DNA of 64,000 nt from Klenkia brasiliensis (GTDB lineage: Bacteria > Actinomycetota > Actinomycetes > Mycobacteriales > Geodermatophilaceae), in NCBI RefSeq assembly GCF_900100695.1, contig NZ_FNCF01000002.1, forward strand, positions 1 to 64,000, given 5' to 3'. Every line of letters starts with the position of its first letter. Positions within the stretch are counted from its first letter, which is position 1. The position numbers and the translations under genes are program-made. This document shows positions 1 through 64,000 of this stretch, piece after piece. The notes under the pieces were generated by a model that did no database searches, was not told the origin of the DNA, and saw only the letters and a list, made by a program, of their open reading frames with translations.

Positions 1-751
1 GGGCGATCATGAACCCGTCGCCCTCGCCGGCCAGCATGTTGCGCGCCGGCACCCGGACGTCGGTGAACCGCAGCTCGGAGTGCCCGTGCTGGTCCTGGTA
101 CCCGAAGACGGGCAGGTGCCGGACGATCTCCAGGCCGGGGGTGTCGCGGGGGACCAGGATCATCGACTGCTGCCGGTGCGGCGGGCCGTCGGGGTCGGTC
201 TTGCCCATGACGATGAAGACCTGGCAGCGCTCGTCGGCCGAGCCGGTGATCCACCACTTGCGGCCGTTGATGACGTAGTCGTCGCCGTCGCGCACGATCG
301 AGGTGGAGATGTTGCGGGCGTCCGACGACGCGACGTCGGGCTCGGTCATGGCGAACCCGGAGCGGATCTCCCCGGCCAGCAGCGGCTCGAGCCACTGGGA
401 CTTCTGCTCGGGCGTGCCGAACAGCATCAGGGTCTCCATGTTCCCGGTGTCCGGGGCGCCGCAGTTGATGACCTCCGGCGCGATCACCGGCGACCAGCCG
501 GTGATCTCGGCGACCGAGGCGTACTCGAGGTTGGACAGCCCGGCGAGCTCGTGGTGGAAGAGGTTCCACAGCCCGCGGGAGCGGGCCTCGGCCTTGAGCT
601 CCTCGACGACCGGCGGCAGGCCGTGGTCGTCGTGGCCGCGCTCGCGGCGCCAGGCGTGGTAGGTCGCCTCGGCCGGGAACACCCGCTCCCGCATGAAGTC
701 CCACATCCGGCCGGTGACGTCCTCGGCCCGGTCCGACAGCGCGAAGTCCAT
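1..751 (-). CDS. acyl-CoA dehydrogenase, 5' part only
   Basis: The frame runs left from an ATG at 749-751 to the window edge, so about 250 N-terminal residues are visible and the end is missing. The protein begins MDFALSDRAEDV and carries the acyl-CoA dehydrogenase signature FAMTEPDVASSDA near residue 135, followed by NGRKWWITGS. Family members use FAD to introduce the alpha-beta double bond into acyl-CoA thioesters and pass electrons to electron-transfer flavoprotein in the cytoplasm. The sequence resembles the long-chain ACAD10/11-like branch, but the substrate cannot be read from this fragment. It is transcribed away from the rest of the window and is followed upstream by a short gap to the DUF4383 gene, which lies on the same strand. 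Confidence 0.88.
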   Translation of the reverse strand, partial: MDFALSDRAEDVTGRMWDFMRERVFPAEATYHAWRRERGHDDHGLPPVVEELKAEARSRGLWNLFHHELAGLSNLEYASVAEITGWSPVIAPEVINCGAPDTGNMETLMLFGTPEQKSQWLEPLLAGEIRSGFAMTEPDVASSDARNISTSIVRDGDDYVINGRKWWITGSADERCQVFIVMGKTDPDGPPHRQQSMILVPRDTPGLEIVRHLPVFGYQDQHGHSELRFTDVRVPARNMLAGEGDGFMIA

Positions 752-798
752 GCCCCGGACGGTAACCGGGGTCACCTCCGCGCTGCGGGCCGGCCGGG

Positions 799-1257
799 TC
801 AGAACTCCGAGCGGTTCCCGGCCCGGACGTCCTTGACCGGCTCCCGGCCCCGGCGGACCGGGCCGAGCGCGATGACCAGCCCGACCAGCGCGGACAGGCC
901 GTGCAGCCAGTTGTCCGCGGTGTTGATGGCCAACGGGTCCCAGTCCTGGCCGATCGCGAACAGGCCGTAGACGAAGGTGGCCCCGTAGCCGACGGCCAGC
1001 AGCCAGCCGTAGACCCGGGCGCGGTGCAGCGTGCCGGCCAGCGCGAGGCCGGCCAGGCCGATGACCACGTGCACCGTGTTGTGGAACGGCGTGACCATGA
1101 ACCCGAGCAGGGTCTCGGTGTTGTCGAAGTAGCCGGAGAAGCCGGTCAGCGCGAAGCCGACGACCCCGACGACGAGGTAGACGGCGCCGACCGCGCCGGC
1201 GAGCAGTTGCGGCCAGGTCCAGCGGGTCTCGTGGGCGGCCGGGTCGATGGGGTCCAT
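799..1257 (-). CDS. DUF4383 family membrane protein
   Basis: This 152-residue protein has four predicted membrane segments, at about residues 18-37, 60-78, 83-101 and 117-134. The segment TPFHNTVHVVIGLAGL matches the conserved (N/F)xxHNxVHLxxG motif of DUF4383 proteins, which are small actinobacterial membrane proteins of unknown function. The ATG at 1255-1257 gives a sensible start. The C-terminal tail is charged and probably cytoplasmic. The function is unknown. It could be co-transcribed with the acyl-CoA dehydrogenase gene downstream, 47 bp away, but nothing functional links them. Confidence 0.8.
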   Translation of the reverse strand: MDPIDPAAHETRWTWPQLLAGAVGAVYLVVGVVGFALTGFSGYFDNTETLLGFMVTPFHNTVHVVIGLAGLALAGTLHRARVYGWLLAVGYGATFVYGLFAIGQDWDPLAINTADNWLHGLSALVGLVIALGPVRRGREPVKDVRAGNRSEF

Positions 1258-1329
1258 GGTGGTCTCCCGTTGCGTGCGGTGTCCGCCACGGCTCGACGTC
1301 GTCGGGCCCTACCCGCCGCCCACCGGACC

Positions 1330-3024
1330 TCAACCCACCCGGTGCAGCAGGCCGTGCTCCTCGACGGCCGGGATGGACAGCGTCCGGTAGCCCACGGTGT
1401 CGAACAGGACGACGACGCGGTCGCCCTCGGTGCGCATCACCCGGCCCGTGCCCCACTCGGTGTGCTCCACCGCCGCGTCGGCGACGAGGTCGCCGTCGGG
1501 GGTCTCGTGCCGCTCCGAGGTCCCCGCCGAGCAGGTGTCGCAGTTGCCGCACGGCTCGGCGAGCTCCTCGCCGAAGTAGCCCAGCAGGTACTGCCGCCGG
1601 CAGCCGGTGGTGTCGGCGAGCCCGCGCACCATCTCCACCCGGCTCTCGTCGACCCGCTGCCGGTGCTCGGCCAGCTCCCGCGCCGCCGCGGCCGCCTCGC
1701 CCGGCGCCGGGCCGTCGGGGGCCGGGGTGACCGTGCCGTCGTCGGCCAGCAGGACCGCGCCCACCTGGTCGAGCAGGTTGAGGTCGCGGGTGAGCGGGCT
1801 GGCCCCGCGCCCGGTCTCCTCCCGCAGCGCGGCGACGTCGACGCGGGCGCCGGCCGCGGCACCCGCCCGGACCAGACCCGCCACGTGCTGGAGGTCCTCG
1901 AGGTCGGGGACGCCGGCGGCGAAGAACTTCCGCAGCCCCAGGTCCTCCTGCCGGAAGAACAGGACGGCGACCGCGGGCTCGCCGTCCCGTCCGGCGCGGC
2001 CGATCTCCTGGTACCAGCTGTCCACGGAGTCGGCGGGCTCGGCGTGCAGCACGAACCGGACGTCGGGCTTGTCGATGCCCATGCCGAACGCGGTGGTGGC
2101 CACGACGACGTCCAGGTCGCCGGCCATGAACGCCTCCTGCACCTGCTCGCGCTCGGCCTTGCGCAGCCCGGCGTGGTAGGCCCGGGCCCGCAGGCCGCGC
2201 TCGACGAGGGCGTCGGCGAGGGTGATGGTGCCCTTGCGGGTGGCGCTGTAGACGATGCCGGTGCCGTGCGCGGCCTCGGCGACGGCGCGGTCCAGCAGCG
2301 CGGCGGTCTTGCGGTCGGCGTCGGCGTGGTGCTCGACCTCCAGCCGGATCTCCGGCCGGTCGAACCCGGCGACCACCACGGCGGGGTCGGCCATCCGCAG
2401 CCGCTCGACGACCTCGCTGCGCACCGGGGGAGCGGCGGTGGCGGTCAGCGCGAGCACGGTGGGGGAGCCCAGCTGCTCGACGACGGCACCCAGCCGCAGG
2501 TAGTCGGGGCGGAAGTCGTGGCCCCAGGCGGAGACGCAGTGCGCCTCGTCGACCACGAACAGCGCCGGGACGGTGGCCGCCAGCGCCGCGACGACCTCGG
2601 TGCGGGCCAGCTGCTCGGGCGCGAGGAAGAGGAAGCGGACTCCTCCGTCGCGCAGGCCGTCCAGCGCCGCCTGCTGGTCGGTCGCGGACTCGGCGGAGTT
2701 GAGCAGGGCGGCGGTCAGGCCCAGGTCGTGCAGCCGCTGCACCTGGTCCCGCTGCAGCGCGATGAGGGGGGAGACCACCACCACCGGGCCCTCGAGCAGC
2801 TCGCCGGCCACGGTGTAGACCAGCGACTTGCCCGCGCCGCTGGGCAGCACCGCCAGGGTGTCCTGCCCGGCGCAGACCGCCTGCAGGGCGGCCTCCTGGC
2901 CGGGCCGGAACACCGCGTCCTGGTCGCCCAGCAGCTCGCGGGTGCGCTCGCGGATGCGGCGGGTGCGCACGCCCGCGGTCGCGCCCGCCACCGGACGACG
3001 GGAAACGGTGCTGGTGCTGGTCAC
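1330..3024 (-). CDS. recQ: RecQ-family ATP-dependent DNA helicase
   Basis: A 564-residue superfamily 2 helicase that unwinds DNA 3' to 5' in recombination and repair. Visible motifs are the Walker A variant [11 protein letters not shown], the DEAH box [19 protein letters not shown], motif III LALTATA, and the motif VI region [10 protein letters not shown]. The zinc-binding cysteines of RecQ follow ([19 protein letters not shown]). No clear HRDC domain follows; the last 50 residues form a small domain ending near [11 protein letters not shown]. An in-frame GTG at 3022-3024 begins [11 protein letters not shown]. The frame stays open to 3081, but that extension is low-complexity and lacks a convincing start. 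It diverges from the PIG-L deacetylase gene. Confidence 0.88.
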
Positions 3025-3141
3025 GAGGCGGTGCCGGAGGGGGTCACCAGCCGCTGCTGCCCCCCGCCGGAGGGGTCCCAAACGCCCTGCAGGTCAGCGC
3101 CCGATCGGGTTCCGGTTGGGCCGGCGCGCACACTGTGCTGC

Positions 3142-3966
3142 GTGTCCCGCCCGCTCACCCTCATGGCCGTGCACGCCCACCCCGACGACGAGGCGACCTC
3201 GACCGGCGGGGTGCTCGCCAAGTACGCCGCCGAGGGCGTGACCACCGTGCTCGTGACCTGCACCGACGGCGCCCTCGGTGACGCCGGCACGGTGAAGCCG
3301 GGGGAGGAGGGCCACTCCACCGCGGAGGTCGTCGCCGCCCGCGCGGCCGAGCTCGCCGAGAGCTGCGCCATCCTCGGGGTCACCCACGCCCACCAGCTCG
3401 GCTACCACGACAGCGGGATGATGGGCTGGCCGCAGAACGACGCCGACGGTGCCTTCTGGACCACGCCGCCGGAGGAGCCGGTCGCCCGGCTGGCCGAGCT
3501 GATCGAGCGGCACCGGCCCGACGTCGTGGTCACCTACGACGAGAACGGGTTCTACGGCCACCCGGACCACATCCAGGCCCACCGCGTCACCGTGGCCGCC
3601 CTGGACCGCGCCGGCTCGGGTGCCCGGCTCTACTACTCCACCATCCGCCGCTCGGACTTCGCCCGGTTCGGCGAGCTGGTGCGGGAGGCGGGGGAGGAGT
3701 TCCCCGAGCCCGAGGAGGGCCAGGAGATGCCCGACATGGGCGTGGCCGACGACGAGGTCGCCGTGGAGGTCGACGTGACCGCGTTCGCCGGGGCCAAGCG
3801 GGACGCCCTCGCCGCCCACGCCAGCCAGGTGGAGAACATCTTCTTCCTCAAGCTGTCGCCGGAGACCTTCACCGCGGCGATGGGCCACGAGGCCTTCGTG
3901 CAGGCCCGCCCGCCCCGCGCACCGGGTGGTCCGGTGGCCGACGACCTCTTCCACGGACTGCGCTGA
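3142..3966 (+). CDS. PIG-L family deacetylase (MshB/Mca type)
   Basis: A 274-residue zinc-dependent deacetylase. The metal-binding motif AHPDDE lies at residues 12-17 and the second metal histidines are in FYGHPDHIQAH. YHDSGMMGW is typical of the mycothiol enzymes MshB (GlcNAc-inositol deacetylase) and Mca (mycothiol S-conjugate amidase), which are about 290-300 residues. The start is a GTG at 3142 directly before SRPLTLMAVHAHPDD. The family places it in mycothiol biosynthesis or mycothiol-dependent detoxification. It is not clearly MshB or Mca, and a related N-acetylglucosamine-type deacetylase is possible. It is monocistronic and diverges from recQ. Confidence 0.85.
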   Translation: MSRPLTLMAVHAHPDDEATSTGGVLAKYAAEGVTTVLVTCTDGALGDAGTVKPGEEGHSTAEVVAARAAELAESCAILGVTHAHQLGYHDSGMMGWPQNDADGAFWTTPPEEPVARLAELIERHRPDVVVTYDENGFYGHPDHIQAHRVTVAALDRAGSGARLYYSTIRRSDFARFGELVREAGEEFPEPEEGQEMPDMGVADDEVAVEVDVTAFAGAKRDALAAHASQVENIFFLKLSPETFTAAMGHEAFVQARPPRAPGGPVADDLFHGLR

Positions 3967-4022
3967 CCGCATCCGCGGAGCTTGATGCCCCACGGGGCCG
4001 CACCTGCGTCTAGGGTGCGCCT

Positions 4023-4418
4023 GTGACCGCCACCTACCGGATCGCCGAGGCCGCCGAGCTGCTCGGCGTCAGCGACGACACAGTCCGCCGCTGGATCGAC
4101 AGCGACCGGCTGGCCGCCCACCGCGGCGGCTCCGGCCCCGCCCAGGTCGACGGCACCGACCTCGCGCGGGTGGCCACCCAGCTGCACGAGGCGCCCGCGC
4201 CCGGCACCACCCGCGCCTCCAGCTCGCGCAACCGGCTGACCGGCATCGTCACCCGGGTCGTCCGCGACACCGTGATGGCGCAGGTGGAGATCCAGTGCGG
4301 GCCCTACCGGATGGTCTCCCTGATGAGCCGGGAGGCCGCCGACGAGCTGGGCCTGGAGGTCGGCGTCCGCGCCGTCGCCACGGTCAAGGCCACCCAGGTC
4401 AGCGTCGACGTCCCGTGA
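4023..4418 (+). CDS. molybdate-binding (TOBE/Mop) MerR-like regulator
   Basis: A 131-residue two-domain protein. Residues 5-50 form a helix-turn-helix of MerR/excisionase type (YRIAEAAELLGVSDDTVRRWI). After a linker, residues 65-131 form a single Mop/TOBE domain (SRNRLTGIVTRVVRDTVMAQVEIQCG), the fold that binds molybdate or tungstate oxyanions. The start is GTG at 4023. It lies 20 bp upstream of modA on the same strand, so it is the likely molybdenum sensor or storage protein of the modABC operon. Whether it represses or activates transport cannot be read from the sequence. Confidence 0.85.
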   Translation: MTATYRIAEAAELLGVSDDTVRRWIDSDRLAAHRGGSGPAQVDGTDLARVATQLHEAPAPGTTRASSSRNRLTGIVTRVVRDTVMAQVEIQCGPYRMVSLMSREAADELGLEVGVRAVATVKATQVSVDVP

Positions 4419-4438
4419 ACCCGAGAAGGAGCTCCCCC

Positions 4439-5251
4439 GTGCGGCTGCGTGCCCTCCCCGTCCTGGCCGTCGCCGGCCTGCTCGCCCTCACCGCCTGCGG
4501 GGGGTCCACCTCCTCGGGCGCCGCCTCGTCGTCCTCGTCGGCCGCGTCGTCCAGCGGCGGGGGTGCGCTGACCGGCACGCTGACCGTCTTCGCCGCGGCC
4601 AGCCTCACCGACGTCTTCACCGACCTCGGCGACCAGCTGATGGCCGACAACCCCGACCTGGACATCACGTTCAACTTCGCCGGCAGCTCCGCGCTGGCCA
4701 CCCAGATCACCCAGGGCGCCCCGGCCGACGTGTTCGCCAGCGCCAACCAGACCCAGATGACCGTCGTCACCGACGCCGGGCTGGCCGAGGGCGACCCGAC
4801 CGTGTTCACCGAGAACGTCCTGGAGATCGCCGTCCCGCAGGGCAACCCGGCCGGCGTCACGGGGTTGTCGGACTTCGCCGACCCGGACCTGACGCTGGCC
4901 ATCTGCGCCCCGGACGTGCCGTGCGGCGCGGCGGCCGAGCAGGTGTTCGAGGCCGCCGGGATCACCGCGCAGCCGGACACCCTGGAGGAGGACGTGCGGG
5001 CCGCGCTGACCAAGGTCGAGCTCGGCGAGGTCGACGCCGCGCTGGTCTACGCCTCCGACGTGCAGGCCGCCGGTGACCAGGTGGAGGGGATCGAGTTCCC
5101 CGAGGCCGAGGACGCCGTCAACGAGTACCCGATCTGCACGCTCACCGGGTCGCAGAACCCCGAGGCCGCGCAGGCGTTCGTCGACCTGGTCGAGTCCGAC
5201 ACCGGGCAGCAGGCCCTCGCCGACGCCGGCTTCCGGAGCCCCTCGTCCTGA
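4439..5251 (+). CDS. modA: molybdate ABC transporter substrate-binding lipoprotein
   Basis: A 270-residue lipoprotein. The signal peptide ends in the lipobox LTAC, with the acylated cysteine at residue 20, followed by a Ser-rich linker. The mature part begins TGTLTVFAAASLTDVF, the characteristic ModA opening, and continues with FNFAGSSALATQI and GAPADVFASA, which line the oxyanion pocket. It captures molybdate (or tungstate) outside the membrane and delivers it to ModBC. I chose GTG 4439 because AAGGAG at 4425-4430 sits 8 bp upstream; a GTG 24 bp further up is possible. It is the first of three transporter genes. Confidence 0.93.
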   Translation: MRLRALPVLAVAGLLALTACGGSTSSGAASSSSSAASSSGGGALTGTLTVFAAASLTDVFTDLGDQLMADNPDLDITFNFAGSSALATQITQGAPADVFASANQTQMTVVTDAGLAEGDPTVFTENVLEIAVPQGNPAGVTGLSDFADPDLTLAICAPDVPCGAAAEQVFEAAGITAQPDTLEEDVRAALTKVELGEVDAALVYASDVQAAGDQVEGIEFPEAEDAVNEYPICTLTGSQNPEAAQAFVDLVESDTGQQALADAGFRSPSS

Positions 5252-6057
5252 CCCGCACCCGACGGGGCAGCGGCGTCCCCCTGCCCCTCCTGGTCCCCGC
5301 GCTGCTCGGGGTCGCCTTCCTGGTGCTGCCCCTGCTCGGCCTGCTCGTCCGGGCGCCGTGGTCGCAGCTGCTGCCCCAGCTCGCCCAGCCGCAGGTCGGG
5401 GAAGCACTGCGGCTGTCGCTGGTCAGCGCGACGCTCGCGACGCTGGTCTCGCTGGTCCTCGGCGTGCCCATCGCCTGGGTGCTGGCCCGGTCGAGGATCC
5501 GGGGCCGGTCGGTGCTGCGGGCGCTGGTCACGGTGCCGCTGGTGCTGCCGCCGGTGGTGGGCGGGGTCGCGTTGTTCCTGGTGCTGGGCCGGCAGGGCAT
5601 CCTCGGCCGCTGGCTGTACGAGACCTTCGACTACACGATCCCGTTCACCACGACCGCGGTCGTCATCGCCGAGACGTTCGTGGCCATGCCGTTCCTGGTG
5701 ATCAGCGTCGAGGGCGCGCTGCGTGCGGCCGACGCGCGGTTCGAGGACGCCGCCGCCACCCTCGGCGCGGACCGCTGGACCACCTTCCGCCGGGTGACCC
5801 TGCCGCTGGTCGCGCCGGGCGTGGCGGCGGGGGCGGTGCTGTGCTGGGCCCGGGCGCTGGGCGAGTTCGGCGCCACCATCACCTTCGCCGGCAACTTCCC
5901 GGGGACGACGCAGACCATGCCGCTGGCGGTCTACCTGGCGCTGCAGAGCAACCCCGAGGGCGCGATCGTGCTGTCGTTGGTGCTGCTGGCGGTCTCGCTG
6001 GCCACCCTGCTGCTGCTGCGCGACCGCTGGCTGGGCCGGTCGGGGGTGCCGACGTGA
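5248..6057 (+). CDS. modB: molybdate ABC transporter permease
   Basis: This is the inner-membrane channel of the molybdate importer, with five to six membrane segments and the ABC-permease coupling loop EDAAATLGADRWTTFRRVTLPL. It ends with GTGA, overlapping modC. The start is unusual. The first standard start codon in frame is GTG at 5323, but that cuts the first membrane helix in half. The frame from CTG at 5248 encodes a basic N-terminus and a complete 23-residue helix (LPLLVPALLGVAFLVLPLLG), and that CTG overlaps the modA stop as CTGA. I therefore place the start at 5248. Gene identity is certain; the start is an inference. Confidence 0.9.
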   Translation: MTRTRRGSGVPLPLLVPALLGVAFLVLPLLGLLVRAPWSQLLPQLAQPQVGEALRLSLVSATLATLVSLVLGVPIAWVLARSRIRGRSVLRALVTVPLVLPPVVGGVALFLVLGRQGILGRWLYETFDYTIPFTTTAVVIAETFVAMPFLVISVEGALRAADARFEDAAATLGADRWTTFRRVTLPLVAPGVAAGAVLCWARALGEFGATITFAGNFPGTTQTMPLAVYLALQSNPEGAIVLSLVLLAVSLATLLLLRDRWLGRSGVPT

Positions 6058-7100
6058 GCCTGCGCGCGCACGTCGTCGTCCGGCGGGGGGCGCTGCTGGT
6101 CGACGTCGAGCTGGCCGTCGCCGACGGCGAGGTGCTGGCCGTGCTCGGGCCCAACGGCGCCGGCAAGTCCACCGTGCTGCGGGTGCTGGCCGGGCTGCTG
6201 GCCCCCGACGGCGGCCGGGTGACCGTCGGGGACGACGTCTGGGACGCCGAGGACCGGCACGTGCCCGCCCACGAGCGGTCCCTCGGCATGGTGTTCCAGG
6301 ACCACCTGCTCTTCCCGCACCTGAGCACCACCGACAACGTGGCCTTCGGGCTGCGCACCCGGGGCGTGCGGAAGGCCGAGGCGCGGACGGCGGCGGCGCG
6401 GTGGCTGGCCCGGGTCGGCCTGGACGGGTTCGGCGACCGCCGGCCGACCCAGCTGTCCGGCGGGCAGGCGCAGCGGGCGGCGCTGGCCCGGGCGCTGGTG
6501 GTGGACCCCCGCCTGCTGCTGCTGGACGAGCCGCTCTCCGCGCTGGACGCCCGCACCCGGCTGACCGTGCGCGCCGAGCTGCGCCGGCACCTGGCCGAGT
6601 TCGCCGGCTGCACGGTGCTGGTCAGCCACGACCCGGTCGACGCCATGGCGCTGGCCGACCGGGTGCTGGTGGTCGAGGACGGCCGGGTCGTGCAGGAGGG
6701 CACGCCGGCCGAGGTCGCCCGGATGCCGCGCACCGACTACGTCGCCCGGCTGGTCGGGCTGTCGCTGCTGCCCGGGGTGGGCCGGGGGCGGTCGGTGGAG
6801 CTGGACTGCGGGGGCGCGGTGGCGGTGGCCGAGGACGCGCAGGGCCCGGTGTTCGTCGCCGTCCGGCCGGGGACGGTCGCGCTGTACCTGGCCCGGCCCG
6901 ACGGCAGCCCGCGCAACGTGTGGCCGGCGACCCTGGTGGCGGCGACGCCGCACGGGTCGACGGTGCGCTGCGACCTCGACGGCGAGGTGCCGCTGACCGC
7001 CGACGTCACCGCGACCGCGTTCGCCGAGCTGGGTCTGCAGCCCGGCACCCGGGTGTGGGCGAGCGTGAAGGCCTCCGAGGTCGCGGTCTACCCGCGCTGA
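6054..7100 (+). CDS. modC: molybdate ABC transporter ATP-binding protein
   Basis: A 348-residue ATPase that powers molybdate import. Walker A is GPNGAGKST (about residues 33-41), the signature is LSGGQAQR, Walker B is LLLLDEPLSALD, and the switch histidine lies in LVSHDPVDAM. A C-terminal TOBE/Mop domain (roughly residues 285-348) is typical of ModC and can sense oxyanion to inhibit transport. The GTG start at 6054 overlaps the modB stop by 4 bp, so translation is coupled. The stop lies one base from the convergent TauE/SafE gene, and the two stops form a small GCTGA-G-TCAGC palindrome. Confidence 0.95.
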   Translation: MSLRAHVVVRRGALLVDVELAVADGEVLAVLGPNGAGKSTVLRVLAGLLAPDGGRVTVGDDVWDAEDRHVPAHERSLGMVFQDHLLFPHLSTTDNVAFGLRTRGVRKAEARTAAARWLARVGLDGFGDRRPTQLSGGQAQRAALARALVVDPRLLLLDEPLSALDARTRLTVRAELRRHLAEFAGCTVLVSHDPVDAMALADRVLVVEDGRVVQEGTPAEVARMPRTDYVARLVGLSLLPGVGRGRSVELDCGGAVAVAEDAQGPVFVAVRPGTVALYLARPDGSPRNVWPATLVAATPHGSTVRCDLDGEVPLTADVTATAFAELGLQPGTRVWASVKASEVAVYPR

Positions 7101-7101
7101 G

Positions 7102-7905
7102 TCAGCCGCGGTGGTCGTCCCAGACGTCGGAGGACAGCCGCACCACCAGGGCGCCGGCCACCACCAGGAAGACCACCCGGATGAACCGGTTGCCGCGCGC
7201 GATCGCCATCCGCGCGCCCAGGTAGGCGCCGGCCACGTTGGCCGCGGCCATGAGCACGCCGAGCCCGACCAGGACGGCGCCGGTGGGCAGGAAGAAGGCG
7301 AGCGCACCCAGGTTGGTGGCCACGTTGACCACCTTGGCGGTGGCGCTGGCCCGCAGGAAGTCGTACCCGACCACCGCGACCAGCCCGATCACCAGGAAGG
7401 TGCCGGTGCCGGGGCCGAGGACGCCGTCGTAGAAGCCGATGACCGCGGCAAGCGCCATCGCCAGGCCGTAGTGCGCCAGCGCCTCCCGCCGCGGCCGGGG
7501 CAGGTCGCCCAGCGAGGGCCGCAGCGCCGTGACCGCGGCGACCACCACCAGCGCGACCACGATCACGGGCTTGATCGCCTCGGCGGGCAGCCGCGCGGCC
7601 ACCGATGCGCCGAGCAGGCTCAGCCCGAACGCCACGGCAGCCATCGGCAGCGCGGTGCGCAGGTCGGTGCCGGTGCGCCGCAGGTAGGTCAGCGCGCTGG
7701 TCGTGGTGCCGGCCACCGAGGCCAGCTTGTTGGTGGCCAGCGCCTGCAGCGGGGACAGGCCGCCGACCAGCAGCAGAGCGGGCAGCTGCACGAGCCCGCC
7801 CCCGCCCACGACGGCGTCCACCCACCCGGCGGCAGCGGCGGCCAGCAGCAGGACCAGCAGGGAGGTGGCCGACCCGTCGGGCGGCAGCAGGTCCAGCGCG
7901 GGCAC
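7102..7905 (-). CDS. TauE/SafE family sulfite/anion permease
   Basis: A 267-residue membrane protein with about eight hydrophobic segments in two repeats. Each repeat carries the family motif: GWVDAVVGGGGLVQLPALLLVG near the N-terminus and GFYDGVLGPGTGTF in the middle. TauE/SafE (TSUP) proteins export sulfite, sulfoacetate or similar small anions. The substrate is not evident here. The start is GTG at 7903-7905. It converges on modC and is followed upstream by the oxidoreductase gene on the same strand, 21 bp away. A link with the sulfur genes around 40-53 kb is possible but not shown. Confidence 0.88.
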   Translation of the reverse strand: MPALDLLPPDGSATSLLVLLLAAAAAGWVDAVVGGGGLVQLPALLLVGGLSPLQALATNKLASVAGTTTSALTYLRRTGTDLRTALPMAAVAFGLSLLGASVAARLPAEAIKPVIVVALVVVAAVTALRPSLGDLPRPRREALAHYGLAMALAAVIGFYDGVLGPGTGTFLVIGLVAVVGYDFLRASATAKVVNVATNLGALAFFLPTGAVLVGLGVLMAAANVAGAYLGARMAIARGNRFIRVVFLVVAGALVVRLSSDVWDDHRG

Positions 7906-7926
7906 GACGGCCGACGCTACCGTCGC

Positions 7927-8862
7927 TCAGACGGTGACCACGACCTTGCCGGGCAGCTCACCGCGCGCGGCCCGGGCATGCACGTCGGCCAGCCGGGCCA
8001 GCGGCACCCGCTCGGCGACGGCCACCCGCAGCTCGCCGCGGTCGACCCGGGCCACCAGCTCGGCCAGCTGCGCGGCGTCGCTGCGCACGTAGACGTCGAC
8101 CCCGCGCACGCCGCGGGCCTCGTCGGTGGGTGCCGGCATCCACACCGTCGTGCTGACCACCGCCCCGCCGTCGCGCACCAGGCCGGCCAGCGCGGCGAAG
8201 GCGTCGGGCTCGAGCGGGGCCAGGTTGAGCACGAGGTCGACGGGCTCGGTGACGGCGGTGGCCAGGTCGGCGCCGGTGCGGTCGACGACCTCCGCCGCAC
8301 CGGCGGCCAGGACGGCGTCCCGGCTGCGGGGGCTCGCGGTGGCGACGACGTGCGCGCCGGCGGCGGCCGCGAGCTGCACGGCGTACCCGCCGACCGCGCC
8401 GCCGGCCCCGACGACCAGCACCCGCTGCCCGGCGGTCAGCCCGCCGTGGTCGAACAGCGCCTGCCAGGCGGTCAGCCCGACCGTGGGGAGGGACGCGGCG
8501 TCGACCAGCGGGACGGCGGCGGGGGCGGGGGCGAGCACCTCGGCGGGGGCGAGCACCTGCTCGGCGGAGGCGCCGTCGGGGACCATCGGCAGGAAACCGA
8601 CCACCCGGTCGCCGACCGACCAGCCGGTGACGCCCTCGCCGAGCGCGTCGACCGTGCCGGCCAGGTCCGCGCCGGGGACGTGCGGCAGGGCGACCGGGAA
8701 GGGGCCCTGCATGGCGCCGAGGCGGATGTTGCCGTCGACGGCGTTGAACGACGTGGCGGCGACCCGCACCCGCACCTCGCCGGGGCCCGGCGCAGGGAGC
8801 GGGACCTCCTCGAGGCGGAGGACGTCGGGGGTGCCGAACTCGTGGAACCGGACTGCCTGCAT
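7927..8862 (-). CDS. NADPH:quinone oxidoreductase-like protein (zinc-independent MDR)
   Basis: A 311-residue medium-chain dehydrogenase/reductase. It opens MQAVRFHEFGTPDVLRLEEVP, as in quinone reductases, has LPHVPGADLAGTVDALG in the catalytic domain and a dinucleotide-binding turn VVGAGGAVGGYAVQLA around residue 145. The structural-zinc cysteines of alcohol dehydrogenases are absent, as expected for the quinone-reductase branch. The ATG at 8860-8862 is the natural start. The gene diverges from a MarR regulator and the 95-bp gap holds two identical operator-like sites, so it is probably repressed by that MarR and induced by an electrophile or quinone (inference). Confidence 0.88.
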   Translation of the reverse strand: MQAVRFHEFGTPDVLRLEEVPLPAPGPGEVRVRVAATSFNAVDGNIRLGAMQGPFPVALPHVPGADLAGTVDALGEGVTGWSVGDRVVGFLPMVPDGASAEQVLAPAEVLAPAPAAVPLVDAASLPTVGLTAWQALFDHGGLTAGQRVLVVGAGGAVGGYAVQLAAAAGAHVVATASPRSRDAVLAAGAAEVVDRTGADLATAVTEPVDLVLNLAPLEPDAFAALAGLVRDGGAVVSTTVWMPAPTDEARGVRGVDVYVRSDAAQLAELVARVDRGELRVAVAERVPLARLADVHARAARGELPGKVVVTV

Positions 8863-8881
8863 GGCCGTGACCTCTCTCGAT

Positions 8882-8931
8882 GTGCTTCGAATTCGCAACA
8901 CCATGCACGCTAGCAGTGCTTCGAATTCGCA
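8882..8931. promoter_or_regulatory. two identical MarR operator-like sites
   Basis: The 16-mer GTGCTTCGAATTCGCA occurs at 8882-8897 and again at 8916-8931, 34 bp apart. Each copy has the palindromic core CGAATTCG. The pair lies between the divergent oxidoreductase and MarR genes, where the regulator would control both promoters. The two sites are in the same orientation and about three helical turns apart. The AT content of the core stands out in this GC-rich DNA. This is a sequence-based call; binding has not been shown. Confidence 0.7.
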
Positions 8932-8957
8932 GCAAGGGCGGTCGCTACGATCCCCCG

Positions 8958-9431
8958 GTGGCCCGCCTCGCACCGCAGCAGCTGGAGGTGTACTTCGCGC
9001 TCATGGAGGCCGCGAGCCTGCTGCAGTACGCCGTGGAGCAGCAGCTGCGCGACGACGGGCCGCTGAGCTGGGTGCAGTTCCAGGTGCTGGCCGGCCTGGC
9101 ACTGGGGCCGCGGCCCAGCGAGCGGATGACCGACATCGCCGACCGCGTCGTGCACAGCCGCAGCGGGCTGACCTACCAGGCCGGGGTGCTGGAGAAGCGG
9201 GGCCTGGTCACCCGCTCGCCCGACCCGGCCGACGACCGCGGCACCGTCGTCACCATCACCGACGCCGGGCGGGCGCTGGTGGAGCAGGTGCTGCCCGGCC
9301 ACGAGGACGTCGTCCAGGGCGCGCTGCTGGACCACCTGGACCCCGACGACACCGGCCGGCTCACCGCGCTGCTGCAGGCGCTGCGCGACCGGATGCGCGC
9401 CCGCCCGCCCCGGTCGGCCCGCCGCCGCTGA
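8958..9431 (+). CDS. MarR family transcriptional regulator
   Basis: A 157-residue regulator with a winged helix around residues 30-120. Recognisable parts are the recognition region HSRSGLTYQAGVLEKRGLVTR and the wing SPDPADDRGTVVTITDAGRALVE. MarR proteins bind as dimers to short palindromes and release on phenolics or oxidants. The GTG at 8958 follows the upstream operator pair closely; an extension to 8880 would read through those sites and is less likely. The gene is divergent from the quinone-oxidoreductase gene, its probable target. Its stop and the stop of the next, convergent gene share a 16-bp palindrome. Confidence 0.88.
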   Translation: MARLAPQQLEVYFALMEAASLLQYAVEQQLRDDGPLSWVQFQVLAGLALGPRPSERMTDIADRVVHSRSGLTYQAGVLEKRGLVTRSPDPADDRGTVVTITDAGRALVEQVLPGHEDVVQGALLDHLDPDDTGRLTALLQALRDRMRARPPRSARRR

Positions 9432-9442
9432 CCCGGGTCAGC
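9427..9442. repeat. 16-bp palindrome containing both convergent stop codons
   Basis: GCTGACCCGGGTCAGC is a perfect palindrome. The TGA of the MarR gene is at 9429-9431 and the TGA of the convergent phosphatidylserine-decarboxylase-like gene, on the other strand, is at 9438-9440. It may fold as a short hairpin on either transcript, but there is no T-run. Confidence 0.6.
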
Positions 9443-10640
9443 CCCGGGTGTGCGCGGTGGCGATCACCGAGCCGACCTTCCGCGGTCCCGGGTCGGTGTC
9501 GACCTGGTCGGCCACGCCGGCCTGCAGCAGCACCACCACGTCGGACCCGCCGAACTGGAAGAAGCCGAACTGCTGGCCCTTGGGCGAGGTGGTCCCGGGC
9601 ACCGCGGTGATCCGCACGGACGCGACGTGGGCCATGCCGACCGCCACCACGGCGACCAGGCCGAGGTCCGGGCCGTCGCCGACCGCGGTGTCCAGCACGA
9701 CCCACCCGCGGGTCTGGTGGAACTCGTAGCCGCTGTCGGCCGCGTCGACCGACTGCAGCTGGCCGTCGACGAGGTCGACCTGCATGTAGGCGTGGCCCTG
9801 CACCACGGGTGCCTCGAGCACGCGGCCGGCCACCGGCAGGTGGAACCGGTGGTAGGACGACGGCGGGAGCATGTAGTGGGTGAACGTGCCGCCGGCGAAC
9901 GCCTCGGCGTGCGGGCTGCCGCTGAGCAGCTCGGGGATCGACCCGTAGGTGTGCGTGCGCTTGATGGTCGTGGCCGGGATGCGGTGGTCGGCCCCGATGT
10001 CGTAGTGGTGCACGAAGGAGCAGTCCGCCGGCGAGGTGACCACCCGGACGTCGTCCGGTGCGCTGATCGGCCGCAGGCCGGGGTTGAGCTCGCGGGCGAA
10101 GAACTGGTTGAACGTCGTCCACCCGCTGGGGGCGTTGGGGAACCCGTCGACCATGGACTCCTCGACGGTGTAGTCCGGCGCGTCGTCCAGGAAGGACTGC
10201 AGGACGTCGGGGCCGAAGGACTCCGGGGTGTCGAGGAACGCACCCCACTCCCGGGCGTAGTCGGTGAGCCAGGCGGCGAACTCCGCGGACTCCTCGACCG
10301 CGCGCGGCTCGTCCTCCCCGTGCTGGTCGACCAGCCAGAACAGGTGGGCCAGGCGGGTGCTGACCTCGCGGGCGCTGCGGTGGGCGGGGTCGGGCTCGCG
10401 CCAGGCCGGGTCGGCGGACTCCTGCGGGACCCAGCGCAGGAAGTCCTGCAGGTAGGACCGGTAGGACGCCAGGTCGGTCGGCCAGGGGAGGGCGTCGCGG
10501 ACCCGGGGGTCCAACCCGGCGCGGGCCCGCTCGTCGGCCAGCGCGAGCGACCGCACCAGCCGGTCGCGCAGCTGCGGGTCGTCGGCCAGCAGCGCGTCCA
10601 GGGAGGCCAGGACGTCGGGGCGGTCGTCGGGTGCGGGCAC
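9438..10640 (-). CDS. phosphatidylserine decarboxylase-related protein
   Basis: A 400-residue protein. The N-terminal half (about residues 45-190) matches the accessory domain found in front of some phosphatidylserine decarboxylases. The rest resembles the decarboxylase itself: FNQFFARELNPGLRPI, the histidine segment HYMLPPSSYHRFHLPVAGRV, and a terminal FGFFQFGGSDVVVLL in place of the usual LGST self-cleavage motif. A serine remains in GGSD, so pyruvoyl formation is still conceivable. The GTG at 10638-10640 has AGGAG 7 bp upstream on its strand; longer frames to 11018 lie over the next gene. The true substrate is uncertain. Confidence 0.8.
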   Translation of the reverse strand: MPAPDDRPDVLASLDALLADDPQLRDRLVRSLALADERARAGLDPRVRDALPWPTDLASYRSYLQDFLRWVPQESADPAWREPDPAHRSAREVSTRLAHLFWLVDQHGEDEPRAVEESAEFAAWLTDYAREWGAFLDTPESFGPDVLQSFLDDAPDYTVEESMVDGFPNAPSGWTTFNQFFARELNPGLRPISAPDDVRVVTSPADCSFVHHYDIGADHRIPATTIKRTHTYGSIPELLSGSPHAEAFAGGTFTHYMLPPSSYHRFHLPVAGRVLEAPVVQGHAYMQVDLVDGQLQSVDAADSGYEFHQTRGWVVLDTAVGDGPDLGLVAVVAVGMAHVASVRITAVPGTTSPKGQQFGFFQFGGSDVVVLLQAGVADQVDTDPGPRKVGSVIATAHTRG

Positions 10641-10812
10641 GGCGGGCTCCTGCCGGTGGGGGGCCGGCCCGTCCTCGACCGGTGCTGCACCCCGACCGTA
10701 GGGTCGGGTGGCCGGGGCGGCAGGACGGGCCGCGTCGATGCCCCCGGCCGGGCACCGGCAGACTCTGCACGTCGACCCAGCGACGGCGACGCCGACGGGG
10801 AGGAGCGCGACC

Positions 10813-12591
10813 GTGCACACGGACGACGACGCGGTGGCGCGCCGGGTGCTGGGCCCGGGCCCGCTCACCCCGGTCCGGCAGCTGTTCCTGGACACCGACT
10901 GGTCGGCCACGGCGATCGGTCCGCCGGCGAGCTGGCCGGCGAGCCTGCAGGCGGCGGTCAGCACCGCGATGAACACCGGCTTCGGCATGCTGGTCATGGC
11001 CGGCCCGGAGCTGGTCATGGTCTACAACGACGCCTACGCGCCGCTGATGGGTGAGCTGCACCCGGCGATGGGGCGCCCGCTCCCCGAGGTCTGGGCCGAC
11101 GAGTGGCCGCTGCTCGCGCCCATGGTGGCCGCCGTGCAGGACGAACAGGTGGCCAACTACTTCGTCGACTTCCCGCTGCTGTCCAGCCGCAACGGATTCC
11201 CCGAGCAGACCTGGTTCACCTACTCCTACAGCCCGCTGCTCGACCCCGACCTCGGCGTCGTCGGGGTGCTCGACACCGTCACCGAGACCACCGACCGGGT
11301 GCTCGCCGCCCGGCGGCTGGGGCTGGCCCAGGCGCTCGGCCAGGTGTCGACCACCCGGCACCCCGACCTGGACCGGGCGGCCGCGGCGGTCGTCGAGGTG
11401 CTCGCCGCGCACCGCGACGACCTGCCCTTCGCCGCGCTGCACCTGCTCGGCGACGTCGCGGACCCCGGCGGCCCGCTGCGGTCGGTCGCCGTGCACGGCG
11501 TCGACTCCGCCGACCCGGGACCGGCGGCCCAGGGGTGGCTGCGGGCCTCCCTCGGCGGCGCGCCGGTCGAGGTGCACCCGCTCGCCGGCACCGGCTGGGC
11601 CGGGGTGCACGCGTCCGACGGCGCCGGCGGGGGAGCGGTGCAGGGCGCCGTCGTCCTGCCGCTGACGCCACCGGGCCGCGGGTCGCCGATCGGCGCGCTG
11701 GCCCTGGGCCTGAGCCCGCACCTGCGGCACGACGACGCGTACCGCACCTTCTGGGAGCTGGTGGCCTCCCAGGTCGCCGGCATCCTCGGGGACACCCTCG
11801 CCCACCTGGCCGAGCAGGCCGCCGCCGCGGCCAGCCGGTCGATGGCGGAGGTGCTGCAGCGCAGCCTGCTCACCGAGCCCGCCGCCCCCGACCACCTCGA
11901 GGTCGTCGTCCGGTACCGCCCGGCCGTCACCGAGGTCGAGGTCGGCGGGGACTGGTACGACGCCTTCCGCTGCCCCGACGGCAGCACCTGGCTGGTGGTC
12001 GGCGACGTCGCCGGCCACGACCAGGCGGCCGCGGCCACGATGGGTCAGGTGCGCAACCTGCTGCGGGGCATCGCGTGGAGCACGCAGACCTCCCCGGCGC
12101 AGGCGCTGGCGACCCTGGACACCGCGATCGCCGGTCTCGGCGTCGGGACGCTCACCTCGGTGGTGGCCGCGCGCATCGAGCAGGACCCCGAGCTGGCCGG
12201 GTCGGGCGTGCGGCGGCTGCGCTGGTCCAACGCCGGCCACCCGCCGCCGGTGCTGCTGCACGCCGACGGCGGCGCGCAGCCGCTGACCGCGCCGGTCGAC
12301 CTCATCCTCGGCGCCGACCCGGGTGCCGGGCGCCGCGACCACGAGGTCGAGCTGCGGCCCGGGGACGGCGTGCTGCTCTACACCGACGGCCTGGTCGAGC
12401 GCCGGGACGGCGACCTGGACGCCGGCCAGGACTGGCTCGTCGCCGAGCTGGCCGGCCGGGGCGACGCCCCGGTGGCGCGGCTGTGCGACGACCTGCTGTC
12501 CCGGGTCGAGGCGCACGCGGAGGACGACATCGCCCTGCTCGCCCTCCGGGCGCACCCCGAGGACCGGCCGGTGCCCGTCACCCCACGCTGA
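10813..12591 (+). CDS. PAS/GAF-SpoIIE (PP2C) protein phosphatase
   Basis: A 592-residue signalling protein without membrane segments. Residues about 25-160 form a PAS-like sensor, 165-330 a GAF-like domain, and 345-590 a SpoIIE-type PP2C phosphatase. Catalytic-domain landmarks are VGGDWYDAF near 377, GDVAGHDQAAAATMGQ near 397, NAGHPPPVLL, and LLYTDGLVERRDGDLD near 520. Such enzymes dephosphorylate anti-anti-sigma factors in partner-switching pathways. No anti-sigma partner is adjacent. The GTG at 10813 has GGGAGGAG at 10797-10804. The 3' end overlaps the convergent diguanylate cyclase gene by 14 bp. Two paralogues lie at 22.4 and 59-61.5 kb. Confidence 0.9.
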   Translation: MHTDDDAVARRVLGPGPLTPVRQLFLDTDWSATAIGPPASWPASLQAAVSTAMNTGFGMLVMAGPELVMVYNDAYAPLMGELHPAMGRPLPEVWADEWPLLAPMVAAVQDEQVANYFVDFPLLSSRNGFPEQTWFTYSYSPLLDPDLGVVGVLDTVTETTDRVLAARRLGLAQALGQVSTTRHPDLDRAAAAVVEVLAAHRDDLPFAALHLLGDVADPGGPLRSVAVHGVDSADPGPAAQGWLRASLGGAPVEVHPLAGTGWAGVHASDGAGGGAVQGAVVLPLTPPGRGSPIGALALGLSPHLRHDDAYRTFWELVASQVAGILGDTLAHLAEQAAAAASRSMAEVLQRSLLTEPAAPDHLEVVVRYRPAVTEVEVGGDWYDAFRCPDGSTWLVVGDVAGHDQAAAATMGQVRNLLRGIAWSTQTSPAQALATLDTAIAGLGVGTLTSVVAARIEQDPELAGSGVRRLRWSNAGHPPPVLLHADGGAQPLTAPVDLILGADPGAGRRDHEVELRPGDGVLLYTDGLVERRDGDLDAGQDWLVAELAGRGDAPVARLCDDLLSRVEAHAEDDIALLALRAHPEDRPVPVTPR

Positions 12592-13714
12592 CGGGAGCCC
12601 CCGCGGTGGGCCCGCCGCGCACGACGACGGCGTTGCGCAGCCGCTTGGCCTCGTAGAGGTGGCTGTCGGCGGCGCGCAGCAGCTCCTCCGGCCGGGTGCC
12701 CGCGCAGCCGACGGCGACCCCGACGGAGACGGTCACCGGGTCGCCCACCCCGCCGGCGGCGAACAGCTCCACCTCGCGGCGGACCCGCTGGGCGACCAGC
12801 TGGGCCTGCACCGGCCCGGTGGCGGGCAGCAGGAGCGCCAGCTCGTCGCCGCCGAGCCGGGCGGCGAGGTCGTCGGTGCGCACGGTGCGGCCGAGGATCC
12901 CGGCGATGCGCTGCAGCACCCGGTCCCCGCCGTCGTGGCCGCGGGTGTCGTTGACCGCCTTGAAGTGGTCGACGTCGATGAGCGCCACGGAGACCGGGGC
13001 GCTCTCGGTGGCCCGCTCGCAGGCCCGTTGCAGGTGGTCGTCCCACGACCGCCGGTTGGCCAGGCCGGTCAAGGAGTCCTGGGTGGACAGCCGGCGCAGC
13101 TCGGCGACCAGCTCGAGGGTGGTGGCCCGCTCGGCCTCCAGCTCGCTGCGCCAGTGCACCTCCGCCCGGATCGCCCGCCAGCGCAGGGCGTGGCCGATCG
13201 TGGCCACGCCGGCCGCGCTGCCCAGGTAGCAGACGGTCGCCACCAGCCCGTCGGCGTCGACCGCCCCGGCGGTGACGCACCCGGCGAGGTAGCCGACGGC
13301 GGTGGCCCCGACCAGCAGCAGGGTCCAGACCGGGCTGGCGGACAGCACCGCTCCGCAGGCGTAGAGCACCAGCGTGGCACCGAGCAGGTAGAGCTCCAGG
13401 TGGCCGACCTGGGGCAGCATCCAGCCCACCGACAGCTGCACGACGGCGAGCACCGCGGCGGTGATCTCGGCCGGCCGGCGCAGGCCCATCGGGGTGGCCC
13501 AGAGCAGCACGGCCAGCAGCGCCATCGGCACCGTGCCGGCCAGCCGCAGCGTGGTGAAGGCGGCCGCGAGCGGGGCCGGCTCCAGGGCCCGGTCGAAGAA
13601 CGACCACAGCGGGTAGACCGCGACCGCGCCGGCCGACAGCGCCCGCCCACCCGCCCGGGCGCGGGTGCGCAGCCGGCGGGCGGCGCCGTCGTCGAGCCGT
13701 GGGGCGTGCCTCAT
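12578..13714 (-). CDS. membrane-anchored diguanylate cyclase (GGDEF)
   Basis: A 378-residue protein with about six hydrophobic segments in residues 35-185, a short linker and a C-terminal GGDEF domain (about 205-365). The domain starts with TQDSLTGLANRRSWDDHL and has the nucleotide-binding segment VALIDVDHFKAVNDTRGHDGGD. The active-site motif reads GGDEL, a conservative change at the last position, and an RxxD inhibitory site (RTDD) lies exactly five residues upstream, suggesting product inhibition. It probably makes cyclic di-GMP at the membrane. The ATG at 13712-13714 is chosen; the longer frame runs under the aldolase gene. Confidence 0.88.
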   Translation of the reverse strand: MRHAPRLDDGAARRLRTRARAGGRALSAGAVAVYPLWSFFDRALEPAPLAAAFTTLRLAGTVPMALLAVLLWATPMGLRRPAEITAAVLAVVQLSVGWMLPQVGHLELYLLGATLVLYACGAVLSASPVWTLLLVGATAVGYLAGCVTAGAVDADGLVATVCYLGSAAGVATIGHALRWRAIRAEVHWRSELEAERATTLELVAELRRLSTQDSLTGLANRRSWDDHLQRACERATESAPVSVALIDVDHFKAVNDTRGHDGGDRVLQRIAGILGRTVRTDDLAARLGGDELALLLPATGPVQAQLVAQRVRREVELFAAGGVGDPVTVSVGVAVGCAGTRPEELLRAADSHLYEAKRLRNAVVVRGGPTAGAPVSVG

Positions 13715-13840
13715 GCCGTCCCATCGGCCGGTCGGCCCTCCGACCTGCGGGAACGCTGCTGCCCGTGCCCCCTCGGGGTGAGCGGAGCAGGACGGATCCG
13801 TGCCGGTGCCCCACGCGGGCCGGGGTGCCATGCTCCCCGG

Positions 13841-14557
13841 ATGACGACCTCGACGACGTCCGGGTTCGGTCCCCGCAGCCGCGGGGTGTGGTGCACCGAG
13901 GCCGGGCCGGGCGGGCTCTGGCGGCTGGCCGGGGCCGGTTTCGACTGGGTGTCGGTGGACCTGCAGCACGGCCGGTACGACCGGCGCGAGCTGCTCGAGG
14001 CCGCCCGCGGGTGGCCCGGCCCCGCCGAGCTGGTGGTGCGGGTGCCCGCGCTGGACTTCCCCGCGATCGGGCTCGCCCTCGACGCCGGCGCGGCCGCGGT
14101 CGTCGTCCCCCAGGTCGAGGACGCCGCGGGGGCGCGGGCTGCGGTCGAGGCCGCGCACTACCCGCCGCTGGGCCGGCGCAGCGCCGGCCAGCTCGGGCCG
14201 ACCTGGGGCGGCCCCACCCGGGACGAGGTGCTGTGCGCGGTGATGGTGGAGTCGGCCGCCGCGCTGGCCGACGTCGAGGCGATCGCCGCCGTCCCCGGGG
14301 TGGGCATGGTGTTCATCGGGCCGAACGACCTGTCGCTGTCCCTGGGGACGACGGTCGACGCACTGCTCGACGACCGGTCGCCGGGCTCGCCGCTGGCCCG
14401 GATCACCGCGGCGTGCGCCGCGGCCGGCGTGCCGGTGGGCGCCTACGGCGGCGACCCGGCGACGGCGGAGCGCTTCCGCGCGCACGGCATCGGTTGCCTG
14501 GCCGTGGCCACGGACCTGTGGATCACCCAGGCGGGGGCGGCCGCCGCCTTCGGCTGA
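13841..14557 (+). CDS. HpcH/HpaI aldolase/citrate lyase family protein
   Basis: A 238-residue TIM-barrel enzyme. It has SVDLQHGRYD near the N-terminus, the metal/substrate segment VVVPQVEDAAGA, the acidic strand CAVMVESAAALADVEAI, and the family motif FIGPNDLSLSLG. Relatives cleave 2-keto-3-deoxy sugar acids or 4-hydroxy-2-ketoheptanedioate to pyruvate and an aldehyde, using a divalent metal. The specific substrate cannot be told. The ATG at 13841 begins MTTSTTSGFG. It is 31 bp upstream of the EamA exporter gene on the same strand and might be co-transcribed with it. Confidence 0.87.
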   Translation: MTTSTTSGFGPRSRGVWCTEAGPGGLWRLAGAGFDWVSVDLQHGRYDRRELLEAARGWPGPAELVVRVPALDFPAIGLALDAGAAAVVVPQVEDAAGARAAVEAAHYPPLGRRSAGQLGPTWGGPTRDEVLCAVMVESAAALADVEAIAAVPGVGMVFIGPNDLSLSLGTTVDALLDDRSPGSPLARITAACAAAGVPVGAYGGDPATAERFRAHGIGCLAVATDLWITQAGAAAAFG

Positions 14558-14588
14558 CGCGCAGGAACTTTGTGCAACAATCTTCCGC

Positions 14589-15497
14589 GTGAAGCCCGTC
14601 GCCGCCGTCCTGCTCGCCGCGGTCTGCTTCGGCACCACCGGCACCGCACAGGCCCTGCTCGACGTCGACGCCTCGCCGCTGGTGGTCGGGCTGGCCCGCA
14701 TCGCCCTCGGTGGCGGCCTGCTGGCCGCGGTCGCGCTGCGCCGCCGCCCCGCGGACGCGGGTGCACCCGGTACCGGGCTGCTGGCCCGGGTGCCCACCGG
14801 GGTGGTGGTCGCGGCGGGCGCGGCCGGCGTGCTGGCCTACCAGCCCACCTTCTTCGCGGGGACGACGGACAACGGCGTGGCCATCGGCACCGTGGTGGCC
14901 CTCGGCTCCGCGCCGGTGGTCACCGGCCTGCTCGACGCCGGGCTGCGGGCGCGGCGGCCCGAGCGCCGCTGGTGGGGCGCGACCGGCCTGGCCCTGGTCG
15001 GGCTGGTGCTGGTGGCCGGCGGGTCCGGCGGCGGGTCGGCCGGCGGCGGGGTGCTGTGGTCGGTGGGGGCCGGGGCCTCCTACGCGCTCTACGCCGTCGC
15101 GGTGAAGGAGCTGCTGGACCGGGGCTGGTCGTCGGGGCCCGCGGTCGGCGCGGTGTTCGGCGCGGCCGCCGCGGTGGCGCTGCCCCTGCTGCTGGTCGTC
15201 GGGCCGGCCGGGCTGCTCACCGCCGACGGCGTGCTGCTGACCCTGTGGCTGGGCCTGGTCACCACCACGGTCCCCTACCTGCTCTTCGGCTGGGGCCTGG
15301 CCCGGCTGCCGGCCACCACCGTGGCCACCCTGACCCTCGCCGAGCCGCTGTGCGCCGCGCTGCTCGGCGTGGGCCTGCTGGGCGAGCGGCTCAGCGGCGC
15401 GGCGACGGCCGGCGTGGTGGTGCTGGGCATGGGCATCGCCGTCCTCACCGCCCGGCGGCGGCGCACCCGGGTGGTGGCCGGTGCCCCGGCGGCGTGA
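14589..15497 (+). CDS. EamA/DMT family transporter
   Basis: A 302-residue integral membrane protein with about ten hydrophobic segments arranged as two EamA repeats. The first opens VLLAAVCFGTTGTAQALL and the second ends LTLAEPLCAALLGVGLLGERL, a common feature of drug/metabolite exporters. Its cargo is unknown. The GTG at 14589 starts it. The 3' end overlaps the start of the GntR regulator by 17 bp, so the two are translated together, and the regulator may control the exporter. It is one of two EamA proteins in the window; the other ends at 45110. Confidence 0.87.
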   Translation: MKPVAAVLLAAVCFGTTGTAQALLDVDASPLVVGLARIALGGGLLAAVALRRRPADAGAPGTGLLARVPTGVVVAAGAAGVLAYQPTFFAGTTDNGVAIGTVVALGSAPVVTGLLDAGLRARRPERRWWGATGLALVGLVLVAGGSGGGSAGGGVLWSVGAGASYALYAVAVKELLDRGWSSGPAVGAVFGAAAAVALPLLLVVGPAGLLTADGVLLTLWLGLVTTTVPYLLFGWGLARLPATTVATLTLAEPLCAALLGVGLLGERLSGAATAGVVVLGMGIAVLTARRRRTRVVAGAPAA

Positions 15498-16233
15498 GGC
15501 GCCGCCGGGGCCCACCGCGGTCGACCGGCTGGCCGGCGACCTGCGCCGGCAGGTGCTCGCCGGCGAGCTCGGCCCGGGGGAGCCGGTCCGCGAGGAGGAC
15601 CTGGCCGCGGCGACGGGGGCCTCGCGGCACACCGTGCGGGCGGTGCTGGCCCGGCTCGCCGACGAGCGGCTGCTGGTGGCCGAGCCCTACCGCGGGGTGC
15701 GGGTGACCGCGTTCGCCGACGCCGACGTGGTCGCCCTGCAGGAGCTGCGCGGTGCCCTGGAGAGCGCCGCGGTCCAGCTGCTGGGCGCCGCGCACGGCCC
15801 GCGCTGGCCGGACGCCGTCCTCGCCCCCGCCCGGGCCGCGGTCGCCGCGCTCGGCGCGCTGGCCGGCGACGACTGGCCGGCCGTGGCCGCCGCGCACGCC
15901 CGGGTGCACACCGCGCTGGTCACTGCCGCCGGGAGCCCCCGGATCACCGAGGCCTACACCCGGCTGCACTCGGAGCTGCTGCTGCTCCTGGTGCACGTGG
16001 CGCCGGCCTACGACGTCCCGCGGCTGGTGGCCGAGCACGCGGGCTACCTCGAGGACGTGCAGGCGCGGGGCCCGGCCGCGGTGCGCGACCACCTGGCCGG
16101 CAGCACCGCCGCCATCCTCGCCGCGCGGGTCAGCCCGCCGGTCAGCCCGCCGGTCAGCCCGCCGGTCAGCCCACGTGCACGTGCGGGCGGCGGGCCCGGT
16201 CGGGCTCGGCCTCCCGCAGCACCTCGCGGGTGA
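15481..16233 (+). CDS. GntR family transcriptional regulator
   Basis: A 250-residue regulator. Residues 15-75 form the GntR winged helix ([28 protein letters not shown].. SRHTVRAVL), followed by an FCD-type all-helical ligand domain to about residue 215. It overlaps the EamA gene by 17 bp. The last 30 residues are odd. A 12-bp tandem repeat encodes Val-Ser-Pro-Pro units, and the frame then continues for 68 bp across the stop of the convergent permease gene. The repeat has probably pushed the original stop out of reach. Ligand unknown. Confidence 0.84.
16129..16172. repeat. 12-bp tandem repeat at convergent gene ends
   Basis: The unit GTCAGCCCGCCG is repeated three times perfectly (16129-16164) and a fourth partial copy follows to 16172. 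On the plus strand it encodes Val-Ser-Pro-Pro repeats in the GntR tail. On the minus strand each unit supplies a TGA, the first of which is the stop of the permease gene. The unit is a multiple of three, so copy-number change would keep the GntR frame. Confidence 0.85.
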
Positions 16234-18112
16234 CCGGGGCGACCTCCCCGGACCCCAGCAGCAGGAACCGCAGGATCTGGGCCAGCGGGTTGCCCTCGGT
16301 CCACTCGAAGTAGATGTGGGGCACCGTGCCGCTGCGGTCGCGGACCTGCAGCAGCAGCGCGGCCAGCGCGTTGGGCACCGAGGACCCGGTCACCGTCAGC
16401 ACCCGGTAGCGGTCGCACAGGATGTGGCCGCGCACGTCGAGGCTGGTCTCGAAGTCCGAGGGATCGCGGACGGTGACCTCGACGAAGACGACCTCCTCGT
16501 CGGGGATGTCGTGGTCGCGGCGGATCTGGTCGAGCTTGGCCCGGTACTCCGCGGCGTCCCGCTCGTCGGGCTCGTTGGCGATCAGCCGGATGCGCCGGTG
16601 CGCGCAGTCGCGGACGAACACCTCGGCGGTGGGGTCGAAGGTGACGTCGGTGGTGCGCAGCTCCAGCGAGCGGCGGGACCGGGACACGAAGCTGACGGCC
16701 ACGATCGCGGCGATGAACAGCAGGCCGATCTTCAGGCCGTCCGGCCGCTCCACGACGTTGGCCACCGTCGTGTAGACGAAGACCGCGGCGACCAGGCCGA
16801 AGCCGAGGAAGGCCCGCCGCTGGCCGGCGGCCCGTGCGGAGAGGGTGACCGCGACGGAGGCCGACGTGATGAGCACCAGCACGCCGGTGGCGTAGGCCCC
16901 GCCCTGGGCGTCGACGTCGGCGTCGAACAGCCAGGTGATCACGAACGCGACGAGGGTGAGCACCAGGACCATCGGCCGCACCGCGCGGGCCCACTCCGGG
17001 GCCATGCCGTAGCGGGGCAGGTAGCGCGGCACCAGGTTGAGCAGGCCGGCCATCGCCGAGGCGCCGGCGAACCAGAGGATCGCGATGGTGGAGACGTCGT
17101 AGACGGTGCCGAACGCGCTGCCCAGGTACTCGTGGGCCAGGTAGGCCAGCGCCCGGCCGTTGGCCTCCCCGCCGGGGGCGAAGGCGGCCTGCGGGATGAG
17201 CAGCGTGGTGATCAGGCTGGAGGTGAGCAGGAACGCGCTCATGATCAGCGCGGCCGTGGTCAGCAGCTTCTTGGTGCCGGCGATGCGGCCCGCCGGGTCC
17301 TCCTCCGTGTCGCCGGGGCGGCCCTTGACCAGCGGCATGACGGCCACGCCGGTCTCGAACCCGGACAGGCCCAGCGCGAGCCGCGGGAACACGACGAGCG
17401 CGATCGCGATCACCATGAGCGGGTTGCCGTGCTGGGTGGTCAGCGCCTCGGACCAGTCCGTCACGACCCCGGCCGTGGTGGCCACGTGCCACAGCCCCAC
17501 CAGGACGACGACCAGGTTCAGCGCCAGGTAGACCCCGACCAACGCCACCGCGACGCCGACCGCCTCGCCCAGGCCCTTGAGGAAGACCGCGCCGAGCAGG
17601 GCCAGCAGCACCAGCGTGATGAGCACCCGGTGGTCGCCCAGGCCCTCGGGCAGCAGCGGGTTCTCCACCAGGTGCGCGGTGGCGTCGGCCGCGGACAGGG
17701 TCATGGTGATCATGAAGTCCGTGGCGGCGAAGCCGAGGAGCACCAGCACGAAGACCTTGCCGCGCCAGAAGGGCAGCAGCCGCTCCAGCATGGCGATCGA
17801 GCCCTCGCCGCGCGGGCTCTCGCGGGCCACCCGCCGGTAGACCGGCAGCGCGCCCAGCAAGGTCAGCGCGACCAGCACCAGGGTGGCCACGGGGGAGATG
17901 ACGCCGGCGGCCAGGGCGGCGATGCCGGGCTGGTAGCCCAGGGTGGAGAAGTAGTCCACGCCGGTCAGGCACATGACCTTCCACCAGGGCCGGCGGTGGT
18001 CGGCCGGGGGCTCCACGTGGGGCCCCGGGTGCGTCTTCACCCGGTGGGCCTGGTCCTGCATGAGCCAGTCGCGCACCGGCTGACGGGTCGCGGTGGCCGT
18101 CGTCGGCGCCAC
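16166..18112 (-). CDS. APC-superfamily permease with C-terminal cytoplasmic domain
   Basis: A 648-residue membrane protein. A hydrophilic N-terminus (about 45 residues) precedes the conserved [23 protein letters not shown], then about 12 membrane segments to residue 500. About 150 hydrophilic residues follow (beginning near [15 protein letters not shown]), with two beta-rich segments of possible regulatory function. It resembles the large actinobacterial amino-acid/polyamine/organocation permeases; the substrate is unknown. The GTG at 18110-18112 has GAGGAGGGA 6 bp upstream on its strand. A longer frame to 18199 lacks this. Its 3' end overlaps the convergent GntR gene by 68 bp. Confidence 0.86.
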
Positions 18113-18206
18113 GGGGTTCCCTCCTCGTCCGGGGTCCGGGGCAGGACCCGGGACGACGGTAGGAGCGGGTGACCCCCCGGGGACGGCGACCGGCGTCAAG
18201 ATCCCG

Positions 18207-18815
18207 TCAAGAACGCGTCAGCGCCGGTGCGGGGAAGGCCACCCGCACCCCCGGGCGCGCCCGCAGCCACCCGGTGAGCGCGGTGAGCGGGCGGTGCAGC
18301 AGCCACCAGCCGGCCATCGCCACCACCGCGCCGACCACCAGCCCCGCCGCGACGTCCCACGGGTAGTGCGCGGCGATGTACACCCGGGCGCCGGCCATCA
18401 GCACCGCGAGGACGGCGGCGACGGCGCCGATCCGGCGGGACACCAGCCACAGCCCGGCGGCGCAGGCACCGGCCACCACCGCGTGGTCGGAGGGGAAGGA
18501 CACGTCGGTGGTGCGGGTGGCCAGCACCAGCAGGTCCGGGTGCGCGTCGTAGGGCCGGGCCTCGCCCACCGCGGCGCCCAGGGGCTGGTTGAGCGCCAGG
18601 GCCAGCAGCGCGGCGACCGGCGCCCACCCCGCGGCGGCGAGCTCGCGGTCCGACCGGCCGCGGCGGGTCCAGAGGCCGGCGGCGAGCAGGGCGCCGAACA
18701 GGACCAGGCCGTAGGTGGCGAACAGCAGCACCGGGGTGTGCAGCCAGCCGGTGCCGCGGGCGAACCCGTCCACGGCCAGCAGCAGGCGGTCGTCGGTGCG
18801 GTGCAGCTCGGTCAA
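18207..18815 (-). CDS. PAP2 family membrane phosphatase
   Basis: A 202-residue membrane protein with five or six hydrophobic segments. The phosphatase motifs are VGEARPYD (motif 1 region, with Arg-Pro), SFPSDHA (motif 2, catalytic His) and [12 protein letters not shown] (motif 3). Such enzymes dephosphorylate lipid phosphates such as phosphatidic acid or isoprenyl pyrophosphates. The likely start is TTG at 18813-18815, because AGGAG lies 7 bp upstream on its strand; the frame is open to 18899 without a better site. It lies in a minus-strand run with the small membrane protein and metal ATPase genes. Confidence 0.86.
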
Positions 18816-18908
18816 CGGCGGGCTCCTGGCGTGCGGCGGCGGGACCGGCACACGGTGCCCGCCGCCGCTGCCGGGAGCCTGTGCCGACGCTGTCGGCAAC
18901 CCGTGGGC

Positions 18909-19310
18909 TCAGGGGCGGGGGAGCGGCCGCAGCACGGTCACCAGCAGCCAGATGACCCCTGCGGTGAGCACCATCGCGCCGGGGATGTGCACCCAGAGGG
19001 TGTCCCGGCCGCCGACCGCGGCCTGCGCGATGGTGGCCAGGAAGACCACGACGGCCAGCACGGCCAGCCCGACCCGGGCCCGGCCCTGCCGCCACAGCAC
19101 GATCGCGGCGAGGGCGCCGATGCCGGAGAAGACGTGCAGCGCGAGGGCGCCCGCCGCGTGCAGCTCCTCGGGGCCACCCCGGGGGAACAGCTGGCCGGCG
19201 GTGACGAACTGGAACAGCACGCCCAGGGCGGTCAGCACGGTGGCGACCTGCAGGACGCGGACGACGGCGGTCGGTGCGGTGGTGCCGGAGGCGGCGGTGG
19301 CTCGGGTCAT
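18909..19310 (-). CDS. small four-helix membrane protein (DUF6220-like)
   Basis: A 133-residue protein with four predicted membrane segments, near residues 20-40, 58-75, 82-100 and 108-127. The second segment, HVFSGIGALAAIVLW, and the last, WVHIPGAMVLTAGVIWL, carry histidines spaced as in small haem- or quinone-associated four-helix proteins. That resemblance is only suggestive. I recall DUF6220 as the nearest family. The ATG at 19308-19310 starts MTRATAASG. The gene lies between the PAP2 and P-type ATPase genes on the same strand. Function unknown. Confidence 0.7.
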   Translation of the reverse strand: MTRATAASGTTAPTAVVRVLQVATVLTALGVLFQFVTAGQLFPRGGPEELHAAGALALHVFSGIGALAAIVLWRQGRARVGLAVLAVVVFLATIAQAAVGGRDTLWVHIPGAMVLTAGVIWLLVTVLRPLPRP

Positions 19311-19379
19311 GCGCGCAGTGTGGGGACGTGGCACCGGCGACCGCCCGCCCGGGCGCCGGATGCACACGCGATGCACAGG

Positions 19380-21281
19380 TCAGGGTCGCCAGGCGCTGCG
19401 GCGGAGCAGGCGCAGCCCGTTGAGCGCGACGAGCACCGTCGAGCCCTCGTGCCCGGCGACGCCCAGGGGGAGCGGCAGGTGGCCGACCAGGTCCCAGGTG
19501 ACCAGCACGGCGATGACCGTGCCGGCGAGCACCAGGTTCTGCACCACCACCCGGCGGGCCCGGCGGGACAGCCCCACCAGCGCGGGCAGGGTGGCCAGGT
19601 CGTCGCGCACCACCACGGCGTCCGCGCTGGCCACGGTCAGGTCCGAGCCCACCCCGCCCATGGCCACGCCCACGTCGGCGGCGGCCAGCGCGGGGGCGTC
19701 GTTGACGCCGTCGCCGACGACCAGCACCCGGTGGGCCTGCGCCTGCAGCCCGCGCACCGCGGCCACCTTGTCCTCGGGCAGCAGGCCGGCCCGGACGTCG
19801 GTGATGCCCAGCTCGGCGGCGAGCGCGGAGGCCGCGCGGGGACCGTCGCCGGTGAGCAGCACCGGGGCCCGGCCCAGCGTGCCGCGCAGCGCGGCGACCG
19901 TGGCCGCCGCCTCGGGGCGCAGCCGGTCGGCGAGGGCCAGCCACCCGGCCGGCGCGCCGTCCACGGTGACCGCGACGACGGTGCGGCCCCGCTCCTGCTG
20001 CTCGCGGGCGGTGGCCGGGTCGGCGGCGGCGACCGCGACCACCGCGCCGTCGACCGTGCCGGTGACCCCGCGCCCGACGGCGGCCCGGAACCCGGTCACC
20101 GGGCGGAGCGCCAGGCCCCGGTCCCGGGCGGCGGCCACCACGGCCCGGCCGACCGGGTGCTCGCTGGGCGCCTCGACGGAGGCGGCGAGGGCGAGCAGCT
20201 CCTCCTCGGTGGTCCCCGCGGCCGGACCGGTGGCGACCACGGCCGGGGTGCCGTCGGTGAGGGTGCCGGTCTTGTCCACCACGACGGCGCTGACCTGGCC
20301 CAGGCCCTCCATGGCCACCGCGGAGGTGACCAGCACACCGCGCCGGCCGGCGGTGGCGATCGCCGACAGCAGCGGCGGCATGGTGGCCAGCACCAGCGCG
20401 CACGGCGAGGCCACGACCATGAAGGTCATCGCCCGCAGCAGCGCGTCCTGCAGCTGCGCACCCAGCAGCAGCGGCACGGTGAAGACCGCGAGCGTGGCCA
20501 CGACGACGCCGACCGCGTAGCGCTGCTCCACCTTCTCGATGAACAGCTGGGTACCCGCCTTGGTCTCCGCCGCCTGCTCCACCAGCGCGCCGATGCGGGC
20601 CACGACGCTGTCGTGGGCGGGGCGGCCCACCCGGACCACCAGCGCGCCCGTGCCGTTCACCGTGCCGGCGAAGACCTCGTCGCCGGGGTGCCGGTCCACC
20701 GGCAGGGGCTCGCCGGTGATCGACGCCTGGTCGACCTCGGAGGCGCCCTGGACCACCCGGCCGTCGGCGGGCAGCCGGTCACCGGGGCGCACCAGCACCC
20801 GGTCGCCGACCTGCAGGTCCGCCGCCGGCACCCGCTCCTCGCCCCCGTCGGTGAGCAGGGTGGCCTGCTCGGGCGCGAGGTCGGTGAGCGCCGAGACGGC
20901 GTCCCGGGTGCGCCGGGTGGCGAAGGCCTCGAGCGCGCCCGAGGTCGCGAAGATGACGATCAGGAGCGCGGCGTCCAGGGCCTGGCCGATCGCCAGGGCG
21001 CCGGCCGCGGCCAGGACCATGAGCAGGTCGACGTCCAGGGTCCGCGCCCGCAGCGCCTCCCACCCGGCCAGCGCGGGCTCCCAGCCGCCGGCGGCGCAGC
21101 AGGCCAGGTAGGCCGCCCACACCACCGGGGTGGGGGCGCCGGCGAGCTGGAGCACGAGGCCGGCGAGGAACAGGCCCAGCGACAGCGCCGCCCAGCGGAC
21201 CTCGGGCAGGGTCGCGGCCACCGCGATGCCCGCCCCCCGGTGGGTCGGGCGGGACGGGGGCCGGTCCAGGGTCGCGGTCAC
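19380..21281 (-). CDS. P1B-4 type heavy-metal-translocating ATPase
   Basis: A 633-residue metal pump. Landmarks are the actuator loop ASEVDQASITGEPLPV, the membrane metal site SPC (in VVASPCALVLA), the phosphorylated aspartate in DKTGTLTDG, SEHPVGRAVV in the nucleotide domain, and GDGVNDAPALAAADVGVAMG. The last membrane helices contain HEGSTVLVALNGLRLL. SPC in helix 4, HEGST in helix 6 and no N-terminal metal-binding domain together define the P1B-4 group, which exports Co2+, Fe2+ or Ni2+. The GTG at 21279-21281 starts it, diverging from the mocA-like gene. Confidence 0.9.
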   Translation of the reverse strand: MTATLDRPPSRPTHRGAGIAVAATLPEVRWAALSLGLFLAGLVLQLAGAPTPVVWAAYLACCAAGGWEPALAGWEALRARTLDVDLLMVLAAAGALAIGQALDAALLIVIFATSGALEAFATRRTRDAVSALTDLAPEQATLLTDGGEERVPAADLQVGDRVLVRPGDRLPADGRVVQGASEVDQASITGEPLPVDRHPGDEVFAGTVNGTGALVVRVGRPAHDSVVARIGALVEQAAETKAGTQLFIEKVEQRYAVGVVVATLAVFTVPLLLGAQLQDALLRAMTFMVVASPCALVLATMPPLLSAIATAGRRGVLVTSAVAMEGLGQVSAVVVDKTGTLTDGTPAVVATGPAAGTTEEELLALAASVEAPSEHPVGRAVVAAARDRGLALRPVTGFRAAVGRGVTGTVDGAVVAVAAADPATAREQQERGRTVVAVTVDGAPAGWLALADRLRPEAAATVAALRGTLGRAPVLLTGDGPRAASALAAELGITDVRAGLLPEDKVAAVRGLQAQAHRVLVVGDGVNDAPALAAADVGVAMGGVGSDLTVASADAVVVRDDLATLPALVGLSRRARRVVVQNLVLAGTVIAVLVTWDLVGHLPLPLGVAGHEGSTVLVALNGLRLLRRSAWRP

Positions 21282-21391
21282 CGGTGGGACAGTACCTGCG
21301 CATGCGCGAAGGTGTGCAGGTGCGCATCCGCCTCCGGACGGGCAGGGGTCCGGCACGGAGGACCGCGCCGACCGGCTGGCAGGGTGGGGGC

Positions 21392-21955
21392 GTGCCCGTC
21401 GCCGCGCTCGTCCTGGCCGCCGGGGGCGGCTCCCGCTACGGCATGCCCAAGGCCCTGGCCCCGCTGCCCGACGGGGAGCTGTTCGTCGAGCGCGCCGTGC
21501 GCACCGCCCGGGCCGCGTGCGACCCGGTGCTGGTGGTGCTCGGCGCGTCGATGGTCGAGGTGTGGCAGCGCGCCGACCTGACCGGTGCCACCGTCGTGGG
21601 CAACCGCGACTGGGAGACCGGCATGGCGTCCTCGCTGCGCACCGGCGTCCAGGGCCTGCAGGCGCTCGGGTCGGGCATCGAGGCGGCCGCGGTGATGCTG
21701 GTCGACATCCCCGGCACCACCCCGGAGGTCCTGCAGCGCCTGGTGCCGCACGCCGCACCCGGGGCCCTCGTCGTCCCCACCTACGACGGCGTCCCCGGGC
21801 ACCCGGTGGTCATCGGGCGCGACCACTGGGCCGGGGTCGCGGCGTCGGCGACCGGCGACGAGGGGGCGCGCGCCTACCTGCGCGCCCACGAGGTCACCGA
21901 GGTCGACTGCACCGGGCTGGGCGACCCCACCGACCACGACACCCCGCGCGCGTAA
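21392..21955 (+). CDS. mocA: MobA/MocA-like nucleotidyltransferase
   Basis: A 187-residue NTP transferase. It opens with the nucleotide-binding signature VAALVLAAGGGSRYGMPKAL, and has VMLVDIPGTTPEVLQRL (the metal-binding aspartate) and VVPTYDGVPGHPVVIG. This is the fold of MocA, which attaches CMP to molybdopterin for molybdoenzymes such as xanthine and CO dehydrogenases. MobA (GMP) and unrelated sugar nucleotidyltransferases share it, but the moaE gene 10 bp downstream supports MocA. The GTG at 21392 is chosen; the frame extends upstream to 21284 over the divergent promoter. Confidence 0.8.
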   Translation: MPVAALVLAAGGGSRYGMPKALAPLPDGELFVERAVRTARAACDPVLVVLGASMVEVWQRADLTGATVVGNRDWETGMASSLRTGVQGLQALGSGIEAAAVMLVDIPGTTPEVLQRLVPHAAPGALVVPTYDGVPGHPVVIGRDHWAGVAASATGDEGARAYLRAHEVTEVDCTGLGDPTDHDTPRA

Positions 21956-21965
21956 CGTCGCCGCC

Positions 21966-22376
21966 GTGATCGCCGCCATCAGCGACCAGCCGCTGGACGT
22001 CGCCGCCCACGAGGCCGCCGTCGCCCACCCCGCGGCCGGGGCCACCGTCAGCTTCGCCGGCGTCGTCCGCGACCACGACGGCGGGAAGTCGGTCACCGAG
22101 CTGGAGTACGTCGGCCACCCCACCGCCCAGGCGCTGGTCGAGGAGATCGCCGCCGAGTTCGCCGCCCGGCCCGAGGTGCACGCCGTCGCCATCAGCCACC
22201 GGGTGGGCCTGCTGGGCATCGGCGACGTGGCGCTGGCCTGCGCGATCTCGGCCAGCCACCGGGGTCAGGCGTTCACCGCCTGCGCCGAGCTGGTCGACGA
22301 GGTCAAGGCCCGGTTGCCCATCTGGAAACGGCAGGTCTTCGTGGACGGTGCCGAGGAGTGGGTGGCCTGCCCCTAG
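21966..22376 (+). CDS. moaE: molybdopterin synthase catalytic subunit
   Basis: A 136-residue MoaE. It has SFAGVVRDHDGGKSVTELEY near the N-terminus, AISHRVGLLGIGDVALACAISASHR in the middle, and the hallmark KARLPIWKRQVF with the catalytic lysine. MoaE receives sulfur from thiocarboxylated MoaD and converts precursor Z (cPMP) into molybdopterin. The GTG start at 21966 lies 10 bp after the mocA-like gene, and a phosphatase gene starts around its end. Its partner moaD is in the same window at 27.3 kb, next to moaA, not adjacent. Confidence 0.94.
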   Translation: MIAAISDQPLDVAAHEAAVAHPAAGATVSFAGVVRDHDGGKSVTELEYVGHPTAQALVEEIAAEFAARPEVHAVAISHRVGLLGIGDVALACAISASHRGQAFTACAELVDEVKARLPIWKRQVFVDGAEEWVACP

Positions 22377-22396
22377 GCTGTGCGGGACCTGGGGGG

Positions 22397-23980
22397 GTGG
22401 CGGTGGTCGCGGAGGCCGGCACGAGCGTCCTCGAGGGCATGCCCATGGGCTTCGTCCAGGTCGCCGCCGACTGGCGGATCACCTACCTCAACGCCGCGGC
22501 CGAGCGCGCCTTCGGCCGCCGCCGCGCCGACCTGCTCGGCCGCAGCGCCTGGCAGGCCTTCCCCGGCAACGAGGAGAGCCCGCTCGGCCGGGCCTACCGC
22601 CGGGTCGCCGCCACCCGCCGGGCCGAGGTGCTGGACTCCTTCTCGCCCGCGCGCGACACCTGGTTCGAGGTGCGGCTGGTGCCCGCCGAGGGCGGCCGGA
22701 TCAACGCGTTCTTCACCGACAGCACCGCCCGGCACCGCACCCAGGAGCGGTTGGCGGTGCTGGCCCGGGTCAGCGCCGAGCTGGCCGACACCCCCGACGC
22801 CGTGCAGACCATGAGCCGCATGCCGCGCCTGCTGGTGCCGGTGCTGGCCGACTGGGCCGTGGTCACCGTGCTCGACGACGACGGCCGCCCGCGCGACGTC
22901 GGCTGCTGGCACCGCGACCCGGCGATGCGGCCGGTGCTGGCCCGCTACAGCGAGCTGCGGCTGGGTGCGCTCCCGGTCACCGCGCCCCTGGTGCGCTCGA
23001 TGCACACCCAGGAGACCACCCCGGTCTCCGCCGCCGAGGTGCACGGGAGCCTGCCGCCGGGCGAGGCCCGCGACCTGCAGCGGCGGCTGGCCACGGGCGG
23101 CGGCCTGTACGTCCCGCTGCTCGGCCGCGGCCGCACGCTCGGGGTCATCACGCTGTGGTGGCAGCACGGCCGCACCCCCGACGCCGAGGACCTTGCCGCC
23201 GCGCGCGAGGCCGCCGAGCGGATCGGCCTGGCGCTGGACAACGGCCGCCTCTACCGCCTGCAGGCCGCGCTGGCCGAGGAGCTGCAGCGCAGCCTGCTCA
23301 CCCAGCCGGTGCAGCCCGCCGGCGCCGAGGTCGCCGTCCGGTACACCCCGGCCGCCGAGGCCGCCCGGGTGGGCGGGGACTGGTACGACGCCTTCCGGTC
23401 CCCGTCGGGGGCGATGGTGCTGGTCATCGGCGACGTCGTCGGCCACGACACCGCGGCGGCCGCCGCGATGGGCCAGCTGCGCGGGCTGCTGCGCGGCATC
23501 GCCACCTACTCCGACGCCGGCCCCGGCGAGGTGCTCCGCGGGCTGGACGCCGCGATGGTCCAGCTCGCCTTCCCGACGCTGGCCACCGCGGCGGTGGCCC
23601 GGCTGACCGAGGACGGCGCGGGCGGGGCCGAGCTGGTGTGGTCCAGCGCCGGCCACCTGCCGCCGCTCGTGCTGGGCCCGGACGGCGACCTCGCCGAGCC
23701 CGCGCCGTGGCCCGGTGACCTGCTGCTCGGCGTGGACAGCGGGGCCCGGCGGACCGAGCACCGGGTGCAGCTGGCGGCCGGGTCGACGGTGCTGATGTTC
23801 ACCGACGGCCTGGTGGAGCGGCGCGACGAGGACCTCGACACCGGCCTGGACCGGCTGCGTGCCACGGTGGCCGAGCTGGCCGACCGCCCGCTGGAGGAGC
23901 TCTGCGACGAGGTGGTCGACCGGCTGGTGCACGGCCGGCCCGACGACGACGTCGCCCTGGTCGCCGTCCGCCTCGCCTGA
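22397..23980 (+). CDS. PAS-GAF-SpoIIE (PP2C) protein phosphatase
   Basis: A 527-residue soluble protein. Residues 10-115 form a PAS domain (MPMGFVQVAADWRITYLNAAAERAFG), residues about 120-280 a GAF domain, and 300-527 a SpoIIE-type phosphatase with VGGDWYDAF, GDVVGHDTAAAAAMGQLRGLL and MFTDGLVERRDEDLDTG. It probably dephosphorylates an anti-anti-sigma factor in response to a PAS/GAF signal. I chose GTG 22397; an in-frame GTG at 22358 would overlap moaE. The catalytic domain is very close to those of the paralogues at 10.8 and 59-61.5 kb. A complex hairpin follows the stop. Confidence 0.9.
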   Translation: MAVVAEAGTSVLEGMPMGFVQVAADWRITYLNAAAERAFGRRRADLLGRSAWQAFPGNEESPLGRAYRRVAATRRAEVLDSFSPARDTWFEVRLVPAEGGRINAFFTDSTARHRTQERLAVLARVSAELADTPDAVQTMSRMPRLLVPVLADWAVVTVLDDDGRPRDVGCWHRDPAMRPVLARYSELRLGALPVTAPLVRSMHTQETTPVSAAEVHGSLPPGEARDLQRRLATGGGLYVPLLGRGRTLGVITLWWQHGRTPDAEDLAAAREAAERIGLALDNGRLYRLQAALAEELQRSLLTQPVQPAGAEVAVRYTPAAEAARVGGDWYDAFRSPSGAMVLVIGDVVGHDTAAAAAMGQLRGLLRGIATYSDAGPGEVLRGLDAAMVQLAFPTLATAAVARLTEDGAGGAELVWSSAGHLPPLVLGPDGDLAEPAPWPGDLLLGVDSGARRTEHRVQLAAGSTVLMFTDGLVERRDEDLDTGLDRLRATVAELADRPLEELCDEVVDRLVHGRPDDDVALVAVRLA

Positions 23981-24002
23981 CCCGCACCCCCGGGCACCCC
24001 CG

Positions 24003-24082
24003 CCGGGGGTGGCCGGACATCCCCCACGGTGGCCGCACGTCCTAGTGGTGTGCCACCGTCAGGGATGTCGGGCCACCCCGGG
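24003..24082. repeat. nested inverted repeat downstream of phosphatase gene
   Basis: An outer stem pairs GGTGGCCGGACATCCC (24009-24024) with the complement of 24061-24076 with one or two mismatches. Inside it, ACGGTGGC (24026-24033) pairs perfectly with GCCACCGT (24052-24059) around an 18-nt loop. The segments at 24009-24022 and 24029-24042 are also near-identical direct repeats. No T-run follows. It could be a terminator for the upstream phosphatase gene or a dispersed palindromic repeat. Confidence 0.6.
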
Positions 24083-24130
24083 GGGAGGCGGGGTCGGGAG
24101 GTGCCGGTGCGCGGGTCCCGGGTGGGCGGG

Positions 24131-24538
24131 TCAGTCGTGGGGGACGGTGCCGTCGTGGAAGGTGGTCGCGCCGGCCCTGCGGGCCTCGACGTCGTCCAGC
24201 CGCTCGCGCACCCGCTGCGCCACCTCGACGTCCCCGGCCGGGCCGGCGGTGGTCAGCCGGTCGGCCGCGGCGACGGCCGGCGCGTCGAGCACGGCGTCGA
24301 CCAGCTTGCTGCGCGTGCCCGGCGGCAGGTGCCCCGGCTCCACGTGCAGGGCCGCCACGGCCGAGCTGTCGGCGGCGACGACGTCGGCGCTGGCCACCAC
24401 CCGCCCCTCGGCCTCGACCTCGACGTGCTGGGTCTCCTCGGCTGCGTCCACGGCGTCTCCAACGGTTCCGGCGGTCTCGGGAACGGTGGCGCGTCGGTGC
24501 ACCACGAGCAGGGTCCCGGGCCCGCCGACCTGCGGCAA
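24131..24538 (-). CDS. hypothetical protein
   Basis: A 135-residue, acidic, soluble protein without signal peptide or membrane segment. I do not recognise the family. It contains stretches that could form a small alpha/beta domain (TLLVVHRRATVPETAG near the N-terminus; AEGRVVASADVVAADSSAVAALHVEPGHLP in the middle; RVRERLDDVEARRAG near the end). Codon usage is like its neighbours, which supports a real gene. It follows the small CsbD-like gene on the same strand, 20 bp downstream. The ATG at 24536-24538 is assumed. Confidence 0.6.
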   Translation of the reverse strand: MPQVGGPGTLLVVHRRATVPETAGTVGDAVDAAEETQHVEVEAEGRVVASADVVAADSSAVAALHVEPGHLPPGTRSKLVDAVLDAPAVAAADRLTTAGPAGDVEVAQRVRERLDDVEARRAGATTFHDGTVPHD

Positions 24539-24558
24539 CCCGACCGGCGCGTCGGGCG

Positions 24559-24762
24559 TCAGCGGGTGCCGGCGAGCCCGTCGTCGTCGGGGGTGCGCCC
24601 GTGCTCGCGGGCCTCGAGGGCCTCCTCCTCGGCCTCGCCCTCCAGCCGGCGGGCTTCCCCGGCGGCCTCGGCCGCGGCGTCGCCGTGCGACTCGCCGTAG
24701 ACCTCGGTCGCCCGGCCCACCAGCTCCTCGGCCTTGGCCTTGGCCTTGTCGAACAGGCTCAT
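24559..24762 (-). CDS. small stress-type helical protein (CsbD-like)
   Basis: A 67-residue, highly charged protein, MSLFDKAKAKAEELVG at the start and a long run of Ala/Glu/Arg helix afterwards. It resembles CsbD-like and antitoxin-like small proteins of actinobacteria, which accumulate under stress, but the match is general rather than specific. The ATG at 24760-24762 has a strong GAGGAGGGG upstream on its strand. That ribosome site overlaps the end of the CNNM gene (stop at 24773), so the two are probably co-transcribed. Longer frames upstream to 24882 are shadows. Confidence 0.65.
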   Translation of the reverse strand: MSLFDKAKAKAEELVGRATEVYGESHGDAAAEAAGEARRLEGEAEEEALEAREHGRTPDDDGLAGTR

Positions 24763-24772
24763 CTGCCCCTCC

Positions 24773-25798
24773 TCATCGGTGCACGCCGTCGCGGATCTCG
24801 CCGACCAGCTCCTCGAGGATGTCCTCGAGGGCGACCACGCCGACGACCCGACCAGCATCGACGACGGCGGCCAGCTGCGCACGGTCGCCCTGCATGGTCT
24901 GCAGCGTGCTGCGCAGGTCGCTGCCGGCGTCCACCCGGGGGAGCGGGCGCTGGATGCCGGCCACCCGGACGTCGGGCTCGCCCTCGGCCACCAGCACGTC
25001 CTTGACGTGCACGTACCCCGACAGCTCGCCGTCGGTGACCACCGGGAACCGGGAGAAGCCGGTCGCCGCGGCGGCCCGCTCGACGGCGAGCGCGTCGTCG
25101 GCGGGGGAGAGCACGGTCAGCTGCTCGCGCGGGATGAGCACCGTCCGGGTGTCCCGGTCCTCCAGGGTGAGCGCGCCGGTGAGCAGGTCGTGGTCGGTCT
25201 GGTCCAGCAGCCCGCCCGCCCGCGACTCGTCCAGCAGCCCGGCGACCTCGTCCCGGGTGAAGGAGCTGGTCACCTCGTCCTTGGGCTCCACCCGCAGCAG
25301 CCGCAGCGCGGCGTTGGCCAACGCGTTCAGCAGGACGATGACCGGCTTGAGCACGGTCACCACGGCGGCCAGCGGCGGGGCCAGCGACAGCGCCGCGCGG
25401 TCCGGCCCGGCCAGCGCGAGGTTCTTGGGCACCATCTCGCCGATGACCACGTGCAGCGCGACCACCACGGTCAGCGCGAGGACGAACGAGATCGGGTAGA
25501 CCGCCCCCTCGGGGACGCCGACCGCGTCGAAGACCGGCTCCAGCAGGTGCGCGACGGCCGGCTCGCCGATGGCGCCCAGGCCCAGCGAGCAGACGGTGAT
25601 GCCCAGCTGCGCGCCGGCCATCATCATCGACACCTGCTCCATCGCCCGCAGCGTCGTGCGGGCCCGCCGGCTGCCGGCCTCGGCCAGCGGCTCGATCGAG
25701 GACCGGCGGGCGGAGATGAGCGCGAATTCCGCGCCCACGAAGAACGCGTTGGCGGCCAGCAGCACCACGGCCAGCAGCACGCCGAACCAGTCACCCAC
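24773..25798 (-). CDS. CNNM (DUF21)/CBS-domain transporter-like protein
   Basis: A 341-residue hemolysin-C-type protein. An N-terminal DUF21 membrane domain has four hydrophobic segments to about residue 150, with AEFALISARRSSIEPLAE and VVIGEMVPKNLALAGP. A pair of CBS domains follows (about residues 205-335), including VLIPREQLTVLSP and VVDAGRVVGVVALEDILEELVGEIRD. Relatives (CorB/CorC, CNNM) take part in Mg2+ or Co2+ efflux. The GTG start at 25796-25798 overlaps the stop of its upstream paralogue by 8 bp. No CorC-HlyC C-terminal domain is visible, unlike the neighbour. Confidence 0.87.
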   Translation of the reverse strand: MGDWFGVLLAVVLLAANAFFVGAEFALISARRSSIEPLAEAGSRRARTTLRAMEQVSMMMAGAQLGITVCSLGLGAIGEPAVAHLLEPVFDAVGVPEGAVYPISFVLALTVVVALHVVIGEMVPKNLALAGPDRAALSLAPPLAAVVTVLKPVIVLLNALANAALRLLRVEPKDEVTSSFTRDEVAGLLDESRAGGLLDQTDHDLLTGALTLEDRDTRTVLIPREQLTVLSPADDALAVERAAAATGFSRFPVVTDGELSGYVHVKDVLVAEGEPDVRVAGIQRPLPRVDAGSDLRSTLQTMQGDRAQLAAVVDAGRVVGVVALEDILEELVGEIRDGVHR

Positions 25799-27191
25799 GG
25801 TCGGCCTCCTCGTCGGTGGTCTCGTCGGCCGGTGCGGGCACCAGCTCGCCGAGCCGGGCGCGGTCCACCCGGGCGCCCTCGACCGCGGTCACCTCGACCC
25901 ACACGCCCCCGGGGTGGCCCTCGGCCTCGTCGGCGTACTCCGGTGGCAGCACGCGCTCGGCCTCCACCCGGTCGCCCACCTCGGGGATGCGGCCCAGGTG
26001 GTGCAGCACCAGCCCGCCGACGGACTCGTAGTGCCGGTCGGCCGGCACGGTCAGCCCGGTGGCGGCGGCGACCTCGTCGGGGCGCAGCAGCCCCGACACC
26101 GACCAGGTGCCGTCGCCGAGGTCGACGACGTCCTCGGTGCCGGCGTCGTCGTCGTGCTCGTCGGAGAGGTCGCCGACGAGCTCCTCGACCAGGTCCTCGA
26201 CGGTGACGACGCCGTCGGTGCCGCCGTACTCGTCGACCACCACGGCCATCTGCAGGCTGCCGCGGCGCAGGTCGACCAGCAGGTCGTCGAGCTGCCGCGA
26301 GGTGGGCACGAAGAGGGCCTCGACCATGACGTCGGCGACCTGCACGGAGCCGCGCTCGGGCCGCGGGACGGCGAGGGCGTGTTTCACGTGGACCAGCCCG
26401 ACCACGTCGTCCACGCCGTCGGGGCCGGTGACCGGGAACCGGGAGTGGCCGGAGACGCGGGCGCTGGCCAGCACCACCGCCACCGGGTCGTCCCCGCGCA
26501 CCGTCGTCATCCGGACCCGGCGGGTGGCCACGTCGTTGGCACGCAGCTCGCCGAAGGCCAGCCCGCGCTCCAGCAGGGCCGCCGTGCCGGCCTCGAGCGT
26601 CCCGGTGGACCCCGACCGGCGGACCAGCGAGGTCAGCTCCTCGGGCGACCGGGCCGAGGCCAGCTCCTCCTGCGGCTCGACGGAGAAGACCCGGCGCAGG
26701 ATGGCGTTGGCCCAGCCGTTGAGCAGCCGGATTACCAGCGCGGTGCCCTTGGTGAACCCGCGCTGGAAGCCCGAGACGGTGCGGGCCACCTCGTAGGGCT
26801 TGGCGATGGCCAGGTTCTTGGGCACCAGCTCGCCGAACACCATGGTCAGCGCGGTGGCGAGCACCAGCGCGAGGGTGATCGACACCGACCGGGCGGCACC
26901 GCCCGAGAGCCCGACGGACTGCAGCGGGCCGGCCAGCAGCGCCGCGATCGAGGGCTCGGCGACGAAGCCGATGGCCAGGTTGGTCACCGTGATGCCCAGC
27001 TGGGCACCGGAGAGCTGGGTGGACAGCGTACGCATGGCGGCGAGCACGCCGTCGGCGCCGCGCTCGCCGTCGGCGGCGCGGCGCTCGACCGAGGCGCGGT
27101 CGACGGTGACCAGCGAGAACTCGAACGCGACGAAGCCGGCGCACGCGGCGACCAGGAGCAGGCCGACCGCGACGAGCAACCACTCGGTCAT
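25791..27191 (-). CDS. CNNM (DUF21)/CBS/CorC-HlyC protein
   Basis: A 466-residue protein with the same DUF21 membrane domain (AFEFSLVTVDRASVERRA, GELVPKNLAIAKP), two CBS domains (about residues 210-340, including VVVDEYGGTDGVVTVEDLVEELVGDLSDEHDD), and an added C-terminal CorC-HlyC transporter-associated domain (roughly residues 375-450). It probably works with the downstream paralogue as a heteromeric Mg2+/metal efflux or sensing unit. The ATG at 27189-27191 is the clear start; extension to 27359 would run into moaD. It lies 68 bp downstream of moaD on the same strand, so the run moaA-moaD-CNNM-CNNM may be one operon. Confidence 0.89.
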   Translation of the reverse strand: MTEWLLVAVGLLLVAACAGFVAFEFSLVTVDRASVERRAADGERGADGVLAAMRTLSTQLSGAQLGITVTNLAIGFVAEPSIAALLAGPLQSVGLSGGAARSVSITLALVLATALTMVFGELVPKNLAIAKPYEVARTVSGFQRGFTKGTALVIRLLNGWANAILRRVFSVEPQEELASARSPEELTSLVRRSGSTGTLEAGTAALLERGLAFGELRANDVATRRVRMTTVRGDDPVAVVLASARVSGHSRFPVTGPDGVDDVVGLVHVKHALAVPRPERGSVQVADVMVEALFVPTSRQLDDLLVDLRRGSLQMAVVVDEYGGTDGVVTVEDLVEELVGDLSDEHDDDAGTEDVVDLGDGTWSVSGLLRPDEVAAATGLTVPADRHYESVGGLVLHHLGRIPEVGDRVEAERVLPPEYADEAEGHPGGVWVEVTAVEGARVDRARLGELVPAPADETTDEEADRG

Positions 27192-27259
27192 GCGGGCACC
27201 CGCCGGTGGGGGTCGGCGGGTCGGGGACTGTGAGGCAGCGAGCTCACGAGCGGGGTGGA

Positions 27260-27514
27260 TCAGCCTCCGGCGAAGGGGGGCAGCACGTCGACGACCGCCC
27301 CGGGGTGGAGTGCCACCGCGCGGTCCCGGGTCGACGTCCCGTCGACCAGGAAGGAGCACGCGGTCAGCACGCGCTCCAGTTTCGCACCGTGGTCGTCCAC
27401 GATCTGCCCCACCAGCTCCTCCAGCGTGGTGGCGTCGCGCACCTCCGTGTCGGTGCCCACCGCGGCGCGGGCCCCGGCGAAGTACCGGACGGTGACCGAC
27501 CCCGTGCCCGGCAC
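27260..27514 (-). CDS. moaD: MoaD/ThiS-family molybdopterin synthase sulfur carrier
   Basis: An 84-residue ubiquitin-like protein ending in the obligatory Gly-Gly (VVDVLPPFAGG), which is thiocarboxylated to feed sulfur to MoaE. VTVRYFAGARAAVG opens the beta-grasp fold. The start is GTG at 27512-27514, 2 bp after the moaA stop, so it is translated together with moaA. ThiS is the alternative, but the moaA neighbour makes MoaD the better call. The activating enzyme (MoeB-like) is not in the window. Confidence 0.88.
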   Translation of the reverse strand: MPGTGSVTVRYFAGARAAVGTDTEVRDATTLEELVGQIVDDHGAKLERVLTACSFLVDGTSTRDRAVALHPGAVVDVLPPFAGG

Positions 27515-27516
27515 CG

Positions 27517-28569
27517 TCAGCCCCCGATGGCCGACATGGGCCGGCTGGGCTGCAGGAACGAGGGGTCGTCGATGCCGTGGCCGGGCAGCTTGGTGAGGGT
27601 GGCGATCCGCCAGCGGTCGGCCAGCTCGGCGTCGGTGGCGCCCTCGCGCATCGCGGTGCGCAGGTCGGACTCGTCGCGGGCGAACAGGCAGTTGCGGATC
27701 TGCCCGTCGGCGGTGAGCCGGGTGCGGTCGCAGGCGCCGCAGAAGCTGCGGGTGACCGAGGCGATGACGCCGACGGTGAGGTCGGTGCCGTCGACCAGCC
27801 AGCGCTCGGCCGGGGCCGCGCCGCGCTCCTCGACGTCGGGGACGAGGGTGTGCGCGGCGGTGAGCCGGGCCAGGATGTCCTCGGCGGTGACCATCTCGCC
27901 GCGGGTCCAGGCGTGGTGGGCGTCCAACGGCATCTGCTCGATGAACCGCAGCTCGTAGCCGTGCTCGAGGCAGTACTCCAGCAGCGGGACGGCGTCGTCC
28001 TCGTTGATGCCGCGCAGCAGCACGGCGTTGACCTTCACCGGCGTGAGCCCGGCGTCCTTGGCCGCCTTCAGCCCGGCCAGCACGTCGGGCAGCCGGTCGC
28101 GGTGCGTGAGCTGCTCGAACCGCTCCCGGTCCAGGGTGTCCAGGCTGACGTTGAGCCGGTCCAGGCCGGCGTCGGCCAGCGCCGGCGCCATCCGGGACAG
28201 CCCGATGGCGTTGGTGGTCAGGCTGACCTCGGGGCGGGGGGCGAGGGCGGTGGTGGCCGCGACGATGCCGGTCAGGCCGGGGCGCAGCAGCGGCTCACCG
28301 CCGGTGAACCGGACCTCCCGGATGCCCAGCTGCTCGACGCCGATGCGGACCAGCCGCACGACCTCCTCGTCGGTGAGCTGCTCGACCTTGGGCAGCCACT
28401 GCAGGCCCTCGGGCGGCATGCAGTAGGTGCAGCGCAGGTTGCAGCGGTCGGTCAGCGACACCCGCAGGTCGGTGGCGGTGCGGCCGTGCCGGTCGACCAG
28501 TCCGCCGGTGCCCGGGGCCGGCGCGGGCGCCCGCACGACGGGGTCGGGGAGCGGGCTGTGCGTCGTCAC
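27517..28569 (-). CDS. moaA: GTP 3',8-cyclase (radical SAM)
   Basis: A 350-residue radical-SAM enzyme that turns GTP into the cyclic precursor used to make cPMP, the first step of molybdopterin synthesis. The N-terminal [4Fe-4S] cysteines are C43, C47 and C50 (DRCNLRCTYC). The second cluster uses cysteines in SFCGACDRTRLTADGQIRNCLF. The chain ends Gly-Gly (MSAIGG), which is required in MoaA. The GTG at 28567-28569 begins VTTHSPLPDP; the frame is open to 28671 but with no better start. moaC is not in the window. Confidence 0.95.
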   Translation of the reverse strand: MTTHSPLPDPVVRAPAPAPGTGGLVDRHGRTATDLRVSLTDRCNLRCTYCMPPEGLQWLPKVEQLTDEEVVRLVRIGVEQLGIREVRFTGGEPLLRPGLTGIVAATTALAPRPEVSLTTNAIGLSRMAPALADAGLDRLNVSLDTLDRERFEQLTHRDRLPDVLAGLKAAKDAGLTPVKVNAVLLRGINEDDAVPLLEYCLEHGYELRFIEQMPLDAHHAWTRGEMVTAEDILARLTAAHTLVPDVEERGAAPAERWLVDGTDLTVGVIASVTRSFCGACDRTRLTADGQIRNCLFARDESDLRTAMREGATDAELADRWRIATLTKLPGHGIDDPSFLQPSRPMSAIGG

Positions 28570-28693
28570 CCGCCCGACTGTAGAGCGGCCGGTCGCGTCG
28601 TCCGGCGGCACCGTGCGCCCGGTCACACCTGCTACCGCACGTGCGGTTCGGGTGAGCCCGAGGACCCGCACCAGCGGGTTGCACGGCGTTGCG

Positions 28694-29218
28694 TCAGTGC
28701 GTGAGCGTCAGCTTGACGACGACGACGAGCAGCGCCACCGCGGCGGCGACCGCCCCCACGGCGACCGCGCGGCCGAAGGGCACGTCGGCCTGCAGGCGCC
28801 GGTAGACGACGCCGATGCCGGCCACCCGGACCAGCCCGACCGCCGCGGCCAGCGACTGGGCCCACGCCTCGGAGAGCACCCCGGCCGAGCCCGCCCACAG
28901 CAGCGCGGCCGGCAGGGCGCCGGAGCTGAGGATGGGGGTCGCGTCGCGCACGGCCTCCCGCAGCTGCCGGCCCCGCCCGCCGGTGACCAGCGACCCCACC
29001 GAGTGGGCCAGGACGTGGGCGAGGAAGGTCGAGAGCACGGTGCCGACGACGACCAGCGCGCCGGCGCCGGACGCCACCGCCTCCGGGTAGACCCCGACGA
29101 CGGCGGCCAGCACCAGCACGGTGCCGTAGACGTAGGCCGACACCCGGCTCTCGGCCCGGTGCGGGTCGACGTCGAGGCGCCGGCGGGTGAGCGGCAGCAC
29201 CACACGAGGCCTCGGCAC
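28694..29218 (-). CDS. hypothetical integral membrane protein
   Basis: A protein of about 174 residues, with five hydrophobic segments and a basic N-terminus (PRPRVVLPLTRRRLDVD). I do not recognise a family; segments such as TFLAHVLAHSVGSLV and VGAVAAAVALLVVVVKLTLTH are generic. The start is uncertain: GTG at 29216-29218, ATG at 29249-29251 and GTG at 29261-29263 are all in frame, and none has a good ribosome site. It diverges from the MFS gene, with which it shares a short promoter region. Confidence 0.65.
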   Translation of the reverse strand: MPRPRVVLPLTRRRLDVDPHRAESRVSAYVYGTVLVLAAVVGVYPEAVASGAGALVVVGTVLSTFLAHVLAHSVGSLVTGGRGRQLREAVRDATPILSSGALPAALLWAGSAGVLSEAWAQSLAAAVGLVRVAGIGVVYRRLQADVPFGRAVAVGAVAAAVALLVVVVKLTLTH

Positions 29219-29322
29219 GGCGCCATTCTGCGTGGACGGGGTCGTTAGCATCGGCAACGCCACCCGGGAACACGGCAGGCCCCCCTGTCTCCGCCTGTGG
29301 CCAGGAAGTCGAGATCGATCCC

Positions 29323-30567
29323 GTGCGCAACCCCTTCGCCCCGTACGGCCGCATCTTCGCGGTCCCGGGTGCCCGTTCCTTCTCCTTCGCCGGCTGGCTC
29401 GCCCGCGTCCCGATGTCCAGCATGGGGCTGGGCTCGGTGCTCATGGTGGCCGGCGAGTCCGGCAGCTACGGCCTGGCCGGCGCCGTCTCCGGGACCCTCG
29501 CGCTGGCCTTCGCCGTCGGCAGCCCGCAGTGGGCGCGCGGCATGGACCGGCTCGGCCAGGGCCGGGTGCTCGCGGTGTCGGCCGCGGTCTACCTCGTCGT
29601 GGGGCTGACCTTCGTCGGCGTCGTCGTGGGCGGTGCGCCGCTGTGGTCGTGGTTCGTGCTCGCCGCGCTGACCGGGGCGTCCGGCGCGAACGTGGGCGCC
29701 GCCGTCCGGGCGCGGTGGGCGCACGCGCTGCCCGGTGCCGACGCGCGGCAGACGGCGTTCGCGTTCGAGTCGGTGGTCGACGAGGTGGTCTTTGTCGTCG
29801 GCCCGCCGACCATCACCTTCCTGGCCGCGCTCATCGCGCCGCCGGCCGGGTTCGTCGTCGGGTTGCTGGTCGGCATCGCCGGCACGGTCTGGTTGTCCCG
29901 GCAGACGGCCACCCAGCCGCCGGTGCACCGCGCGGCGCCGGGGTCGGGGCGGTCGGCCACCTCGGTGCTCAGCCCGGCGCTGCTCGTCGTCGCGGTCGCC
30001 TACCTGGCGGTGGGCACCGTGTTCGGCGCGATGGACGTCGTCGTCGTCGCCTTCGCGCAGGAGCAGGGCCAGCCGGTGATGGCCGGCGTCGCGCTGGCCG
30101 CCTACGCCGCGGGCAGCCTGGTGGCGGGCCTGGTCTACGGCATCCTCACCCTGCCCGGGTCGCTGCTGGCCCGGTTCGTCGGCTGCGGGCTGCTGTTCGC
30201 CCTGGCCACCCAGACCCTGTTCCTCGTCGGGTCGGTGCCGGTGCTGGTGGTCGCGGTCTTCCTGGCCGGGCTGACCATCGCGCCGGTGCTGGTGTCGGGC
30301 ATGTCGCTGGTGGAGTCGCGGGTGTCGCGCTCCGCGCTCAACGAGGGCCTGACCTGGACGTCGACCGGCCTCACCCTGGGCGTGACGGCGGGTGCCGCGG
30401 TCGCCGGCGCCGCGGTCGACGCCTGGGGCGGGCAGCAGGCGTTCCTGGTGCCCGCGGTCGGCGCCGCGGCGGCCGGCCTGCTCGCCCTGCTCGGCGGTCT
30501 GCTGGTCCGCCGCCCCGCACCCGCGGCCGAGCCCGCCGGCCTGGACGAGGTCTCCCGCACCCCCTGA
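29323..30567 (+). CDS. MFS transporter
   Basis: A 414-residue protein with 12 hydrophobic segments in two six-helix halves separated by a polar loop (about residues 205-220). The first half has RAGMDRLGQGRVLA-like charged loop RGMDRLGQGRVLAV after helix 2, in the position of the MFS signature. The second half has SLVESRVSRSALNEGLTW before the last pair of helices, a common feature of actinobacterial exporters of the YfcJ/ProP-unrelated type. The substrate is unknown. The GTG at 29323 is the start. An acetyltransferase gene follows 32 bp later on the same strand. Confidence 0.86.
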   Translation: MRNPFAPYGRIFAVPGARSFSFAGWLARVPMSSMGLGSVLMVAGESGSYGLAGAVSGTLALAFAVGSPQWARGMDRLGQGRVLAVSAAVYLVVGLTFVGVVVGGAPLWSWFVLAALTGASGANVGAAVRARWAHALPGADARQTAFAFESVVDEVVFVVGPPTITFLAALIAPPAGFVVGLLVGIAGTVWLSRQTATQPPVHRAAPGSGRSATSVLSPALLVVAVAYLAVGTVFGAMDVVVVAFAQEQGQPVMAGVALAAYAAGSLVAGLVYGILTLPGSLLARFVGCGLLFALATQTLFLVGSVPVLVVAVFLAGLTIAPVLVSGMSLVESRVSRSALNEGLTWTSTGLTLGVTAGAAVAGAAVDAWGGQQAFLVPAVGAAAAGLLALLGGLLVRRPAPAAEPAGLDEVSRTP

Positions 30568-30599
30568 GGCACCCCGGCGCCGTCTGGTTGGGTCGGGGA

Positions 30600-31790
30600 G
30601 TGCCGACCACGATCCGCGCGATGACCGCCGACGACCTGGCCGAGTCTTGGACGCTGGGCCGGTGGGCCTTCGGCGGCCCGGCCGAGGCGCCGCCGCAGGC
30701 GCTGCGGGCGCTCCCCGAGACGCACCGCTGGGGCGCCTACGACACGGCGACCGGCCGGCTGCTGGGCAAGGTCACCGACCACGAGGAGCACTCCTGGTGG
30801 GGCGGCCGCGAACTCGCGTCGGCGCACGTCAGCGGGGTCGCGGTGTCCCCGGAGGTGCGCGGCGGCGGGCTGGCCCGCCAGCTGCTCACCGCGGCGCTGG
30901 CCGCGGCCCGCGAGCGGGGTGCGGCGGTCAGCGCGCTGTACCCGACCGTGTCGGCGGCCTACCGGTCGCTGGGCTGGGAGGTCACCGGCGTGCTGGGGTC
31001 CGCGGTGCTGGACACCGCGGCGCTCCCGACCGCCCGCGAGCCCGGTGTCGTGCTCCGCACGGGGACGCCGGCCGACCGCGGTGCCCTGGTCGACCTCTAC
31101 GAGCAGGTGGTGCGGGGGTACGACGGGCCGCTGACCCGCCGCGGCGGCCGCTGGGAGGTCCCGCCCCGCGAGGAGCAGCCCCTCGGCGACGGGGTGGACC
31201 TGCTGACCCTGGCCGAGGAGGACGGCGTCGTCACCGGTGCGCTGGCCTACGAGCGGGGCCGCGGCTACGGGCCCGAGGCGTCCCTCGACGTCAGCGACCT
31301 GCTGGCCACCACCCCGGCGGCGGCCCGCGCGCTGGTCGACGTCCTGGCCGGGTGGCGGACCGTCACGCGCACCGTCGACGTCCCCCTGCTGGCCGGCGAC
31401 GCGGTGTCGGCGGTGCTGCCGCTGGAGCGGGCGACCGCCCGCGGCACCAAGGTCTTCATGCACCGGGTGGTCGACCTGCCCGCCGCGGTCGCCGGCCGCG
31501 GCTGGCCCGCGCACGTGCGGGGCACGGTCGACGTCCGGGTGGTCGACGACGTGGCCCCGTGGAACAGCGGCGCCTGGCGGCTGGAGCTGGCCGGCGGCGA
31601 GGGCCGGGCCACCCGCGGCGACGGCGACCCCGACCTGGTGCTCGGCCCCCGCGGGCTGGCCCTGCTGTGGACCGCCGCGGCCGGCGGCCGGGCCGTCGCC
31701 GACGCCGGTCTGGTCACCGGGCCCGGCGACCCCGCCGCGCTGGACCTGCTGGCCTGCGGCCGCCCCCCGCAGCTGCTCGACTACTTCTGA
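30600..31790 (+). CDS. Eis-like GNAT N-acetyltransferase
   Basis: A 396-residue protein with the three-part layout of Eis (about 400 residues). It has an N-terminal GNAT domain with the acetyl-CoA loop VSPEVRGGGLARQLL, a second degenerate GNAT domain, and a C-terminal SCP2-like domain. It ends in phenylalanine (LLDYF), whose free carboxylate is the catalytic base in Eis. The tyrosine acid in SALYPTVSAAYRSLGWE is also in place. Eis enzymes acetylate several amines of aminoglycosides and other polyamines; the natural substrate is unknown. GTG 30600 is the start. Confidence 0.86.
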   Translation: MPTTIRAMTADDLAESWTLGRWAFGGPAEAPPQALRALPETHRWGAYDTATGRLLGKVTDHEEHSWWGGRELASAHVSGVAVSPEVRGGGLARQLLTAALAAARERGAAVSALYPTVSAAYRSLGWEVTGVLGSAVLDTAALPTAREPGVVLRTGTPADRGALVDLYEQVVRGYDGPLTRRGGRWEVPPREEQPLGDGVDLLTLAEEDGVVTGALAYERGRGYGPEASLDVSDLLATTPAAARALVDVLAGWRTVTRTVDVPLLAGDAVSAVLPLERATARGTKVFMHRVVDLPAAVAGRGWPAHVRGTVDVRVVDDVAPWNSGAWRLELAGGEGRATRGDGDPDLVLGPRGLALLWTAAAGGRAVADAGLVTGPGDPAALDLLACGRPPQLLDYF

Positions 31791-31824
31791 ACCTGTGACG
31801 TCCTGAACGGCGGGCATGACCGGC

Positions 31825-31845
31825 GGTGCACCAGGGAAGTGCACC
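31825..31845 (+). promoter_or_regulatory. hairpin presenting a possible ribosome site
   Basis: GGTGCAC (31825-31831) and GTGCACC (31839-31845) are perfect complements with the 7-nt loop CAGGGAA between them, ending 4 bp before the ATG of the aldo/keto reductase. The loop carries the only purine-rich (AGGGA) ribosome-binding candidate. It could be an operator or an RNA element that modulates initiation. Confidence 0.4.
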
Positions 31846-31849
31846 CGGC

Positions 31850-32686
31850 ATGACCGTCCCGAACATCACCTTGAACAACGGTGTCGAGATCCCCCAGCTG
31901 GGCTTCGGCACCTACCAGATCGAGCCCGAGAACACCCGTGAGGCCGTGCGGACGGCGCTCGAGGTCGGCTACCGGCACATCGACACCGCCGAGATGTACG
32001 GCAACGAGAGGGAGGTCGGCGAGGGCTTCCGCGACTCCGGGCTGGACCGCGACGAGGTCTTCATCACCTCGAAGCTGAACAACGGCTTCCACGCCCACGA
32101 CGACGCGCTCCGGGCCATCGACCAGACCCTGGCCGACCTGCAGGTCGAGCGGCTCGACCTGTTCCTGGTGCACTGGCCGCTGCCGGGCATCGACGTCGAC
32201 TTCGTCGAGACCTGGAAGGCGATGGAGCAGATCTACCGCGACGGCAAGGCCCGCGCGATCGGCGTCTCCAACTTCCAGAGCAACCACCTCAACCGGCTGC
32301 GCGACCAGACCGACGTCACCCCCGCGGTCAACCAGATCGAGGTGCACCCCTACCTGACCCAGGACGAGCTGCGCGCCTTCAACGCCGAGCGCGGCATCGC
32401 CACCGAGGCCTGGTCGCCGATCGCGCAGGGCAAGGTCCTCGACGACGCCGAGATCGTCCGGGTCGCCGAGCGGCACGGCAAGAGCCCGGCCCAGGTGACC
32501 CTGCGGTGGGCCATCCAGCGCGGCGACATCGTGTTCCCGAAGTCGGTCACCCGCAGCCGGGTCGAGGAGAACTTCGCGCTGTTCGACTTCGAGCTCACCG
32601 ACGAGGACATCACCGCGATCACCAGCCTGAACCGCGACGAGCGCACCGGCCCCGACCCGGACACCTTCAACTACATCCCGGGCTGA
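31850..32686 (+). CDS. aldo/keto reductase
   Basis: A 278-residue NADPH-dependent reductase with a TIM-barrel fold. The catalytic tetrad is visible: Asp and Tyr in HIDTAEMYGNE, Lys in FITSKLNN, and His in FLVHWPLP. The NADPH-binding end has IVFPKSVTRSRVEENF. It is close to the 2,5-diketo-gluconate reductase group (DkgA/YtbE), but physiological substrates in this family are broad, mainly aldehydes and ketones. The ATG at 31850 is used because the protein begins MTVPNITLNNGVEIP; an in-frame ATG at 31826 would include the hairpin. It converges on the DUF3097 gene with a palindromic repeat between them. Confidence 0.92.
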   Translation: MTVPNITLNNGVEIPQLGFGTYQIEPENTREAVRTALEVGYRHIDTAEMYGNEREVGEGFRDSGLDRDEVFITSKLNNGFHAHDDALRAIDQTLADLQVERLDLFLVHWPLPGIDVDFVETWKAMEQIYRDGKARAIGVSNFQSNHLNRLRDQTDVTPAVNQIEVHPYLTQDELRAFNAERGIATEAWSPIAQGKVLDDAEIVRVAERHGKSPAQVTLRWAIQRGDIVFPKSVTRSRVEENFALFDFELTDEDITAITSLNRDERTGPDPDTFNYIPG

Positions 32687-32702
32687 CCCGCCCGCCCCTG
32701 GT

Positions 32703-32774
32703 CCAGCGTTGATCAGGGGAGCTGATCGAAGTCCGTCCTCCTCCGCCAGATCTGGTGCAGGAGGACGGACTTCG
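32703..32774. repeat. palindromic repeat, copy 1 (right outer arm missing)
   Basis: CCAGCGTTGATCAGG (32703-32717) is identical to the left arm of the element at 46565. Inside, CGAAGTCCGTCCTCCT (32727-32742) pairs perfectly with AGGAGGACGGACTTCG (32759-32774), around CCAGATCTGG, itself a palindrome. The matching right outer arm is absent. It lies between the convergent aldo/keto reductase and DUF3097 genes, so it could end transcription from both sides or be a mobile palindrome. Confidence 0.8.
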
Positions 32775-32788
32775 GCGCAGGAAGATGC

Positions 32789-33598
32789 TCAGTCGGCCGT
32801 CACGAAGTCGATGAGCTCCTCGACGCGCCCGATGAGCTCGGGCTCCAGGTCGGTCCAGGTGCGCACGCGGGCCAGGATCCGCTGCGCCCAGACGTAGCCG
32901 GTGTCGTCCTCCCAGCCCAGCCGCCGGCACACGCCGGTCTTCCAGTCCTCGCCGCGCGGCACGGTCGGCCACGCCCGGATCCCCACGACGGAGGGCTTCA
33001 CCGCCTGCCAGATGTCGATGTAGGGGTGCCCGACCACCAGGGCGTGCGCGCCGGTGACCTGCGCGGCGATCCTCGACTCCTTCGAGCCGGTCACCAGGTG
33101 GTCGACCAGCACGCCCAGCCGGCGCCCGGACGCCGGCCGGAACTCGCGCACGATGCCCGGCAGGTCGTCCACGCCGTGCAGCGGCTCGACCACGACCCCC
33201 TCGATGCGCAGGTCGTGGCCCCAGACCTTCTCCACCAGCTCGGCGTCGTGCTTGCCCTCGACGTAGACCCGGCCCTGTCGGGCCACCCGGGCCCGGGCGC
33301 CGGCGACGTAGGTCGAGCCGGAGGCGCTGCGGGTGGGGGCGGCGGGCGCGGTGGCGCGCGGCCGGACCAGGGTGACCGGCCGGCCCTCGACCCAGAACCC
33401 CGGCCCGAGCGGGTAGCCCTTGACCCGGCCGAAGCGGTCCTCGAGGTGGACGACGTCCTTCTCGCAGCGCACCACCGCGCCGACGAACCCCGAGCTGGGG
33501 TCCTCGACGACCAGGTCCTTCTCCGCCTCGACCTGCACGGGCGGCTTCTTCACCGTGCGCGGGTGCACCAGGTCGTCGTACTGCGAGCGGGGAGGCAC
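32789..33598 (-). CDS. DUF3097 family protein
   Basis: A 269-residue soluble protein conserved in actinobacteria. It opens with SQYDDLVHPRTVKKPPVQVEAE and contains RVYVEGKHDAELVEKVWGHDLRIEGVVVEPLHG, which reads like a Toprim-type nucleotidyl/metal fold (EGKHDAEL with conserved acid), then LVDHLVTGSKESRIAA and VVGHPYIDIWQAVKP. A Toprim-like core is a resemblance only. The function is not known to me. The start is GTG at 33596-33598. It is monocistronic and its end faces the palindromic repeat. Confidence 0.88.
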   Translation of the reverse strand: MPPRSQYDDLVHPRTVKKPPVQVEAEKDLVVEDPSSGFVGAVVRCEKDVVHLEDRFGRVKGYPLGPGFWVEGRPVTLVRPRATAPAAPTRSASGSTYVAGARARVARQGRVYVEGKHDAELVEKVWGHDLRIEGVVVEPLHGVDDLPGIVREFRPASGRRLGVLVDHLVTGSKESRIAAQVTGAHALVVGHPYIDIWQAVKPSVVGIRAWPTVPRGEDWKTGVCRRLGWEDDTGYVWAQRILARVRTWTDLEPELIGRVEELIDFVTAD

Positions 33599-33674
33599 CC
33601 GGCCACGCTAGGCAGTCGCACCGGGCGGCTGCGGGCGCCACGCCGTAACCGGTCGTGACGGACCGGTCCACCGG

Positions 33675-34409
33675 TCAGAGGCGGCCGGCGTGCAGGTCGG
33701 CGACGCAGGCCGCCCACGGGCCGGCGGGGTCGCGGGGCCGGCGGGTGTGCCCGCGCAGCCCCGCCCGCGGCACCGGCCGCCCGCGCCGGCCGGGCGACCC
33801 CCGCCACCAGTCGGCCAGCAGCTGCGCCTGCTGCTCCAGCCCGTAGCCGGCCAGCGGGCGCACCGGCAGGTCGTAGGCGTAGGCGTCCCGCCCGGCGGAG
33901 TGCAGCACCTGGGTGAGCGCGGCGCGGGTGGTGAACGCCCGCGCGCCCAGGGCGTGCACCTGGCAGACGTGCACCAGCTCGTGCAGGAACGTGTGCGGGT
34001 CGGTCGACACCGGGTCGGCGAACAGGTCGGGGCCCAGGTTGACGGTGGTGCCGCCGTCCCACCGCGGCATGACGAACGGCCGGTCGCCGGCCCCGACGAC
34101 GTCGGTGACGACCACCCGTCCCCGGGGCGGGAGCGCGTCGCCGAGCAGCTCGGCGCGCGCCCACGCCTCCTCGTCGGCGGTGAGCAGGCGCTCGCGCGCG
34201 CCGGCCGAGGCCAGCGCGGACGCGGCCACCGCCAGCAGCGAGTTCTCCGGTCCAGCGCCCCACAGCAGCCCCCCGGCCACCCGGGCGCCGGGGGCCGGCG
34301 TCCCGGTGGCGACCACGGACCCGAGGACCAACCCGGCGCCGGCGACCAGCCCGGCCGGGTGCAGGGCGCTGCCGGCGACCCAGGCCAGGACGGCGGGCAG
34401 GCGGCTCAC
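33675..34409 (-). CDS. putative HEXXH metallopeptidase-like protein with N-terminal membrane segments
   Basis: A 244-residue protein with two or three N-terminal hydrophobic segments (to about residue 75) and then a soluble part. The soluble part contains TFLHELVHVCQ, an HEXXH zinc-binding motif, so a gluzincin-type peptidase is possible. It then ends in a basic tail. The third zinc ligand is not obvious. The GTG at 34407-34409 (VSRLPAVLAW) is the start; the frame is open far upstream under the DUF2382 gene but that part is a shadow. It diverges from the DUF2382 gene. I do not recognise a named family. Confidence 0.62.
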   Translation of the reverse strand: MSRLPAVLAWVAGSALHPAGLVAGAGLVLGSVVATGTPAPGARVAGGLLWGAGPENSLLAVAASALASAGARERLLTADEEAWARAELLGDALPPRGRVVVTDVVGAGDRPFVMPRWDGGTTVNLGPDLFADPVSTDPHTFLHELVHVCQVHALGARAFTTRAALTQVLHSAGRDAYAYDLPVRPLAGYGLEQQAQLLADWWRGSPGRRGRPVPRAGLRGHTRRPRDPAGPWAACVADLHAGRL

Positions 34410-34532
34410 CAGCGCAGCCTCGCACGACACGCCGGACCAGGTTTCGCCCGGAGCGGTTCCGAGAAAGCTTCCTGGGTCGGCGAGCAAGGTCCGGCTCCCG
34501 AACACCTCTCCCCAAGATCGAGGAGCAACTCC

Positions 34533-35393
34533 GTGATCAGCACCGAGAACATCGACCGCGTCATCGGCAGCGACGTCTACGACGCCGAGGGCGACAAGAT
34601 CGGCAGTGCCACCGAGGTCTACCTGGACGACCAGTCCGGCCGGCCCGAGTGGGTCACCGTCAGCACCGGCCTGTTCGGCACCCGGTCCACCTTCGTCCCG
34701 CTGCGCGACGCCGACCTCACCGGCGACGGCGTGCGCGTCCCCGTCAGCAAGGCCGCGGTCAAGGACGCCCCGAAGGTGGACGCCGACCAGCACCTCTCCC
34801 CGCAGGAGGAGCAGGAGCTCTACCGCTACTACGGCCTGGGCACCACGGGCGGCACCACGGGCGGCGGCACCGGCGACGGCCTGGACGACCGCGGCACCCG
34901 GGTGGCCGGCGAGGCCCGGCTCGGCGACGACCTCGACGACCGCGGCCAGCACGCCCCCCGCCGCAGCGAGGACGGCGCCCAGGGCCGGGACACCTCCGGG
35001 CCCACCACGGACGACGCGATGACCCGCTCGGAGGAGCGGCTGCAGGTGGGCACCGAGACGGCCGAGGTCGGCCGCGCCCGGCTGCGCAAGCACGTGGTCA
35101 CCGAGAACGTGACGACGACGGTGCCGGTCACCCACGAGGAGGTCCGCGTCGAGCGCGAGCCGATCACCGAGGCCAACCGCGGCGCCGCCCTCGACGGGCC
35201 GGACCTGTCCGAGGAGGAGCACGAGGTCGTCCTGCACGCCGAGCAGCCGGTGGTGCAGAAGGAGACCGTGCCGGTCGAGCGCGTGCGGCTGGGCACCGAG
35301 ACGGTCACCGACCAGACCCAGGTCAGCGAGCAGGTCGCGCACGAGGAGATCGAGCAGGTCGAGGGCGGCACCGGCCGCGGCACCACCCGGTGA
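34533..35393 (+). CDS. PRC-barrel and DUF2382 domain protein
   Basis: A 286-residue, hydrophilic, acidic protein. Residues 1-85 form a PRC-barrel-like domain (RVIGSDVYDAEGDKIGSATEVYLDD). A Gly/Thr-rich and Asp-rich linker follows. Residues about 170-280 form the DUF2382 (YsnF/AvaK-type) domain (SEERLQVGTETAEVGRARLRKHVVTE). These proteins are linked with general stress in many bacteria; the molecular role is unknown. The GTG at 34533 has AGGAG about 8 bp upstream. A small gene follows 100 bp later, perhaps in the same stress unit. Confidence 0.86.
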   Translation: MISTENIDRVIGSDVYDAEGDKIGSATEVYLDDQSGRPEWVTVSTGLFGTRSTFVPLRDADLTGDGVRVPVSKAAVKDAPKVDADQHLSPQEEQELYRYYGLGTTGGTTGGGTGDGLDDRGTRVAGEARLGDDLDDRGQHAPRRSEDGAQGRDTSGPTTDDAMTRSEERLQVGTETAEVGRARLRKHVVTENVTTTVPVTHEEVRVEREPITEANRGAALDGPDLSEEEHEVVLHAEQPVVQKETVPVERVRLGTETVTDQTQVSEQVAHEEIEQVEGGTGRGTTR

Positions 35394-35493
35394 GCCCCTG
35401 GGCCGCCCGCCCGTGCACCGGGCGGGCGGCCCCACTGGTTGGCACCGGCCCGCTCGGGGCACCCCAGGACCCCGACCGCATGGAGGAGACCCC

Positions 35494-35679
35494 GTGACGC
35501 ACAGCCAGGACCCCCGCACCCCCGACGCCACCGACGACCTGCTGACCGGACGGCACCGGGACGCCGCGGGGCGCGAGCACGACCTCGTCACCGAGGCCAC
35601 CGCCGAGGCGGCCGCCGGGACCACCGGCCGCACGCCCACCGAGGAGGACCGCGGCACCGGGGTCGTCACCGACCGCTGA
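35494..35679 (+). CDS. small hydrophilic hypothetical protein
   Basis: A 61-residue, acidic, likely disordered protein (DATDDLLTGRHRDAAGREH in the middle; Thr/Asp/Glu-rich end). The GTG at 35494 has a strong GGAGGAG 5 bp upstream, which argues that it is translated. No family is recognised. It follows the DUF2382 gene on the same strand and is closed by a perfect hairpin at 35688-35714. Confidence 0.6.
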   Translation: MTHSQDPRTPDATDDLLTGRHRDAAGREHDLVTEATAEAAAGTTGRTPTEEDRGTGVVTDR

Positions 35680-35687
35680 CGCCCCGC

Positions 35688-35714
35688 AGGGGGTGGCACT
35701 GAGTGCCACCCCCT
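35688..35714 (+). terminator. perfect 12-bp hairpin between small gene and mftD
   Basis: AGGGGGTGGCAC (35688-35699) and GTGCCACCCCCT (35703-35714) are perfect complements around the 3-nt loop TGA. It begins 9 bp after the small-gene stop and ends 45 bp before mftD. There is no T-run, so it is either a GC-type terminator or an operator for mftD. Confidence 0.55.
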
Positions 35715-35758
35715 GGCATGCTGTGGCGCACAGCACAGCCGTCGTCGAGGAGGACGCC

Positions 35759-36955
35759 ATGGCCAACCCCTGGTTCGAGACCGTCGCGGAGGCGCAACGG
35801 CGAGCCAAGCGTCGGCTCCCGGCCTCGGTCTACGGCGCCCTCATCGCCGGCTCCGAGCGCGGCCTGACCGTGGAGGACAACACCCGCGCCTACGGCGAGC
35901 TCGGGTTCGCCCCGCACGTGGCCGGTCTGCAGGGCGAGCGCGACCTGTCCGCCACCGTGATGGGCCAGCCCCTGTCGATGCCGGTGATGATCTCCCCGAC
36001 CGGTGTGCAGGCGGTGCACCCGGACGGCGAGGTCGCCGTCGCCCGCGCCGCCGCCGCCCGCGGCATCACGATGGGGCTGAGCTCCTTCGCGTCCAAGCCG
36101 GTGGAGGAGGTCGCCGCGGCCAGCCCGCAGACGTTCTTCCAGATGTACTGGGTCGGCTCGCGCGACGTGCTGGTGCAGCGCATGGAGCGCGCCCGCGCCG
36201 CCGGCTGCGTCGGGCTGATCATGACCCTGGACTGGTCGTTCTCCATGGGCCGCGACTGGGGCTCCCCGGCGATCCCGGAGAAGATCGACCTGAGGACCGC
36301 CGTGCGGTTCGCCCCCGAGGTCGCGCTCAAGCCGCAGTGGCTGTGGACCTTCGCGAAGACCGGGAAGATCCCGGACCTCAAGACGCCGAACCTGGCCCCG
36401 CCCGGCGGCGGTGACGCCCCCACCTTCTTCGGCGCCTACGGCGAGTGGATGGGCACCCCGCTGCCCACCTGGGACGACGTCGCCTGGCTGCGCGAGCAGT
36501 GGGGCGGGCCGTTCATGCTGAAGGGCGTCATGCGCGTCGACGACGCCAAGCGCGCCGTCGACGCCGGCGTCACCGCGATCTCGGTGTCCAACCACGGCGG
36601 CAACAACCTCGACGGCACCCCCGCCCCGATCCGGGCGCTGCCGGCGATCGCCAAGGCCGTCGGTGACGAGGTCGAGGTCGTCACCGACGGCGGCATCCGC
36701 CGGGGCTCCGACGTCGTCAAGGCCCTCGCCCTGGGCGCCAAGGCCGCGATGATCGGCCGCGCCTACCTGTGGGGCCTGGCCGCCAACGGGCAGGCCGGCG
36801 TGGAGAACGTGCTGGACATCCTGCGCAGCGGCATCGACTCCGCCGTCCTGGGCCTGGGGCACCGCGACGTGAAGGACCTGCGGCCCGAGGACGTCGTCGT
36901 CCCCGCGGGCTGGCCCCGCGTGCTGGGCACCCCCGACCAGCAGCACGTGGTCTGA
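35759..36955 (+). CDS. mftD: pre-mycofactocin synthase MftD
   Basis: A 398-residue FMN enzyme of the alpha-hydroxy-acid oxidase family. It opens MANPWFETVAEAQRRAKRRLP and carries the MftD-like segments SPTGVQAVHPDGEVAVARAA, DWSFSMGRDWGSP, FGAYGEWMGTPLPTWDDVAWL and SVSNHGGNNLDGTPAPIRAL. The active-site histidine in SNHGGN and the flavin-binding DGGIRRGSDVVKALALGA are intact. MftD oxidatively deaminates the AHDP intermediate during synthesis of the redox cofactor mycofactocin. The ATG at 35759 has GAGGAG 6 bp upstream. None of mftA, mftB, mftC, mftE or mftF is in the window, so this copy stands alone. Confidence 0.88.
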   Translation: MANPWFETVAEAQRRAKRRLPASVYGALIAGSERGLTVEDNTRAYGELGFAPHVAGLQGERDLSATVMGQPLSMPVMISPTGVQAVHPDGEVAVARAAAARGITMGLSSFASKPVEEVAAASPQTFFQMYWVGSRDVLVQRMERARAAGCVGLIMTLDWSFSMGRDWGSPAIPEKIDLRTAVRFAPEVALKPQWLWTFAKTGKIPDLKTPNLAPPGGGDAPTFFGAYGEWMGTPLPTWDDVAWLREQWGGPFMLKGVMRVDDAKRAVDAGVTAISVSNHGGNNLDGTPAPIRALPAIAKAVGDEVEVVTDGGIRRGSDVVKALALGAKAAMIGRAYLWGLAANGQAGVENVLDILRSGIDSAVLGLGHRDVKDLRPEDVVVPAGWPRVLGTPDQQHVV

Positions 36956-36965
36956 CCGGCACCGC

Positions 36966-37514
36966 CTAGCGCAGCAGGTCCGCCCGCCAGTCGGCCTCGG
37001 GGTGCCGGCCACCGCGCCACCACGGGCGGACCAGCTCCAACCGGCTCAGCGCCCCGCCCCGGTCGGCCCACAGCAGTGCCACGTGGTTGCCGACCGGGGG
37101 CGTGCCGTCCAGCGCCAGCTGGGTGGTGGGCGCCTGCGCGTAGAACGCCCGCAGCGCCGCCGTGTCGGCCGGGGGCAGCTCGCCGTCCTCGGAGTACCAG
37201 ACCCGGACGACGTCGGCCTCGGTGGTGATGATCAGCCCGCTCATCGGCAGGCCGAGGTTCTCCCCGGCCCCGTCCCCGACGTCGAAGGTCAGCTGCTCGC
37301 CGACCGACGCCGACCAGGGCAGCAGCTGCTCCATCGCGTGCCGGCGGACCAGCTGCCGGTCCAGGTGCGGGTCGGCGGCGCGCTGCCAGCCGTGCTGCCG
37401 GTGGATCTGCCCGCTGACCACCACCCCGGCGACCAGGGCCTCCTGCACCGCACGCAGCAGCGGCCGCAGCCGGGCCGTCGTCGCCTCCCGGGACACCTCC
37501 ACGGTGGCGATCAT
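36966..37514 (-). CDS. hypothetical protein
   Basis: A 182-residue soluble protein, with no signal peptide or membrane segment. I do not recognise the family. It begins MIATVEVSREATTARLRP, contains GGLIITTEADVV-like strand LIITTEADVVRVWYSEDGE, and ends near WWRGGRHPEADW. It is the last gene of a five-gene minus-strand run headed by a Cys-type leader peptide (39942-40016), 16 bp downstream of the glycosidase-like gene, so it may share that regulation. It converges on mftD with 10 bp between the stops. Confidence 0.6.
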   Translation of the reverse strand: MIATVEVSREATTARLRPLLRAVQEALVAGVVVSGQIHRQHGWQRAADPHLDRQLVRRHAMEQLLPWSASVGEQLTFDVGDGAGENLGLPMSGLIITTEADVVRVWYSEDGELPPADTAALRAFYAQAPTTQLALDGTPPVGNHVALLWADRGGALSRLELVRPWWRGGRHPEADWRADLLR

Positions 37515-37530
37515 GCCTGGCGGACGACGC

Positions 37531-38433
37531 TCAGCCCGGCAGCAGCACCGTGCGCAGCTCGTGCGCGCCGTCGGGACGGGTGATCTCGTAGAACCACCGG
37601 ACGTCGCCGCCGGGCAGCGGCACCGCGTCGGCGTAGCGCAGGCCGCCGTCGGGGCCCTGCAGGTGCGGGCCGCCGGGCAGCGCCGTCCAGCCCGCGCCGT
37701 CGCGCACGGCGATGCCGGTGCGCTCCTCCCAGTTCTCCTCGGCGGTGGCCCGGCCGTCGTAGAGGGCGAACCCGTCGAGCACGGTGGTGAAGCGCACGCC
37801 GCGGGCGTCCCAGCTGCCCGGCGTGCCGGTGAGCGCGGTGCCCTCCCAGGTCCAGGCGACGCCGTCGGCGCTGACCGCGTGCTCGGTGGTCATCCGGTCG
37901 GTGGCGTCGGGGTCGTCCAGCGGGTGCACCGAGGCCCACAGGTGCCACCGCGCGCCGTCGTGCCGCAGGACCGGGTCCTTGACCGCGGACCCGGGCACCG
38001 GGCCGGAGGTGAGCACGGTGCGGGCGGGGGCGTCGGCCAGCTCCTCGGGGGTGGCGGCCTCCAGCAGGTCGACCCGCCAGTGCTTGGTGCCCGGCGTCGC
38101 GCAGCTGACGTAGAGCCGCCACCGGCCGTCGGGGGTGTGCACGAGGGCGGGGCGCTCGAGGGAGTCGCAGGCGAAGGACTCGCGGCGCACCGTGGCCACC
38201 GGGGTGAACCGCACCCCGTCGGCGGACCGGCCGACCACGTTGGCGAACCCGCGGCCCTCGCCGACCGGACGGCGCAGCCGCCAGGCCAGCCACCAGGTGC
38301 CGTCCACGAACTGCGCGCTCGGTCCGCCGGCCCAGGAGCCGGGCCGGGGGTCCTCCGGTGCGGCCACCAGCGCGGCGTCGGCCAGGAAGCGGTCGACGTC
38401 GAGGAGGCGGTCGACGTCCAGCGGCAGCGTCAC
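37531..38433 (-). CDS. five-bladed beta-propeller protein (glycosidase family GH43/GH130-like)
   Basis: A 300-residue soluble protein. Repeated WW/W..Y segments (GTWWLAWRLRRPVG, DGRWRLYVSCATPG, GARWHLWASVHPL, DVRWFYEITRPDG) about 55-60 residues apart look like propeller blades, as in GH43, GH68 and GH130 enzymes. Acidic residues are present in each blade, but I cannot assign the catalytic pair. No signal peptide is seen, so the protein acts in the cytoplasm. The GTG at 38431-38433 overlaps the sulfotransferase stop by 4 bp. Its tie to a sulfotransferase suggests a sulfated or sugar substrate, which is inference. Confidence 0.68.
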   Translation of the reverse strand: MTLPLDVDRLLDVDRFLADAALVAAPEDPRPGSWAGGPSAQFVDGTWWLAWRLRRPVGEGRGFANVVGRSADGVRFTPVATVRRESFACDSLERPALVHTPDGRWRLYVSCATPGTKHWRVDLLEAATPEELADAPARTVLTSGPVPGSAVKDPVLRHDGARWHLWASVHPLDDPDATDRMTTEHAVSADGVAWTWEGTALTGTPGSWDARGVRFTTVLDGFALYDGRATAEENWEERTGIAVRDGAGWTALPGGPHLQGPDGGLRYADAVPLPGGDVRWFYEITRPDGAHELRTVLLPG

Positions 38434-39413
38434 GACCCCGAGTCTGCCTGCCGGGCCGCGGCCCGGCTGGCGTAGTCGCCCCGCCCGGTGTCGGCGCGCC
38501 AGTCGGCGAAGGACTCCCCGGTGACCTCCTCGAGCAGTGCCACGTCGTCGAGCACCCGGGCCTGCACCGCGCGGCGCACCTCGACCGGCAGCGGCGGCCG
38601 CCGCACCGCACCGGCGTGCAGCGCGGCCAGCAGCGGCCGGCTGGCCTGCCGCCAGACCTGCGGCGGCACGTGCGCGCCCGCGGCGGCGCCGGCGCGGGCC
38701 AGCCGGGCCAGCGCCCGGTACCGCGGGGTGTCGGCGACGTAGGGCTTGACGTTCTCGGGCGGGACGGCGCGGGCCACCCCGGTGCGCACCCCGAGGAACT
38801 CGCTCACCCGGTCCAGCGTGCGGGCCTGCTCGGAGACCACCTCGCGGAACCGGAGCACCAGCAGCTGCTCGCGGGGGACGAGGGTCAGCAGGTGCTGCAG
38901 CTGCTCGCCGTAGCGGCCCATCCGGGTGTAGTGCCAGAACGGTGCCCACCCGTCGGCCACCCGCTGGTCCTCCAGCTCCACGGCGCGGCCGAAGTCGGGC
39001 TCGGGCTCCAGGCCGTCGGCGCGCAGGTGCACCCAGTTCGAGATCGCCCGGTCCACCGGGTCGCGCACCACCGCGACCACCTTGACGTCGGGGACGTCGG
39101 CGACCAGCCGGCGCTGGGCGGCCCGGTCGTAGAGGTAGAACGGCGTGCTCTCCCCGCGCACCGCGTCGGCCGGCGCCCGGTCGAACAGGGCCAGGTAGCG
39201 GTCCCGACGCCAGACCCACTCCTGCGCGCTGTGCGCGTCACCGGGGCCCCGCTGGGTGCGGGCCGGTGGCGGGCGCCCGTCGCAGAGGTAGAACTTCGGC
39301 TCCTTGACCGGCGACAGGTACAGCTGCGGGTGGGTGGCCAGCGCGGCGTGCAGCGCCGTCGTCCCCGCCTTGGGTGCGCCGGCCAGGACGAACTGCGGCA
39401 GCCGTTCGGTCAT
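38430..39413 (-). CDS. sulfotransferase (PAPS-dependent)
   Basis: A 327-residue cytoplasmic sulfotransferase. The 5'-phosphosulfate loop is FVLAGAPKAGTTALHAAL (residues about 8-25) and the 3'-phosphate site is VVAVVRDPVDRAISNWVH. These enzymes move sulfate from PAPS to a hydroxyl or amine of a carbohydrate, lipid or small molecule; the acceptor is unknown. The ATG at 39411-39413 overlaps the winged-helix gene stop by 4 bp, and its own stop overlaps the propeller gene. The operon is headed by a Cys-type leader peptide, consistent with tying PAPS use to sulfur supply. Confidence 0.9.
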   Translation of the reverse strand: MTERLPQFVLAGAPKAGTTALHAALATHPQLYLSPVKEPKFYLCDGRPPPARTQRGPGDAHSAQEWVWRRDRYLALFDRAPADAVRGESTPFYLYDRAAQRRLVADVPDVKVVAVVRDPVDRAISNWVHLRADGLEPEPDFGRAVELEDQRVADGWAPFWHYTRMGRYGEQLQHLLTLVPREQLLVLRFREVVSEQARTLDRVSEFLGVRTGVARAVPPENVKPYVADTPRYRALARLARAGAAAGAHVPPQVWRQASRPLLAALHAGAVRRPPLPVEVRRAVQARVLDDVALLEEVTGESFADWRADTGRGDYASRAAARQADSGS

Positions 39414-39895
39414 GCGGGGTCCAATCGGTAACCGCGGCCACGGACGGTGACCAGCTGGTGCGCGGCGCTGCCGAGCTTGGCCCGCAGCCGGGCCACGTGC
39501 ACGTCGACGGATCGGACGCCGGTGGTCGTGCCCGCGCCCCACACCGACGCGAGCAGGGCGGCGCGGGCGACCACCCGGCCGTCGGCCGCGGCCAGGGCGG
39601 CCAGCAGCTCGAACTCCCGCACGGTCAGGGACAGCCGGCGCCCGGCCACCGTGGCGACGTGCGCGGCGGGCCGGACGACGAGCGGGCCCAGCTCGTGGAC
39701 GTCGTCGACCGGGGCGGGCGGGGCGGCGGGTGCGAGCAGCGCGGCGAGCGGAGCCAGCTGCTCGGGCGTGGGCGGCAGCAACCGGCCGTCCTCGGTGAGC
39801 ACCAGCAGCGCGACCGGCGCCGAGCCGGGCGGTGCGGGCAGCGCACGCAGGTGGGGCGACGGAGCCGGCAGGGGGAGGGACAGAGCAGCGGACAT
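39410..39895 (-). CDS. winged-helix (OmpR/PhoB-type) regulator without receiver domain
   Basis: A 161-residue protein. Residues 1-70 are low-complexity with a short possible sensor part (PVALLVLTEDGRLLPPTPEQL). Residues 72-158 are a complete OmpR-type DNA-binding domain (LSLTVREFELLAALAAADGRVVARAALLASVWG.. VRSVDVHVARLRAKLG.. LVTVRGRGYRLD). There is no phosphorylatable receiver. It is the first full gene after the leader peptide at 39942-40016, 46 bp away, and overlaps the sulfotransferase gene by 4 bp. It may regulate sulfur genes in this region (inference). Confidence 0.82.
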   Translation of the reverse strand: MSAALSLPLPAPSPHLRALPAPPGSAPVALLVLTEDGRLLPPTPEQLAPLAALLAPAAPPAPVDDVHELGPLVVRPAAHVATVAGRRLSLTVREFELLAALAAADGRVVARAALLASVWGAGTTTGVRSVDVHVARLRAKLGSAAHQLVTVRGRGYRLDPA

Positions 39896-39941
39896 GCGGG
39901 TCTCCAGCAGCGGAGGAGGGTCGGGGGACGGCGGTGGCGCG

Positions 39942-40016
39942 TCAGGGCCGACAGCTGCTGGAGCCCACCCGGGCGAGGTCGACGTGCAGACGCCGGCTCA
40001 GGGTCGGGTGGCTCAC
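39942..40016 (-). CDS. Cys-type leader peptide upstream of winged-helix/sulfotransferase operon
   Basis: A 24-codon reading frame from GTG (40014-40016) to TGA (39942-39944). It encodes a peptide with RRLHVDLARVGSSSC followed by Arg-Pro and stop. Short peptides with the pattern RR-x-HVDL-x-R-x-x-S-x-x-C occur upstream of sulfur-assimilation genes in actinobacteria and are thought to sense Cys-tRNA supply by attenuation. Two more of this type are in the window (51052-51159 and 51397-51474). It ends 46 bp before the winged-helix gene. Confidence 0.68.
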   Translation of the reverse strand: MSHPTLSRRLHVDLARVGSSSCRP

Positions 40017-40093
40017 GGCGCATTCCTACCATCCCCACCGGTTCACTGGGGAATGGCCGCGGGTGATCCCGACCGCTTTCCCTACCAGTCTGG

Positions 40094-40123
40094 TGGACAT
40101 TGCCGGGCGGCCCGGGCTACCGT
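40094..40123 (+). promoter_or_regulatory. promoter of SAM-IV riboswitch 1
   Basis: A -35-like TGGACA (40094-40099) and a -10-like TACCGT (40118-40123) are 18 bp apart. Transcription would begin near 40130, exactly at the first base of the riboswitch P1 stem. Confidence 0.5.
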
Positions 40124-40130
40124 CGGGGTC

Positions 40131-40240
40131 GGTCATGAGCGGCAGCGGCAAGCCCTGGCTCGCTGTCCGGCAACCCTCCTCCGCGGCGGGGTGCCCCAGG
40201 TGATGACCCGGCGAGCCGCGCCCGCGGCCCGCAAGCGCGG
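40131..40240 (+). promoter_or_regulatory. SAM-IV riboswitch 1, upstream of two LLM monooxygenases
   Basis: The P1 stem GGTCAT (40131-40136) pairs with ATGACC (40203-40208). Between them are the conserved SAM-IV segments: AAGCCCTGGCTCGC, CCGGCAACCC, and GGGGTGCCCCAGGTGATGA. The 3' part GCAAGCGCGG (40231-40240) recurs in the other two copies of this window. SAM-IV RNAs bind S-adenosylmethionine and lower expression when SAM is plentiful. The next gene starts 57 bp further on, and the region between 39896 and 40297 holds only this element and the minus-strand leader peptide. Confidence 0.88.
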
Positions 40241-40297
40241 TACCCGGTCGGCGGCGCCGACCCGGAGCTCGTACCGCCGAGCCGCCCGGAGGAGCAC

Positions 40298-41488
40298 GTG
40301 CCCCACCCCCCGATCCACCTCGTCGCCGCCCTCGACGGCGCCGGCTGGCACCCCGCCGCCTGGCGCGAACCCGGCGCCCGGCCGGCCGAGCTGCTGACCG
40401 CCGGCTACTGGACCGACCTGGTGCAGGAGGCCGAGCGCGGCCTGCTGGACGCGGTCACCCTCGAGGACGCCTTCGCCCTGCAGTCCGACGACCCCTTCGT
40501 CGCCGACGACCGCACCGACCGGGTCCGCGGCCGGCTGGACGCGGTGCTCGTGGCCTCCCGGGTCGCGCCGACCACCCGGCACATCGGCTTCCTGCCGACC
40601 GCCGTGGTCACCCACACCGAGCCCTTCCACCTGTCCAAGGCCATCGCCACGCTGGACTACGTGAGCTCCGGCCGGGCCGGCGTCCGCGTGCAGGTCGCCG
40701 CCCGGCCCGACGTGGCCGCCCACCTCGGCCGCCGTGAGCTGCCGCCGGTCGACCGGGACGCGGTCGCCACCGCACCGGTGGTCGTCGAGCTGTTCGACGA
40801 GGCCGCCGACTACGTCGAGGTCCTGCGCCGGCTCTGGGACAGCTGGGAGGACGACGCGGAGATCCGTGACGCCGCCACCGGACGGTTCGTCGACGTCGAC
40901 AAGCTGCACTACATCGACTTCGAGGGCCGGCACTTCTCCGTCCGCGGGCCCTCGATCACCCCGCGGCCGCCGCAGGGCCAGCCCCTCGTCGCCGCCCTCG
41001 GCCACGCCGAGGTGCCCTGGCGGCTGATCGGGCGCTCGGCCGACCTCGGCTTCGTCACCCCCACCGACGCCGCGGACGCCACCCGCCTGGTCGACGCCGT
41101 CCGCACCGAGCAGGCGGCCGCCGGCCGGGCGGAGGAGACCGTGCACGTGTTCGGCGACCTGCTCGTCGTGCTCGACGACGACGCGTCCGCCGCGGCCGAC
41201 CGGCTGGCCCGGCTCGACGAGGTCGCGGGGGCGCCCCTGCGCAGCGACGCCCGGGTGTTCACCGGCACCCCCGCCCAGCTCGCCGACCTGCTGCTGGAGT
41301 GGCAGCGGGCCGGGCTGACCGGCTTCCGGCTGCGGCCCGCCGTCCTGCCCGACGACCTGGCGCGGATCACCCGCGACCTGGTGCCCGAGCTGCAGCGCCG
41401 CGGCGCCTTCCGCACCGGGTACGAGGCCGCGACCCTGCGCGGGCTGCTCGGCCTGGGCCGCCCCGCCAACCGCTACGCGAACGCCTGA
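40298..41488 (+). CDS. LLM-class flavin-dependent monooxygenase
   Basis: A 396-residue bacterial-luciferase-like TIM-barrel oxygenase that uses reduced FMN from a separate reductase. It opens PHPPIHLVAALDGAGWHPAAW and has HIGFLPTAVVTHTEPFHLSKAIATLDYVSSGR, the strand where family members bind flavin. LLM enzymes related to DszA, SsuD, NtaA and YtmO oxidise C-S, sulfone, sulfonate or amine substrates. Placement under a SAM-IV riboswitch points to sulfur scavenging. The GTG at 40298 follows GGAGGAG closely. The second LLM gene starts 10 bp after the stop. The exact substrate is unknown. Confidence 0.88.
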   Translation: MPHPPIHLVAALDGAGWHPAAWREPGARPAELLTAGYWTDLVQEAERGLLDAVTLEDAFALQSDDPFVADDRTDRVRGRLDAVLVASRVAPTTRHIGFLPTAVVTHTEPFHLSKAIATLDYVSSGRAGVRVQVAARPDVAAHLGRRELPPVDRDAVATAPVVVELFDEAADYVEVLRRLWDSWEDDAEIRDAATGRFVDVDKLHYIDFEGRHFSVRGPSITPRPPQGQPLVAALGHAEVPWRLIGRSADLGFVTPTDAADATRLVDAVRTEQAAAGRAEETVHVFGDLLVVLDDDASAAADRLARLDEVAGAPLRSDARVFTGTPAQLADLLLEWQRAGLTGFRLRPAVLPDDLARITRDLVPELQRRGAFRTGYEAATLRGLLGLGRPANRYANA

Positions 41489-41498
41489 GGAGACCGCC

Positions 41499-42863
41499 GT
41501 GCCCAAGCAGATCCACCTCGCCGCGCACTTCCCCGGCGTCAACAACACCACCGTGTGGAGCGACCCCTCCTCGGGCAGCCACATCGAGTTCGACTCGTTC
41601 CGGGAGTTCGCCCAGATCGCCGAGCGCGGGAAGCTGGACTTCATCTTCCTGGCCGAGGGCCTGCGGCTGCGTGAGCAGAACGACCGCATCTACGACCTCG
41701 ACGTGGTCGGCCGGCCCGACACCTTCACCGTGCTGGCCGCCCTGGCCGCCGTCACCGACCGCATCGGGCTGACCGGCACGATCAACTCCACCTTCAACGA
41801 GCCCTACGAGGTGGCCCGGCAGTTCGCCAGCCTGGACCACCTCTCCGGCGGGCGGGCCGCCTGGAACGTCGTCACCTCCTGGGACGCGTTCACCGGCGAG
41901 AACTTCCGCCGCGGCGGGTTCCTCGCCCAGGGCGACCGGTACGACCGGGCGCGGTCGTTCCTGCAGACCGCCACCGAGCTGTTCGACTCCTGGCGCGGCG
42001 ACGAGGTCGTCGCGGACAAGGACGGCGGCACCTTCCTCGCCGACCCGCACCCGGGGACCTTCGCCCACCGCGACCGCTTCTTCGACATCAGCGGCCAGTT
42101 CGACGTGCCGCGCAGCCCGCAGGGCCGCCCGGTCGTGTTCCAGGCCGGCGACTCGGACGAGGGCCGGGACTTCGCCGCCGCCTCGGCCGACGCGATCTTC
42201 TCCCGGCACAGCACGCTCGAGGCCGGCCAGGCCTTCTACGCCGACGTCAAGGGCCGCCTGCCCCGGTTCGGCCGCGGCCGCGACGAGCTGCTCATCCTGC
42301 CCGCGGCCACCTTCGTGCTCGGCGACACCGAGGAGGAGGCCGCGGAGCTCGCGCAGCAGATCCGGCTGGCCCAGGTCTCGCCCGCGACGGCGATCAAGTT
42401 CCTCGAGCAGCTGTGGAACCGCGACCTGTCCGACCACGACCCCGACGGCCCGCTGCCCTCGGTCGACCCGGTCGTCGGGGAGAACACCATCGCCCGCGGC
42501 CGGGCCAGCGTGCGCATGCACCGCGACCCGGTGGCCACCGCGCAGGAGTGGCGGGCCAAGGCCGAGGCCGAGCACCTCACCACCCGCGAGCTGATCGTCG
42601 AGGTGACCGGCCGGCAGTCCTTCGTGGGCACGCCGCAGACGGTCGCCGACACCATCGACCGGTACGTGCAGGCCGACGCCAGCGACGGGTTCATCCTGGT
42701 CCCGCACATCACCCCGGGCGGGATGGCGCCCTTCGTGGACCGGGTGGTCCCGCTGCTGCAGGAGCGCGGGGTGTTCCGGGCCGACTACGAGGGGACGACG
42801 CTGCGCGACCACCTCGGTCTGCCCCTGCGCGGCGCCGGCGGGGCCTCGGCGGTCGCCTCCTGA
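41499..42863 (+). CDS. LLM monooxygenase of the NtaA/SnaA/DszA(SoxA) group
   Basis: A 454-residue FMNH2-dependent monooxygenase. Family features are KQIHLAAHFPGVNNTTVWSD, EFAQIAERGKLDFIFLAEG, SGGRAAWNVVTSWD, NFRRGGF, and RPVVFQAGDSDEGRDFAA. This length and pattern match NtaA/SnaA/DszA proteins, including B. subtilis YtnJ, which oxidises S-alkyl-N-acetylcysteine compounds. It lies directly after another LLM gene behind a SAM-IV riboswitch, so a role in breaking C-S bonds of organosulfur nutrients is likely (inference). The start is GTG 41499, with GAGGAG 6 bp upstream. Confidence 0.9.
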   Translation: MPKQIHLAAHFPGVNNTTVWSDPSSGSHIEFDSFREFAQIAERGKLDFIFLAEGLRLREQNDRIYDLDVVGRPDTFTVLAALAAVTDRIGLTGTINSTFNEPYEVARQFASLDHLSGGRAAWNVVTSWDAFTGENFRRGGFLAQGDRYDRARSFLQTATELFDSWRGDEVVADKDGGTFLADPHPGTFAHRDRFFDISGQFDVPRSPQGRPVVFQAGDSDEGRDFAAASADAIFSRHSTLEAGQAFYADVKGRLPRFGRGRDELLILPAATFVLGDTEEEAAELAQQIRLAQVSPATAIKFLEQLWNRDLSDHDPDGPLPSVDPVVGENTIARGRASVRMHRDPVATAQEWRAKAEAEHLTTRELIVEVTGRQSFVGTPQTVADTIDRYVQADASDGFILVPHITPGGMAPFVDRVVPLLQERGVFRADYEGTTLRDHLGLPLRGAGGASAVAS

Positions 42864-42867
42864 GCAC

Positions 42868-43105
42868 TCAGCGCAGGAGGGGGAGGACCTCCTCGCCGAC
42901 CCGCCAGGCCTCCTCCAGGTGCGGGTAGCCCGAGAGCACGAACCCCTCGAACCCCAGATCGCGTACTCGGGGATCCGCGCGGCGACACCGCGCCCAGGTG
43001 GTCCAGGGTGGGCCGGCGGCGCAGCGCGGCGGCGTCGTGCCCGCGGTCGGTGGTGGCCGGGCCGACGTCGCGGCTGTCGCCCCGGGTGGGCAGGGACCAG
43101 TGCAT
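42868..43105 (-). pseudogene. ssuD: ssuD (alkanesulfonate monooxygenase) remnant
   Basis: The minus strand reads MHWSLPTRGDSRD and RRPTLDHLG from ATG 43103-43105, which matches the first 40 residues of SsuD-type LLM enzymes. Then it jumps directly to the C-terminal end: VAARIPEYA in one frame and, after a 1-bp shift near 42958, DLGFEGFVLSGYPHLEEAW and VLPLLR to the stop at 42868-42870. SsuD is about 380 residues, so roughly 300 internal codons are gone. This is a clear internal deletion with frame changes. It lies divergent to the SAM-IV riboswitch at 43161. Confidence 0.8.
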
Positions 43106-43146
43106 CTCCACGGCTTTGCTCCACCATGCCGATCGGGATTGTCTGC

Positions 43147-43152
43147 TAGCGT
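43147..43152 (+). promoter_or_regulatory. -10 element upstream of SAM-IV riboswitch 2
   Basis: TAGCGT at 43147-43152 in the context TGCTAGCGT is a -10-like hexamer. The P1 stem begins 9 bp later at 43161, so the transcript would start with the riboswitch. No good -35 is visible. Confidence 0.4.
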
Positions 43153-43160
43153 TCCGGGCA

Positions 43161-43270
43161 GGTCACGAGTGCCAGCGCGAAGCCCCGGCTCGCTGGCCGG
43201 CAACCCTTCCACCGCGATGGGGTGCTCCGGGTGACGACCTGGCGGCTGCGCAGCGCAGCCGCAAGCGCGG
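43161..43270 (+). promoter_or_regulatory. SAM-IV riboswitch 2, upstream of PLP enzyme and OsmC
   Basis: GGTC (43161-43164) pairs with GACC (43236-43239). Inside are AAGCCCCGGCTCGCTGG, CCGGCAACCC and GGGGTGCTCCGGGTGA, the SAM-IV core. The 3' segment GCAAGCGCGG (43261-43270) is the same as in riboswitch 1. The PLP-enzyme ATG is 34 bp further on, after a GGGCCC-palindromic stretch that may control the ribosome site. Likely represses the operon when SAM is high. Confidence 0.88.
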
Positions 43271-43304
43271 GCCCCACGGGCCCTGGAACGCCAGGAGTGC
43301 ACCG

Positions 43305-44639
43305 ATGTCCCTCACCCTCGACTGCCGCCCGACCGCCGCCCTGCTCCCGACCCTGGGGTCGCAGGTCCCGCTGGTCACCGGCGGGTCGGTCGACTACGCC
43401 AACCTCGACGTCGCCGCGAGCGCCCCCGCCCTGGCGCCGGTCGCGGCCGCGGTCGCCGAGGCGCTGCCGGGCTACGCCAGCGTGCACCGCGGCGCCGGCT
43501 ACCTCTCGCAGGTCTGCACCGCCCGCTACGAGTCCGCCCGCGACACCGTCGCCGCCTTCGTCGGCGCCCGCGAGGACGACGTGTGCGTGCTGACCCGCAA
43601 CACCACCGACAGCCTGTCGCTGCTGGCCGGCTGCCTGCCCGCCGACGGCGCCGTCCTCGTCCTGGACGTCGAGCACCACGCCGACCTGCTGCCCTGGCAG
43701 CAGCGCTCCCGCGACCTGTGCGACGTCCTGGTCGCCGCCCCGACCGTCGCCGGGACGCTGGACCTGCTCGCCGACGCGCTGGCCGCCCGCCGGTACGTGC
43801 TGGTCGCGGTCACCGGTGCCTCGAACGTGACGGGGGAGTCCCTGCCGCTGCGCCGGGTGGCCGACCTCGCGCACGCGCACGGCGCGCTGCTGGTCGTCGA
43901 CGGGGCCCAGCTGGTGCCGCACCGCCGGTTCTCCCTCGCCGACACCGGGGCCGACTGGGTCGCCCTGTCCGGCCACAAGCTCTACGCGCCGTTCGGCACC
44001 GGTGCGCTGGTCGGCCGGCGCGACTGGCTGGACACCGGCCGCCCGTACCTGCCCGGCGGCGGTGCGGTCGGCCAGGTCGACCTCGACGCGACCACCTGGG
44101 TGCCGGCCCCGCACCGGCACGAGGGCGGGTCGCCGAACGTGCTCGGCGCCGTCGCGCTGGCCGCCGCGTGCGACGCCCTGGCCGCGCTGGCGCCGGGCGA
44201 GCTGGAGGAGCACGAGCGCCGGCTCCGCGCCCGCCTGGTGGAGGGCCTGACCGCCGTCGACGGGGTGCGGCTGCTGCGCATCTGGTCGGACTCGGTGGAC
44301 CCGACCGGCGTCGTCTCCTTCACCGTCGAGGGCGCCGACCCGGGCCTGGTGGCGGCGTACCTGTCCGCCGAGCACGGCATCGGCGTCCGCGACGGCCGGT
44401 TCTGCGCGCACCCGCTGCTGGCCCGGCTCGGCGTCCCCGGTGGCGCGCTGCGGGCCAGCGTCGGCGTCGGCACGTCCTCGGACGACGTCGACCGGCTGGT
44501 GGCCGCCATCACCCGGTTCGTCGCCGACGGACCGGGAACCACCTACGCGGTGGTCGACGGCCGGCACCAGCCGGTCGGCGACCCCCGCCCGGCCGCCGAC
44601 GCCGCCGCCCGAGGTGCCGGGTGCGGCCCGGCCCGGTGA
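43305..44639 (+). CDS. SufS/CsdB-like aminotransferase class V (cysteine desulfurase-like)
   Basis: A 444-residue PLP enzyme. The cofactor lysine is in SGHKLYAPFGTGALVG, preceded by LLVVDGAQLVPHRRF, where Asp-Gly-Ala-Gln holds the pyridine ring. A cysteine sits in DGRFCAHPLL, at the place of the SufS active-site cysteine, which takes sulfur from cysteine and leaves alanine. Other class-V enzymes (C-S lyases, isopenicillin epimerase-like) are possible. The last 40 residues are a Pro/Ala-rich extension. ATG 43305 has AGGAG 8 bp upstream. It sits behind a SAM-IV riboswitch with OsmC downstream, so it probably mobilises sulfur. Confidence 0.85.
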   Translation: MSLTLDCRPTAALLPTLGSQVPLVTGGSVDYANLDVAASAPALAPVAAAVAEALPGYASVHRGAGYLSQVCTARYESARDTVAAFVGAREDDVCVLTRNTTDSLSLLAGCLPADGAVLVLDVEHHADLLPWQQRSRDLCDVLVAAPTVAGTLDLLADALAARRYVLVAVTGASNVTGESLPLRRVADLAHAHGALLVVDGAQLVPHRRFSLADTGADWVALSGHKLYAPFGTGALVGRRDWLDTGRPYLPGGGAVGQVDLDATTWVPAPHRHEGGSPNVLGAVALAAACDALAALAPGELEEHERRLRARLVEGLTAVDGVRLLRIWSDSVDPTGVVSFTVEGADPGLVAAYLSAEHGIGVRDGRFCAHPLLARLGVPGGALRASVGVGTSSDDVDRLVAAITRFVADGPGTTYAVVDGRHQPVGDPRPAADAAARGAGCGPAR

Positions 44640-44703
44640 ACTGATCCCCGAACTCCCGCCGAACCCCGGCGGAGCACCGTCTTCCAACCAGAGGAGATCC
44701 ACC

Positions 44704-45174
44704 ATGGCCACCCGGCCCAAGGCGAGCGTCGTCCCCTTCACCAACCACGCTGAGGGGACCGGCGTCGGCCAGAGCGTCACCGTCGGCGGCGACGCCGGCC
44801 ACGTGTTCGAGGTCGACACCTACCCGGCCTTCGGCGGCGCGGACGCCAAGCCCAGCCCGCTGTCCTACGTGCTGGGTGCGCTGACCTCGTGCAACCAGAT
44901 CACCGCCTCGATCGTGGCCAAGGAGCTGGGCGTGACCCTGGGCTCCTGGACCTTCGACGTGCAGGGCGACCTGGACACCGCCGTCATGGTCGGCGGCGAG
45001 GAGGGCAACGCGAACTTCGACGCCGTCACCGTGCGCGCCACCGTGCAGACCGACGCCGACGACGAGACCTTCGAGAAGCTGAAGGCCGACACCGAGCGCC
45101 GCTGCCCGGTCACCCAGCTCTTCCAGCGCTCCGGGCTGGAGTACACGAGCGAGTGGACCAAGGCCGCGCTCTGA
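44704..45174 (+). CDS. OsmC/Ohr family protein
   Basis: A 156-residue OsmC-fold protein. The two redox cysteines are in LTSCNQIT and RCPVTQLF, the typical pair that reduces organic or lipid hydroperoxides and, in some members, handles thiol compounds. It belongs to the YhfA-like branch rather than Ohr by the look of its motifs. ATG 44704 has GAGGAG upstream. It follows the SufS-like gene by 64 bp and shares its riboswitch, suggesting a role with sulfane or thiol products. Its 3' end overlaps the convergent EamA gene by 65 bp. Confidence 0.87.
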   Translation: MATRPKASVVPFTNHAEGTGVGQSVTVGGDAGHVFEVDTYPAFGGADAKPSPLSYVLGALTSCNQITASIVAKELGVTLGSWTFDVQGDLDTAVMVGGEEGNANFDAVTVRATVQTDADDETFEKLKADTERRCPVTQLFQRSGLEYTSEWTKAAL

Positions 45175-46033
45175 CCGACCGCTGGTGCTGGCCGAGCCCG
45201 ATCCCGGCCAGCACCAGCGCCACCCCGGCCCACTGCCGGACGCCCAGCACCTCGCCGAAGGCCAGGCAGCCCAGCGCGACGCCGGTCAGGGGGTTGAGCA
45301 GCCCCACCAGGCCGACCGTGCCGGTGGGCAGGTGGGCCAGGCCCGCGAACCAGCACAGGAACGCCAGGGCCGTGGCCACCACCGTCACGTAGCCGAACCC
45401 CAGCACGGTGGGGACGTCGACCGGCGGCCAGCCGTCGTCGGTCGCCCAGGCCGCCACCGCCAGCCCGGCGCCGCCGGCGAGCAGCTGCCAGGACGTGGTC
45501 GCGACCAGTCCTGGCGCGCCGGCGGTCCCGTCGCTCCACCGCCGCGCCAGCACGAACCCGACCGACGACGACACCATCGCCGCCACCGCGCACACCACCC
45601 CGACCGGGTCGACACCCGCGGCGCCGCCGAGCAGCAGCAGGCCCACCCCGACGACGCCGACCACCCCGCCGACCAGGTGGGCCGGCGCCGGGTGCTGGCC
45701 GAGCAGCGCCCAGGCCAGCAGGGTCAGCGCGACCGGCGAGGCGGCCATGACCGTCGACGCGACCGCCGAGGGCAGCAGCTGGGCGCTCTCGTAGACCAGC
45801 ACGAAGAACAGACCGACGTCCAGTGTCCCCAGGACGGCGGAGCGCCACCACCAGGCGCCGCGCGGCAGCCGGCGGGCCACGGCGAGCAGCAGCAGGCCCG
45901 CCGGCAGGGCACGCAGCGCTGCGCCGGTGAGCGGCTGGTCGGGTGGGAGCACGTGGTGGGTGACCACGTAGGTCGAGCCCCAGGCGACGGGCGCGACGGC
46001 GGTGACCAGCGACCAGCGCCGAACATCTTCCAT
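45110..46033 (-). CDS. EamA/DMT family transporter
   Basis: A 307-residue protein with ten hydrophobic segments. It opens VTAVAPVAWGSTYVVTHHVLPPDQPLTGAALRALPAGLLLL, the typical EamA start, and has GLAHLPTGTVGLVGLLNPLTGVALG in the second repeat. The cargo may be an amino acid or other small metabolite. The ATG at 46031-46033 lies inside an operator-like palindrome shared with the divergent MarR gene. The C-terminal 20 residues are basic and overlap OsmC on the other strand. Regulated by the MarR, by arrangement. Confidence 0.86.
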   Translation of the reverse strand: MEDVRRWSLVTAVAPVAWGSTYVVTHHVLPPDQPLTGAALRALPAGLLLLAVARRLPRGAWWWRSAVLGTLDVGLFFVLVYESAQLLPSAVASTVMAASPVALTLLAWALLGQHPAPAHLVGGVVGVVGVGLLLLGGAAGVDPVGVVCAVAAMVSSSVGFVLARRWSDGTAGAPGLVATTSWQLLAGGAGLAVAAWATDDGWPPVDVPTVLGFGYVTVVATALAFLCWFAGLAHLPTGTVGLVGLLNPLTGVALGCLAFGEVLGVRQWAGVALVLAGIGLGQHQRSVRARPWSTRSCTPARSAGRAG

Positions 46034-46060
46034 GGAAGACACAATGCCTTCCGTGGAAGG
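46027..46060. promoter_or_regulatory. two operator-like palindromes over divergent start codons
   Basis: CTTCCATGGAAG (46027-46038) and CCTTCCGTGGAAGG (46047-46060) share the core CTTCC-R-TGGAAG and are 21 bp apart, two helical turns. The EamA start codon is inside the first and the likely MarR ATG (46044) lies between them. Binding of MarR would block both genes. Confidence 0.6.
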
Positions 46061-46574
46061 TATTGTCGAGGCCGTGGACCGCGTCGCGCAGATCCAGGCC
46101 GAGTGGGCGCGTGAGCGCCCCGACCTCGACGTCTCCCCGCAGGGGGTGATCGGGCGGCTGCACCGGCTCGCCGGGCACCTCACCGAGCAGCTCGTGGTGG
46201 TCTACCGCCAGCACGGGCTGGGCGAGGGCGAGTTCGACGTCCTGGCCACCCTGCGCCGGGCGGGCCCGCCGTTCGCCCGCGCCCCGGGGGAGCTGGCCGC
46301 GCACACGATGGTGACCACCGGGGCGATGAGCAAGCGGCTGGACCGGCTGGAGCGGGACGGACTGGTCCGGCGCACCCGCGACGAGGGCGACGGGCGCGGC
46401 CGGGTGGTCAGCCTGACCGACGCCGGGCGGCGGGTGGTGGACGCCGCGTTCGCCGACCACATGGCCAACGAGGCGCGGCTGCTGGCCGACCTGGACCCCG
46501 CCGACCGCGTCGCGCTGGAGGGGATCCTCACCCGCTGGCTCGCCCGCGTCGAGCCCCCGCCCGCCCAGCGTTGA
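46044..46574 (+). CDS. MarR family transcriptional regulator
   Basis: A 176-residue winged-helix regulator. The DNA-binding part covers LVVVYRQHGLGEGEFDVLATLRRAG to the wing RRTRDEGDGRGRVVSLTDAGRRVVD. MTTGAMSKRLDRLERDGLV is the recognition region. It is close to the regulators that control drug/metabolite exporters, and the divergent EamA gene is the obvious target. The start is uncertain: ATG 46032, ATG 46044 or GTG 46074; only 10 bp separates ATG 46044 from the EamA start. The stop lies inside the palindromic repeat at 46565-46660. Confidence 0.85.
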   Translation: MPSVEGIVEAVDRVAQIQAEWARERPDLDVSPQGVIGRLHRLAGHLTEQLVVVYRQHGLGEGEFDVLATLRRAGPPFARAPGELAAHTMVTTGAMSKRLDRLERDGLVRRTRDEGDGRGRVVSLTDAGRRVVDAAFADHMANEARLLADLDPADRVALEGILTRWLARVEPPPAQR

Positions 46575-46660
46575 TCAGGTCCCCTGATCGAACTCCGTCC
46601 TCCTGCACCAGATCCGGCGCAGGAGGACGGAGATGGATCAACCTCCCTGATCAACGCTGG
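46565..46660. repeat. palindromic repeat, copy 2 (complete)
   Basis: CCAGCGTTGATCAGG (46565-46579) and CCTGATCAACGCTGG (46646-46660) are perfect complements. Inside, CTCCGTCCTCCTGC (46593-46606) pairs with GCAGGAGGACGGAG (46619-46632). The MarR stop codon lies within the left arm and the binding-protein stop begins 2 bp after the right arm. The first copy (32703) shares the left arm and inner stem. Both lie between convergent genes. Confidence 0.85.
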
Positions 46661-46661
46661 A

Positions 46662-47633
46662 TCAGGAGGCGACCGAGGGGTTGAGCTCGGGGGCGTCCAC
46701 GGCCTCGTCGGACAGGCCCCAGCGCGCCAGGGTCTCCGCGTAGGTGCCGTCGTCGAAGGCGTGCTGCAGCGACGCCTGCACCGCCTCCGCCAGCCCGTTG
46801 CCCTTCAGCGTCGTGGCCGCCACGTAGGTGGTGTTCGGCCAGCCGGCGTTGACCGTGCCCACGACCTCGATGTCCCCGACCGACTCCTGGTACACCGCGT
46901 TCGGGTTGGGCCCGATGTAGGTGTCCAGCCGGCCGGACTGGATCGCCAGCAGTGCGTCGGCCGCGCTGACGTAGTACTCCAGCGTCGCCGGGGCCTTGCC
47001 CTCGGCCTCGAGCTGGGCGTTCCAGTCGAGCAGGATGCGCTCCTGGTTGGTGCCCGAGCCCACGCCCACCGACAGGCCCGAGATGCCCTCGGCGTCGTCG
47101 ATGGACAGGCCGCTGTCGGGGGCCGCGACGAAGGCCATGATCCCCTGCCGGTAGGTGGCGAAGTCGAACAGCTGCAGCCGCTCGGCGTTCACGCCCACGT
47201 TGGAGAACACCGCCTCCAGGTCGCCGGACTGCACCCCCAGCGGCCACGCCTCCCAGGTCGTGTTGACCACCTCGAGCTGCAGGCCCAGGCCGTCGGCGAC
47301 CAGCTGGGCGATGTCGACCTCGCTGCCCACGACCGTGGTGTTGTCGTCGGCGAGGAAGCCCAGGGGCGGGTCGCCGGCGCCGGTGACGCCCACCCGCAGC
47401 ACGCCGTCCTCGGCGATGGCCGCGGGCACCAGGGCCGCGGCGTCCGCGTCCTCGTCGGTGCGCACCCGGTCGGCCTGCTCCGGCGACGTGTCGACCACCA
47501 GCGCGGTGTCGGCGGGGGCGTCCGACGCCCGCGCGTCGGCCTCGATCTCCGCCGAGCTGGTGCACGACGTCAGCAGCAGGACGGCGGCCAGCGGCAGCGC
47601 ACTGACCAGGGACGACAGCCGGGTGCGTTCCAC
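46662..47633 (-). CDS. ABC transporter substrate-binding lipoprotein (second paralogue)
   Basis: A 323-residue lipoprotein. The signal peptide ends LLLTSC with the lipid cysteine at residue 24. The rest is a family 3 polar-amino-acid binding protein: GVLRVGVTGAGDPPLGFLADD, GSEVDIAQLVADGLGLQ, FATYRQGIMAFV and YIGPNPNAVYQ. It is a tandem duplicate of the gene upstream (shared post-lipobox SSAEIE, VDTSPEQ and ADDNTTV). With the permease and ATPase it forms one importer with two receptors, like TcyJ/TcyK of Bacillus. The GTG at 47631-47633 has AGGAGG upstream. Confidence 0.88.
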   Translation of the reverse strand: MERTRLSSLVSALPLAAVLLLTSCTSSAEIEADARASDAPADTALVVDTSPEQADRVRTDEDADAAALVPAAIAEDGVLRVGVTGAGDPPLGFLADDNTTVVGSEVDIAQLVADGLGLQLEVVNTTWEAWPLGVQSGDLEAVFSNVGVNAERLQLFDFATYRQGIMAFVAAPDSGLSIDDAEGISGLSVGVGSGTNQERILLDWNAQLEAEGKAPATLEYYVSAADALLAIQSGRLDTYIGPNPNAVYQESVGDIEVVGTVNAGWPNTTYVAATTLKGNGLAEAVQASLQHAFDDGTYAETLARWGLSDEAVDAPELNPSVAS

Positions 47634-47650
47634 GTGGAACCTCCTGGGGG

Positions 47651-48631
47651 TCACGAGCCGAGGCCCGGGGGGTTGAGCTGGGAGGAGTCGACGGCCTCGG
47701 CGGACAGGCCCCACCGGGCCAGCACCTGCGCGTACGTGCCGTCCTCGATCGTGTGCTGGATCGCCGCCTGGAAGGCCTGCGCGTACCCGTTGCCCTTGAC
47801 CGTGGTCACCGCGATGTCGGCGGTGGCCGGCCAGCCGCCGCTGGTGGTGCCGGCGACCGCGAAGTCCTGCGGCGAGGTGGCCGCGCTGTAGGCGGCGGTG
47901 GGGTTGGGCCCGACGTAGGCGTCCAGCCGGCCCGACTGCAGGGCCAGGACGGCGTCGTTGTAGCTCTGGTAGTAGTCGATCGTGACCGGTGCGAGGCCGG
48001 CGTCGACGTTCTCCTGGTTCCAGGCCAGCAGGATCTGCTCCTGGTTGGTGCCGGAGGAGACGCCCACGGTGAGGCCGGCGATGTCCGGGGCCGAGGAGAT
48101 GGACAGGCCGGAGTCGGCCTGCACCAGCCAGCCCAGGACGTCGGAGCGGTAGGTGGCGAAGTCGTAGAGCTGCTTGCGCTCCTCGGTGACCGTCACGTTG
48201 GAGATGACCGCGTCCACGTCGCCGGACTGCACCGACAGCGGCCAGTTCGACCAGTCGTTGACCACGAACTCGACCTGCAGGCCGAGCGCGTCGGCGAAGA
48301 CCGTCGCGAGGTCGGTCTCGCTGCCGATGACCGTGGTGTTGTCGTCGGCGTAGAAGGCCAGCGGCACCGCGCCCTGGGTGACCGAGACGCGCAGCACCCC
48401 GTCGTCGAACGCACCGGCGGGCAGCAGGGCCACCGCCTCGGGGTCGACGGTGGAGTGGATGCGGTCCTGCTCGGGGCTGGTGTCCACGGAGATGGCGGTG
48501 CCGGAGGCGCCCGCGGCGTCGGTGCGGGCCTCCTCCTCGATCTCGGCGCTGCTGCTGCACGCCCCGAGGGCCAGGAGTGCGGCGGTGGCCAGGGACAGTG
48601 CGACGGTGCTGCGTCGCAGGTGTGCAGTCAC
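47651..48631 (-). CDS. ABC transporter substrate-binding lipoprotein (first paralogue)
   Basis: A 326-residue lipoprotein with lipobox LGAC (Cys 25) and the fold of family 3 amino-acid receptors: VPLAFYADDNTTVIGSETDLATVFADALGLQ, QLYDFATYRSDVLGWLV and AYVGPNPTAAY. It lies 75 bp after the ATPase gene and 17 bp before its paralogue. Under a SAM-IV riboswitch and Cys-type leader, the likely ligand is a sulfur amino acid such as cystine or S-methylcysteine, which is inference. GTG 48631 is the start. Confidence 0.88.
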   Translation of the reverse strand: MTAHLRRSTVALSLATAALLALGACSSSAEIEEEARTDAAGASGTAISVDTSPEQDRIHSTVDPEAVALLPAGAFDDGVLRVSVTQGAVPLAFYADDNTTVIGSETDLATVFADALGLQVEFVVNDWSNWPLSVQSGDVDAVISNVTVTEERKQLYDFATYRSDVLGWLVQADSGLSISSAPDIAGLTVGVSSGTNQEQILLAWNQENVDAGLAPVTIDYYQSYNDAVLALQSGRLDAYVGPNPTAAYSAATSPQDFAVAGTTSGGWPATADIAVTTVKGNGYAQAFQAAIQHTIEDGTYAQVLARWGLSAEAVDSSQLNPPGLGS

Positions 48632-48706
48632 GGGTGTGCTTCCTCTTCTGGGCGTGCTTCATCGACGGGCGGCGCGGTCGCGCCGTCCGGGTCCGGGGGG
48701 GTGGGG

Positions 48707-49486
48707 CTAGAGGACCTTGGCCAGGAAGGCCTTCGTCCGCTCGTGCTGCGGGTCGTCGAGGACCTGCGCCGGGGTGCCCTGCTCCACGATCCGGCCCTCG
48801 TCCATGAAGACGATCCGGTCGGCGGCCTGGCGGGCGAAGCCGATCTCGTGGGTGACCACGATCATCGTGGTGCCGGTGCGGGCCAGGTCGGTGATGACCG
48901 ACAGCACCTCGCCGACGAGCTCGGGGTCCAGCGCCGAGGTGGGCTCGTCGAACAGCAGGACGGCGGGCTTCATGGCCAGCGCGCGGGCGATGGCCACCCG
49001 CTGCTGCTGGCCGCCCGAGAGCTGCCGGGGGTGCGCGCCGGCCTTGTCGGCCAGCCCCACCCGGGCCAGCAGCTCGCGGGCCTCGGCCTCGACCTCGCGC
49101 CGGTTGCGCCCCTGGGCGGAGACCGGAGCCTCGACCACGTTCTCCAGCGCGGTGAGGTGCGGGAACAGGTTGAAGGACTGGAAGACGAAGCCGAACCGGG
49201 TGCGCTGGCGCAGCAGCTCCCGCTCCTTGAGCTCGTGCAGCACGTCGCCCCGGCGGCGGTACCCGACCAGTTCGCCGTCCAGCGCCACGTAGCCGCGGTC
49301 GACGGTCTCAAGGTGGTTGATGCTGCGCAGCAGCGTCGACTTCCCCGAGCCCGACGGGCCGAGGACCACCGTCACGCTGCCGGGCTCCACCACGAGGTCG
49401 ACGCCGTGCAGCACCTCGTGGGCGCCGAAGGACTTGTGCACGCCGTGCACCTCGACCCGCCCCGGGCGGGCGTCCACGGCGGTCAC
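48707..49486 (-). CDS. amino-acid ABC transporter ATP-binding protein
   Basis: A 259-residue ATPase of the GlnQ/HisP/TcyN group. Walker A is GPSGSGKST, the Q-loop region is [18 protein letters not shown], the signature is LSGGQQQR and Walker B is [15 protein letters not shown]; the switch histidine is in VVTHEIGFA. It drives the importer made of the permease (49483-50448) and two lipoproteins. The GTG at 49484-49486 overlaps the permease stop by 4 bp, showing translational coupling. The C-terminus is complete and typical. Confidence 0.94.
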
Positions 49487-50448
49487 CGGGTCACCGGGTC
49501 CTGGCCGGAGGTGGACCGGACGCGGGCCAGGCCCGCGGTCAGGTTGCCGCGCAGCCGTTGCAGGGGTGTGGGCGGCAGCGTGCGCACCGCACCACGGGCG
49601 TAGTACCGCTCGACGTAGAACTGGATGACCGTGACCACCGTGGTCAGCACGACGTACCAGATCGCGGCGACCACCAGCATCGGCAGCACCCGCTGGGTGC
49701 GGCCGTAGATGACGCTCACGGTGTAGAACAGCTCGCCCAGCGCCAGCACGTAGACGATCGAGGTGCCCTTGAACAGGCCGATGACCTCGTTGACCGCGGT
49801 CGGCACGATGGTGCGCATCGCCTGCGGCAGCACGATGCGGGTGGACTGCCGGCGGCGGGGGATGCCGAGGCTCGCCGCGGCCTCGTGCTGGCCCTGGTCG
49901 ACCGAGAGGATGCCGGCCCGCACGATCTCCGCGGAGTAGGCGGCCTGGTGCAGGCCGAGCCCCAGGATCGCGGCGCCGAACTTGTCGATCAGCGAGAGCG
50001 TCTCGAAGCTCGCGAAGGACGGGCCGAACGGGATGCCGACGTCCAGGGTCTGGTACAGGTAGGCGAGGTTGTACCAGAGCAGCAGCTGCAGGATCAGCGG
50101 CACCGAGCGGAACACCCAGGTGTAGCCCCAGCTCACCGCGCGCAGCAGCGGTGACTGCGACAGCCGCATGAGCGCCAGCACCGTGCCCAGCGCGAAGCCG
50201 AGGACGGCGGTGATCAGCGTCAGCTTGATCGTCATCCAGACGCCCTCGACGATCGAGACCTCGCCCAGGTAGGCCCAGACGACACCCCACTCCCACCGCG
50301 GGTTGGTGATCAGCGAGTTGGCCACCATGGCCAGCAGGACGGCGACGACGGCGGTGGCCGCCCAGCGCCCGGGGTGGCGCGCCTTGACCACCCGCAGGCC
50401 CTCGTAGGGGTTCGCCTCGGCGACGGGTCGGTGCTCCAGCAGGGTCAT
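49483..50448 (-). CDS. amino-acid ABC transporter permease
   Basis: A 321-residue HisM/GlnP-type permease. A hydrophilic N-terminus of about 30 residues precedes a first membrane helix. The conserved permease domain then starts at [22 protein letters not shown], with [16 protein letters not shown] and the coupling-loop [28 protein letters not shown]. The single permease probably acts as a homodimer. The ATG at 50446-50448 overlaps the acetyltransferase stop by 4 bp, so GNAT, permease and ATPase genes are translated in a chain. Confidence 0.93.
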
Positions 50449-50975
50449 GGCAGGTCCTTGGTGAACGGGTAGATGCGCTCGGCGACCGGGAGGGTGCGCA
50501 GCGTGGCCAGGTCGGTGGGGCGGGGGCCGTCGAACAGCGGCGTGTAGCCGGCGGCGAGGTAGAGGTCGCGGGCCTCGGGCTGGCGCGGCCCGGTGGTCAG
50601 GAAGACCCGGCGGTGGCCGCGGGCGGCGGCGAGGGTCTCCAGCTCGTGCAGCACCCGGCGGGCCAGGCCACGGCGGCGGTGGGTGGCCGCCGTCCACATC
50701 CGCTTGACCTCGACGGTGCCGGCGTCGGCGTGCGGCATGAACGCGCCGCCGGCGACCGCCGCGCCGTCCTCGAGCAGCAGCACGAACGCGCCGAGCGGGT
50801 CGACGAACAGCTCGGCCGGGTAGCGGGTCAGCTCCTCGGCGGCGCCGCCGAACAGGTCGCCGTAGCGCCGGTCGTACTCGACGGCGAGCTCGGCGAACAG
50901 CGGCGCGGCCAGCGGGTCGTCGGGGTGCACGACGACGACCCGCAGGTCGGCGCCGGGCAGCAGGGATCGGGACAT
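50445..50975 (-). CDS. GNAT family N-acetyltransferase
   Basis: A 176-residue acetyltransferase. The acetyl-CoA binding loop is [20 protein letters not shown] and the end of the fold is [24 protein letters not shown]. It is the first gene of the importer operon and overlaps the permease gene by 4 bp. In the Bacillus ytmI operon the equivalent enzyme (SnaA) N-acetylates S-alkylcysteines after import, so the same job is plausible here. The ATG at 50973-50975 is the start. It follows a Cys-type leader and a SAM-IV riboswitch. Confidence 0.88.
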
Positions 50976-51051
50976 GCGAGGGCTCCAGCGGTCAGGACGG
51001 AGACCCCCCGCGGACGCGTCGTCCGGGGGAGCAGGGGGACCTGGGAACAGG

Positions 51052-51159
51052 TCAGCGACAGAGCGCGCTGTCGGTACGGACCAGGTCGATGACCGGCCGT
51101 CCGACCAGGAGGAGGGCAGGCAGCGCCGCGGACCGCGGTGCGGTCGGGTGCGTGTCCAT
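51052..51159 (-). CDS. Cys-type leader peptide of the importer operon
   Basis: A 35-codon frame from ATG (51157-51159) to TGA (51052-51054). Its end reads RPVIDLVRTDSALCR and stop, matching the actinobacterial sulfur leader pattern (H/I-x-DLxRxxSALC). AGGAG lies 6 bp upstream of the ATG on its strand. It lies between the SAM-IV riboswitch (51193-51301) and the acetyltransferase (51 bp of gap plus the leader stop), so translation of its late Cys codon could control transcription into the operon. Confidence 0.72.
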   Translation of the reverse strand: MDTHPTAPRSAALPALLLVGRPVIDLVRTDSALCR

Positions 51160-51192
51160 GCCGGTCTCCTCGTCCCCCGCCGTGGGGCGGGG

Positions 51193-51301
51193 CTGCACTT
51201 GCGACGGACGGACGCCGTCGCCAGGTCGTCACCCGGGGCACCCCGCCGCAGCGGAGGGTTGCCGGCCAGCGAGCCGGGGCTTGTCGCTGGCGCTCAGGAC
51301 C
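51193..51301 (-). promoter_or_regulatory. SAM-IV riboswitch 3, upstream of importer operon
   Basis: On the minus strand GGTC (51301-51298) pairs with GACC (51227-51224). The core has AAGCCCCGGCTCGCTGG, CCGGCAACCC and GGGGTGCCCCGGGTGA, and the 3' part has GCAAGTGCAG (51202-51193), the same position as in copies 1 and 2. A CCCCGCC-GGCGGGG hairpin lies just after it, before the leader's ribosome site. A TTGACG/TACGGT promoter ends at its first base. Confidence 0.9.
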
Positions 51302-51309
51302 TGTGCGGG

Positions 51310-51339
51310 ACCGTAGAACCGTCCAGGCCCCGACGTCAA
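51310..51339 (-). promoter_or_regulatory. promoter of SAM-IV riboswitch 3
   Basis: On the minus strand a -35 TTGACG (51339-51334) and a -10 TACGGT (51315-51310) are spaced by 18 bp. Transcription would start near 51303, at the riboswitch P1 stem. It is the best housekeeping-type promoter I find in the window. Confidence 0.6.
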
Positions 51340-51396
51340 ATCCGATCGACTTGGTGGAGAATGGGCGGTGAGCCCGCCCCGGAGAGGAGGTCCGCC

Positions 51397-51474
51397 GTGC
51401 CCGCCCAGCCCCTGGTCCGCCGTCGGCACGTCGACCTGCGCCGGACCGGCAGCGCGCTGTGCCGGGGCTGCTGA
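51397..51474 (+). CDS. Cys-type leader peptide upstream of FAD/NAD(P) protein
   Basis: A 25-codon frame from GTG (51397-51399) to TGA (51472-51474). It contains RRRHVDLRRTGSALCRGC and stop, with two Cys codons at the end. GAGAGGAGG precedes the GTG by 6 bp. It matches the sulfur-type leader pattern better than the other two. It lies 40 bp upstream of the FAD/NAD(P)-binding protein gene and diverges from the SAM-IV importer operon. Confidence 0.75.
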   Translation: MPAQPLVRRRHVDLRRTGSALCRGC

Positions 51475-51514
51475 GCCCCTGCGCCCCAGCCCGCCCGACC
51501 CCCGGAGCACCCCC

Positions 51515-53299
51515 GTGACCAGCACCTCCGCCCTGACCGCCGTCCTCGTCGGCGCCGGACCGACCGCCGTCGGCGTCCTGGACCGCTTGCTCGCCCACGC
51601 CGGTGGCCGCCCGCTCGAGGTGCACCTGGTCGACCCGCACCCGGCCGGCGGCGGCCGGATCTGGCGGACCGCCCAGTCCGACCTGCTGTGGGCCAACTCA
51701 CTGGCCCGTGACATCACGGTGCTGCCCGACGCCTCCTCCACCGTGGCCGGTCCGGTCGGCCCGGGGACGACGCTGTCGGAGTGGGCGCAGCGCACCGGCG
51801 TCCCCCTGGACCGGGACGCCTTCCCGCCGCGCACGGTGGTCAACGCCTACCTGTCCTGGGTGCTGGAGTCCCTGGCCGCGGCGCCCGGGCTCACCCTGCA
51901 CCGGCACATCGACCGGGTGGTCGACGTCGAGGAGCACCCGGGGGGCGTGCAGGTCCGGCTGGCCGGCGGCGACCGGCTGGACGCCGACGTCGTCGTGCTC
52001 GCCCAGGGCCACCTGGACCGCGAACCGGGTGCGGGCGAGCAGGCCCTGGGGGCGGCGGCCCGCGCGGCCGGGCTGACGCACGTGCCCACCGGCTACACCG
52101 CCGACCTGGACCTCGACGTGCTGCAGCCGGGGGAGGACGTGCTGGTGCGCGGGGCGGGCCTGGCCTTCGTGGACCTGGTCACCCTGCTCACCGGCGGCCG
52201 CGGCGGGCGGTTCGACGAGGTCGACGGCCGGCTGGTCTACCGGCCCAGCGGCCGCGAGCCGGTGCTGCACGTCGGCTCCCGCCGCGGAGTGCCCTACCGG
52301 GCCAAGCTGGGCTACCCGTGGGCCGGCCCGCCGGTGCCGCTGACCTACCTGACCCCCGACGCGCTGCGCGAGCGCTTCGGTGACCGGCCGCTGGACCTGC
52401 GCGCCGACCTCGCACCCGTGGTGGCCCGCGAGCTGGGCCGGGTCGCCGCCGCCGAGCTGTTCCGCGCCCACCCGGAGCGGACCCGCATGCCGTGGGCGGA
52501 GTTCGCCGCCCGGTACGACGCCGTCGAGGACGCCGCGGAGCTGTGGGCGGAGGCCGTGCCCGACCCGGCCGACCGGTTCGACCTGGCTGCGCTGGACCGC
52601 CCGCTGGCCGGGCGCCGGTTCGCCGACGGCGAGGCACTGCAGGAGTGGGTCCGCGACCACGTGCGAGCCGACCTCGCCCGGGCCGCCGACCCGGCCTTCA
52701 GCCAGGACCAGGCAGTGTTCACCGCGCTGCTGTTCACCCACGGCACGATCGCCGGGCTGGTGCGCGCCGGCCGGCTCACCGAGCGCAGCGAGCGCGAGGA
52801 CGTCAGCGGCTGGTGGATGAACCTGTTCAGCTACCTGGCCAGCGGCCCGCCGTCCCCCCGGCTGCGCGAGCTGCTGGCCCTCAGCGAGGCCGGCGTCGTC
52901 CGGTTCACCGGCGCCGACACCGTCGTGACCCTGGAGGCCGGCCGCTGGGTGGCCCGCTCGGCCAGCACCGACGAGGTGGTCACCGCGACCGCGCTGGTCG
53001 AGGCGCGGGTGCCCGAGGTCGACCTGGCCGCCACCACCGACCCGCTGCTCACCGCGCTGCTGGGCCGGGGCCTGGCGGCGGAGAAGGGCGGCCGGCTGCA
53101 CGTCGACGCCGGTTCCCGCCTGGTGGACGCCGGGGGACGGGCCTCGGAGCGGGTCTCGGCCGTGGGGTTCTGGACCTCGGGCGCGCAGGTCGCCGCGTTC
53201 GCCCGCCCCGGCACCGACGCGCCGTTCTTCCACCAGAACGACGCCCTGGCCGCGCGGCTGTGGCGGTCGGCACCGGTCGGCGCGGCCCGCGCCGCCTGA
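51515..53299 (+). CDS. FAD/NAD(P)-binding protein (NAD_binding_9 type)
   Basis: A 594-residue protein. The N-terminal dinucleotide fold opens VLVGAGPTAVGVLDRLLAHAG, followed by GGRIWRTAQSDLLWANS and VVVLAQGHLD. The last part contains a second nucleotide-binding piece and VGFWTSGAQVAAFARPGTDAPFFHQND. This type of two-lobed flavoprotein is common in actinobacteria, often near siderophore or sulfur genes; its reaction is not known to me. It is single-gene, behind a Cys-type leader, so it is probably induced by cysteine shortage. GTG 51515 is the start. Confidence 0.84.
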   Translation: MTSTSALTAVLVGAGPTAVGVLDRLLAHAGGRPLEVHLVDPHPAGGGRIWRTAQSDLLWANSLARDITVLPDASSTVAGPVGPGTTLSEWAQRTGVPLDRDAFPPRTVVNAYLSWVLESLAAAPGLTLHRHIDRVVDVEEHPGGVQVRLAGGDRLDADVVVLAQGHLDREPGAGEQALGAAARAAGLTHVPTGYTADLDLDVLQPGEDVLVRGAGLAFVDLVTLLTGGRGGRFDEVDGRLVYRPSGREPVLHVGSRRGVPYRAKLGYPWAGPPVPLTYLTPDALRERFGDRPLDLRADLAPVVARELGRVAAAELFRAHPERTRMPWAEFAARYDAVEDAAELWAEAVPDPADRFDLAALDRPLAGRRFADGEALQEWVRDHVRADLARAADPAFSQDQAVFTALLFTHGTIAGLVRAGRLTERSEREDVSGWWMNLFSYLASGPPSPRLRELLALSEAGVVRFTGADTVVTLEAGRWVARSASTDEVVTATALVEARVPEVDLAATTDPLLTALLGRGLAAEKGGRLHVDAGSRLVDAGGRASERVSAVGFWTSGAQVAAFARPGTDAPFFHQNDALAARLWRSAPVGAARAA

Positions 53300-53312
53300 C
53301 CCGGGCCCGGGG

Positions 53313-53786
53313 TCAGCGGTCGCGGTGGCGCTGCGCCCGTCGGGCCGCGGCGGCGCGCTTGCGGGCGGACTCCGCTGCCTGCCGCTGCTTCTGCGCCGCC
53401 TCGTGCGCGGCCTGCGCCGTGCCCGCCGGGTAGCCGGCCTTGACCAGCCGGTGCTCGGTGGTCTCGGGCATGTAGGCCAGCGAGAAGATCAGGCCGAGCG
53501 CCACCCCGCCGAGCGCGGCCATGCCCCGGATCCAGAACGGCCCGGGCACCAGCGTGAGCACCAGCGCGATGGGGATCGTCAGCTGGACCATCGCGCGCAG
53601 CACGTGCCGCAGCGCCCAGGTGCGGGTGGTGGTGTCGTGCAGCACCCAGGAGCGGTGCCTCGCCGGCAGGCCGCCGCCGAGGGCGTACCAGACCCAGCGC
53701 AGCGGGCCCGGCCGGACGACGGGCCCGGCCGCGCCCGGGTCGGTGGTCAGAGCGCCCCGGTCAGCGAACCCAGCACCGGCTCCCAC
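53313..53786 (-). CDS. DUF5313 family membrane protein
   Basis: A protein of up to 157 residues. The family core is PLRWVWYALGGGLPARHRSWVLHDTTTRTWALRH, then two hydrophobic segments (about residues 65-105), then a positively charged tail with many Ala/Arg/Gln. The start is unclear. GTG at 53784-53786 is the first standard codon and would overlap the YciI gene by 40 bp; CTG at 53748-53750, which overlaps the YciI stop as CTGA, would give a length closer to the family. Function unknown. Confidence 0.75.
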   Translation of the reverse strand: MGAGAGFADRGALTTDPGAAGPVVRPGPLRWVWYALGGGLPARHRSWVLHDTTTRTWALRHVLRAMVQLTIPIALVLTLVPGPFWIRGMAALGGVALGLIFSLAYMPETTEHRLVKAGYPAGTAQAAHEAAQKQRQAAESARKRAAAARRAQRHRDR

Positions 53787-54037
53787 TCCGCCACGGTGCT
53801 GGCGGCGACCACGCCGCGGACGCTGAACGGGTCGGCGTCGAGCCAGCCCTGCACCTGGGCCTCGTCGTCGGCGCGGAACAGCAGCAGCGCCCCGGCGGGG
53901 GCGCCGGCACCGAACGGGCCCGACAGCAGCAGGGACCCCGCGTCGGCGAGCTCGCGCAGGTAGGCCCGGTGCTCGGCGCGGACCTCGTCGCGCAGGGCGG
54001 TGTCCTCGGTGTAGCGGTAGGTCACGGCGACGATCAC
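53747..54037 (-). CDS. YciI-like protein
   Basis: A 96-residue small alpha/beta protein with the YciI/YCII fold. It has AEHRAYLRELADAGSLLLSGPF, including the conserved His, and VQGWLDADPFSVRGVVAASTVAEW, including the Asp-Pro-Phe. Relatives act as small dehydratase- or monooxygenase-like domains, but for most of them the function is unknown. ATG at 54035-54037. It precedes DUF5313 on the same strand, and the two probably form an operon. Confidence 0.85.
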   Translation of the reverse strand: MIVAVTYRYTEDTALRDEVRAEHRAYLRELADAGSLLLSGPFGAGAPAGALLLFRADDEAQVQGWLDADPFSVRGVVAASTVAEWEPVLGSLTGAL

Positions 54038-54089
54038 GGGGCGGCTCCTGCCGGTCGGGGTGCGGGCCCCACGATCCTCCCGCCCCGGG

Positions 54090-55637
54090 TCAGCCGAGGA
54101 TCGCCCGGGTGACGGCCGCCTGCTCGGTCAGCACGCCACCGATGACGGCCTGGGTCTCGTTGATGGTCTCGATGACCCCGCCGATCGAGGCCAGCGAGGT
54201 GACGACGGCGTCGACCTGCTCCTGGATGGCGCTGATCCGGTCGCCGACGTCGGTGGTGGCCGCCGCGGTCTCCCGGGCCAGCTCCTTCACCTCGCCGGCC
54301 ACCACGGCGAAGCCGCGGCCGGCCTCCCCCGCGCGGGCGGCCTCGATGGTGGCGTTGAGCGCCAGCAGGTTGGTCTGCGCCGCGATGCCGCCGATGGTGT
54401 GCGCGACCTGGCCGACCTGCTCGCTGGACTCACCGAGCAGACCGACCGCGCGGTTGGCGGCGTCGGCCAGCGCACGGCCCTCGGTGGCCACCGTGGTCGC
54501 GGCCAGCACGTTGCGCTCCACCTCCTCGATCGAGGCGACGAGCTCCCGGCCGGCCGACGCCAGCCGCTCGGTGGTCGCGATCCGGTCCAGGGCCTGGCCC
54601 AGCAGGTAGGCCGTGTTGCGCAGGGCGGCCTCCCGGCCGGGGGAGAGCACCATCGTCCAGGTCGCGAAGAAGTCCATCGTGCCGATGACCTCCCCGCACA
54701 CCACGACCGGGAGGCAGACGCCGGACTGCACGCCGGCCTGCTGGGCGACCGGCGCGCGCACGCAGTCGGTCATCTCGCCGAGGTCGGGGACGAAGAACAG
54801 GTCACGGGAGCGCCAGGTGCGCCCGGAGAGGCCGACACCGGGGGCGAAGGTGGCCGACAGCGTGACCGCGCGGAACTCGGGCCCGGCGTCGCCGGACTCC
54901 CGCTCGAAGCGCAGCACGCCCGCGCCGGGGTCGACCCGCCAGAACGAGCCGTAGGCCCAGCCGAAGCCGGTGCGGATGGTGTCCAGGGCGGTGCGCAGCG
55001 CGGTGTCGGCGTCGGCGGCGGTGGTCAGCTGCTGCAGCACCGCGGTGACCGCGGCGACGTCCTGGGCGGTCCTGCGGTCGGCCTCGACGGCGGCGAAGCG
55101 GGCGATGGACTGCGAGACGAGGGTGCCGACCGCGCGCAGCGTGGCCAGCCGGCGGGGGGAGGGGGTCAGCTCCTTCATGCAGAAGAAGTCCATGGTCCCG
55201 GTGACGGCGCCGTCGGAGAACAGCGGGAAGCAGATGCCCGAGCGCACGCCGACGCGCTGCGCGACCGGGGCGCGCACACAGTCCCTGACCTCGCCGAGGT
55301 CGGAGGTGAAGACCAGGTCGCGGGTGGACCAGGCGCGGCCGGACAGGCCCACGCCCTCGGCGAAGGTGGAGCGGGCGGTGACCCGGGCGAACTCCTCGCT
55401 GACCGAGCCGCTCTCGGAGGAGAAGTGCAGGGTGCCGTCGGTCGGGTCGACGACCCAGTGCGAGGCGTAGGCGTAGCCGAACGCGTCGCGCACCGCGCCC
55501 ATCGCGGCGACCACGGCGCCGCGGGTGTCGGTGGCCGTGGCGAGGGCGGTGATGACCGCGGTCACGGCGTCGACGTCGGATGCGGCGTCGTCCGGCTCGA
55601 CGACGGCGGTGCGGCTGCTGCTGCGGTGGGCGAACAC
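54090..55637 (-). CDS. soluble chemoreceptor-like protein with two GAF domains
   Basis: A 515-residue protein without membrane segments. Residues about 20-180 and 190-350 are two GAF-type domains that are clearly tandem duplicates of each other (shared GVGLSGR, DLGE[11 protein letters not shown], GVxSGxCxP and GTMDFF). Residues 360-515 form an MCP signalling domain with the conserved tip [38 protein letters not shown]. It would bind CheW and CheA, but no che genes are in the window. GTG at 55635-55637 starts it. Repeated cysteines in DCVRAP might ligate a cofactor such as haem or a bilin. Confidence 0.87.
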
Positions 55638-55800
55638 GGTGCTCCTCGGGCGGCGGTGCGCCCGCGGGCGCGTACGTGGTGGTTCTCGGGACCTCTCCGG
55701 GACACGTGCAGCCGAAAGTCGTGTGAAACCGGATAGGGCGGAACACGAGGGCGCGACGACGTGCGACGCGGCCGTCCCGGGCGCGTGGGAAAGTGGGCCG

Positions 55801-56706
55801 GTGAGCCAGCCCACAGCCACCCCCTCCCGCCCGGACGCCCCGGCCAGCCCGGAGGAGCTGTCGGCGGCGTTGCGGGCCACCGGGTACCTGCCCGACGAGG
55901 GTCTGGCCACCGCGGCGTTCCTGGCGCTGGCGATGCACCGGCCGCTGTTCCTGGAGGGCGAGGCCGGGGTCGGCAAGACCGCGCTCGCGCACGCGCTGGC
56001 CCAGGTCACCGGCCGGCCGGTGTACCGGCTGCAGTGCTACGAGGGGCTGGAAGCCAGCCAGGCGCTCTACGACTGGGACTTCGGCCGGCAGCTGCTGCAC
56101 CTGCGCGCCGCCGAGGCCGCGGGCCAGGGCGGGGACACCGCCGCGCTCGAGGCCGGCCTGTACGACCGCCGCTTCCTGCTCGCCCGACCCCTGCTGCAGG
56201 CCCTGGAGGACGCCCCGAGCGTGCTGCTGGTCGACGAGGTCGACCGGGCCGACGACGAGTTCGAGGCCTTCCTGCTCGAGCTGCTCAGCGACTTCACCAT
56301 CTCGATCCCCGAGCTCGGCACGGTGCGCGCGGAGGTCCCGCCCCTGGTGGTGCTCACCTCCAACCGCACCCGCGAGGTGCACGACGCGCTCAAGCGGCGC
56401 TGCCTCTACCACTGGCTGGAGCACCCGGACTTCGACCGCGAGGTGGCCATCCTGCGCAGCCGGCTGCCGCAGGTCACCGAGGACCTGGCCCGCCAGGTCG
56501 CCCGCGCGACGGCGAAGCTGCGCAGCCTGGACCTGCTCAAGCCGCCGGGCATCGCCGAGGCGATGGACTGGGCCACCGCGCTGCACACCCTGGGCGCCCG
56601 CGAGCTCGACCCCGACACCGCGGCCCGCACGCTGGGGGCGGTGCTGAAGTACCGCGAGGACACCGACCGCGTGCACGCGCTGACCCGGGGCGCGCTCTTC
56701 GGATGA
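55801..56706 (+). CDS. coxD: MoxR-type AAA ATPase (CoxD-like)
   Basis: A 301-residue AAA+ chaperone. Walker A is [12 protein letters not shown], Walker B is [20 protein letters not shown], and sensor residues are in [19 protein letters not shown]. The sequence [20 protein letters not shown] and [18 protein letters not shown] are characteristic of CoxD, which helps mature the [CuSMoO2] centre of CO dehydrogenase and related enzymes. The ATG of the next gene overlaps its stop (ATGA), and CoxE- and CoxF-like genes follow. GTG 55801 is the start. Confidence 0.88.
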
Positions 56707-57845
56707 CGTCGCTGGCCTTCGCCGCCGCCGAGCGGCCGCAGCGGGACGTCGTCGAGGTGGTGCTCGGCTTCGCCCGCACCCTCCGCCACGCCGGCGTCGC
56801 CGCCTCCCCCGACCGCGTCGAGGCGATGCTGGCCGCGGTCGGCCACCTGGACGTGCTCGACCCCGGCGACGTGTACTGGGCCGGCCGGCTGACCCTGTGC
56901 GGCAGCCCCGACGACCTGGACCGCTACGACGCCGCGTTCAACGCCTGGTTCGCCGGCGAGGCACCGCGGGCCAGCCGCACGAGCGCGCGGCAGGAGCAAC
57001 GGCTGGCCGAGTCCGCGCCGCTGGGGGCCACCGACGGCGGGGGCACCGACGCCGAGGAGAAGGCACCCGACCTCAAGGCCGCGGCCAGCGAGGCGGAGGT
57101 GCTGCGCACCCGCGACGTCTCCGAGCTCACCGTCGCCGAGCGCGACCAGCTGCGCCGGCTGTTCGCGCTGCTGGTGCCGGCCGCGCCGATGCGGCCCTCG
57201 CGCCGCCGCCGCCCCCACCACCACGGCGGGGTCGACATGGCCCGCACCATCCGGCACGCCCTGCGCGACGGCGGGGAGATCACCGCGCTGCGCCGCCGCC
57301 GGCCCCGGCCGCGCCCCCGCAGGGTGGTCGTGCTGGTCGACGTGTCGGGGTCGATGAGCCCCTACGCCGACTCGCTGCTGCGCTTCGCGCACGCCGCCGT
57401 CCGGGCCCGGCCGGCCTCCACCGAGGTCTTCACCATCGGCACCCGGCTGACCCGGGTCACCCACGAGATGCGGCTGCGCGACCCGGACAAGGCGCTGGCC
57501 GCCAGCGGCCACGCCATCCCCGACTGGTCGGGGGGCACCCGGATCGGCGAGGTGCTCAAGGCGTTCCTGGACCGCTGGGGCCAGCGCGGCACCGCCCGCG
57601 GCGCCGTCGTCGTGCTGTGCAGCGACGGCTGGGAGCGCGGGGGCACCGAGCTGCTGGCCGAGCAGATGGGCCGGCTGCACCGGCTGGCGCACAGCGTGGT
57701 CTGGGTCAACCCGCACAAGGGCCGCGCCGGGTACGAGCCGCTGACCGGCGGGATGCAGGCGGCGCTCCCGGCGGTTGACCACTTCGTCGCCGGGCACAGC
57801 CTCGCGGCCTTCGAGGAACTGGCAGGAGTGATCGAGAATGCGTGA
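56703..57845 (+). CDS. coxE: VWA-domain CoxE-like protein
   Basis: A 380-residue protein. An all-helical N-terminal half (to about 170) precedes a basic HRRR region and a von Willebrand A domain (about 200-370) with an intact MIDAS motif DVSGSMS and conserved GGTRIGEVLKAFLD. CoxE works with CoxD during insertion of sulfur and copper into the molybdenum site of CO dehydrogenase; in other bacteria such pairs serve other molybdenum hydroxylases. It overlaps CoxD by 4 bp and the CoxF-like gene by 8 bp, so the three are one unit. Confidence 0.88.
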   Translation: MTSLAFAAAERPQRDVVEVVLGFARTLRHAGVAASPDRVEAMLAAVGHLDVLDPGDVYWAGRLTLCGSPDDLDRYDAAFNAWFAGEAPRASRTSARQEQRLAESAPLGATDGGGTDAEEKAPDLKAAASEAEVLRTRDVSELTVAERDQLRRLFALLVPAAPMRPSRRRRPHHHGGVDMARTIRHALRDGGEITALRRRRPRPRPRRVVVLVDVSGSMSPYADSLLRFAHAAVRARPASTEVFTIGTRLTRVTHEMRLRDPDKALAASGHAIPDWSGGTRIGEVLKAFLDRWGQRGTARGAVVVLCSDGWERGGTELLAEQMGRLHRLAHSVVWVNPHKGRAGYEPLTGGMQAALPAVDHFVAGHSLAAFEELAGVIENA

Positions 57846-58959
57846 TGTCCTGGAGGACCTCGTCGGCTGGTGGCGGGCGGGGGAGACCGTCGGCATGGGC
57901 ACCGTCGTGGCCACCTGGCGCTCGGCGCCCCGGCCGGCCGGGGCCTCCATGCTGGTCGGACCCGACGGCACCGCGGTGGGCAGCGTGTCCGGCGGCTGCG
58001 TCGAGGGCGCGGTCTACGAGGAGGCCAAGGACGTCGTCGCCTCGGGCGCCCCGACCCTGGAGCGCTACGGCGTCAGCGACGACGACGCCTTCGCCGTCGG
58101 GCTGACCTGCGGCGGCATCCTCGACGTCTACGTGGAGAAGGTGGACCGCGAGAGCTTCCCCGAGCTGGGCGACGTCGCCGACTCGGTGGCCGCGCACGAG
58201 CCGGTCTGCACGGTCACCGTCGTCAGGGGGCCCGCGGACCGGCTGGGCCACCGGCTGGTCATCTGGAACGACCGCACCTCGGGCACCCTGGGCTCGCAGC
58301 GGCTCGACGACGCCGTCACCGCCGACGCCCGCGGCATGCTCGCCGCCGGGCGGACCGCCACGATGACCTACGGCCACGACGGGGAGCGGCGCGGTGACGA
58401 GCTGACCCTGTTCGTCTCCTCCTTCGCCCCGCCGGCCCGCATGGTCGTCTTCGGGGCCATCGACTTCGCCGCCGCCGTCGCCCGGGTCGGGGCCTTCCTC
58501 GGCTACCGGGTGACCGTGTGCGACGCCCGGCCGGTGTTCGCCACCAAGCGCCGGTTCCCCGACGCCCACGAGGTCGTCGTGGAGTGGCCGCACAGCTACC
58601 TGCGGACCGAGGTCGACGCCGGGCGCATCGACGAGCGCACGGTGCTGTGCGTGCTCACCCACGACCCCAAGTTCGACGTCCCCCTGCTCGAGGTCGCCCT
58701 GGACCTCGACGTCGCCTACGTCGGCGCGATGGGCTCCCGGCGCACCCACGACGAGCGGCTGGACCGGCTGCGCGAGGCCGGCCTGACCGACGCGCAGCTG
58801 ACGAAGCTGTCCAGCCCGATCGGCCTGGATCTGGGCGCCCGCACCCCCGAGGAGACCGCGATCAGCATCGCTGCGGAGATCATCGCCGGTCGCTGGGGCG
58901 GCAGCGGGGAGCGGCTGACCGGCGCCAGCGGCCCCATCCACGCGACCGCCGACCGGTGA
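57838..58959 (+). CDS. XdhC/CoxF family molybdenum-enzyme maturation factor
   Basis: A 373-residue protein with an N-terminal XdhC_CoxI domain (TVVATWRSAPRPAGASMLV, SVSGGCVEGAVYEEA, GLTCGGILDVYVE) and a C-terminal Rossmann domain (MVVFGAIDFAAAVARVGAFLGYRVTVCD). XdhC binds the finished sulfurated molybdenum cofactor and delivers it to xanthine dehydrogenase-type enzymes. The dinucleotide turn reads GAIDFA, one step from the usual GxGxxA, as found in this family. Overlapping the CoxE gene by 8 bp, it completes the coxD-coxE-coxF-like unit. Confidence 0.9.
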   Translation: MRDVLEDLVGWWRAGETVGMGTVVATWRSAPRPAGASMLVGPDGTAVGSVSGGCVEGAVYEEAKDVVASGAPTLERYGVSDDDAFAVGLTCGGILDVYVEKVDRESFPELGDVADSVAAHEPVCTVTVVRGPADRLGHRLVIWNDRTSGTLGSQRLDDAVTADARGMLAAGRTATMTYGHDGERRGDELTLFVSSFAPPARMVVFGAIDFAAAVARVGAFLGYRVTVCDARPVFATKRRFPDAHEVVVEWPHSYLRTEVDAGRIDERTVLCVLTHDPKFDVPLLEVALDLDVAYVGAMGSRRTHDERLDRLREAGLTDAQLTKLSSPIGLDLGARTPEETAISIAAEIIAGRWGGSGERLTGASGPIHATADR

Positions 58960-58962
58960 CCG

Positions 58963-61491
58963 CTACGGGGTGGCGACCCCCGGCAGCGCCCGGTGGGGGA
59001 CGGTGGCCAGGGCCTCGGCCTGCGGGTGCAGCCGGACGGCGACCAGCGCGATGTCGTCGTCGTTGCTGCCGTCGACCAGCCGGCCGACCAGCCCGTCGCA
59101 CAGCGCGTCCAGGCCCACGCCCGACAGGTCGGCGACGGCGTCCTGCAGCCGGGCGATGTCGTCGTCCAGGTTGCTGGCGCGGCGCTCGACCAGGCCGTCG
59201 GTGAACAGCAGGATGGTCGACCCGCGCTGCAGCACCACCTCGCGCTCGGTGCGCTCGGTGTCGGGGTCGACGCCCAGCAGCAGGTTGGCGCGCCGGTCGG
59301 TGAGCACGGCGATGGCGCCGTCGGGGTGCACCACCACCGGCGGCAGGTGGCCGGCGTTGGACCACACCATCCGCGTGGTGCCCGCCGCCCGCTCCTCGGC
59401 GGTCTGCTCGAACCGGGCCACCGCCGCGCTGGCCAGCGTGGACACCGCCAGCACGTCCATCGCGCAGTCCAGCCCGCGCAGCACCTCGGCCGGGCCGGCG
59501 TCGCTGTAGGCGGCGATGCCGCGCAGCAGCCCGCGCAGCTGACCCATCGCGGCCGCGGCCTCGATGTCGTGGCCGACCACGTCGCCGATCACCAGCATCG
59601 TGGTGCCGCCGGGCTGCAGGAACGCGTCGTACCAGTCGCCGCCGACCTTGGCCGACTGCGTGGCCGGGACGTAGCGGACGACGATCTCGGTGTCCTCGGG
59701 CGACGGCGGGTCGGTCAGCAGGCTGCGCTGCAGGCCCTCGGCCACCTGCGACTGGCTCAGCAGCAGCGCCGCGTTGTCCAGCGCCAGCCCGACGCGGTCG
59801 GCGATCTCGCGGGCGGTGGCCTCGTCCTCGGGGTCGTGCTGCCGGCCCGCGCCGGCGTAGAGGGTGATCGCGCCGCGGACCCGGTCGCGACCGTGCACCG
59901 GCAGCACCAGCACGTCGACGGCGTCCAGCTGGTCGTGCAGGTCGCGCGCCTCGCCCTCGACGAGGGAGTCGCGCACCTCGGTCGCGGTGCTGCGCACCGC
60001 CTCGCCGCCGGTCAGCGCGCGGGCCAGCGGCGAGGTCATCGACTGCGCGGCGATCCGGGTGCGGGTGTAGCGCTGCAGCAGCGACCGCTGGGCCGGGTCG
60101 GCGTGCCAGGAGCCGACGTCGTGCGGGCGGCCGTCCTCGGCGAGCAGGGTGACCACGCAGCCGTCGGCCAGCACCGGCACCAGCAGCCGGGGCAGGTCGG
60201 CCACGGAGTCGGGGACGTCGGTGGAGTCGACCAGCGACCGGGCGACGGCGGCCAGCATCGACAGCCGGGCGCTGGAGGCCTCGGCCCGGTGGGTGGTCAG
60301 CGTGCGCTGGGTGGTGTCGGTGAAGAACAGGCTCAGCCCGTCGGGCGAGGGCCAGCACAGCACCTCGTACCAGGAGTCCAGCGGCGCCGGGTAGTACGCC
60401 TCGACGGTCTGCGGCTCCCCGGTCTCCACCGCCGCGCGGTAGGCCCGCTCGAAGTCGCTGCCCACGGTGTCGGGGAAGGCGTCGTAGATGCTGCGCCCCA
60501 GCAGCTGGTCGCGGGTGTGGCCCAGCAGCGCCTCGGCGGCGCTGTTGAGCACCGTGAACCGCCAGTCGTGGTCCACCGACAGGTACCCGGTCGGCATGGC
60601 CTCCAGCACCCGCGAGGTGCGGGCCTCGCCGTCGTGCACGGCGGTGGTGTCGTAGGCGACGCCGATCAGCCGCTCCGCGGTGCCGTCCGGGCCGGCCAGG
60701 GCGTGGCCCCGGGCCTGCACCCAGCGCGTGCGGCCGTCGGGCAGCAGGATCCGGTACTCGGCCTCGTAGATGCCCAGCGTGTCCAGGGCCCGCTGGATGG
60801 CCTGGGCCACCCGGTCGGAGTCGGCGGGGTGCACGGCGTCGTTGAACGCGGCGATGCTGCCGCCGAAGGTCTCCTCGGTCATGCCGAAGATCTCCAGGAG
60901 CCGGTCGTCCCAGGTCAGCACGTCGTCGGCGAGCGCCCAGTCGAAGCTGCCGATCTGCCCGGCGTCCATGGCCAGCGCCCAGCGGGCCCGGTCGGACTCG
61001 TGCCGGGCGGCCATCTCGACGTTGCGGCCCTGGGTGCGGCGCAGCGTCAGCTCGGAGCTGCACGCCTCGGCCAGGTCGCGCAGCACGGCGAGGTCGCGCT
61101 CGGACCAGGCGCGCGGCTGGTGGTCGATGGCGCACAGCGACCCGACGACGGCGTCCTCGACCCGCAGCGGCATGCCGGCGTAGGCCACCACGCCGAGGTC
61201 GGGGATGGCCAGGTTCGCACGGACGAGGGGGTGCTCGCGGGCGTCGGAGACCACCAGCGGTTCCCCGGAGGCGACCACGTGCTGGCAGAACGAGTGGCTC
61301 AGCGGCGTGCTGCGCGTGGTCTGCCACGGCTCGGGGAGACCCGCGGCGCCGGGGAACACCTGCTCCTGCGCCGACACCAGCGTCACCAGGGCCACGGGGA
61401 CGCCGAGGCTGGTGCGCACCAGCCGGACGAAGCGCTCGAAGGCGGGGTCGGACTCGGCCGGCAGCGGGGTCGACGGAGGGAGGGCAGTCAT
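58963..61491 (-). CDS. GAF-PAS-PAS-GAF-SpoIIE protein phosphatase
   Basis: An 842-residue soluble sensor phosphatase. Residues about 20-165 form a GAF domain (HSFCQHVVASGEPLVV), about 175-285 a PAS domain, about 295-405 a second PAS (TGYLSVDHDWRFTVLNSAAE), about 430-590 a second GAF, and 605-830 the SpoIIE phosphatase with VGGDWYDAF near 614, GDVVGHDIEAAAAMG, and LFTDGLVERRASNLDDD. Its catalytic part is close to the paralogues at 10.8 and 22.4 kb. The target, probably an anti-anti-sigma factor, is not in the window. ATG at 61489-61491; converges on the CoxF-like gene. Confidence 0.92.
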   Translation of the reverse strand: MTALPPSTPLPAESDPAFERFVRLVRTSLGVPVALVTLVSAQEQVFPGAAGLPEPWQTTRSTPLSHSFCQHVVASGEPLVVSDAREHPLVRANLAIPDLGVVAYAGMPLRVEDAVVGSLCAIDHQPRAWSERDLAVLRDLAEACSSELTLRRTQGRNVEMAARHESDRARWALAMDAGQIGSFDWALADDVLTWDDRLLEIFGMTEETFGGSIAAFNDAVHPADSDRVAQAIQRALDTLGIYEAEYRILLPDGRTRWVQARGHALAGPDGTAERLIGVAYDTTAVHDGEARTSRVLEAMPTGYLSVDHDWRFTVLNSAAEALLGHTRDQLLGRSIYDAFPDTVGSDFERAYRAAVETGEPQTVEAYYPAPLDSWYEVLCWPSPDGLSLFFTDTTQRTLTTHRAEASSARLSMLAAVARSLVDSTDVPDSVADLPRLLVPVLADGCVVTLLAEDGRPHDVGSWHADPAQRSLLQRYTRTRIAAQSMTSPLARALTGGEAVRSTATEVRDSLVEGEARDLHDQLDAVDVLVLPVHGRDRVRGAITLYAGAGRQHDPEDEATAREIADRVGLALDNAALLLSQSQVAEGLQRSLLTDPPSPEDTEIVVRYVPATQSAKVGGDWYDAFLQPGGTTMLVIGDVVGHDIEAAAAMGQLRGLLRGIAAYSDAGPAEVLRGLDCAMDVLAVSTLASAAVARFEQTAEERAAGTTRMVWSNAGHLPPVVVHPDGAIAVLTDRRANLLLGVDPDTERTEREVVLQRGSTILLFTDGLVERRASNLDDDIARLQDAVADLSGVGLDALCDGLVGRLVDGSNDDDIALVAVRLHPQAEALATVPHRALPGVATP

Positions 61492-61590
61492 GCTCCTCCG
61501 TCCCGATCGGTCGTGTATCCCGACGTCGGACGTGTGTCAGGTGTGCGCCGAGCGTACGGCCTGCGGGTCGGCCGGGCCGTCTGGTGGACT

Positions 61591-62088
61591 GTGGACGTGC
61601 AGGTGGAGGTCGTGTCGCTGCTGGCGTCGCCGGGTCACCGCTACGCCGGCCGGCCCGGCACCGAGGTGCCCGAGCAGGCCGGCGACCGCCGCGACGAGCT
61701 CGTCGTGCGGGCCGGGTTCGGGGTCGTCGGCGACCGCTACGCCGGGAAGCCGGCGCACCGCGACGCGTCGGTCACGGTGCTGGCGGTGGAGCCGCTGGAG
61801 GCCCTGGCCGCGGAGCTCGGGGTGCCGCCCTTCGACCCCCTGCTGACGCGCCGCAACGTGGTGCTGCGCGGCGCCGACGTCGAGGCCCTGCGGGGGCGCA
61901 CCTTCACCCTCGGCGGGGTCACCCTGCTCGGCGGCCGGGCGGCCAACCCCTGCCGCTGGATGGACGTCGTCCTGGCCCCGGGCGCGCACCGCGGGATGCG
62001 GGGCCGCGGCGGCGTGCGCTGCCGGCCGCTGTCCGACGGCGTCCTCCGGCTGGGGCCGACCACCCTGGAGGTCGACCCCGCCGGGTGA
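61591..62088 (+). CDS. MOSC domain protein
   Basis: A 165-residue single-domain MOSC protein. It contains VGDRYAGKPAHRDASVTVLAVE and the conserved cysteine in GRAANPCRWMDVVLAPG, the residue that handles sulfur or binds the molybdenum cofactor in MOSC proteins (as in YiiM and the C-terminus of Moco sulfurases). It may sulfurate or carry Moco for the CoxD/E/F-linked enzyme, which is inference. GTG 61591 and GTG 61597 are both possible starts. The AAA-VWA gene follows 30 bp later. Confidence 0.82.
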   Translation: MDVQVEVVSLLASPGHRYAGRPGTEVPEQAGDRRDELVVRAGFGVVGDRYAGKPAHRDASVTVLAVEPLEALAAELGVPPFDPLLTRRNVVLRGADVEALRGRTFTLGGVTLLGGRAANPCRWMDVVLAPGAHRGMRGRGGVRCRPLSDGVLRLGPTTLEVDPAG

Positions 62089-62118
62089 CCGGCGTCACCG
62101 GGCAGGCAGGATCCGGCC

Positions 62119-63948
62119 ATGGACGTCATCGGGCTGCGCCGCGAGCGCGAGGTCCTCACCGTGGCCCTGCAGACCGACCGGCACGTCGTCCTGGAGGGCC
62201 CGCCGGGCACCGGCAAGTCCACCCTGCTGCGCTCGATCGCCGCCGAGGTCGGCACCGAGGTCGTCTTCGTCGAGGGCAACGCCGAGCTGACCCCGGCCCG
62301 GCTGGTCGGCCAGTACGACCCCGCGGCGGTCATGGCCGAGGGCTACGTGCCCAGCAGCTTCACCGACGGTCCGCTGCTCACCGCGATGCGCGGGTCGGGG
62401 CTGCTCTACCTCGAGGAGCTCAACCGGATCCCCGAGGAGACGCTGAACGTCCTCATCACGGTGCTCACCGAGGGCGAGATCGCCGTCCCCCGGCTGGGCC
62501 GGGTGCGCGCGGCGGCCGGGTTCCGGCTGATCGCCGCGATGAACCCCTTCGACGCGATCGGCACCGCCCGGGTCGGGCAGGCCATCGCCGACCGGATGTG
62601 CCGGGTGGTGCTGGGCTACCAGGACGCCGACGCCGAGCGCGCCATCGTCACCCAGGTGACCGCGGCCGACCCCGCGCTGGTGGCGCTGGCCGTGCAGCTG
62701 GTCCGGGCGACCCGGGAGCACCGCGACCTGCGCACCGGCTCCTCGGTCCGCGGCGCCGTCGACCTGGTGCTGCTGCTGGCCGGCCTGCTGCGGGTGCGCG
62801 GCGAGCAGCTGGCCGAGGGCCGGGAGACCGCCCGCGACGCCGCGCACGCCGCGCTGTCGGGCCGGGTGAAGGTCGTGGACGGCGTGGACCGCACCCCCGA
62901 GGCCGTGCTCGACCAGATCCTGGACGACGTCTGGCCCGCCGACGCCCCGCCGCCCGAGCCCGACGACGCGGCGGAGGAGCAGCCGGGAAAAGCTGAGGGC
63001 CCGCAGGCGCAGCAGCCTGCGGGCCCCGACCAGGCCGCGCCGTCGCACCGTGACCGCACCCGCTCGCAGCGCGACCGGTCCACCCCGCGCGCCGAGCTCG
63101 CCCGGCAGCACGAGCAGTTCACCCAGGTCAGCCCCGAGGCCGGCGAGCTGGACGACGGCGCGTTCTCCGACCTGCTCGCCACCGACCCCGACGCCGCGGC
63201 CGCGCTGCTGGCCGACCTGGGCCGGGCCACCGACCGCGAGCTGCGGGCCGCGGCGCACCGGCTGGCCCGGCGGGTGTTCGTGCAGGTCGCCCGGGTCGGC
63301 GCCACCCGCTCCCGCGGCACCCGCCGGCTGGTCACCAACCGCCGCGCCGACGGCGACCTGGACCTCGACCGCACGCTGGACCGCTGGACCGGGGAGTGGC
63401 CGCCGGCCGCCGAGGACCTGGTCACCCGTACCTGGACCGGCCACCGCCGCGCCGCCTGCCTGGTGGTCGACGCCTCGGGCTCGATGCAGGGCCTGGGCGT
63501 GGCCATCGCCGCGGTCGCCGCCGCCGGGGTGGTGCTGGCCGCCGACGAGAAGCTCACGACCAGCGTGGTCAGCTTCGCCGGCGAGGCCACCGAGCTGCAG
63601 CCGCTGGGCCGGCCGGTGCCCCCCGAGGAGCTGGTCGGCCGGCTGGTCGCGCTGCGCGGGCACGGCATGACCGACCTCGCCGCCGCCCTGCGCGCGGCGT
63701 CCCGGCAGCTGGCCCCGGCCGTGGTCGACGAGCGGGTCGTCGTCCTGCTGTCGGACTGCCTGCACACCGCCGGGGACCCCCCGTCGTCCGCGCTGGCGGG
63801 CATCGACAGGGTGCACGTGCTGTGCCCGCTGCCCACCGAGCCCGCCGAGGCCGCGGCCCGGGCACTGGCCGCCCGGGGCGCCGGCCGGGCGGAACTGGTC
63901 CGGTCGGTGACCGAGGTGGGTCCGGCGCTGACACGTCTGCTGGGGTAG
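62119..63948 (+). CDS. MoxR AAA ATPase fused to VWA domain
   Basis: A 609-residue fusion. Residues 1-275 are a MoxR AAA+ domain with Walker A EGPPGTGKST, Walker B LLYLEELNRIPEE (Glu-Glu) and IAAMNPFDAIGTARVGQAIADR. Residues about 275-330 are a disordered Glu/Gln/Pro/Arg linker. Residues 330-609 are a VWA half with MIDAS DASGSMQ and conserved HGMTDLAAALRAA. It resembles ChlI/ChlD- or CoxD/CoxE-type pairs joined into one chain. A perfect 12-bp hairpin lies in the linker (62997-63026). ATG 62119 is the start. A response regulator gene follows 4 bp later. Confidence 0.87.
   Translation: MDVIGLRREREVLTVALQTDRHVVLEGPPGTGKSTLLRSIAAEVGTEVVFVEGNAELTPARLVGQYDPAAVMAEGYVPSSFTDGPLLTAMRGSGLLYLEELNRIPEETLNVLITVLTEGEIAVPRLGRVRAAAGFRLIAAMNPFDAIGTARVGQAIADRMCRVVLGYQDADAERAIVTQVTAADPALVALAVQLVRATREHRDLRTGSSVRGAVDLVLLLAGLLRVRGEQLAEGRETARDAAHAALSGRVKVVDGVDRTPEAVLDQILDDVWPADAPPPEPDDAAEEQPGKAEGPQAQQPAGPDQAAPSHRDRTRSQRDRSTPRAELARQHEQFTQVSPEAGELDDGAFSDLLATDPDAAAALLADLGRATDRELRAAAHRLARRVFVQVARVGATRSRGTRRLVTNRRADGDLDLDRTLDRWTGEWPPAAEDLVTRTWTGHRRAACLVVDASGSMQGLGVAIAAVAAAGVVLAADEKLTTSVVSFAGEATELQPLGRPVPPEELVGRLVALRGHGMTDLAAALRAASRQLAPAVVDERVVVLLSDCLHTAGDPPSSALAGIDRVHVLCPLPTEPAEAAARALAARGAGRAELVRSVTEVGPALTRLLG
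62997..63026 (+). repeat. perfect hairpin inside the AAA-VWA linker
   Basis: GGGCCCGCAGGC (62997-63008) and GCCTGCGGGCCC (63015-63026) are perfect complements around a 6-nt loop. It lies in the linker between the two domains and is translated. It looks like a terminator arm without T-run and may mark where two genes were joined. Confidence 0.6.
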
Positions 63949-63952
63949 GGCC

Positions 63953-64000
63953 GTGACGACGGTCCTGCTGGTCGACGACGAGGCGGCGATCACCGACAAC
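63953..64000 (+). CDS. response regulator, 5' end only
   Basis: A frame from GTG 63953, 4 bp after the AAA-VWA stop, running off the window. The 16 visible residues include VLLVDDEAAITD, the first strand and acidic pocket (Asp-Asp-Glu) of a receiver domain. Nothing further can be said. Confidence 0.75.
   Translation, partial: MTTVLLVDDEAAITDN

Follow-up and report, generated by a model that had tools for sequence, protein, structure and literature searches.

A SAM-IV riboswitch and a cysteine leader peptide in series ahead of sulfur genes of Klenkia brasiliensis and other actinobacteria: a candidate two-signal leader RNA

Upstream of the acetyltransferase and ABC importer genes of a sulfur-related cluster in the soil actinobacterium Klenkia brasiliensis, one SAM-IV riboswitch and one cysteine leader peptide share the same 5' leader RNA, with the leader ORF (51159-51052, minus strand) beginning 30 nt behind the aptamer (51301-51190). 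This arrangement in series was not remarked upon in the first-pass annotation of the window, that is, of the whole stretch of 64,000 nucleotides analysed here. The tandem recurs at sulfur genes of other actinobacteria and thereby points to two-signal sulfur control, of which we found no description in the literature. In our judgement the chances are somewhat better than even that it forms a two-input cis-regulator, in which the riboswitch gates translation of the leader and the leader gates the operon, with expression when both SAM and cysteine run low. The features of the cluster are listed in Table 1.

Table 1. Regulatory elements and genes of the cluster, in coordinates of the window.
Feature	Position	Strand	Basis
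SAM-IV aptamer ahead of LLM pair, no leader	40131..40243	+	RF00634, 102.4 bits
SAM-IV aptamer ahead of SufS-like gene, no leader	43161..43273	+	RF00634, 107.8 bits
SAM-IV aptamer, first sensor of tandem	51190..51301	-	RF00634, 94.1 bits
Cys leader ORF MDTHPTAPRSAALPALLLVGRPVIDLVRTDSALCR, second sensor of tandem, Cys codon UGU	51052..51159	-	NF042934, 18.3 bits
Shine-Dalgarno GAGGAG of leader ORF, ~20 nt behind aptamer	51166..51171	-	sequence
Interval from leader stop to acetyltransferase start; C-rich/G-poor as group, putatively rut-like	50976..51051	-	
GNAT acetyltransferase	50445..50975	-	Pfam PF00583
ABC permease, polar amino acid / cystine type	49483..50448	-	PF00528
ABC ATPase, TcyN-like	48707..49486	-	NCBIfam PRK11264 best, 318.8 bits, under cut-off 406
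Solute-binding protein 1, family 3	47651..48631	-	PF00497
Solute-binding protein 2, family 3	46662..47654	-	PF00497
Cys leader peptide ahead of FAD monooxygenase, 25 aa, no SAM-IV	51397..51474	+	NF042934, 29.5 bits
FAD/NADPH monooxygenase, FzmM homologue	51515..53299	+	PF13454; PDB 8cp2 E 3.5e-79
Cys leader peptide ahead of wHTH-sulfotransferase genes, MSHPTLSRRLHVDLARVGSSSCRP	39942..40016	-	NF042934, 28.4 bits
Winged-helix DNA-binding protein	39410..39895	-	PF00486
Sulfotransferase	38430..39413	-	PF13469 / PF00685
GH43/GH130-like propeller protein	37531..38433	-	Foldseek; model pLDDT 85.8
LLM monooxygenase 1, NtaA/DmoA-like	40298..41488	+	PF00296; TIGR03860 272.2 bits vs cut-off 279.7
LLM monooxygenase 2, NtaA/DmoA family	41499..42863	+	TIGR03860 410.4 bits, over cut-off
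SufS-like class V aminotransferase	43305..44639	+	PF00266; TIGR01979 282.9 bits, under cut-off 475.1
OsmC-like protein	44704..45174	+	PF02566

The three SAM-IV elements proposed in the first-pass annotation, which had named a covariance search as the check, all score 94.1-107.8 bits with the Rfam model RF00634 (gathering cut-off 38 bits). The whole genome holds four such elements at E <= 0.001, three of them in the window and the remaining copy about 100 kb away. Three Cys-type leaders had been proposed as well. Two pass the cut-off of 27 bits of the NCBIfam leader model NF042934 (cis_reg_atten leader), and the one behind the SAM-IV aptamer, at 18.3 bits, falls under it, yet is kept in 21 of 21 orthologous operons. 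Across the genome NF042934 yields ten matches, four over the cut-off; seven, including the three of the window, are taken as leaders (E up to 0.032), and three are taken as chance (E 0.27-2.3). The other four leaders precede sulfite reductase/PAPS reductase, cysteine dioxygenase, DUF4395-rhodanese and TauE genes. Furthermore, a regular expression for the leader matched 47 times in the loci scanned with it and not once when these sequences were read backwards without complementation. These short ORFs with conserved Cys codons ahead of sulfur genes are predicted to be cysteine-responsive leader attenuators.

Gene content and order, as previously read from the letters, were borne out by ORF calling and Pfam/NCBIfam searches. 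An acetyltransferase, an NtaA/YtnJ-type monooxygenase and an amino-acid ABC importer are all present, split over two neighbouring operons, and this content is consistent with import, N-acetylation and flavin-dependent cleavage of cysteines that bear an S-substituent or of further organosulfur compounds; by analogy, S-alkylcysteine may be the substrate. The permease matches a cystine permease model best (132.4 bits, under that model's cut-off of 300). One of the two LLM monooxygenases had been called NtaA/DszA-type; LLM monooxygenase 2 is a member of the NtaA family, with B. subtilis YtnJ as its best PDB relative. The gene first described as a FAD/NAD(P) protein does encode a FAD protein with a Cys leader and can be named more closely: it matches 8cp2 over its full length (residues 7-584, E 3.5e-79) and in Foldseek (TM 0.83, 37% identity), and by sequence and fold is homologous to FzmM, an aspartate N-hydroxylase. 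A Pfam search of the propeller protein gave no family. The scm (yxe), yha and ytn S-alkylcysteine clusters of Bacillus subtilis also have an amino-acid ABC importer. According to the available part of PMC12757645, they combine acetyltransferase and monooxygenase, as is the case here; unlike them, the present cluster has no linked N-acetylcysteine deacetylase (M20 type), is regulated otherwise, and has FzmM-like monooxygenase, SufS-like and OsmC genes in addition. Neither an M20 deacetylase nor a flavin reductase was matched in the cluster, in agreement with the first reading; the 11 M20 matches of the genome all lie outside it, and the leader regular expression found nothing at the 8 of these 11 loci that were read.

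The elements are distributed unevenly over the operons. SAM-IV is the only element at the LLM pair and at the SufS-OsmC genes, and a Cys leader is the only one at the gene of the FAD protein and at the sulfotransferase genes; in the GNAT-ABC operon the two stand in series. The earlier proposal of a single SAM- and cysteine-repressed regulon is supported in part, by the SAM-IV elements, the leaders, the organosulfur-type genes and the NtaA-family monooxygenase, but not as a uniform regulon.

The tandem is present in all 21 orthologous operons found among 112 genomes of the family, Geodermatophilaceae. With motifs and criteria that were fixed after inspecting the sequences, a VDL-type leader lies behind 22 of the 23 distinct SAM-IV elements whose operon has a GNAT or permease gene (0.00 expected from shuffling), and a short ORF with UGU near its end behind all 23 (expected 0.32); the sole locus without the VDL motif, L059, carries a frame-shifted leader variant. 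In the same family, no such ORF was found by any of the three criteria behind SAM-IV of the SufS type (0/23), the MetY type (0/8, MetY confirmed in 8/8) or the LLM1 type (0/5). In Cellulomonas and relatives the leaders are unrelated to those of the family, and a CC/CxC ORF follows 18 of 19 SAM-IV elements (expected 0.42), with UGU in 19 of 19 (expected 0.30). A class-wide sample of 115 SAM-IV places contained seven VDL-type leaders (expected 0.0) and 11 of the CC/CxC type (expected 1.7), one or the other at 14 places spread over seven other families. As leaders of the same type have a common ancestry, the counts are not independent events.

Relatives with the same genes but without such leaders, named in the first-pass annotation as counter-evidence, do not occur among the 21 operons inside the family and do occur outside it: neither SAM-IV nor a match to the leader regular expression was found at the 20 Micrococcaceae loci with orthologous operons. 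Another short Cys-containing ORF, as a candidate leader, lies upstream in 13 of these loci. That the operons work without SAM-IV in 20 of 20 Micrococcaceae loci is an observation that runs against the reading we prefer.

SAM-IV riboswitches are taken to shut translation initiation of SufS- and MetY-type genes. In the tandem, SAM binding would shut translation initiation of the leader. At low SAM the leader would be translated, and scarce Cys-tRNA would stall the ribosome at UGU, where it would protect the stretch downstream against Rho, or keep that stretch from covering the next ribosome site by folding, allowing the operon to be made. If either metabolite were plentiful, no ribosome would stand there and transcription would end early; therefore, the operon would be on only when both are short.

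Alternatively, SAM-IV and leader could each act alone on one mRNA without mutual gating, the leader by unmasking a ribosome site, as the mycobacterial polycysteine attenuators reportedly do. In its favour, each class of element also occurs alone in the same genomes; we regard such parallel action as unlikely, though it is the rival that fares best. It is at odds with the distance from the aptamer to the first SD-backed start, which for the leader has a median of 32 nt (range 14-36, n=23), close to the 34.5 nt of SufS (median, 14 of 23 measured) and the 35 nt of a third composite (n=3). The predicted leader start lies at a spacing close to that of riboswitches directly facing a gene. Some observations run against the two-input reading: the spacing is longer, 44 nt, in the MetY type, and in the Cellulomonas set no strong-SD start was found in 8 of 19. 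Also against it, a simple fold, to which the pseudoknot itself is inaccessible, showed no SAM-dependent hiding of the leader's ribosome site, with an unpaired fraction of 0.39 in the free RNA, 0.37 once P1 was forced and 0.35 when, in addition, the pseudoknot strand was left open; the corresponding values were 0.34/0.35/0.35 for SufS and 0.29/0.44/0.31 for MetY. Independent switching by unmasking is further opposed by the same kind of crude fold, in which masking the leader end left the next ribosome site as before (0.45 to 0.47), with unpairing up by >0.1 in 3 of 23 loci and down in 2, and by the lack of a U-tract terminator in either stretch scanned, one of them the leader-acetyltransferase interval. 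The masking result speaks against the two-input reading as well, and so does the interval of the window (50976..51051), which also folds a GC hairpin no more stable than shuffled sequences (z -0.67). In favour of that reading, C minus G behind the leader stop exceeds 0.2 in 18 of 23 loci versus 10 of 178 upstream controls; C-richness is a mere proxy for a rut site, and the role of Rho is putative.

A further possibility is that the riboswitch has the leader ORF as its real target and that the Cys codons in this ORF are incidental, with reinitiation coupling it to the operon and no cysteine being sensed. For ppe2, a uORF under riboswitch control that acts by reinitiation is known, as the available text of PMC11260477 has it. 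We consider this explanation improbable here, as Cys and the rare UGU persist in peptides that are wholly different from one family to another. The codon of the regulatory Cys is UGU in 23 of 23 leaders versus 39 of 1436 Cys codons in the genes of these loci, and in the Cellulomonas set the figures are 49/59 versus 5/224. UGU also stands at the end of 19 of 28 leaders without SAM-IV, and the next SD-backed start follows 67-160 nt behind the leader stop, a long way for reinitiation. Finally, ordinary sulfur regulation with common elements adjoining by chance is hardly credible: SAM-IV is so widespread (100 of 148 class genomes) that neighbours of every kind are to be expected, but the excess over shuffled sequences in the family, in the Cellulomonas set and class-wide makes chance juxtaposition very unlikely.

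The two-input tandem that we favour resembles several described systems in part. In M. tuberculosis, the Mbox riboswitch (pe20) controls a conserved uORF through a translational platform, with Rho-dependent termination (excerpts of PMC12810186), and the tandem shares the uORF start directly behind the aptamer and, by proxy, a C-rich/G-poor rut-like region after it; the Mbox, however, senses Mg2+ and its uORF's role is called unclear in those excerpts, whereas SAM-IV and a cysteine leader would read two metabolites. As with the mycobacterial polycysteine attenuators and NCBIfam NF042934/NF042936, a short ORF with Cys codons precedes sulfur genes; those attenuators are leaderless (Canestrari 2020, by its title as cited in the available parts of PMC9094748 and PMC13236596), whereas here the leader follows a SAM-IV aptamer and in most cases has a Shine-Dalgarno site to itself. 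RF00634 is known ahead of O-acetylhomoserine sulfhydrylase, cysteine desulfurase or cg1478, that is, the same aptamer with similar targets, but the portions available of PMC3774663, PMC8079986 and PMC3890552 are silent on any leader ORF between the two. The Salmonella mgtCBR leader likewise holds two sensors, but these are two short ORFs with unrelated signals instead of an aptamer and an ORF (PMC3641672, in part).

More tentatively, with chances that we put slightly below even, the tandem may be a recurrent actinobacterial logic element in which SAM-IV gates translation not of an enzyme gene but of another sensor, a UGU-bearing Cys leader reading Cys-tRNA. Both inputs would converge on one Rho-sensitive interval, with expression only under shortage of both SAM and cysteine, and the element, using unrelated leaders, would have originated or been refashioned time and again ahead of importers, monooxygenases, an FMN reductase and the homocysteine/cysteine synthase MetY. 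Such pairs are readily found and tested. If the proposal is true, the long gap between some SAM-IV elements and their gene would be explained, and UGU, where genes use UGC, would be a codon-level mark of regulatory cysteine leaders. The theme of a uORF behind a riboswitch, reported for Mg2+ and B12 in M. tuberculosis, would be widened to a two-metabolite sensor. Monooxygenases and importers about which little is known would be tied to sulfur hunger, and actinobacteria would join cysteine and SAM, as two end points of sulfur assimilation, within a single RNA.

Three kinds of control stand side by side in the Klenkia brasiliensis window. SAM-IV riboswitches alone head LLM1-LLM2 and the SufS-like-OsmC genes, cysteine leader peptides alone head the FAD monooxygenase and the wHTH-sulfotransferase genes, and a SAM-IV element and a cysteine leader in series, here called the tandem, head the GNAT-permease-ATPase-SBP-SBP operon. 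The three SAM-IV elements proposed in the first-pass annotation score far above the cut-off of 38 bits (94.1, 102.4 and 107.8), and the three leaders proposed with them are real as well, two by the NCBIfam model NF042934 and one by conservation only; this inventory of parts stands, and the tandem arrangement of two of them had gone unremarked. From their spacing, the two elements of the tandem should share one 5' leader RNA. Neither U-tract terminators nor a sigma-70 consensus promoter were found in 50950-51550 and 39880-40320.

Features of the window and of loci in other genomes, with coordinates
Feature	Location	Strand	Remark
SAM-IV aptamer of the tandem	window 51301-51190	-	
Cysteine leader ORF of the tandem	window 51159-51052	-	
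Predicted fold of the leader region	window 51052-51189	-	leader Shine-Dalgarno base-paired to CUCCUC within the leader ORF (z -1.52)
FAD protein	window 51515-53299	+	Cys-leader-controlled by position
Protein beside the sulfotransferase	window 37531-38433	-	no Pfam match; predicted GH43/GH130-like propeller
Frame-shifted leader variant	L059 7567-7809		STLLRTDSALCR in another frame behind SAM-IV; end DNA retained
Back-to-back SAM-IV pair	L017 14449-14766	opposite strands	~95 nt apart
Back-to-back SAM-IV pair	L020 4493-4810	opposite strands	~95 nt apart

Searching the whole genome with NF042934 (cut-off 27 bits) gave ten matches, four above the cut-off; seven of the ten we regard as leaders, and the other three (E 0.27-2.3) as chance matches. 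The four outside the window directly precede genes for sulfite reductase and PAPS reductase (L071), a homologue of cysteine dioxygenase (L069), DUF4395 and a rhodanese (L070), and an exporter of the TauE type (L068); in this genome, the leader family thus stands before sulfur genes. The fourth SAM-IV of the genome lies ~100 kb away, before a MetY gene (O-acetylhomoserine/O-acetylserine sulfhydrylase).

Permease orthologues (83-100% identity) occur in 21 of 112 Geodermatophilaceae genomes, a 22nd match of 49% identity being left out as a presumed paralogue, and SAM-IV followed by leader precedes the operon in all 21. With identical aptamers counted once and one row per distinct aptamer, there are 112 distinct SAM-IV elements. 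Those with GNAT or permease in the operon number 23, and 22 of them have a VDL-type leader (0.00 expected from shuffles). The leader of the remaining one, L059, is frame-shifted but shares the end DNA, and the 3' part may thus be what chiefly matters in the leader. By the same criteria, no leader follows the family's SufS-type (23/23), MetY-type (8/8) or LLM1-type (5/5) elements, named by the gene behind; elements with no gene assigned (e.g. L028-L030, L041, L043, L064) were placed in no group. Back-to-back SAM-IV pairs also occur ~156-229 nt apart in L093, L098, L103, L094 and L106.

SAM-IV also precedes orthologous operons in Cellulomonas, Cellulosimicrobium and one Oerskovia (the Cellulomonas set). 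The short ORF behind the aptamer is here unrelated in sequence and contains CC or CxC, usually at the C-terminal end (...SCCRR*, ...RSCCR*, ...GACCR*), in 18 of 19 cases versus 0.42 expected. Upstream of GNAT-ABC, five Cellulomonas loci (L099, L104, L105, L112, L146) have an additional gene for an ABC ATPase, with 38-40% identity to the one in the window, together with two unannotated ORFs. In the window's own family, a third composite of SAM-IV and leader lies before a family-5 solute-binding protein gene (annotated in L034; L044 and L048 by the same layout). Across 115 SAM-IV places in the class, a VDL-type leader is present in 7 (0.0 expected) and a CC/CxC ORF in 11 (1.7 expected); their union comprises 14 of 115, including L200, which is doubtful by eye, and spans seven GTDB families besides the window's. 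The genes behind these composites, identified for annotated loci only (thus without L162, L199, L200, L203 and L245), encode an SsuE-type FMN reductase (L178), an MsnO8-type LLM enzyme (L206), peptide/nickel type solute-binding proteins (L220, L244 and, weakly, L249), an amino-acid ABC permease (L235) and MetY (L189, L228, L243). Polycysteine leaders occur in some of the 14, for example MCCCCLSLAHR (L245) and MDDMCCCRMQQVTGA (L228).

From the aptamer to the first start codon backed by a Shine-Dalgarno sequence, the spacing is a median of 32 nt for GNAT-type leaders (14-36, n=23), 34.5 nt for SufS-type genes (30-40; 14 of the 23), 35 nt for the third composite (n=3), 35 nt for the Cellulomonas set (found in 11/19) and 44 nt for MetY-type genes (35-45, n=8). 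The leader sits where a regulated gene would, behind the aptamer. Counts of the cysteine codon UGU, which are not independent as leaders share ancestry within each type, are 23/23 in GNAT-type leaders versus 39/1436 in the called genes of these loci that encode 150 aa or more, 49/59 versus 5/224 in the Cellulomonas set, and 24/39 versus 65/390 class-wide (15 leaders, with L180 and L181 in and L200 out); the bias holds across unrelated leader types. Also fixed in GNAT-type leaders, each in 23/23, are Ser AGC, Leu CUC and the last Arg CGC. Of the 28 leaders that lack SAM-IV, 19 have UGU as their last Cys codon, and UGU may mark cysteine leaders in general, L068-L071 and others without SAM-IV included. 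UGU and UGC are read by the same tRNA, UGU through a wobble pair, and UGU should therefore slow first at a shortage of Cys-tRNA. The 70 nt after the GNAT-type leader stop are C-rich and G-poor, with C minus G above 0.2 in 18/23, compared with 10/178 upstream control regions and 20/223 after ordinary stops; the same excess occurs in 9/19 of the Cellulomonas set versus 14/81, and behind 25/28 other leaders. Judged by composition, this stretch looks like a Rho loading site.

The simplest reading covering all of these marks is a serial one, from SAM-IV via the leader to the operon. SAM-IV would govern translation initiation of the leader, the leader would read cysteine, and both inputs would act via the presence of a ribosome at the leader end, where it would shield the C-rich RNA. 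That SAM-IV and leader instead act independently in the same mRNA seems less likely to us; the folding tests neither support nor exclude the serial model, with no signal for SAM-dependent hiding of the leader Shine-Dalgarno when folded without the pseudoknot, and no support, in a crude fold, for a stalled ribosome freeing the next ribosome site. In Klenkia, the CUCCUC stretch is a possible anti-Shine-Dalgarno in the predicted fold. Precedents, as far as the source excerpts go, are the Mycobacterium tuberculosis Mbox for a riboswitch acting through a uORF with Rho (PMC12810186) and the ppe2 B12 switch for a riboswitch-controlled uORF (PMC11260477). The uORF1 next to the Mbox is, according to that paper, poorly conserved with rare TGC and TGT codons (PMC12810186), and may be a further example of a riboswitch followed by an ORF that reads cysteine.

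A hairpin in the leader end (GACAG...CUGUC) may account for UGU in the GNAT type; because unrelated Cellulomonas leaders and leaders without SAM-IV use UGU too, codon choice itself is probably preferred. Pairing of the leader end with the aptamer as the cause of the fixed UGUCGCUGA was dropped, since SufS-type aptamers pair about as well and since the leader end is constant although the core of the aptamer is not. With G-U allowed, the longest run of pairs is 12 for most own aptamers and reaches 12 for SufS-type ones too (mean 11.7 for the former, 10.5 for the latter).

Among the enzymes of the cluster, LLM2 clearly belongs to the NtaA/DmoA family; its top-scoring relatives in the PDB are, in this order, YtnJ (284 bits), NTA monooxygenase (266) and DszA (252); since the latter two score close behind, the link to YtnJ is suggestive, not decisive. 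LLM1 lies slightly below the family cut-off, and its relatives NTA monooxygenase, DszA and YtnJ score about the same. GNAT, importer with two binding proteins and LLM enzyme together resemble the Bacillus subtilis S-alkylcysteine clusters as presented in an extract of PMC12757645. In some relatives, DUF1684 and DAO-type oxidase genes join the neighbourhood. The window genome has 11 M20 and 5 flavin reductase matches; none of the 13 loci read (M20 8/11, flavin reductase 5/5) has a leader-regex match that would put such a gene under the control of these leaders. The FAD protein is homologous to FzmM, an aspartate N-hydroxylase (8cp2). Most of the Geodermatophilaceae and Micrococcaceae loci read have an FzmM-like gene close to the importer. 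Aspartate has two sulfur analogues in cysteate and cysteine sulfinate; by this analogy the FzmM-like protein may act on such a compound, and our guess is an oxygenase freeing sulfite from either.

A relative with the same genes and no such leaders, which the first-pass annotation had named as counting against its regulon, exists outside the family. Of 20 Micrococcaceae loci with a permease orthologue, most also have GNAT, FzmM-like and LLM genes, and 0/20 have a SAM-IV or leader-regex match. Six Oerskovia/Sanguibacter loci likewise have no SAM-IV at E 0.01 or better, a weak match in Sanguibacter L097 (22.1 bits, E 0.063) being excluded from further analysis. Because the same genes occur without it, the gene set is older or wider than the SAM-IV/leader control. 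In 13 of the 20 Micrococcaceae loci (L121-L124, L127-L129, L131, L133, L135-L137, L143), the importer has a conserved, Cys-containing short ORF, [MV]KK[CY]KF.PC[CW]..., a short way upstream. Almost every Cys codon of this ORF is UGC and, by eye, it holds a TAGATT box as a possible -10, so that it may be untranscribed; it was not counted as a leader. It may be promoter DNA; if it is a leader instead, cysteine control would be wider than stated here.

Each part of this system is known already. What may be new is that SAM-IV is paired with a cysteine leader, how widely this pairing occurs, and the mark left by UGU: no description of any of them turned up among the matches listed in the open-access literature, a scope outside which most subscription papers lie. 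As the pairing recurs with unrelated leaders, it seems to have arisen several times.
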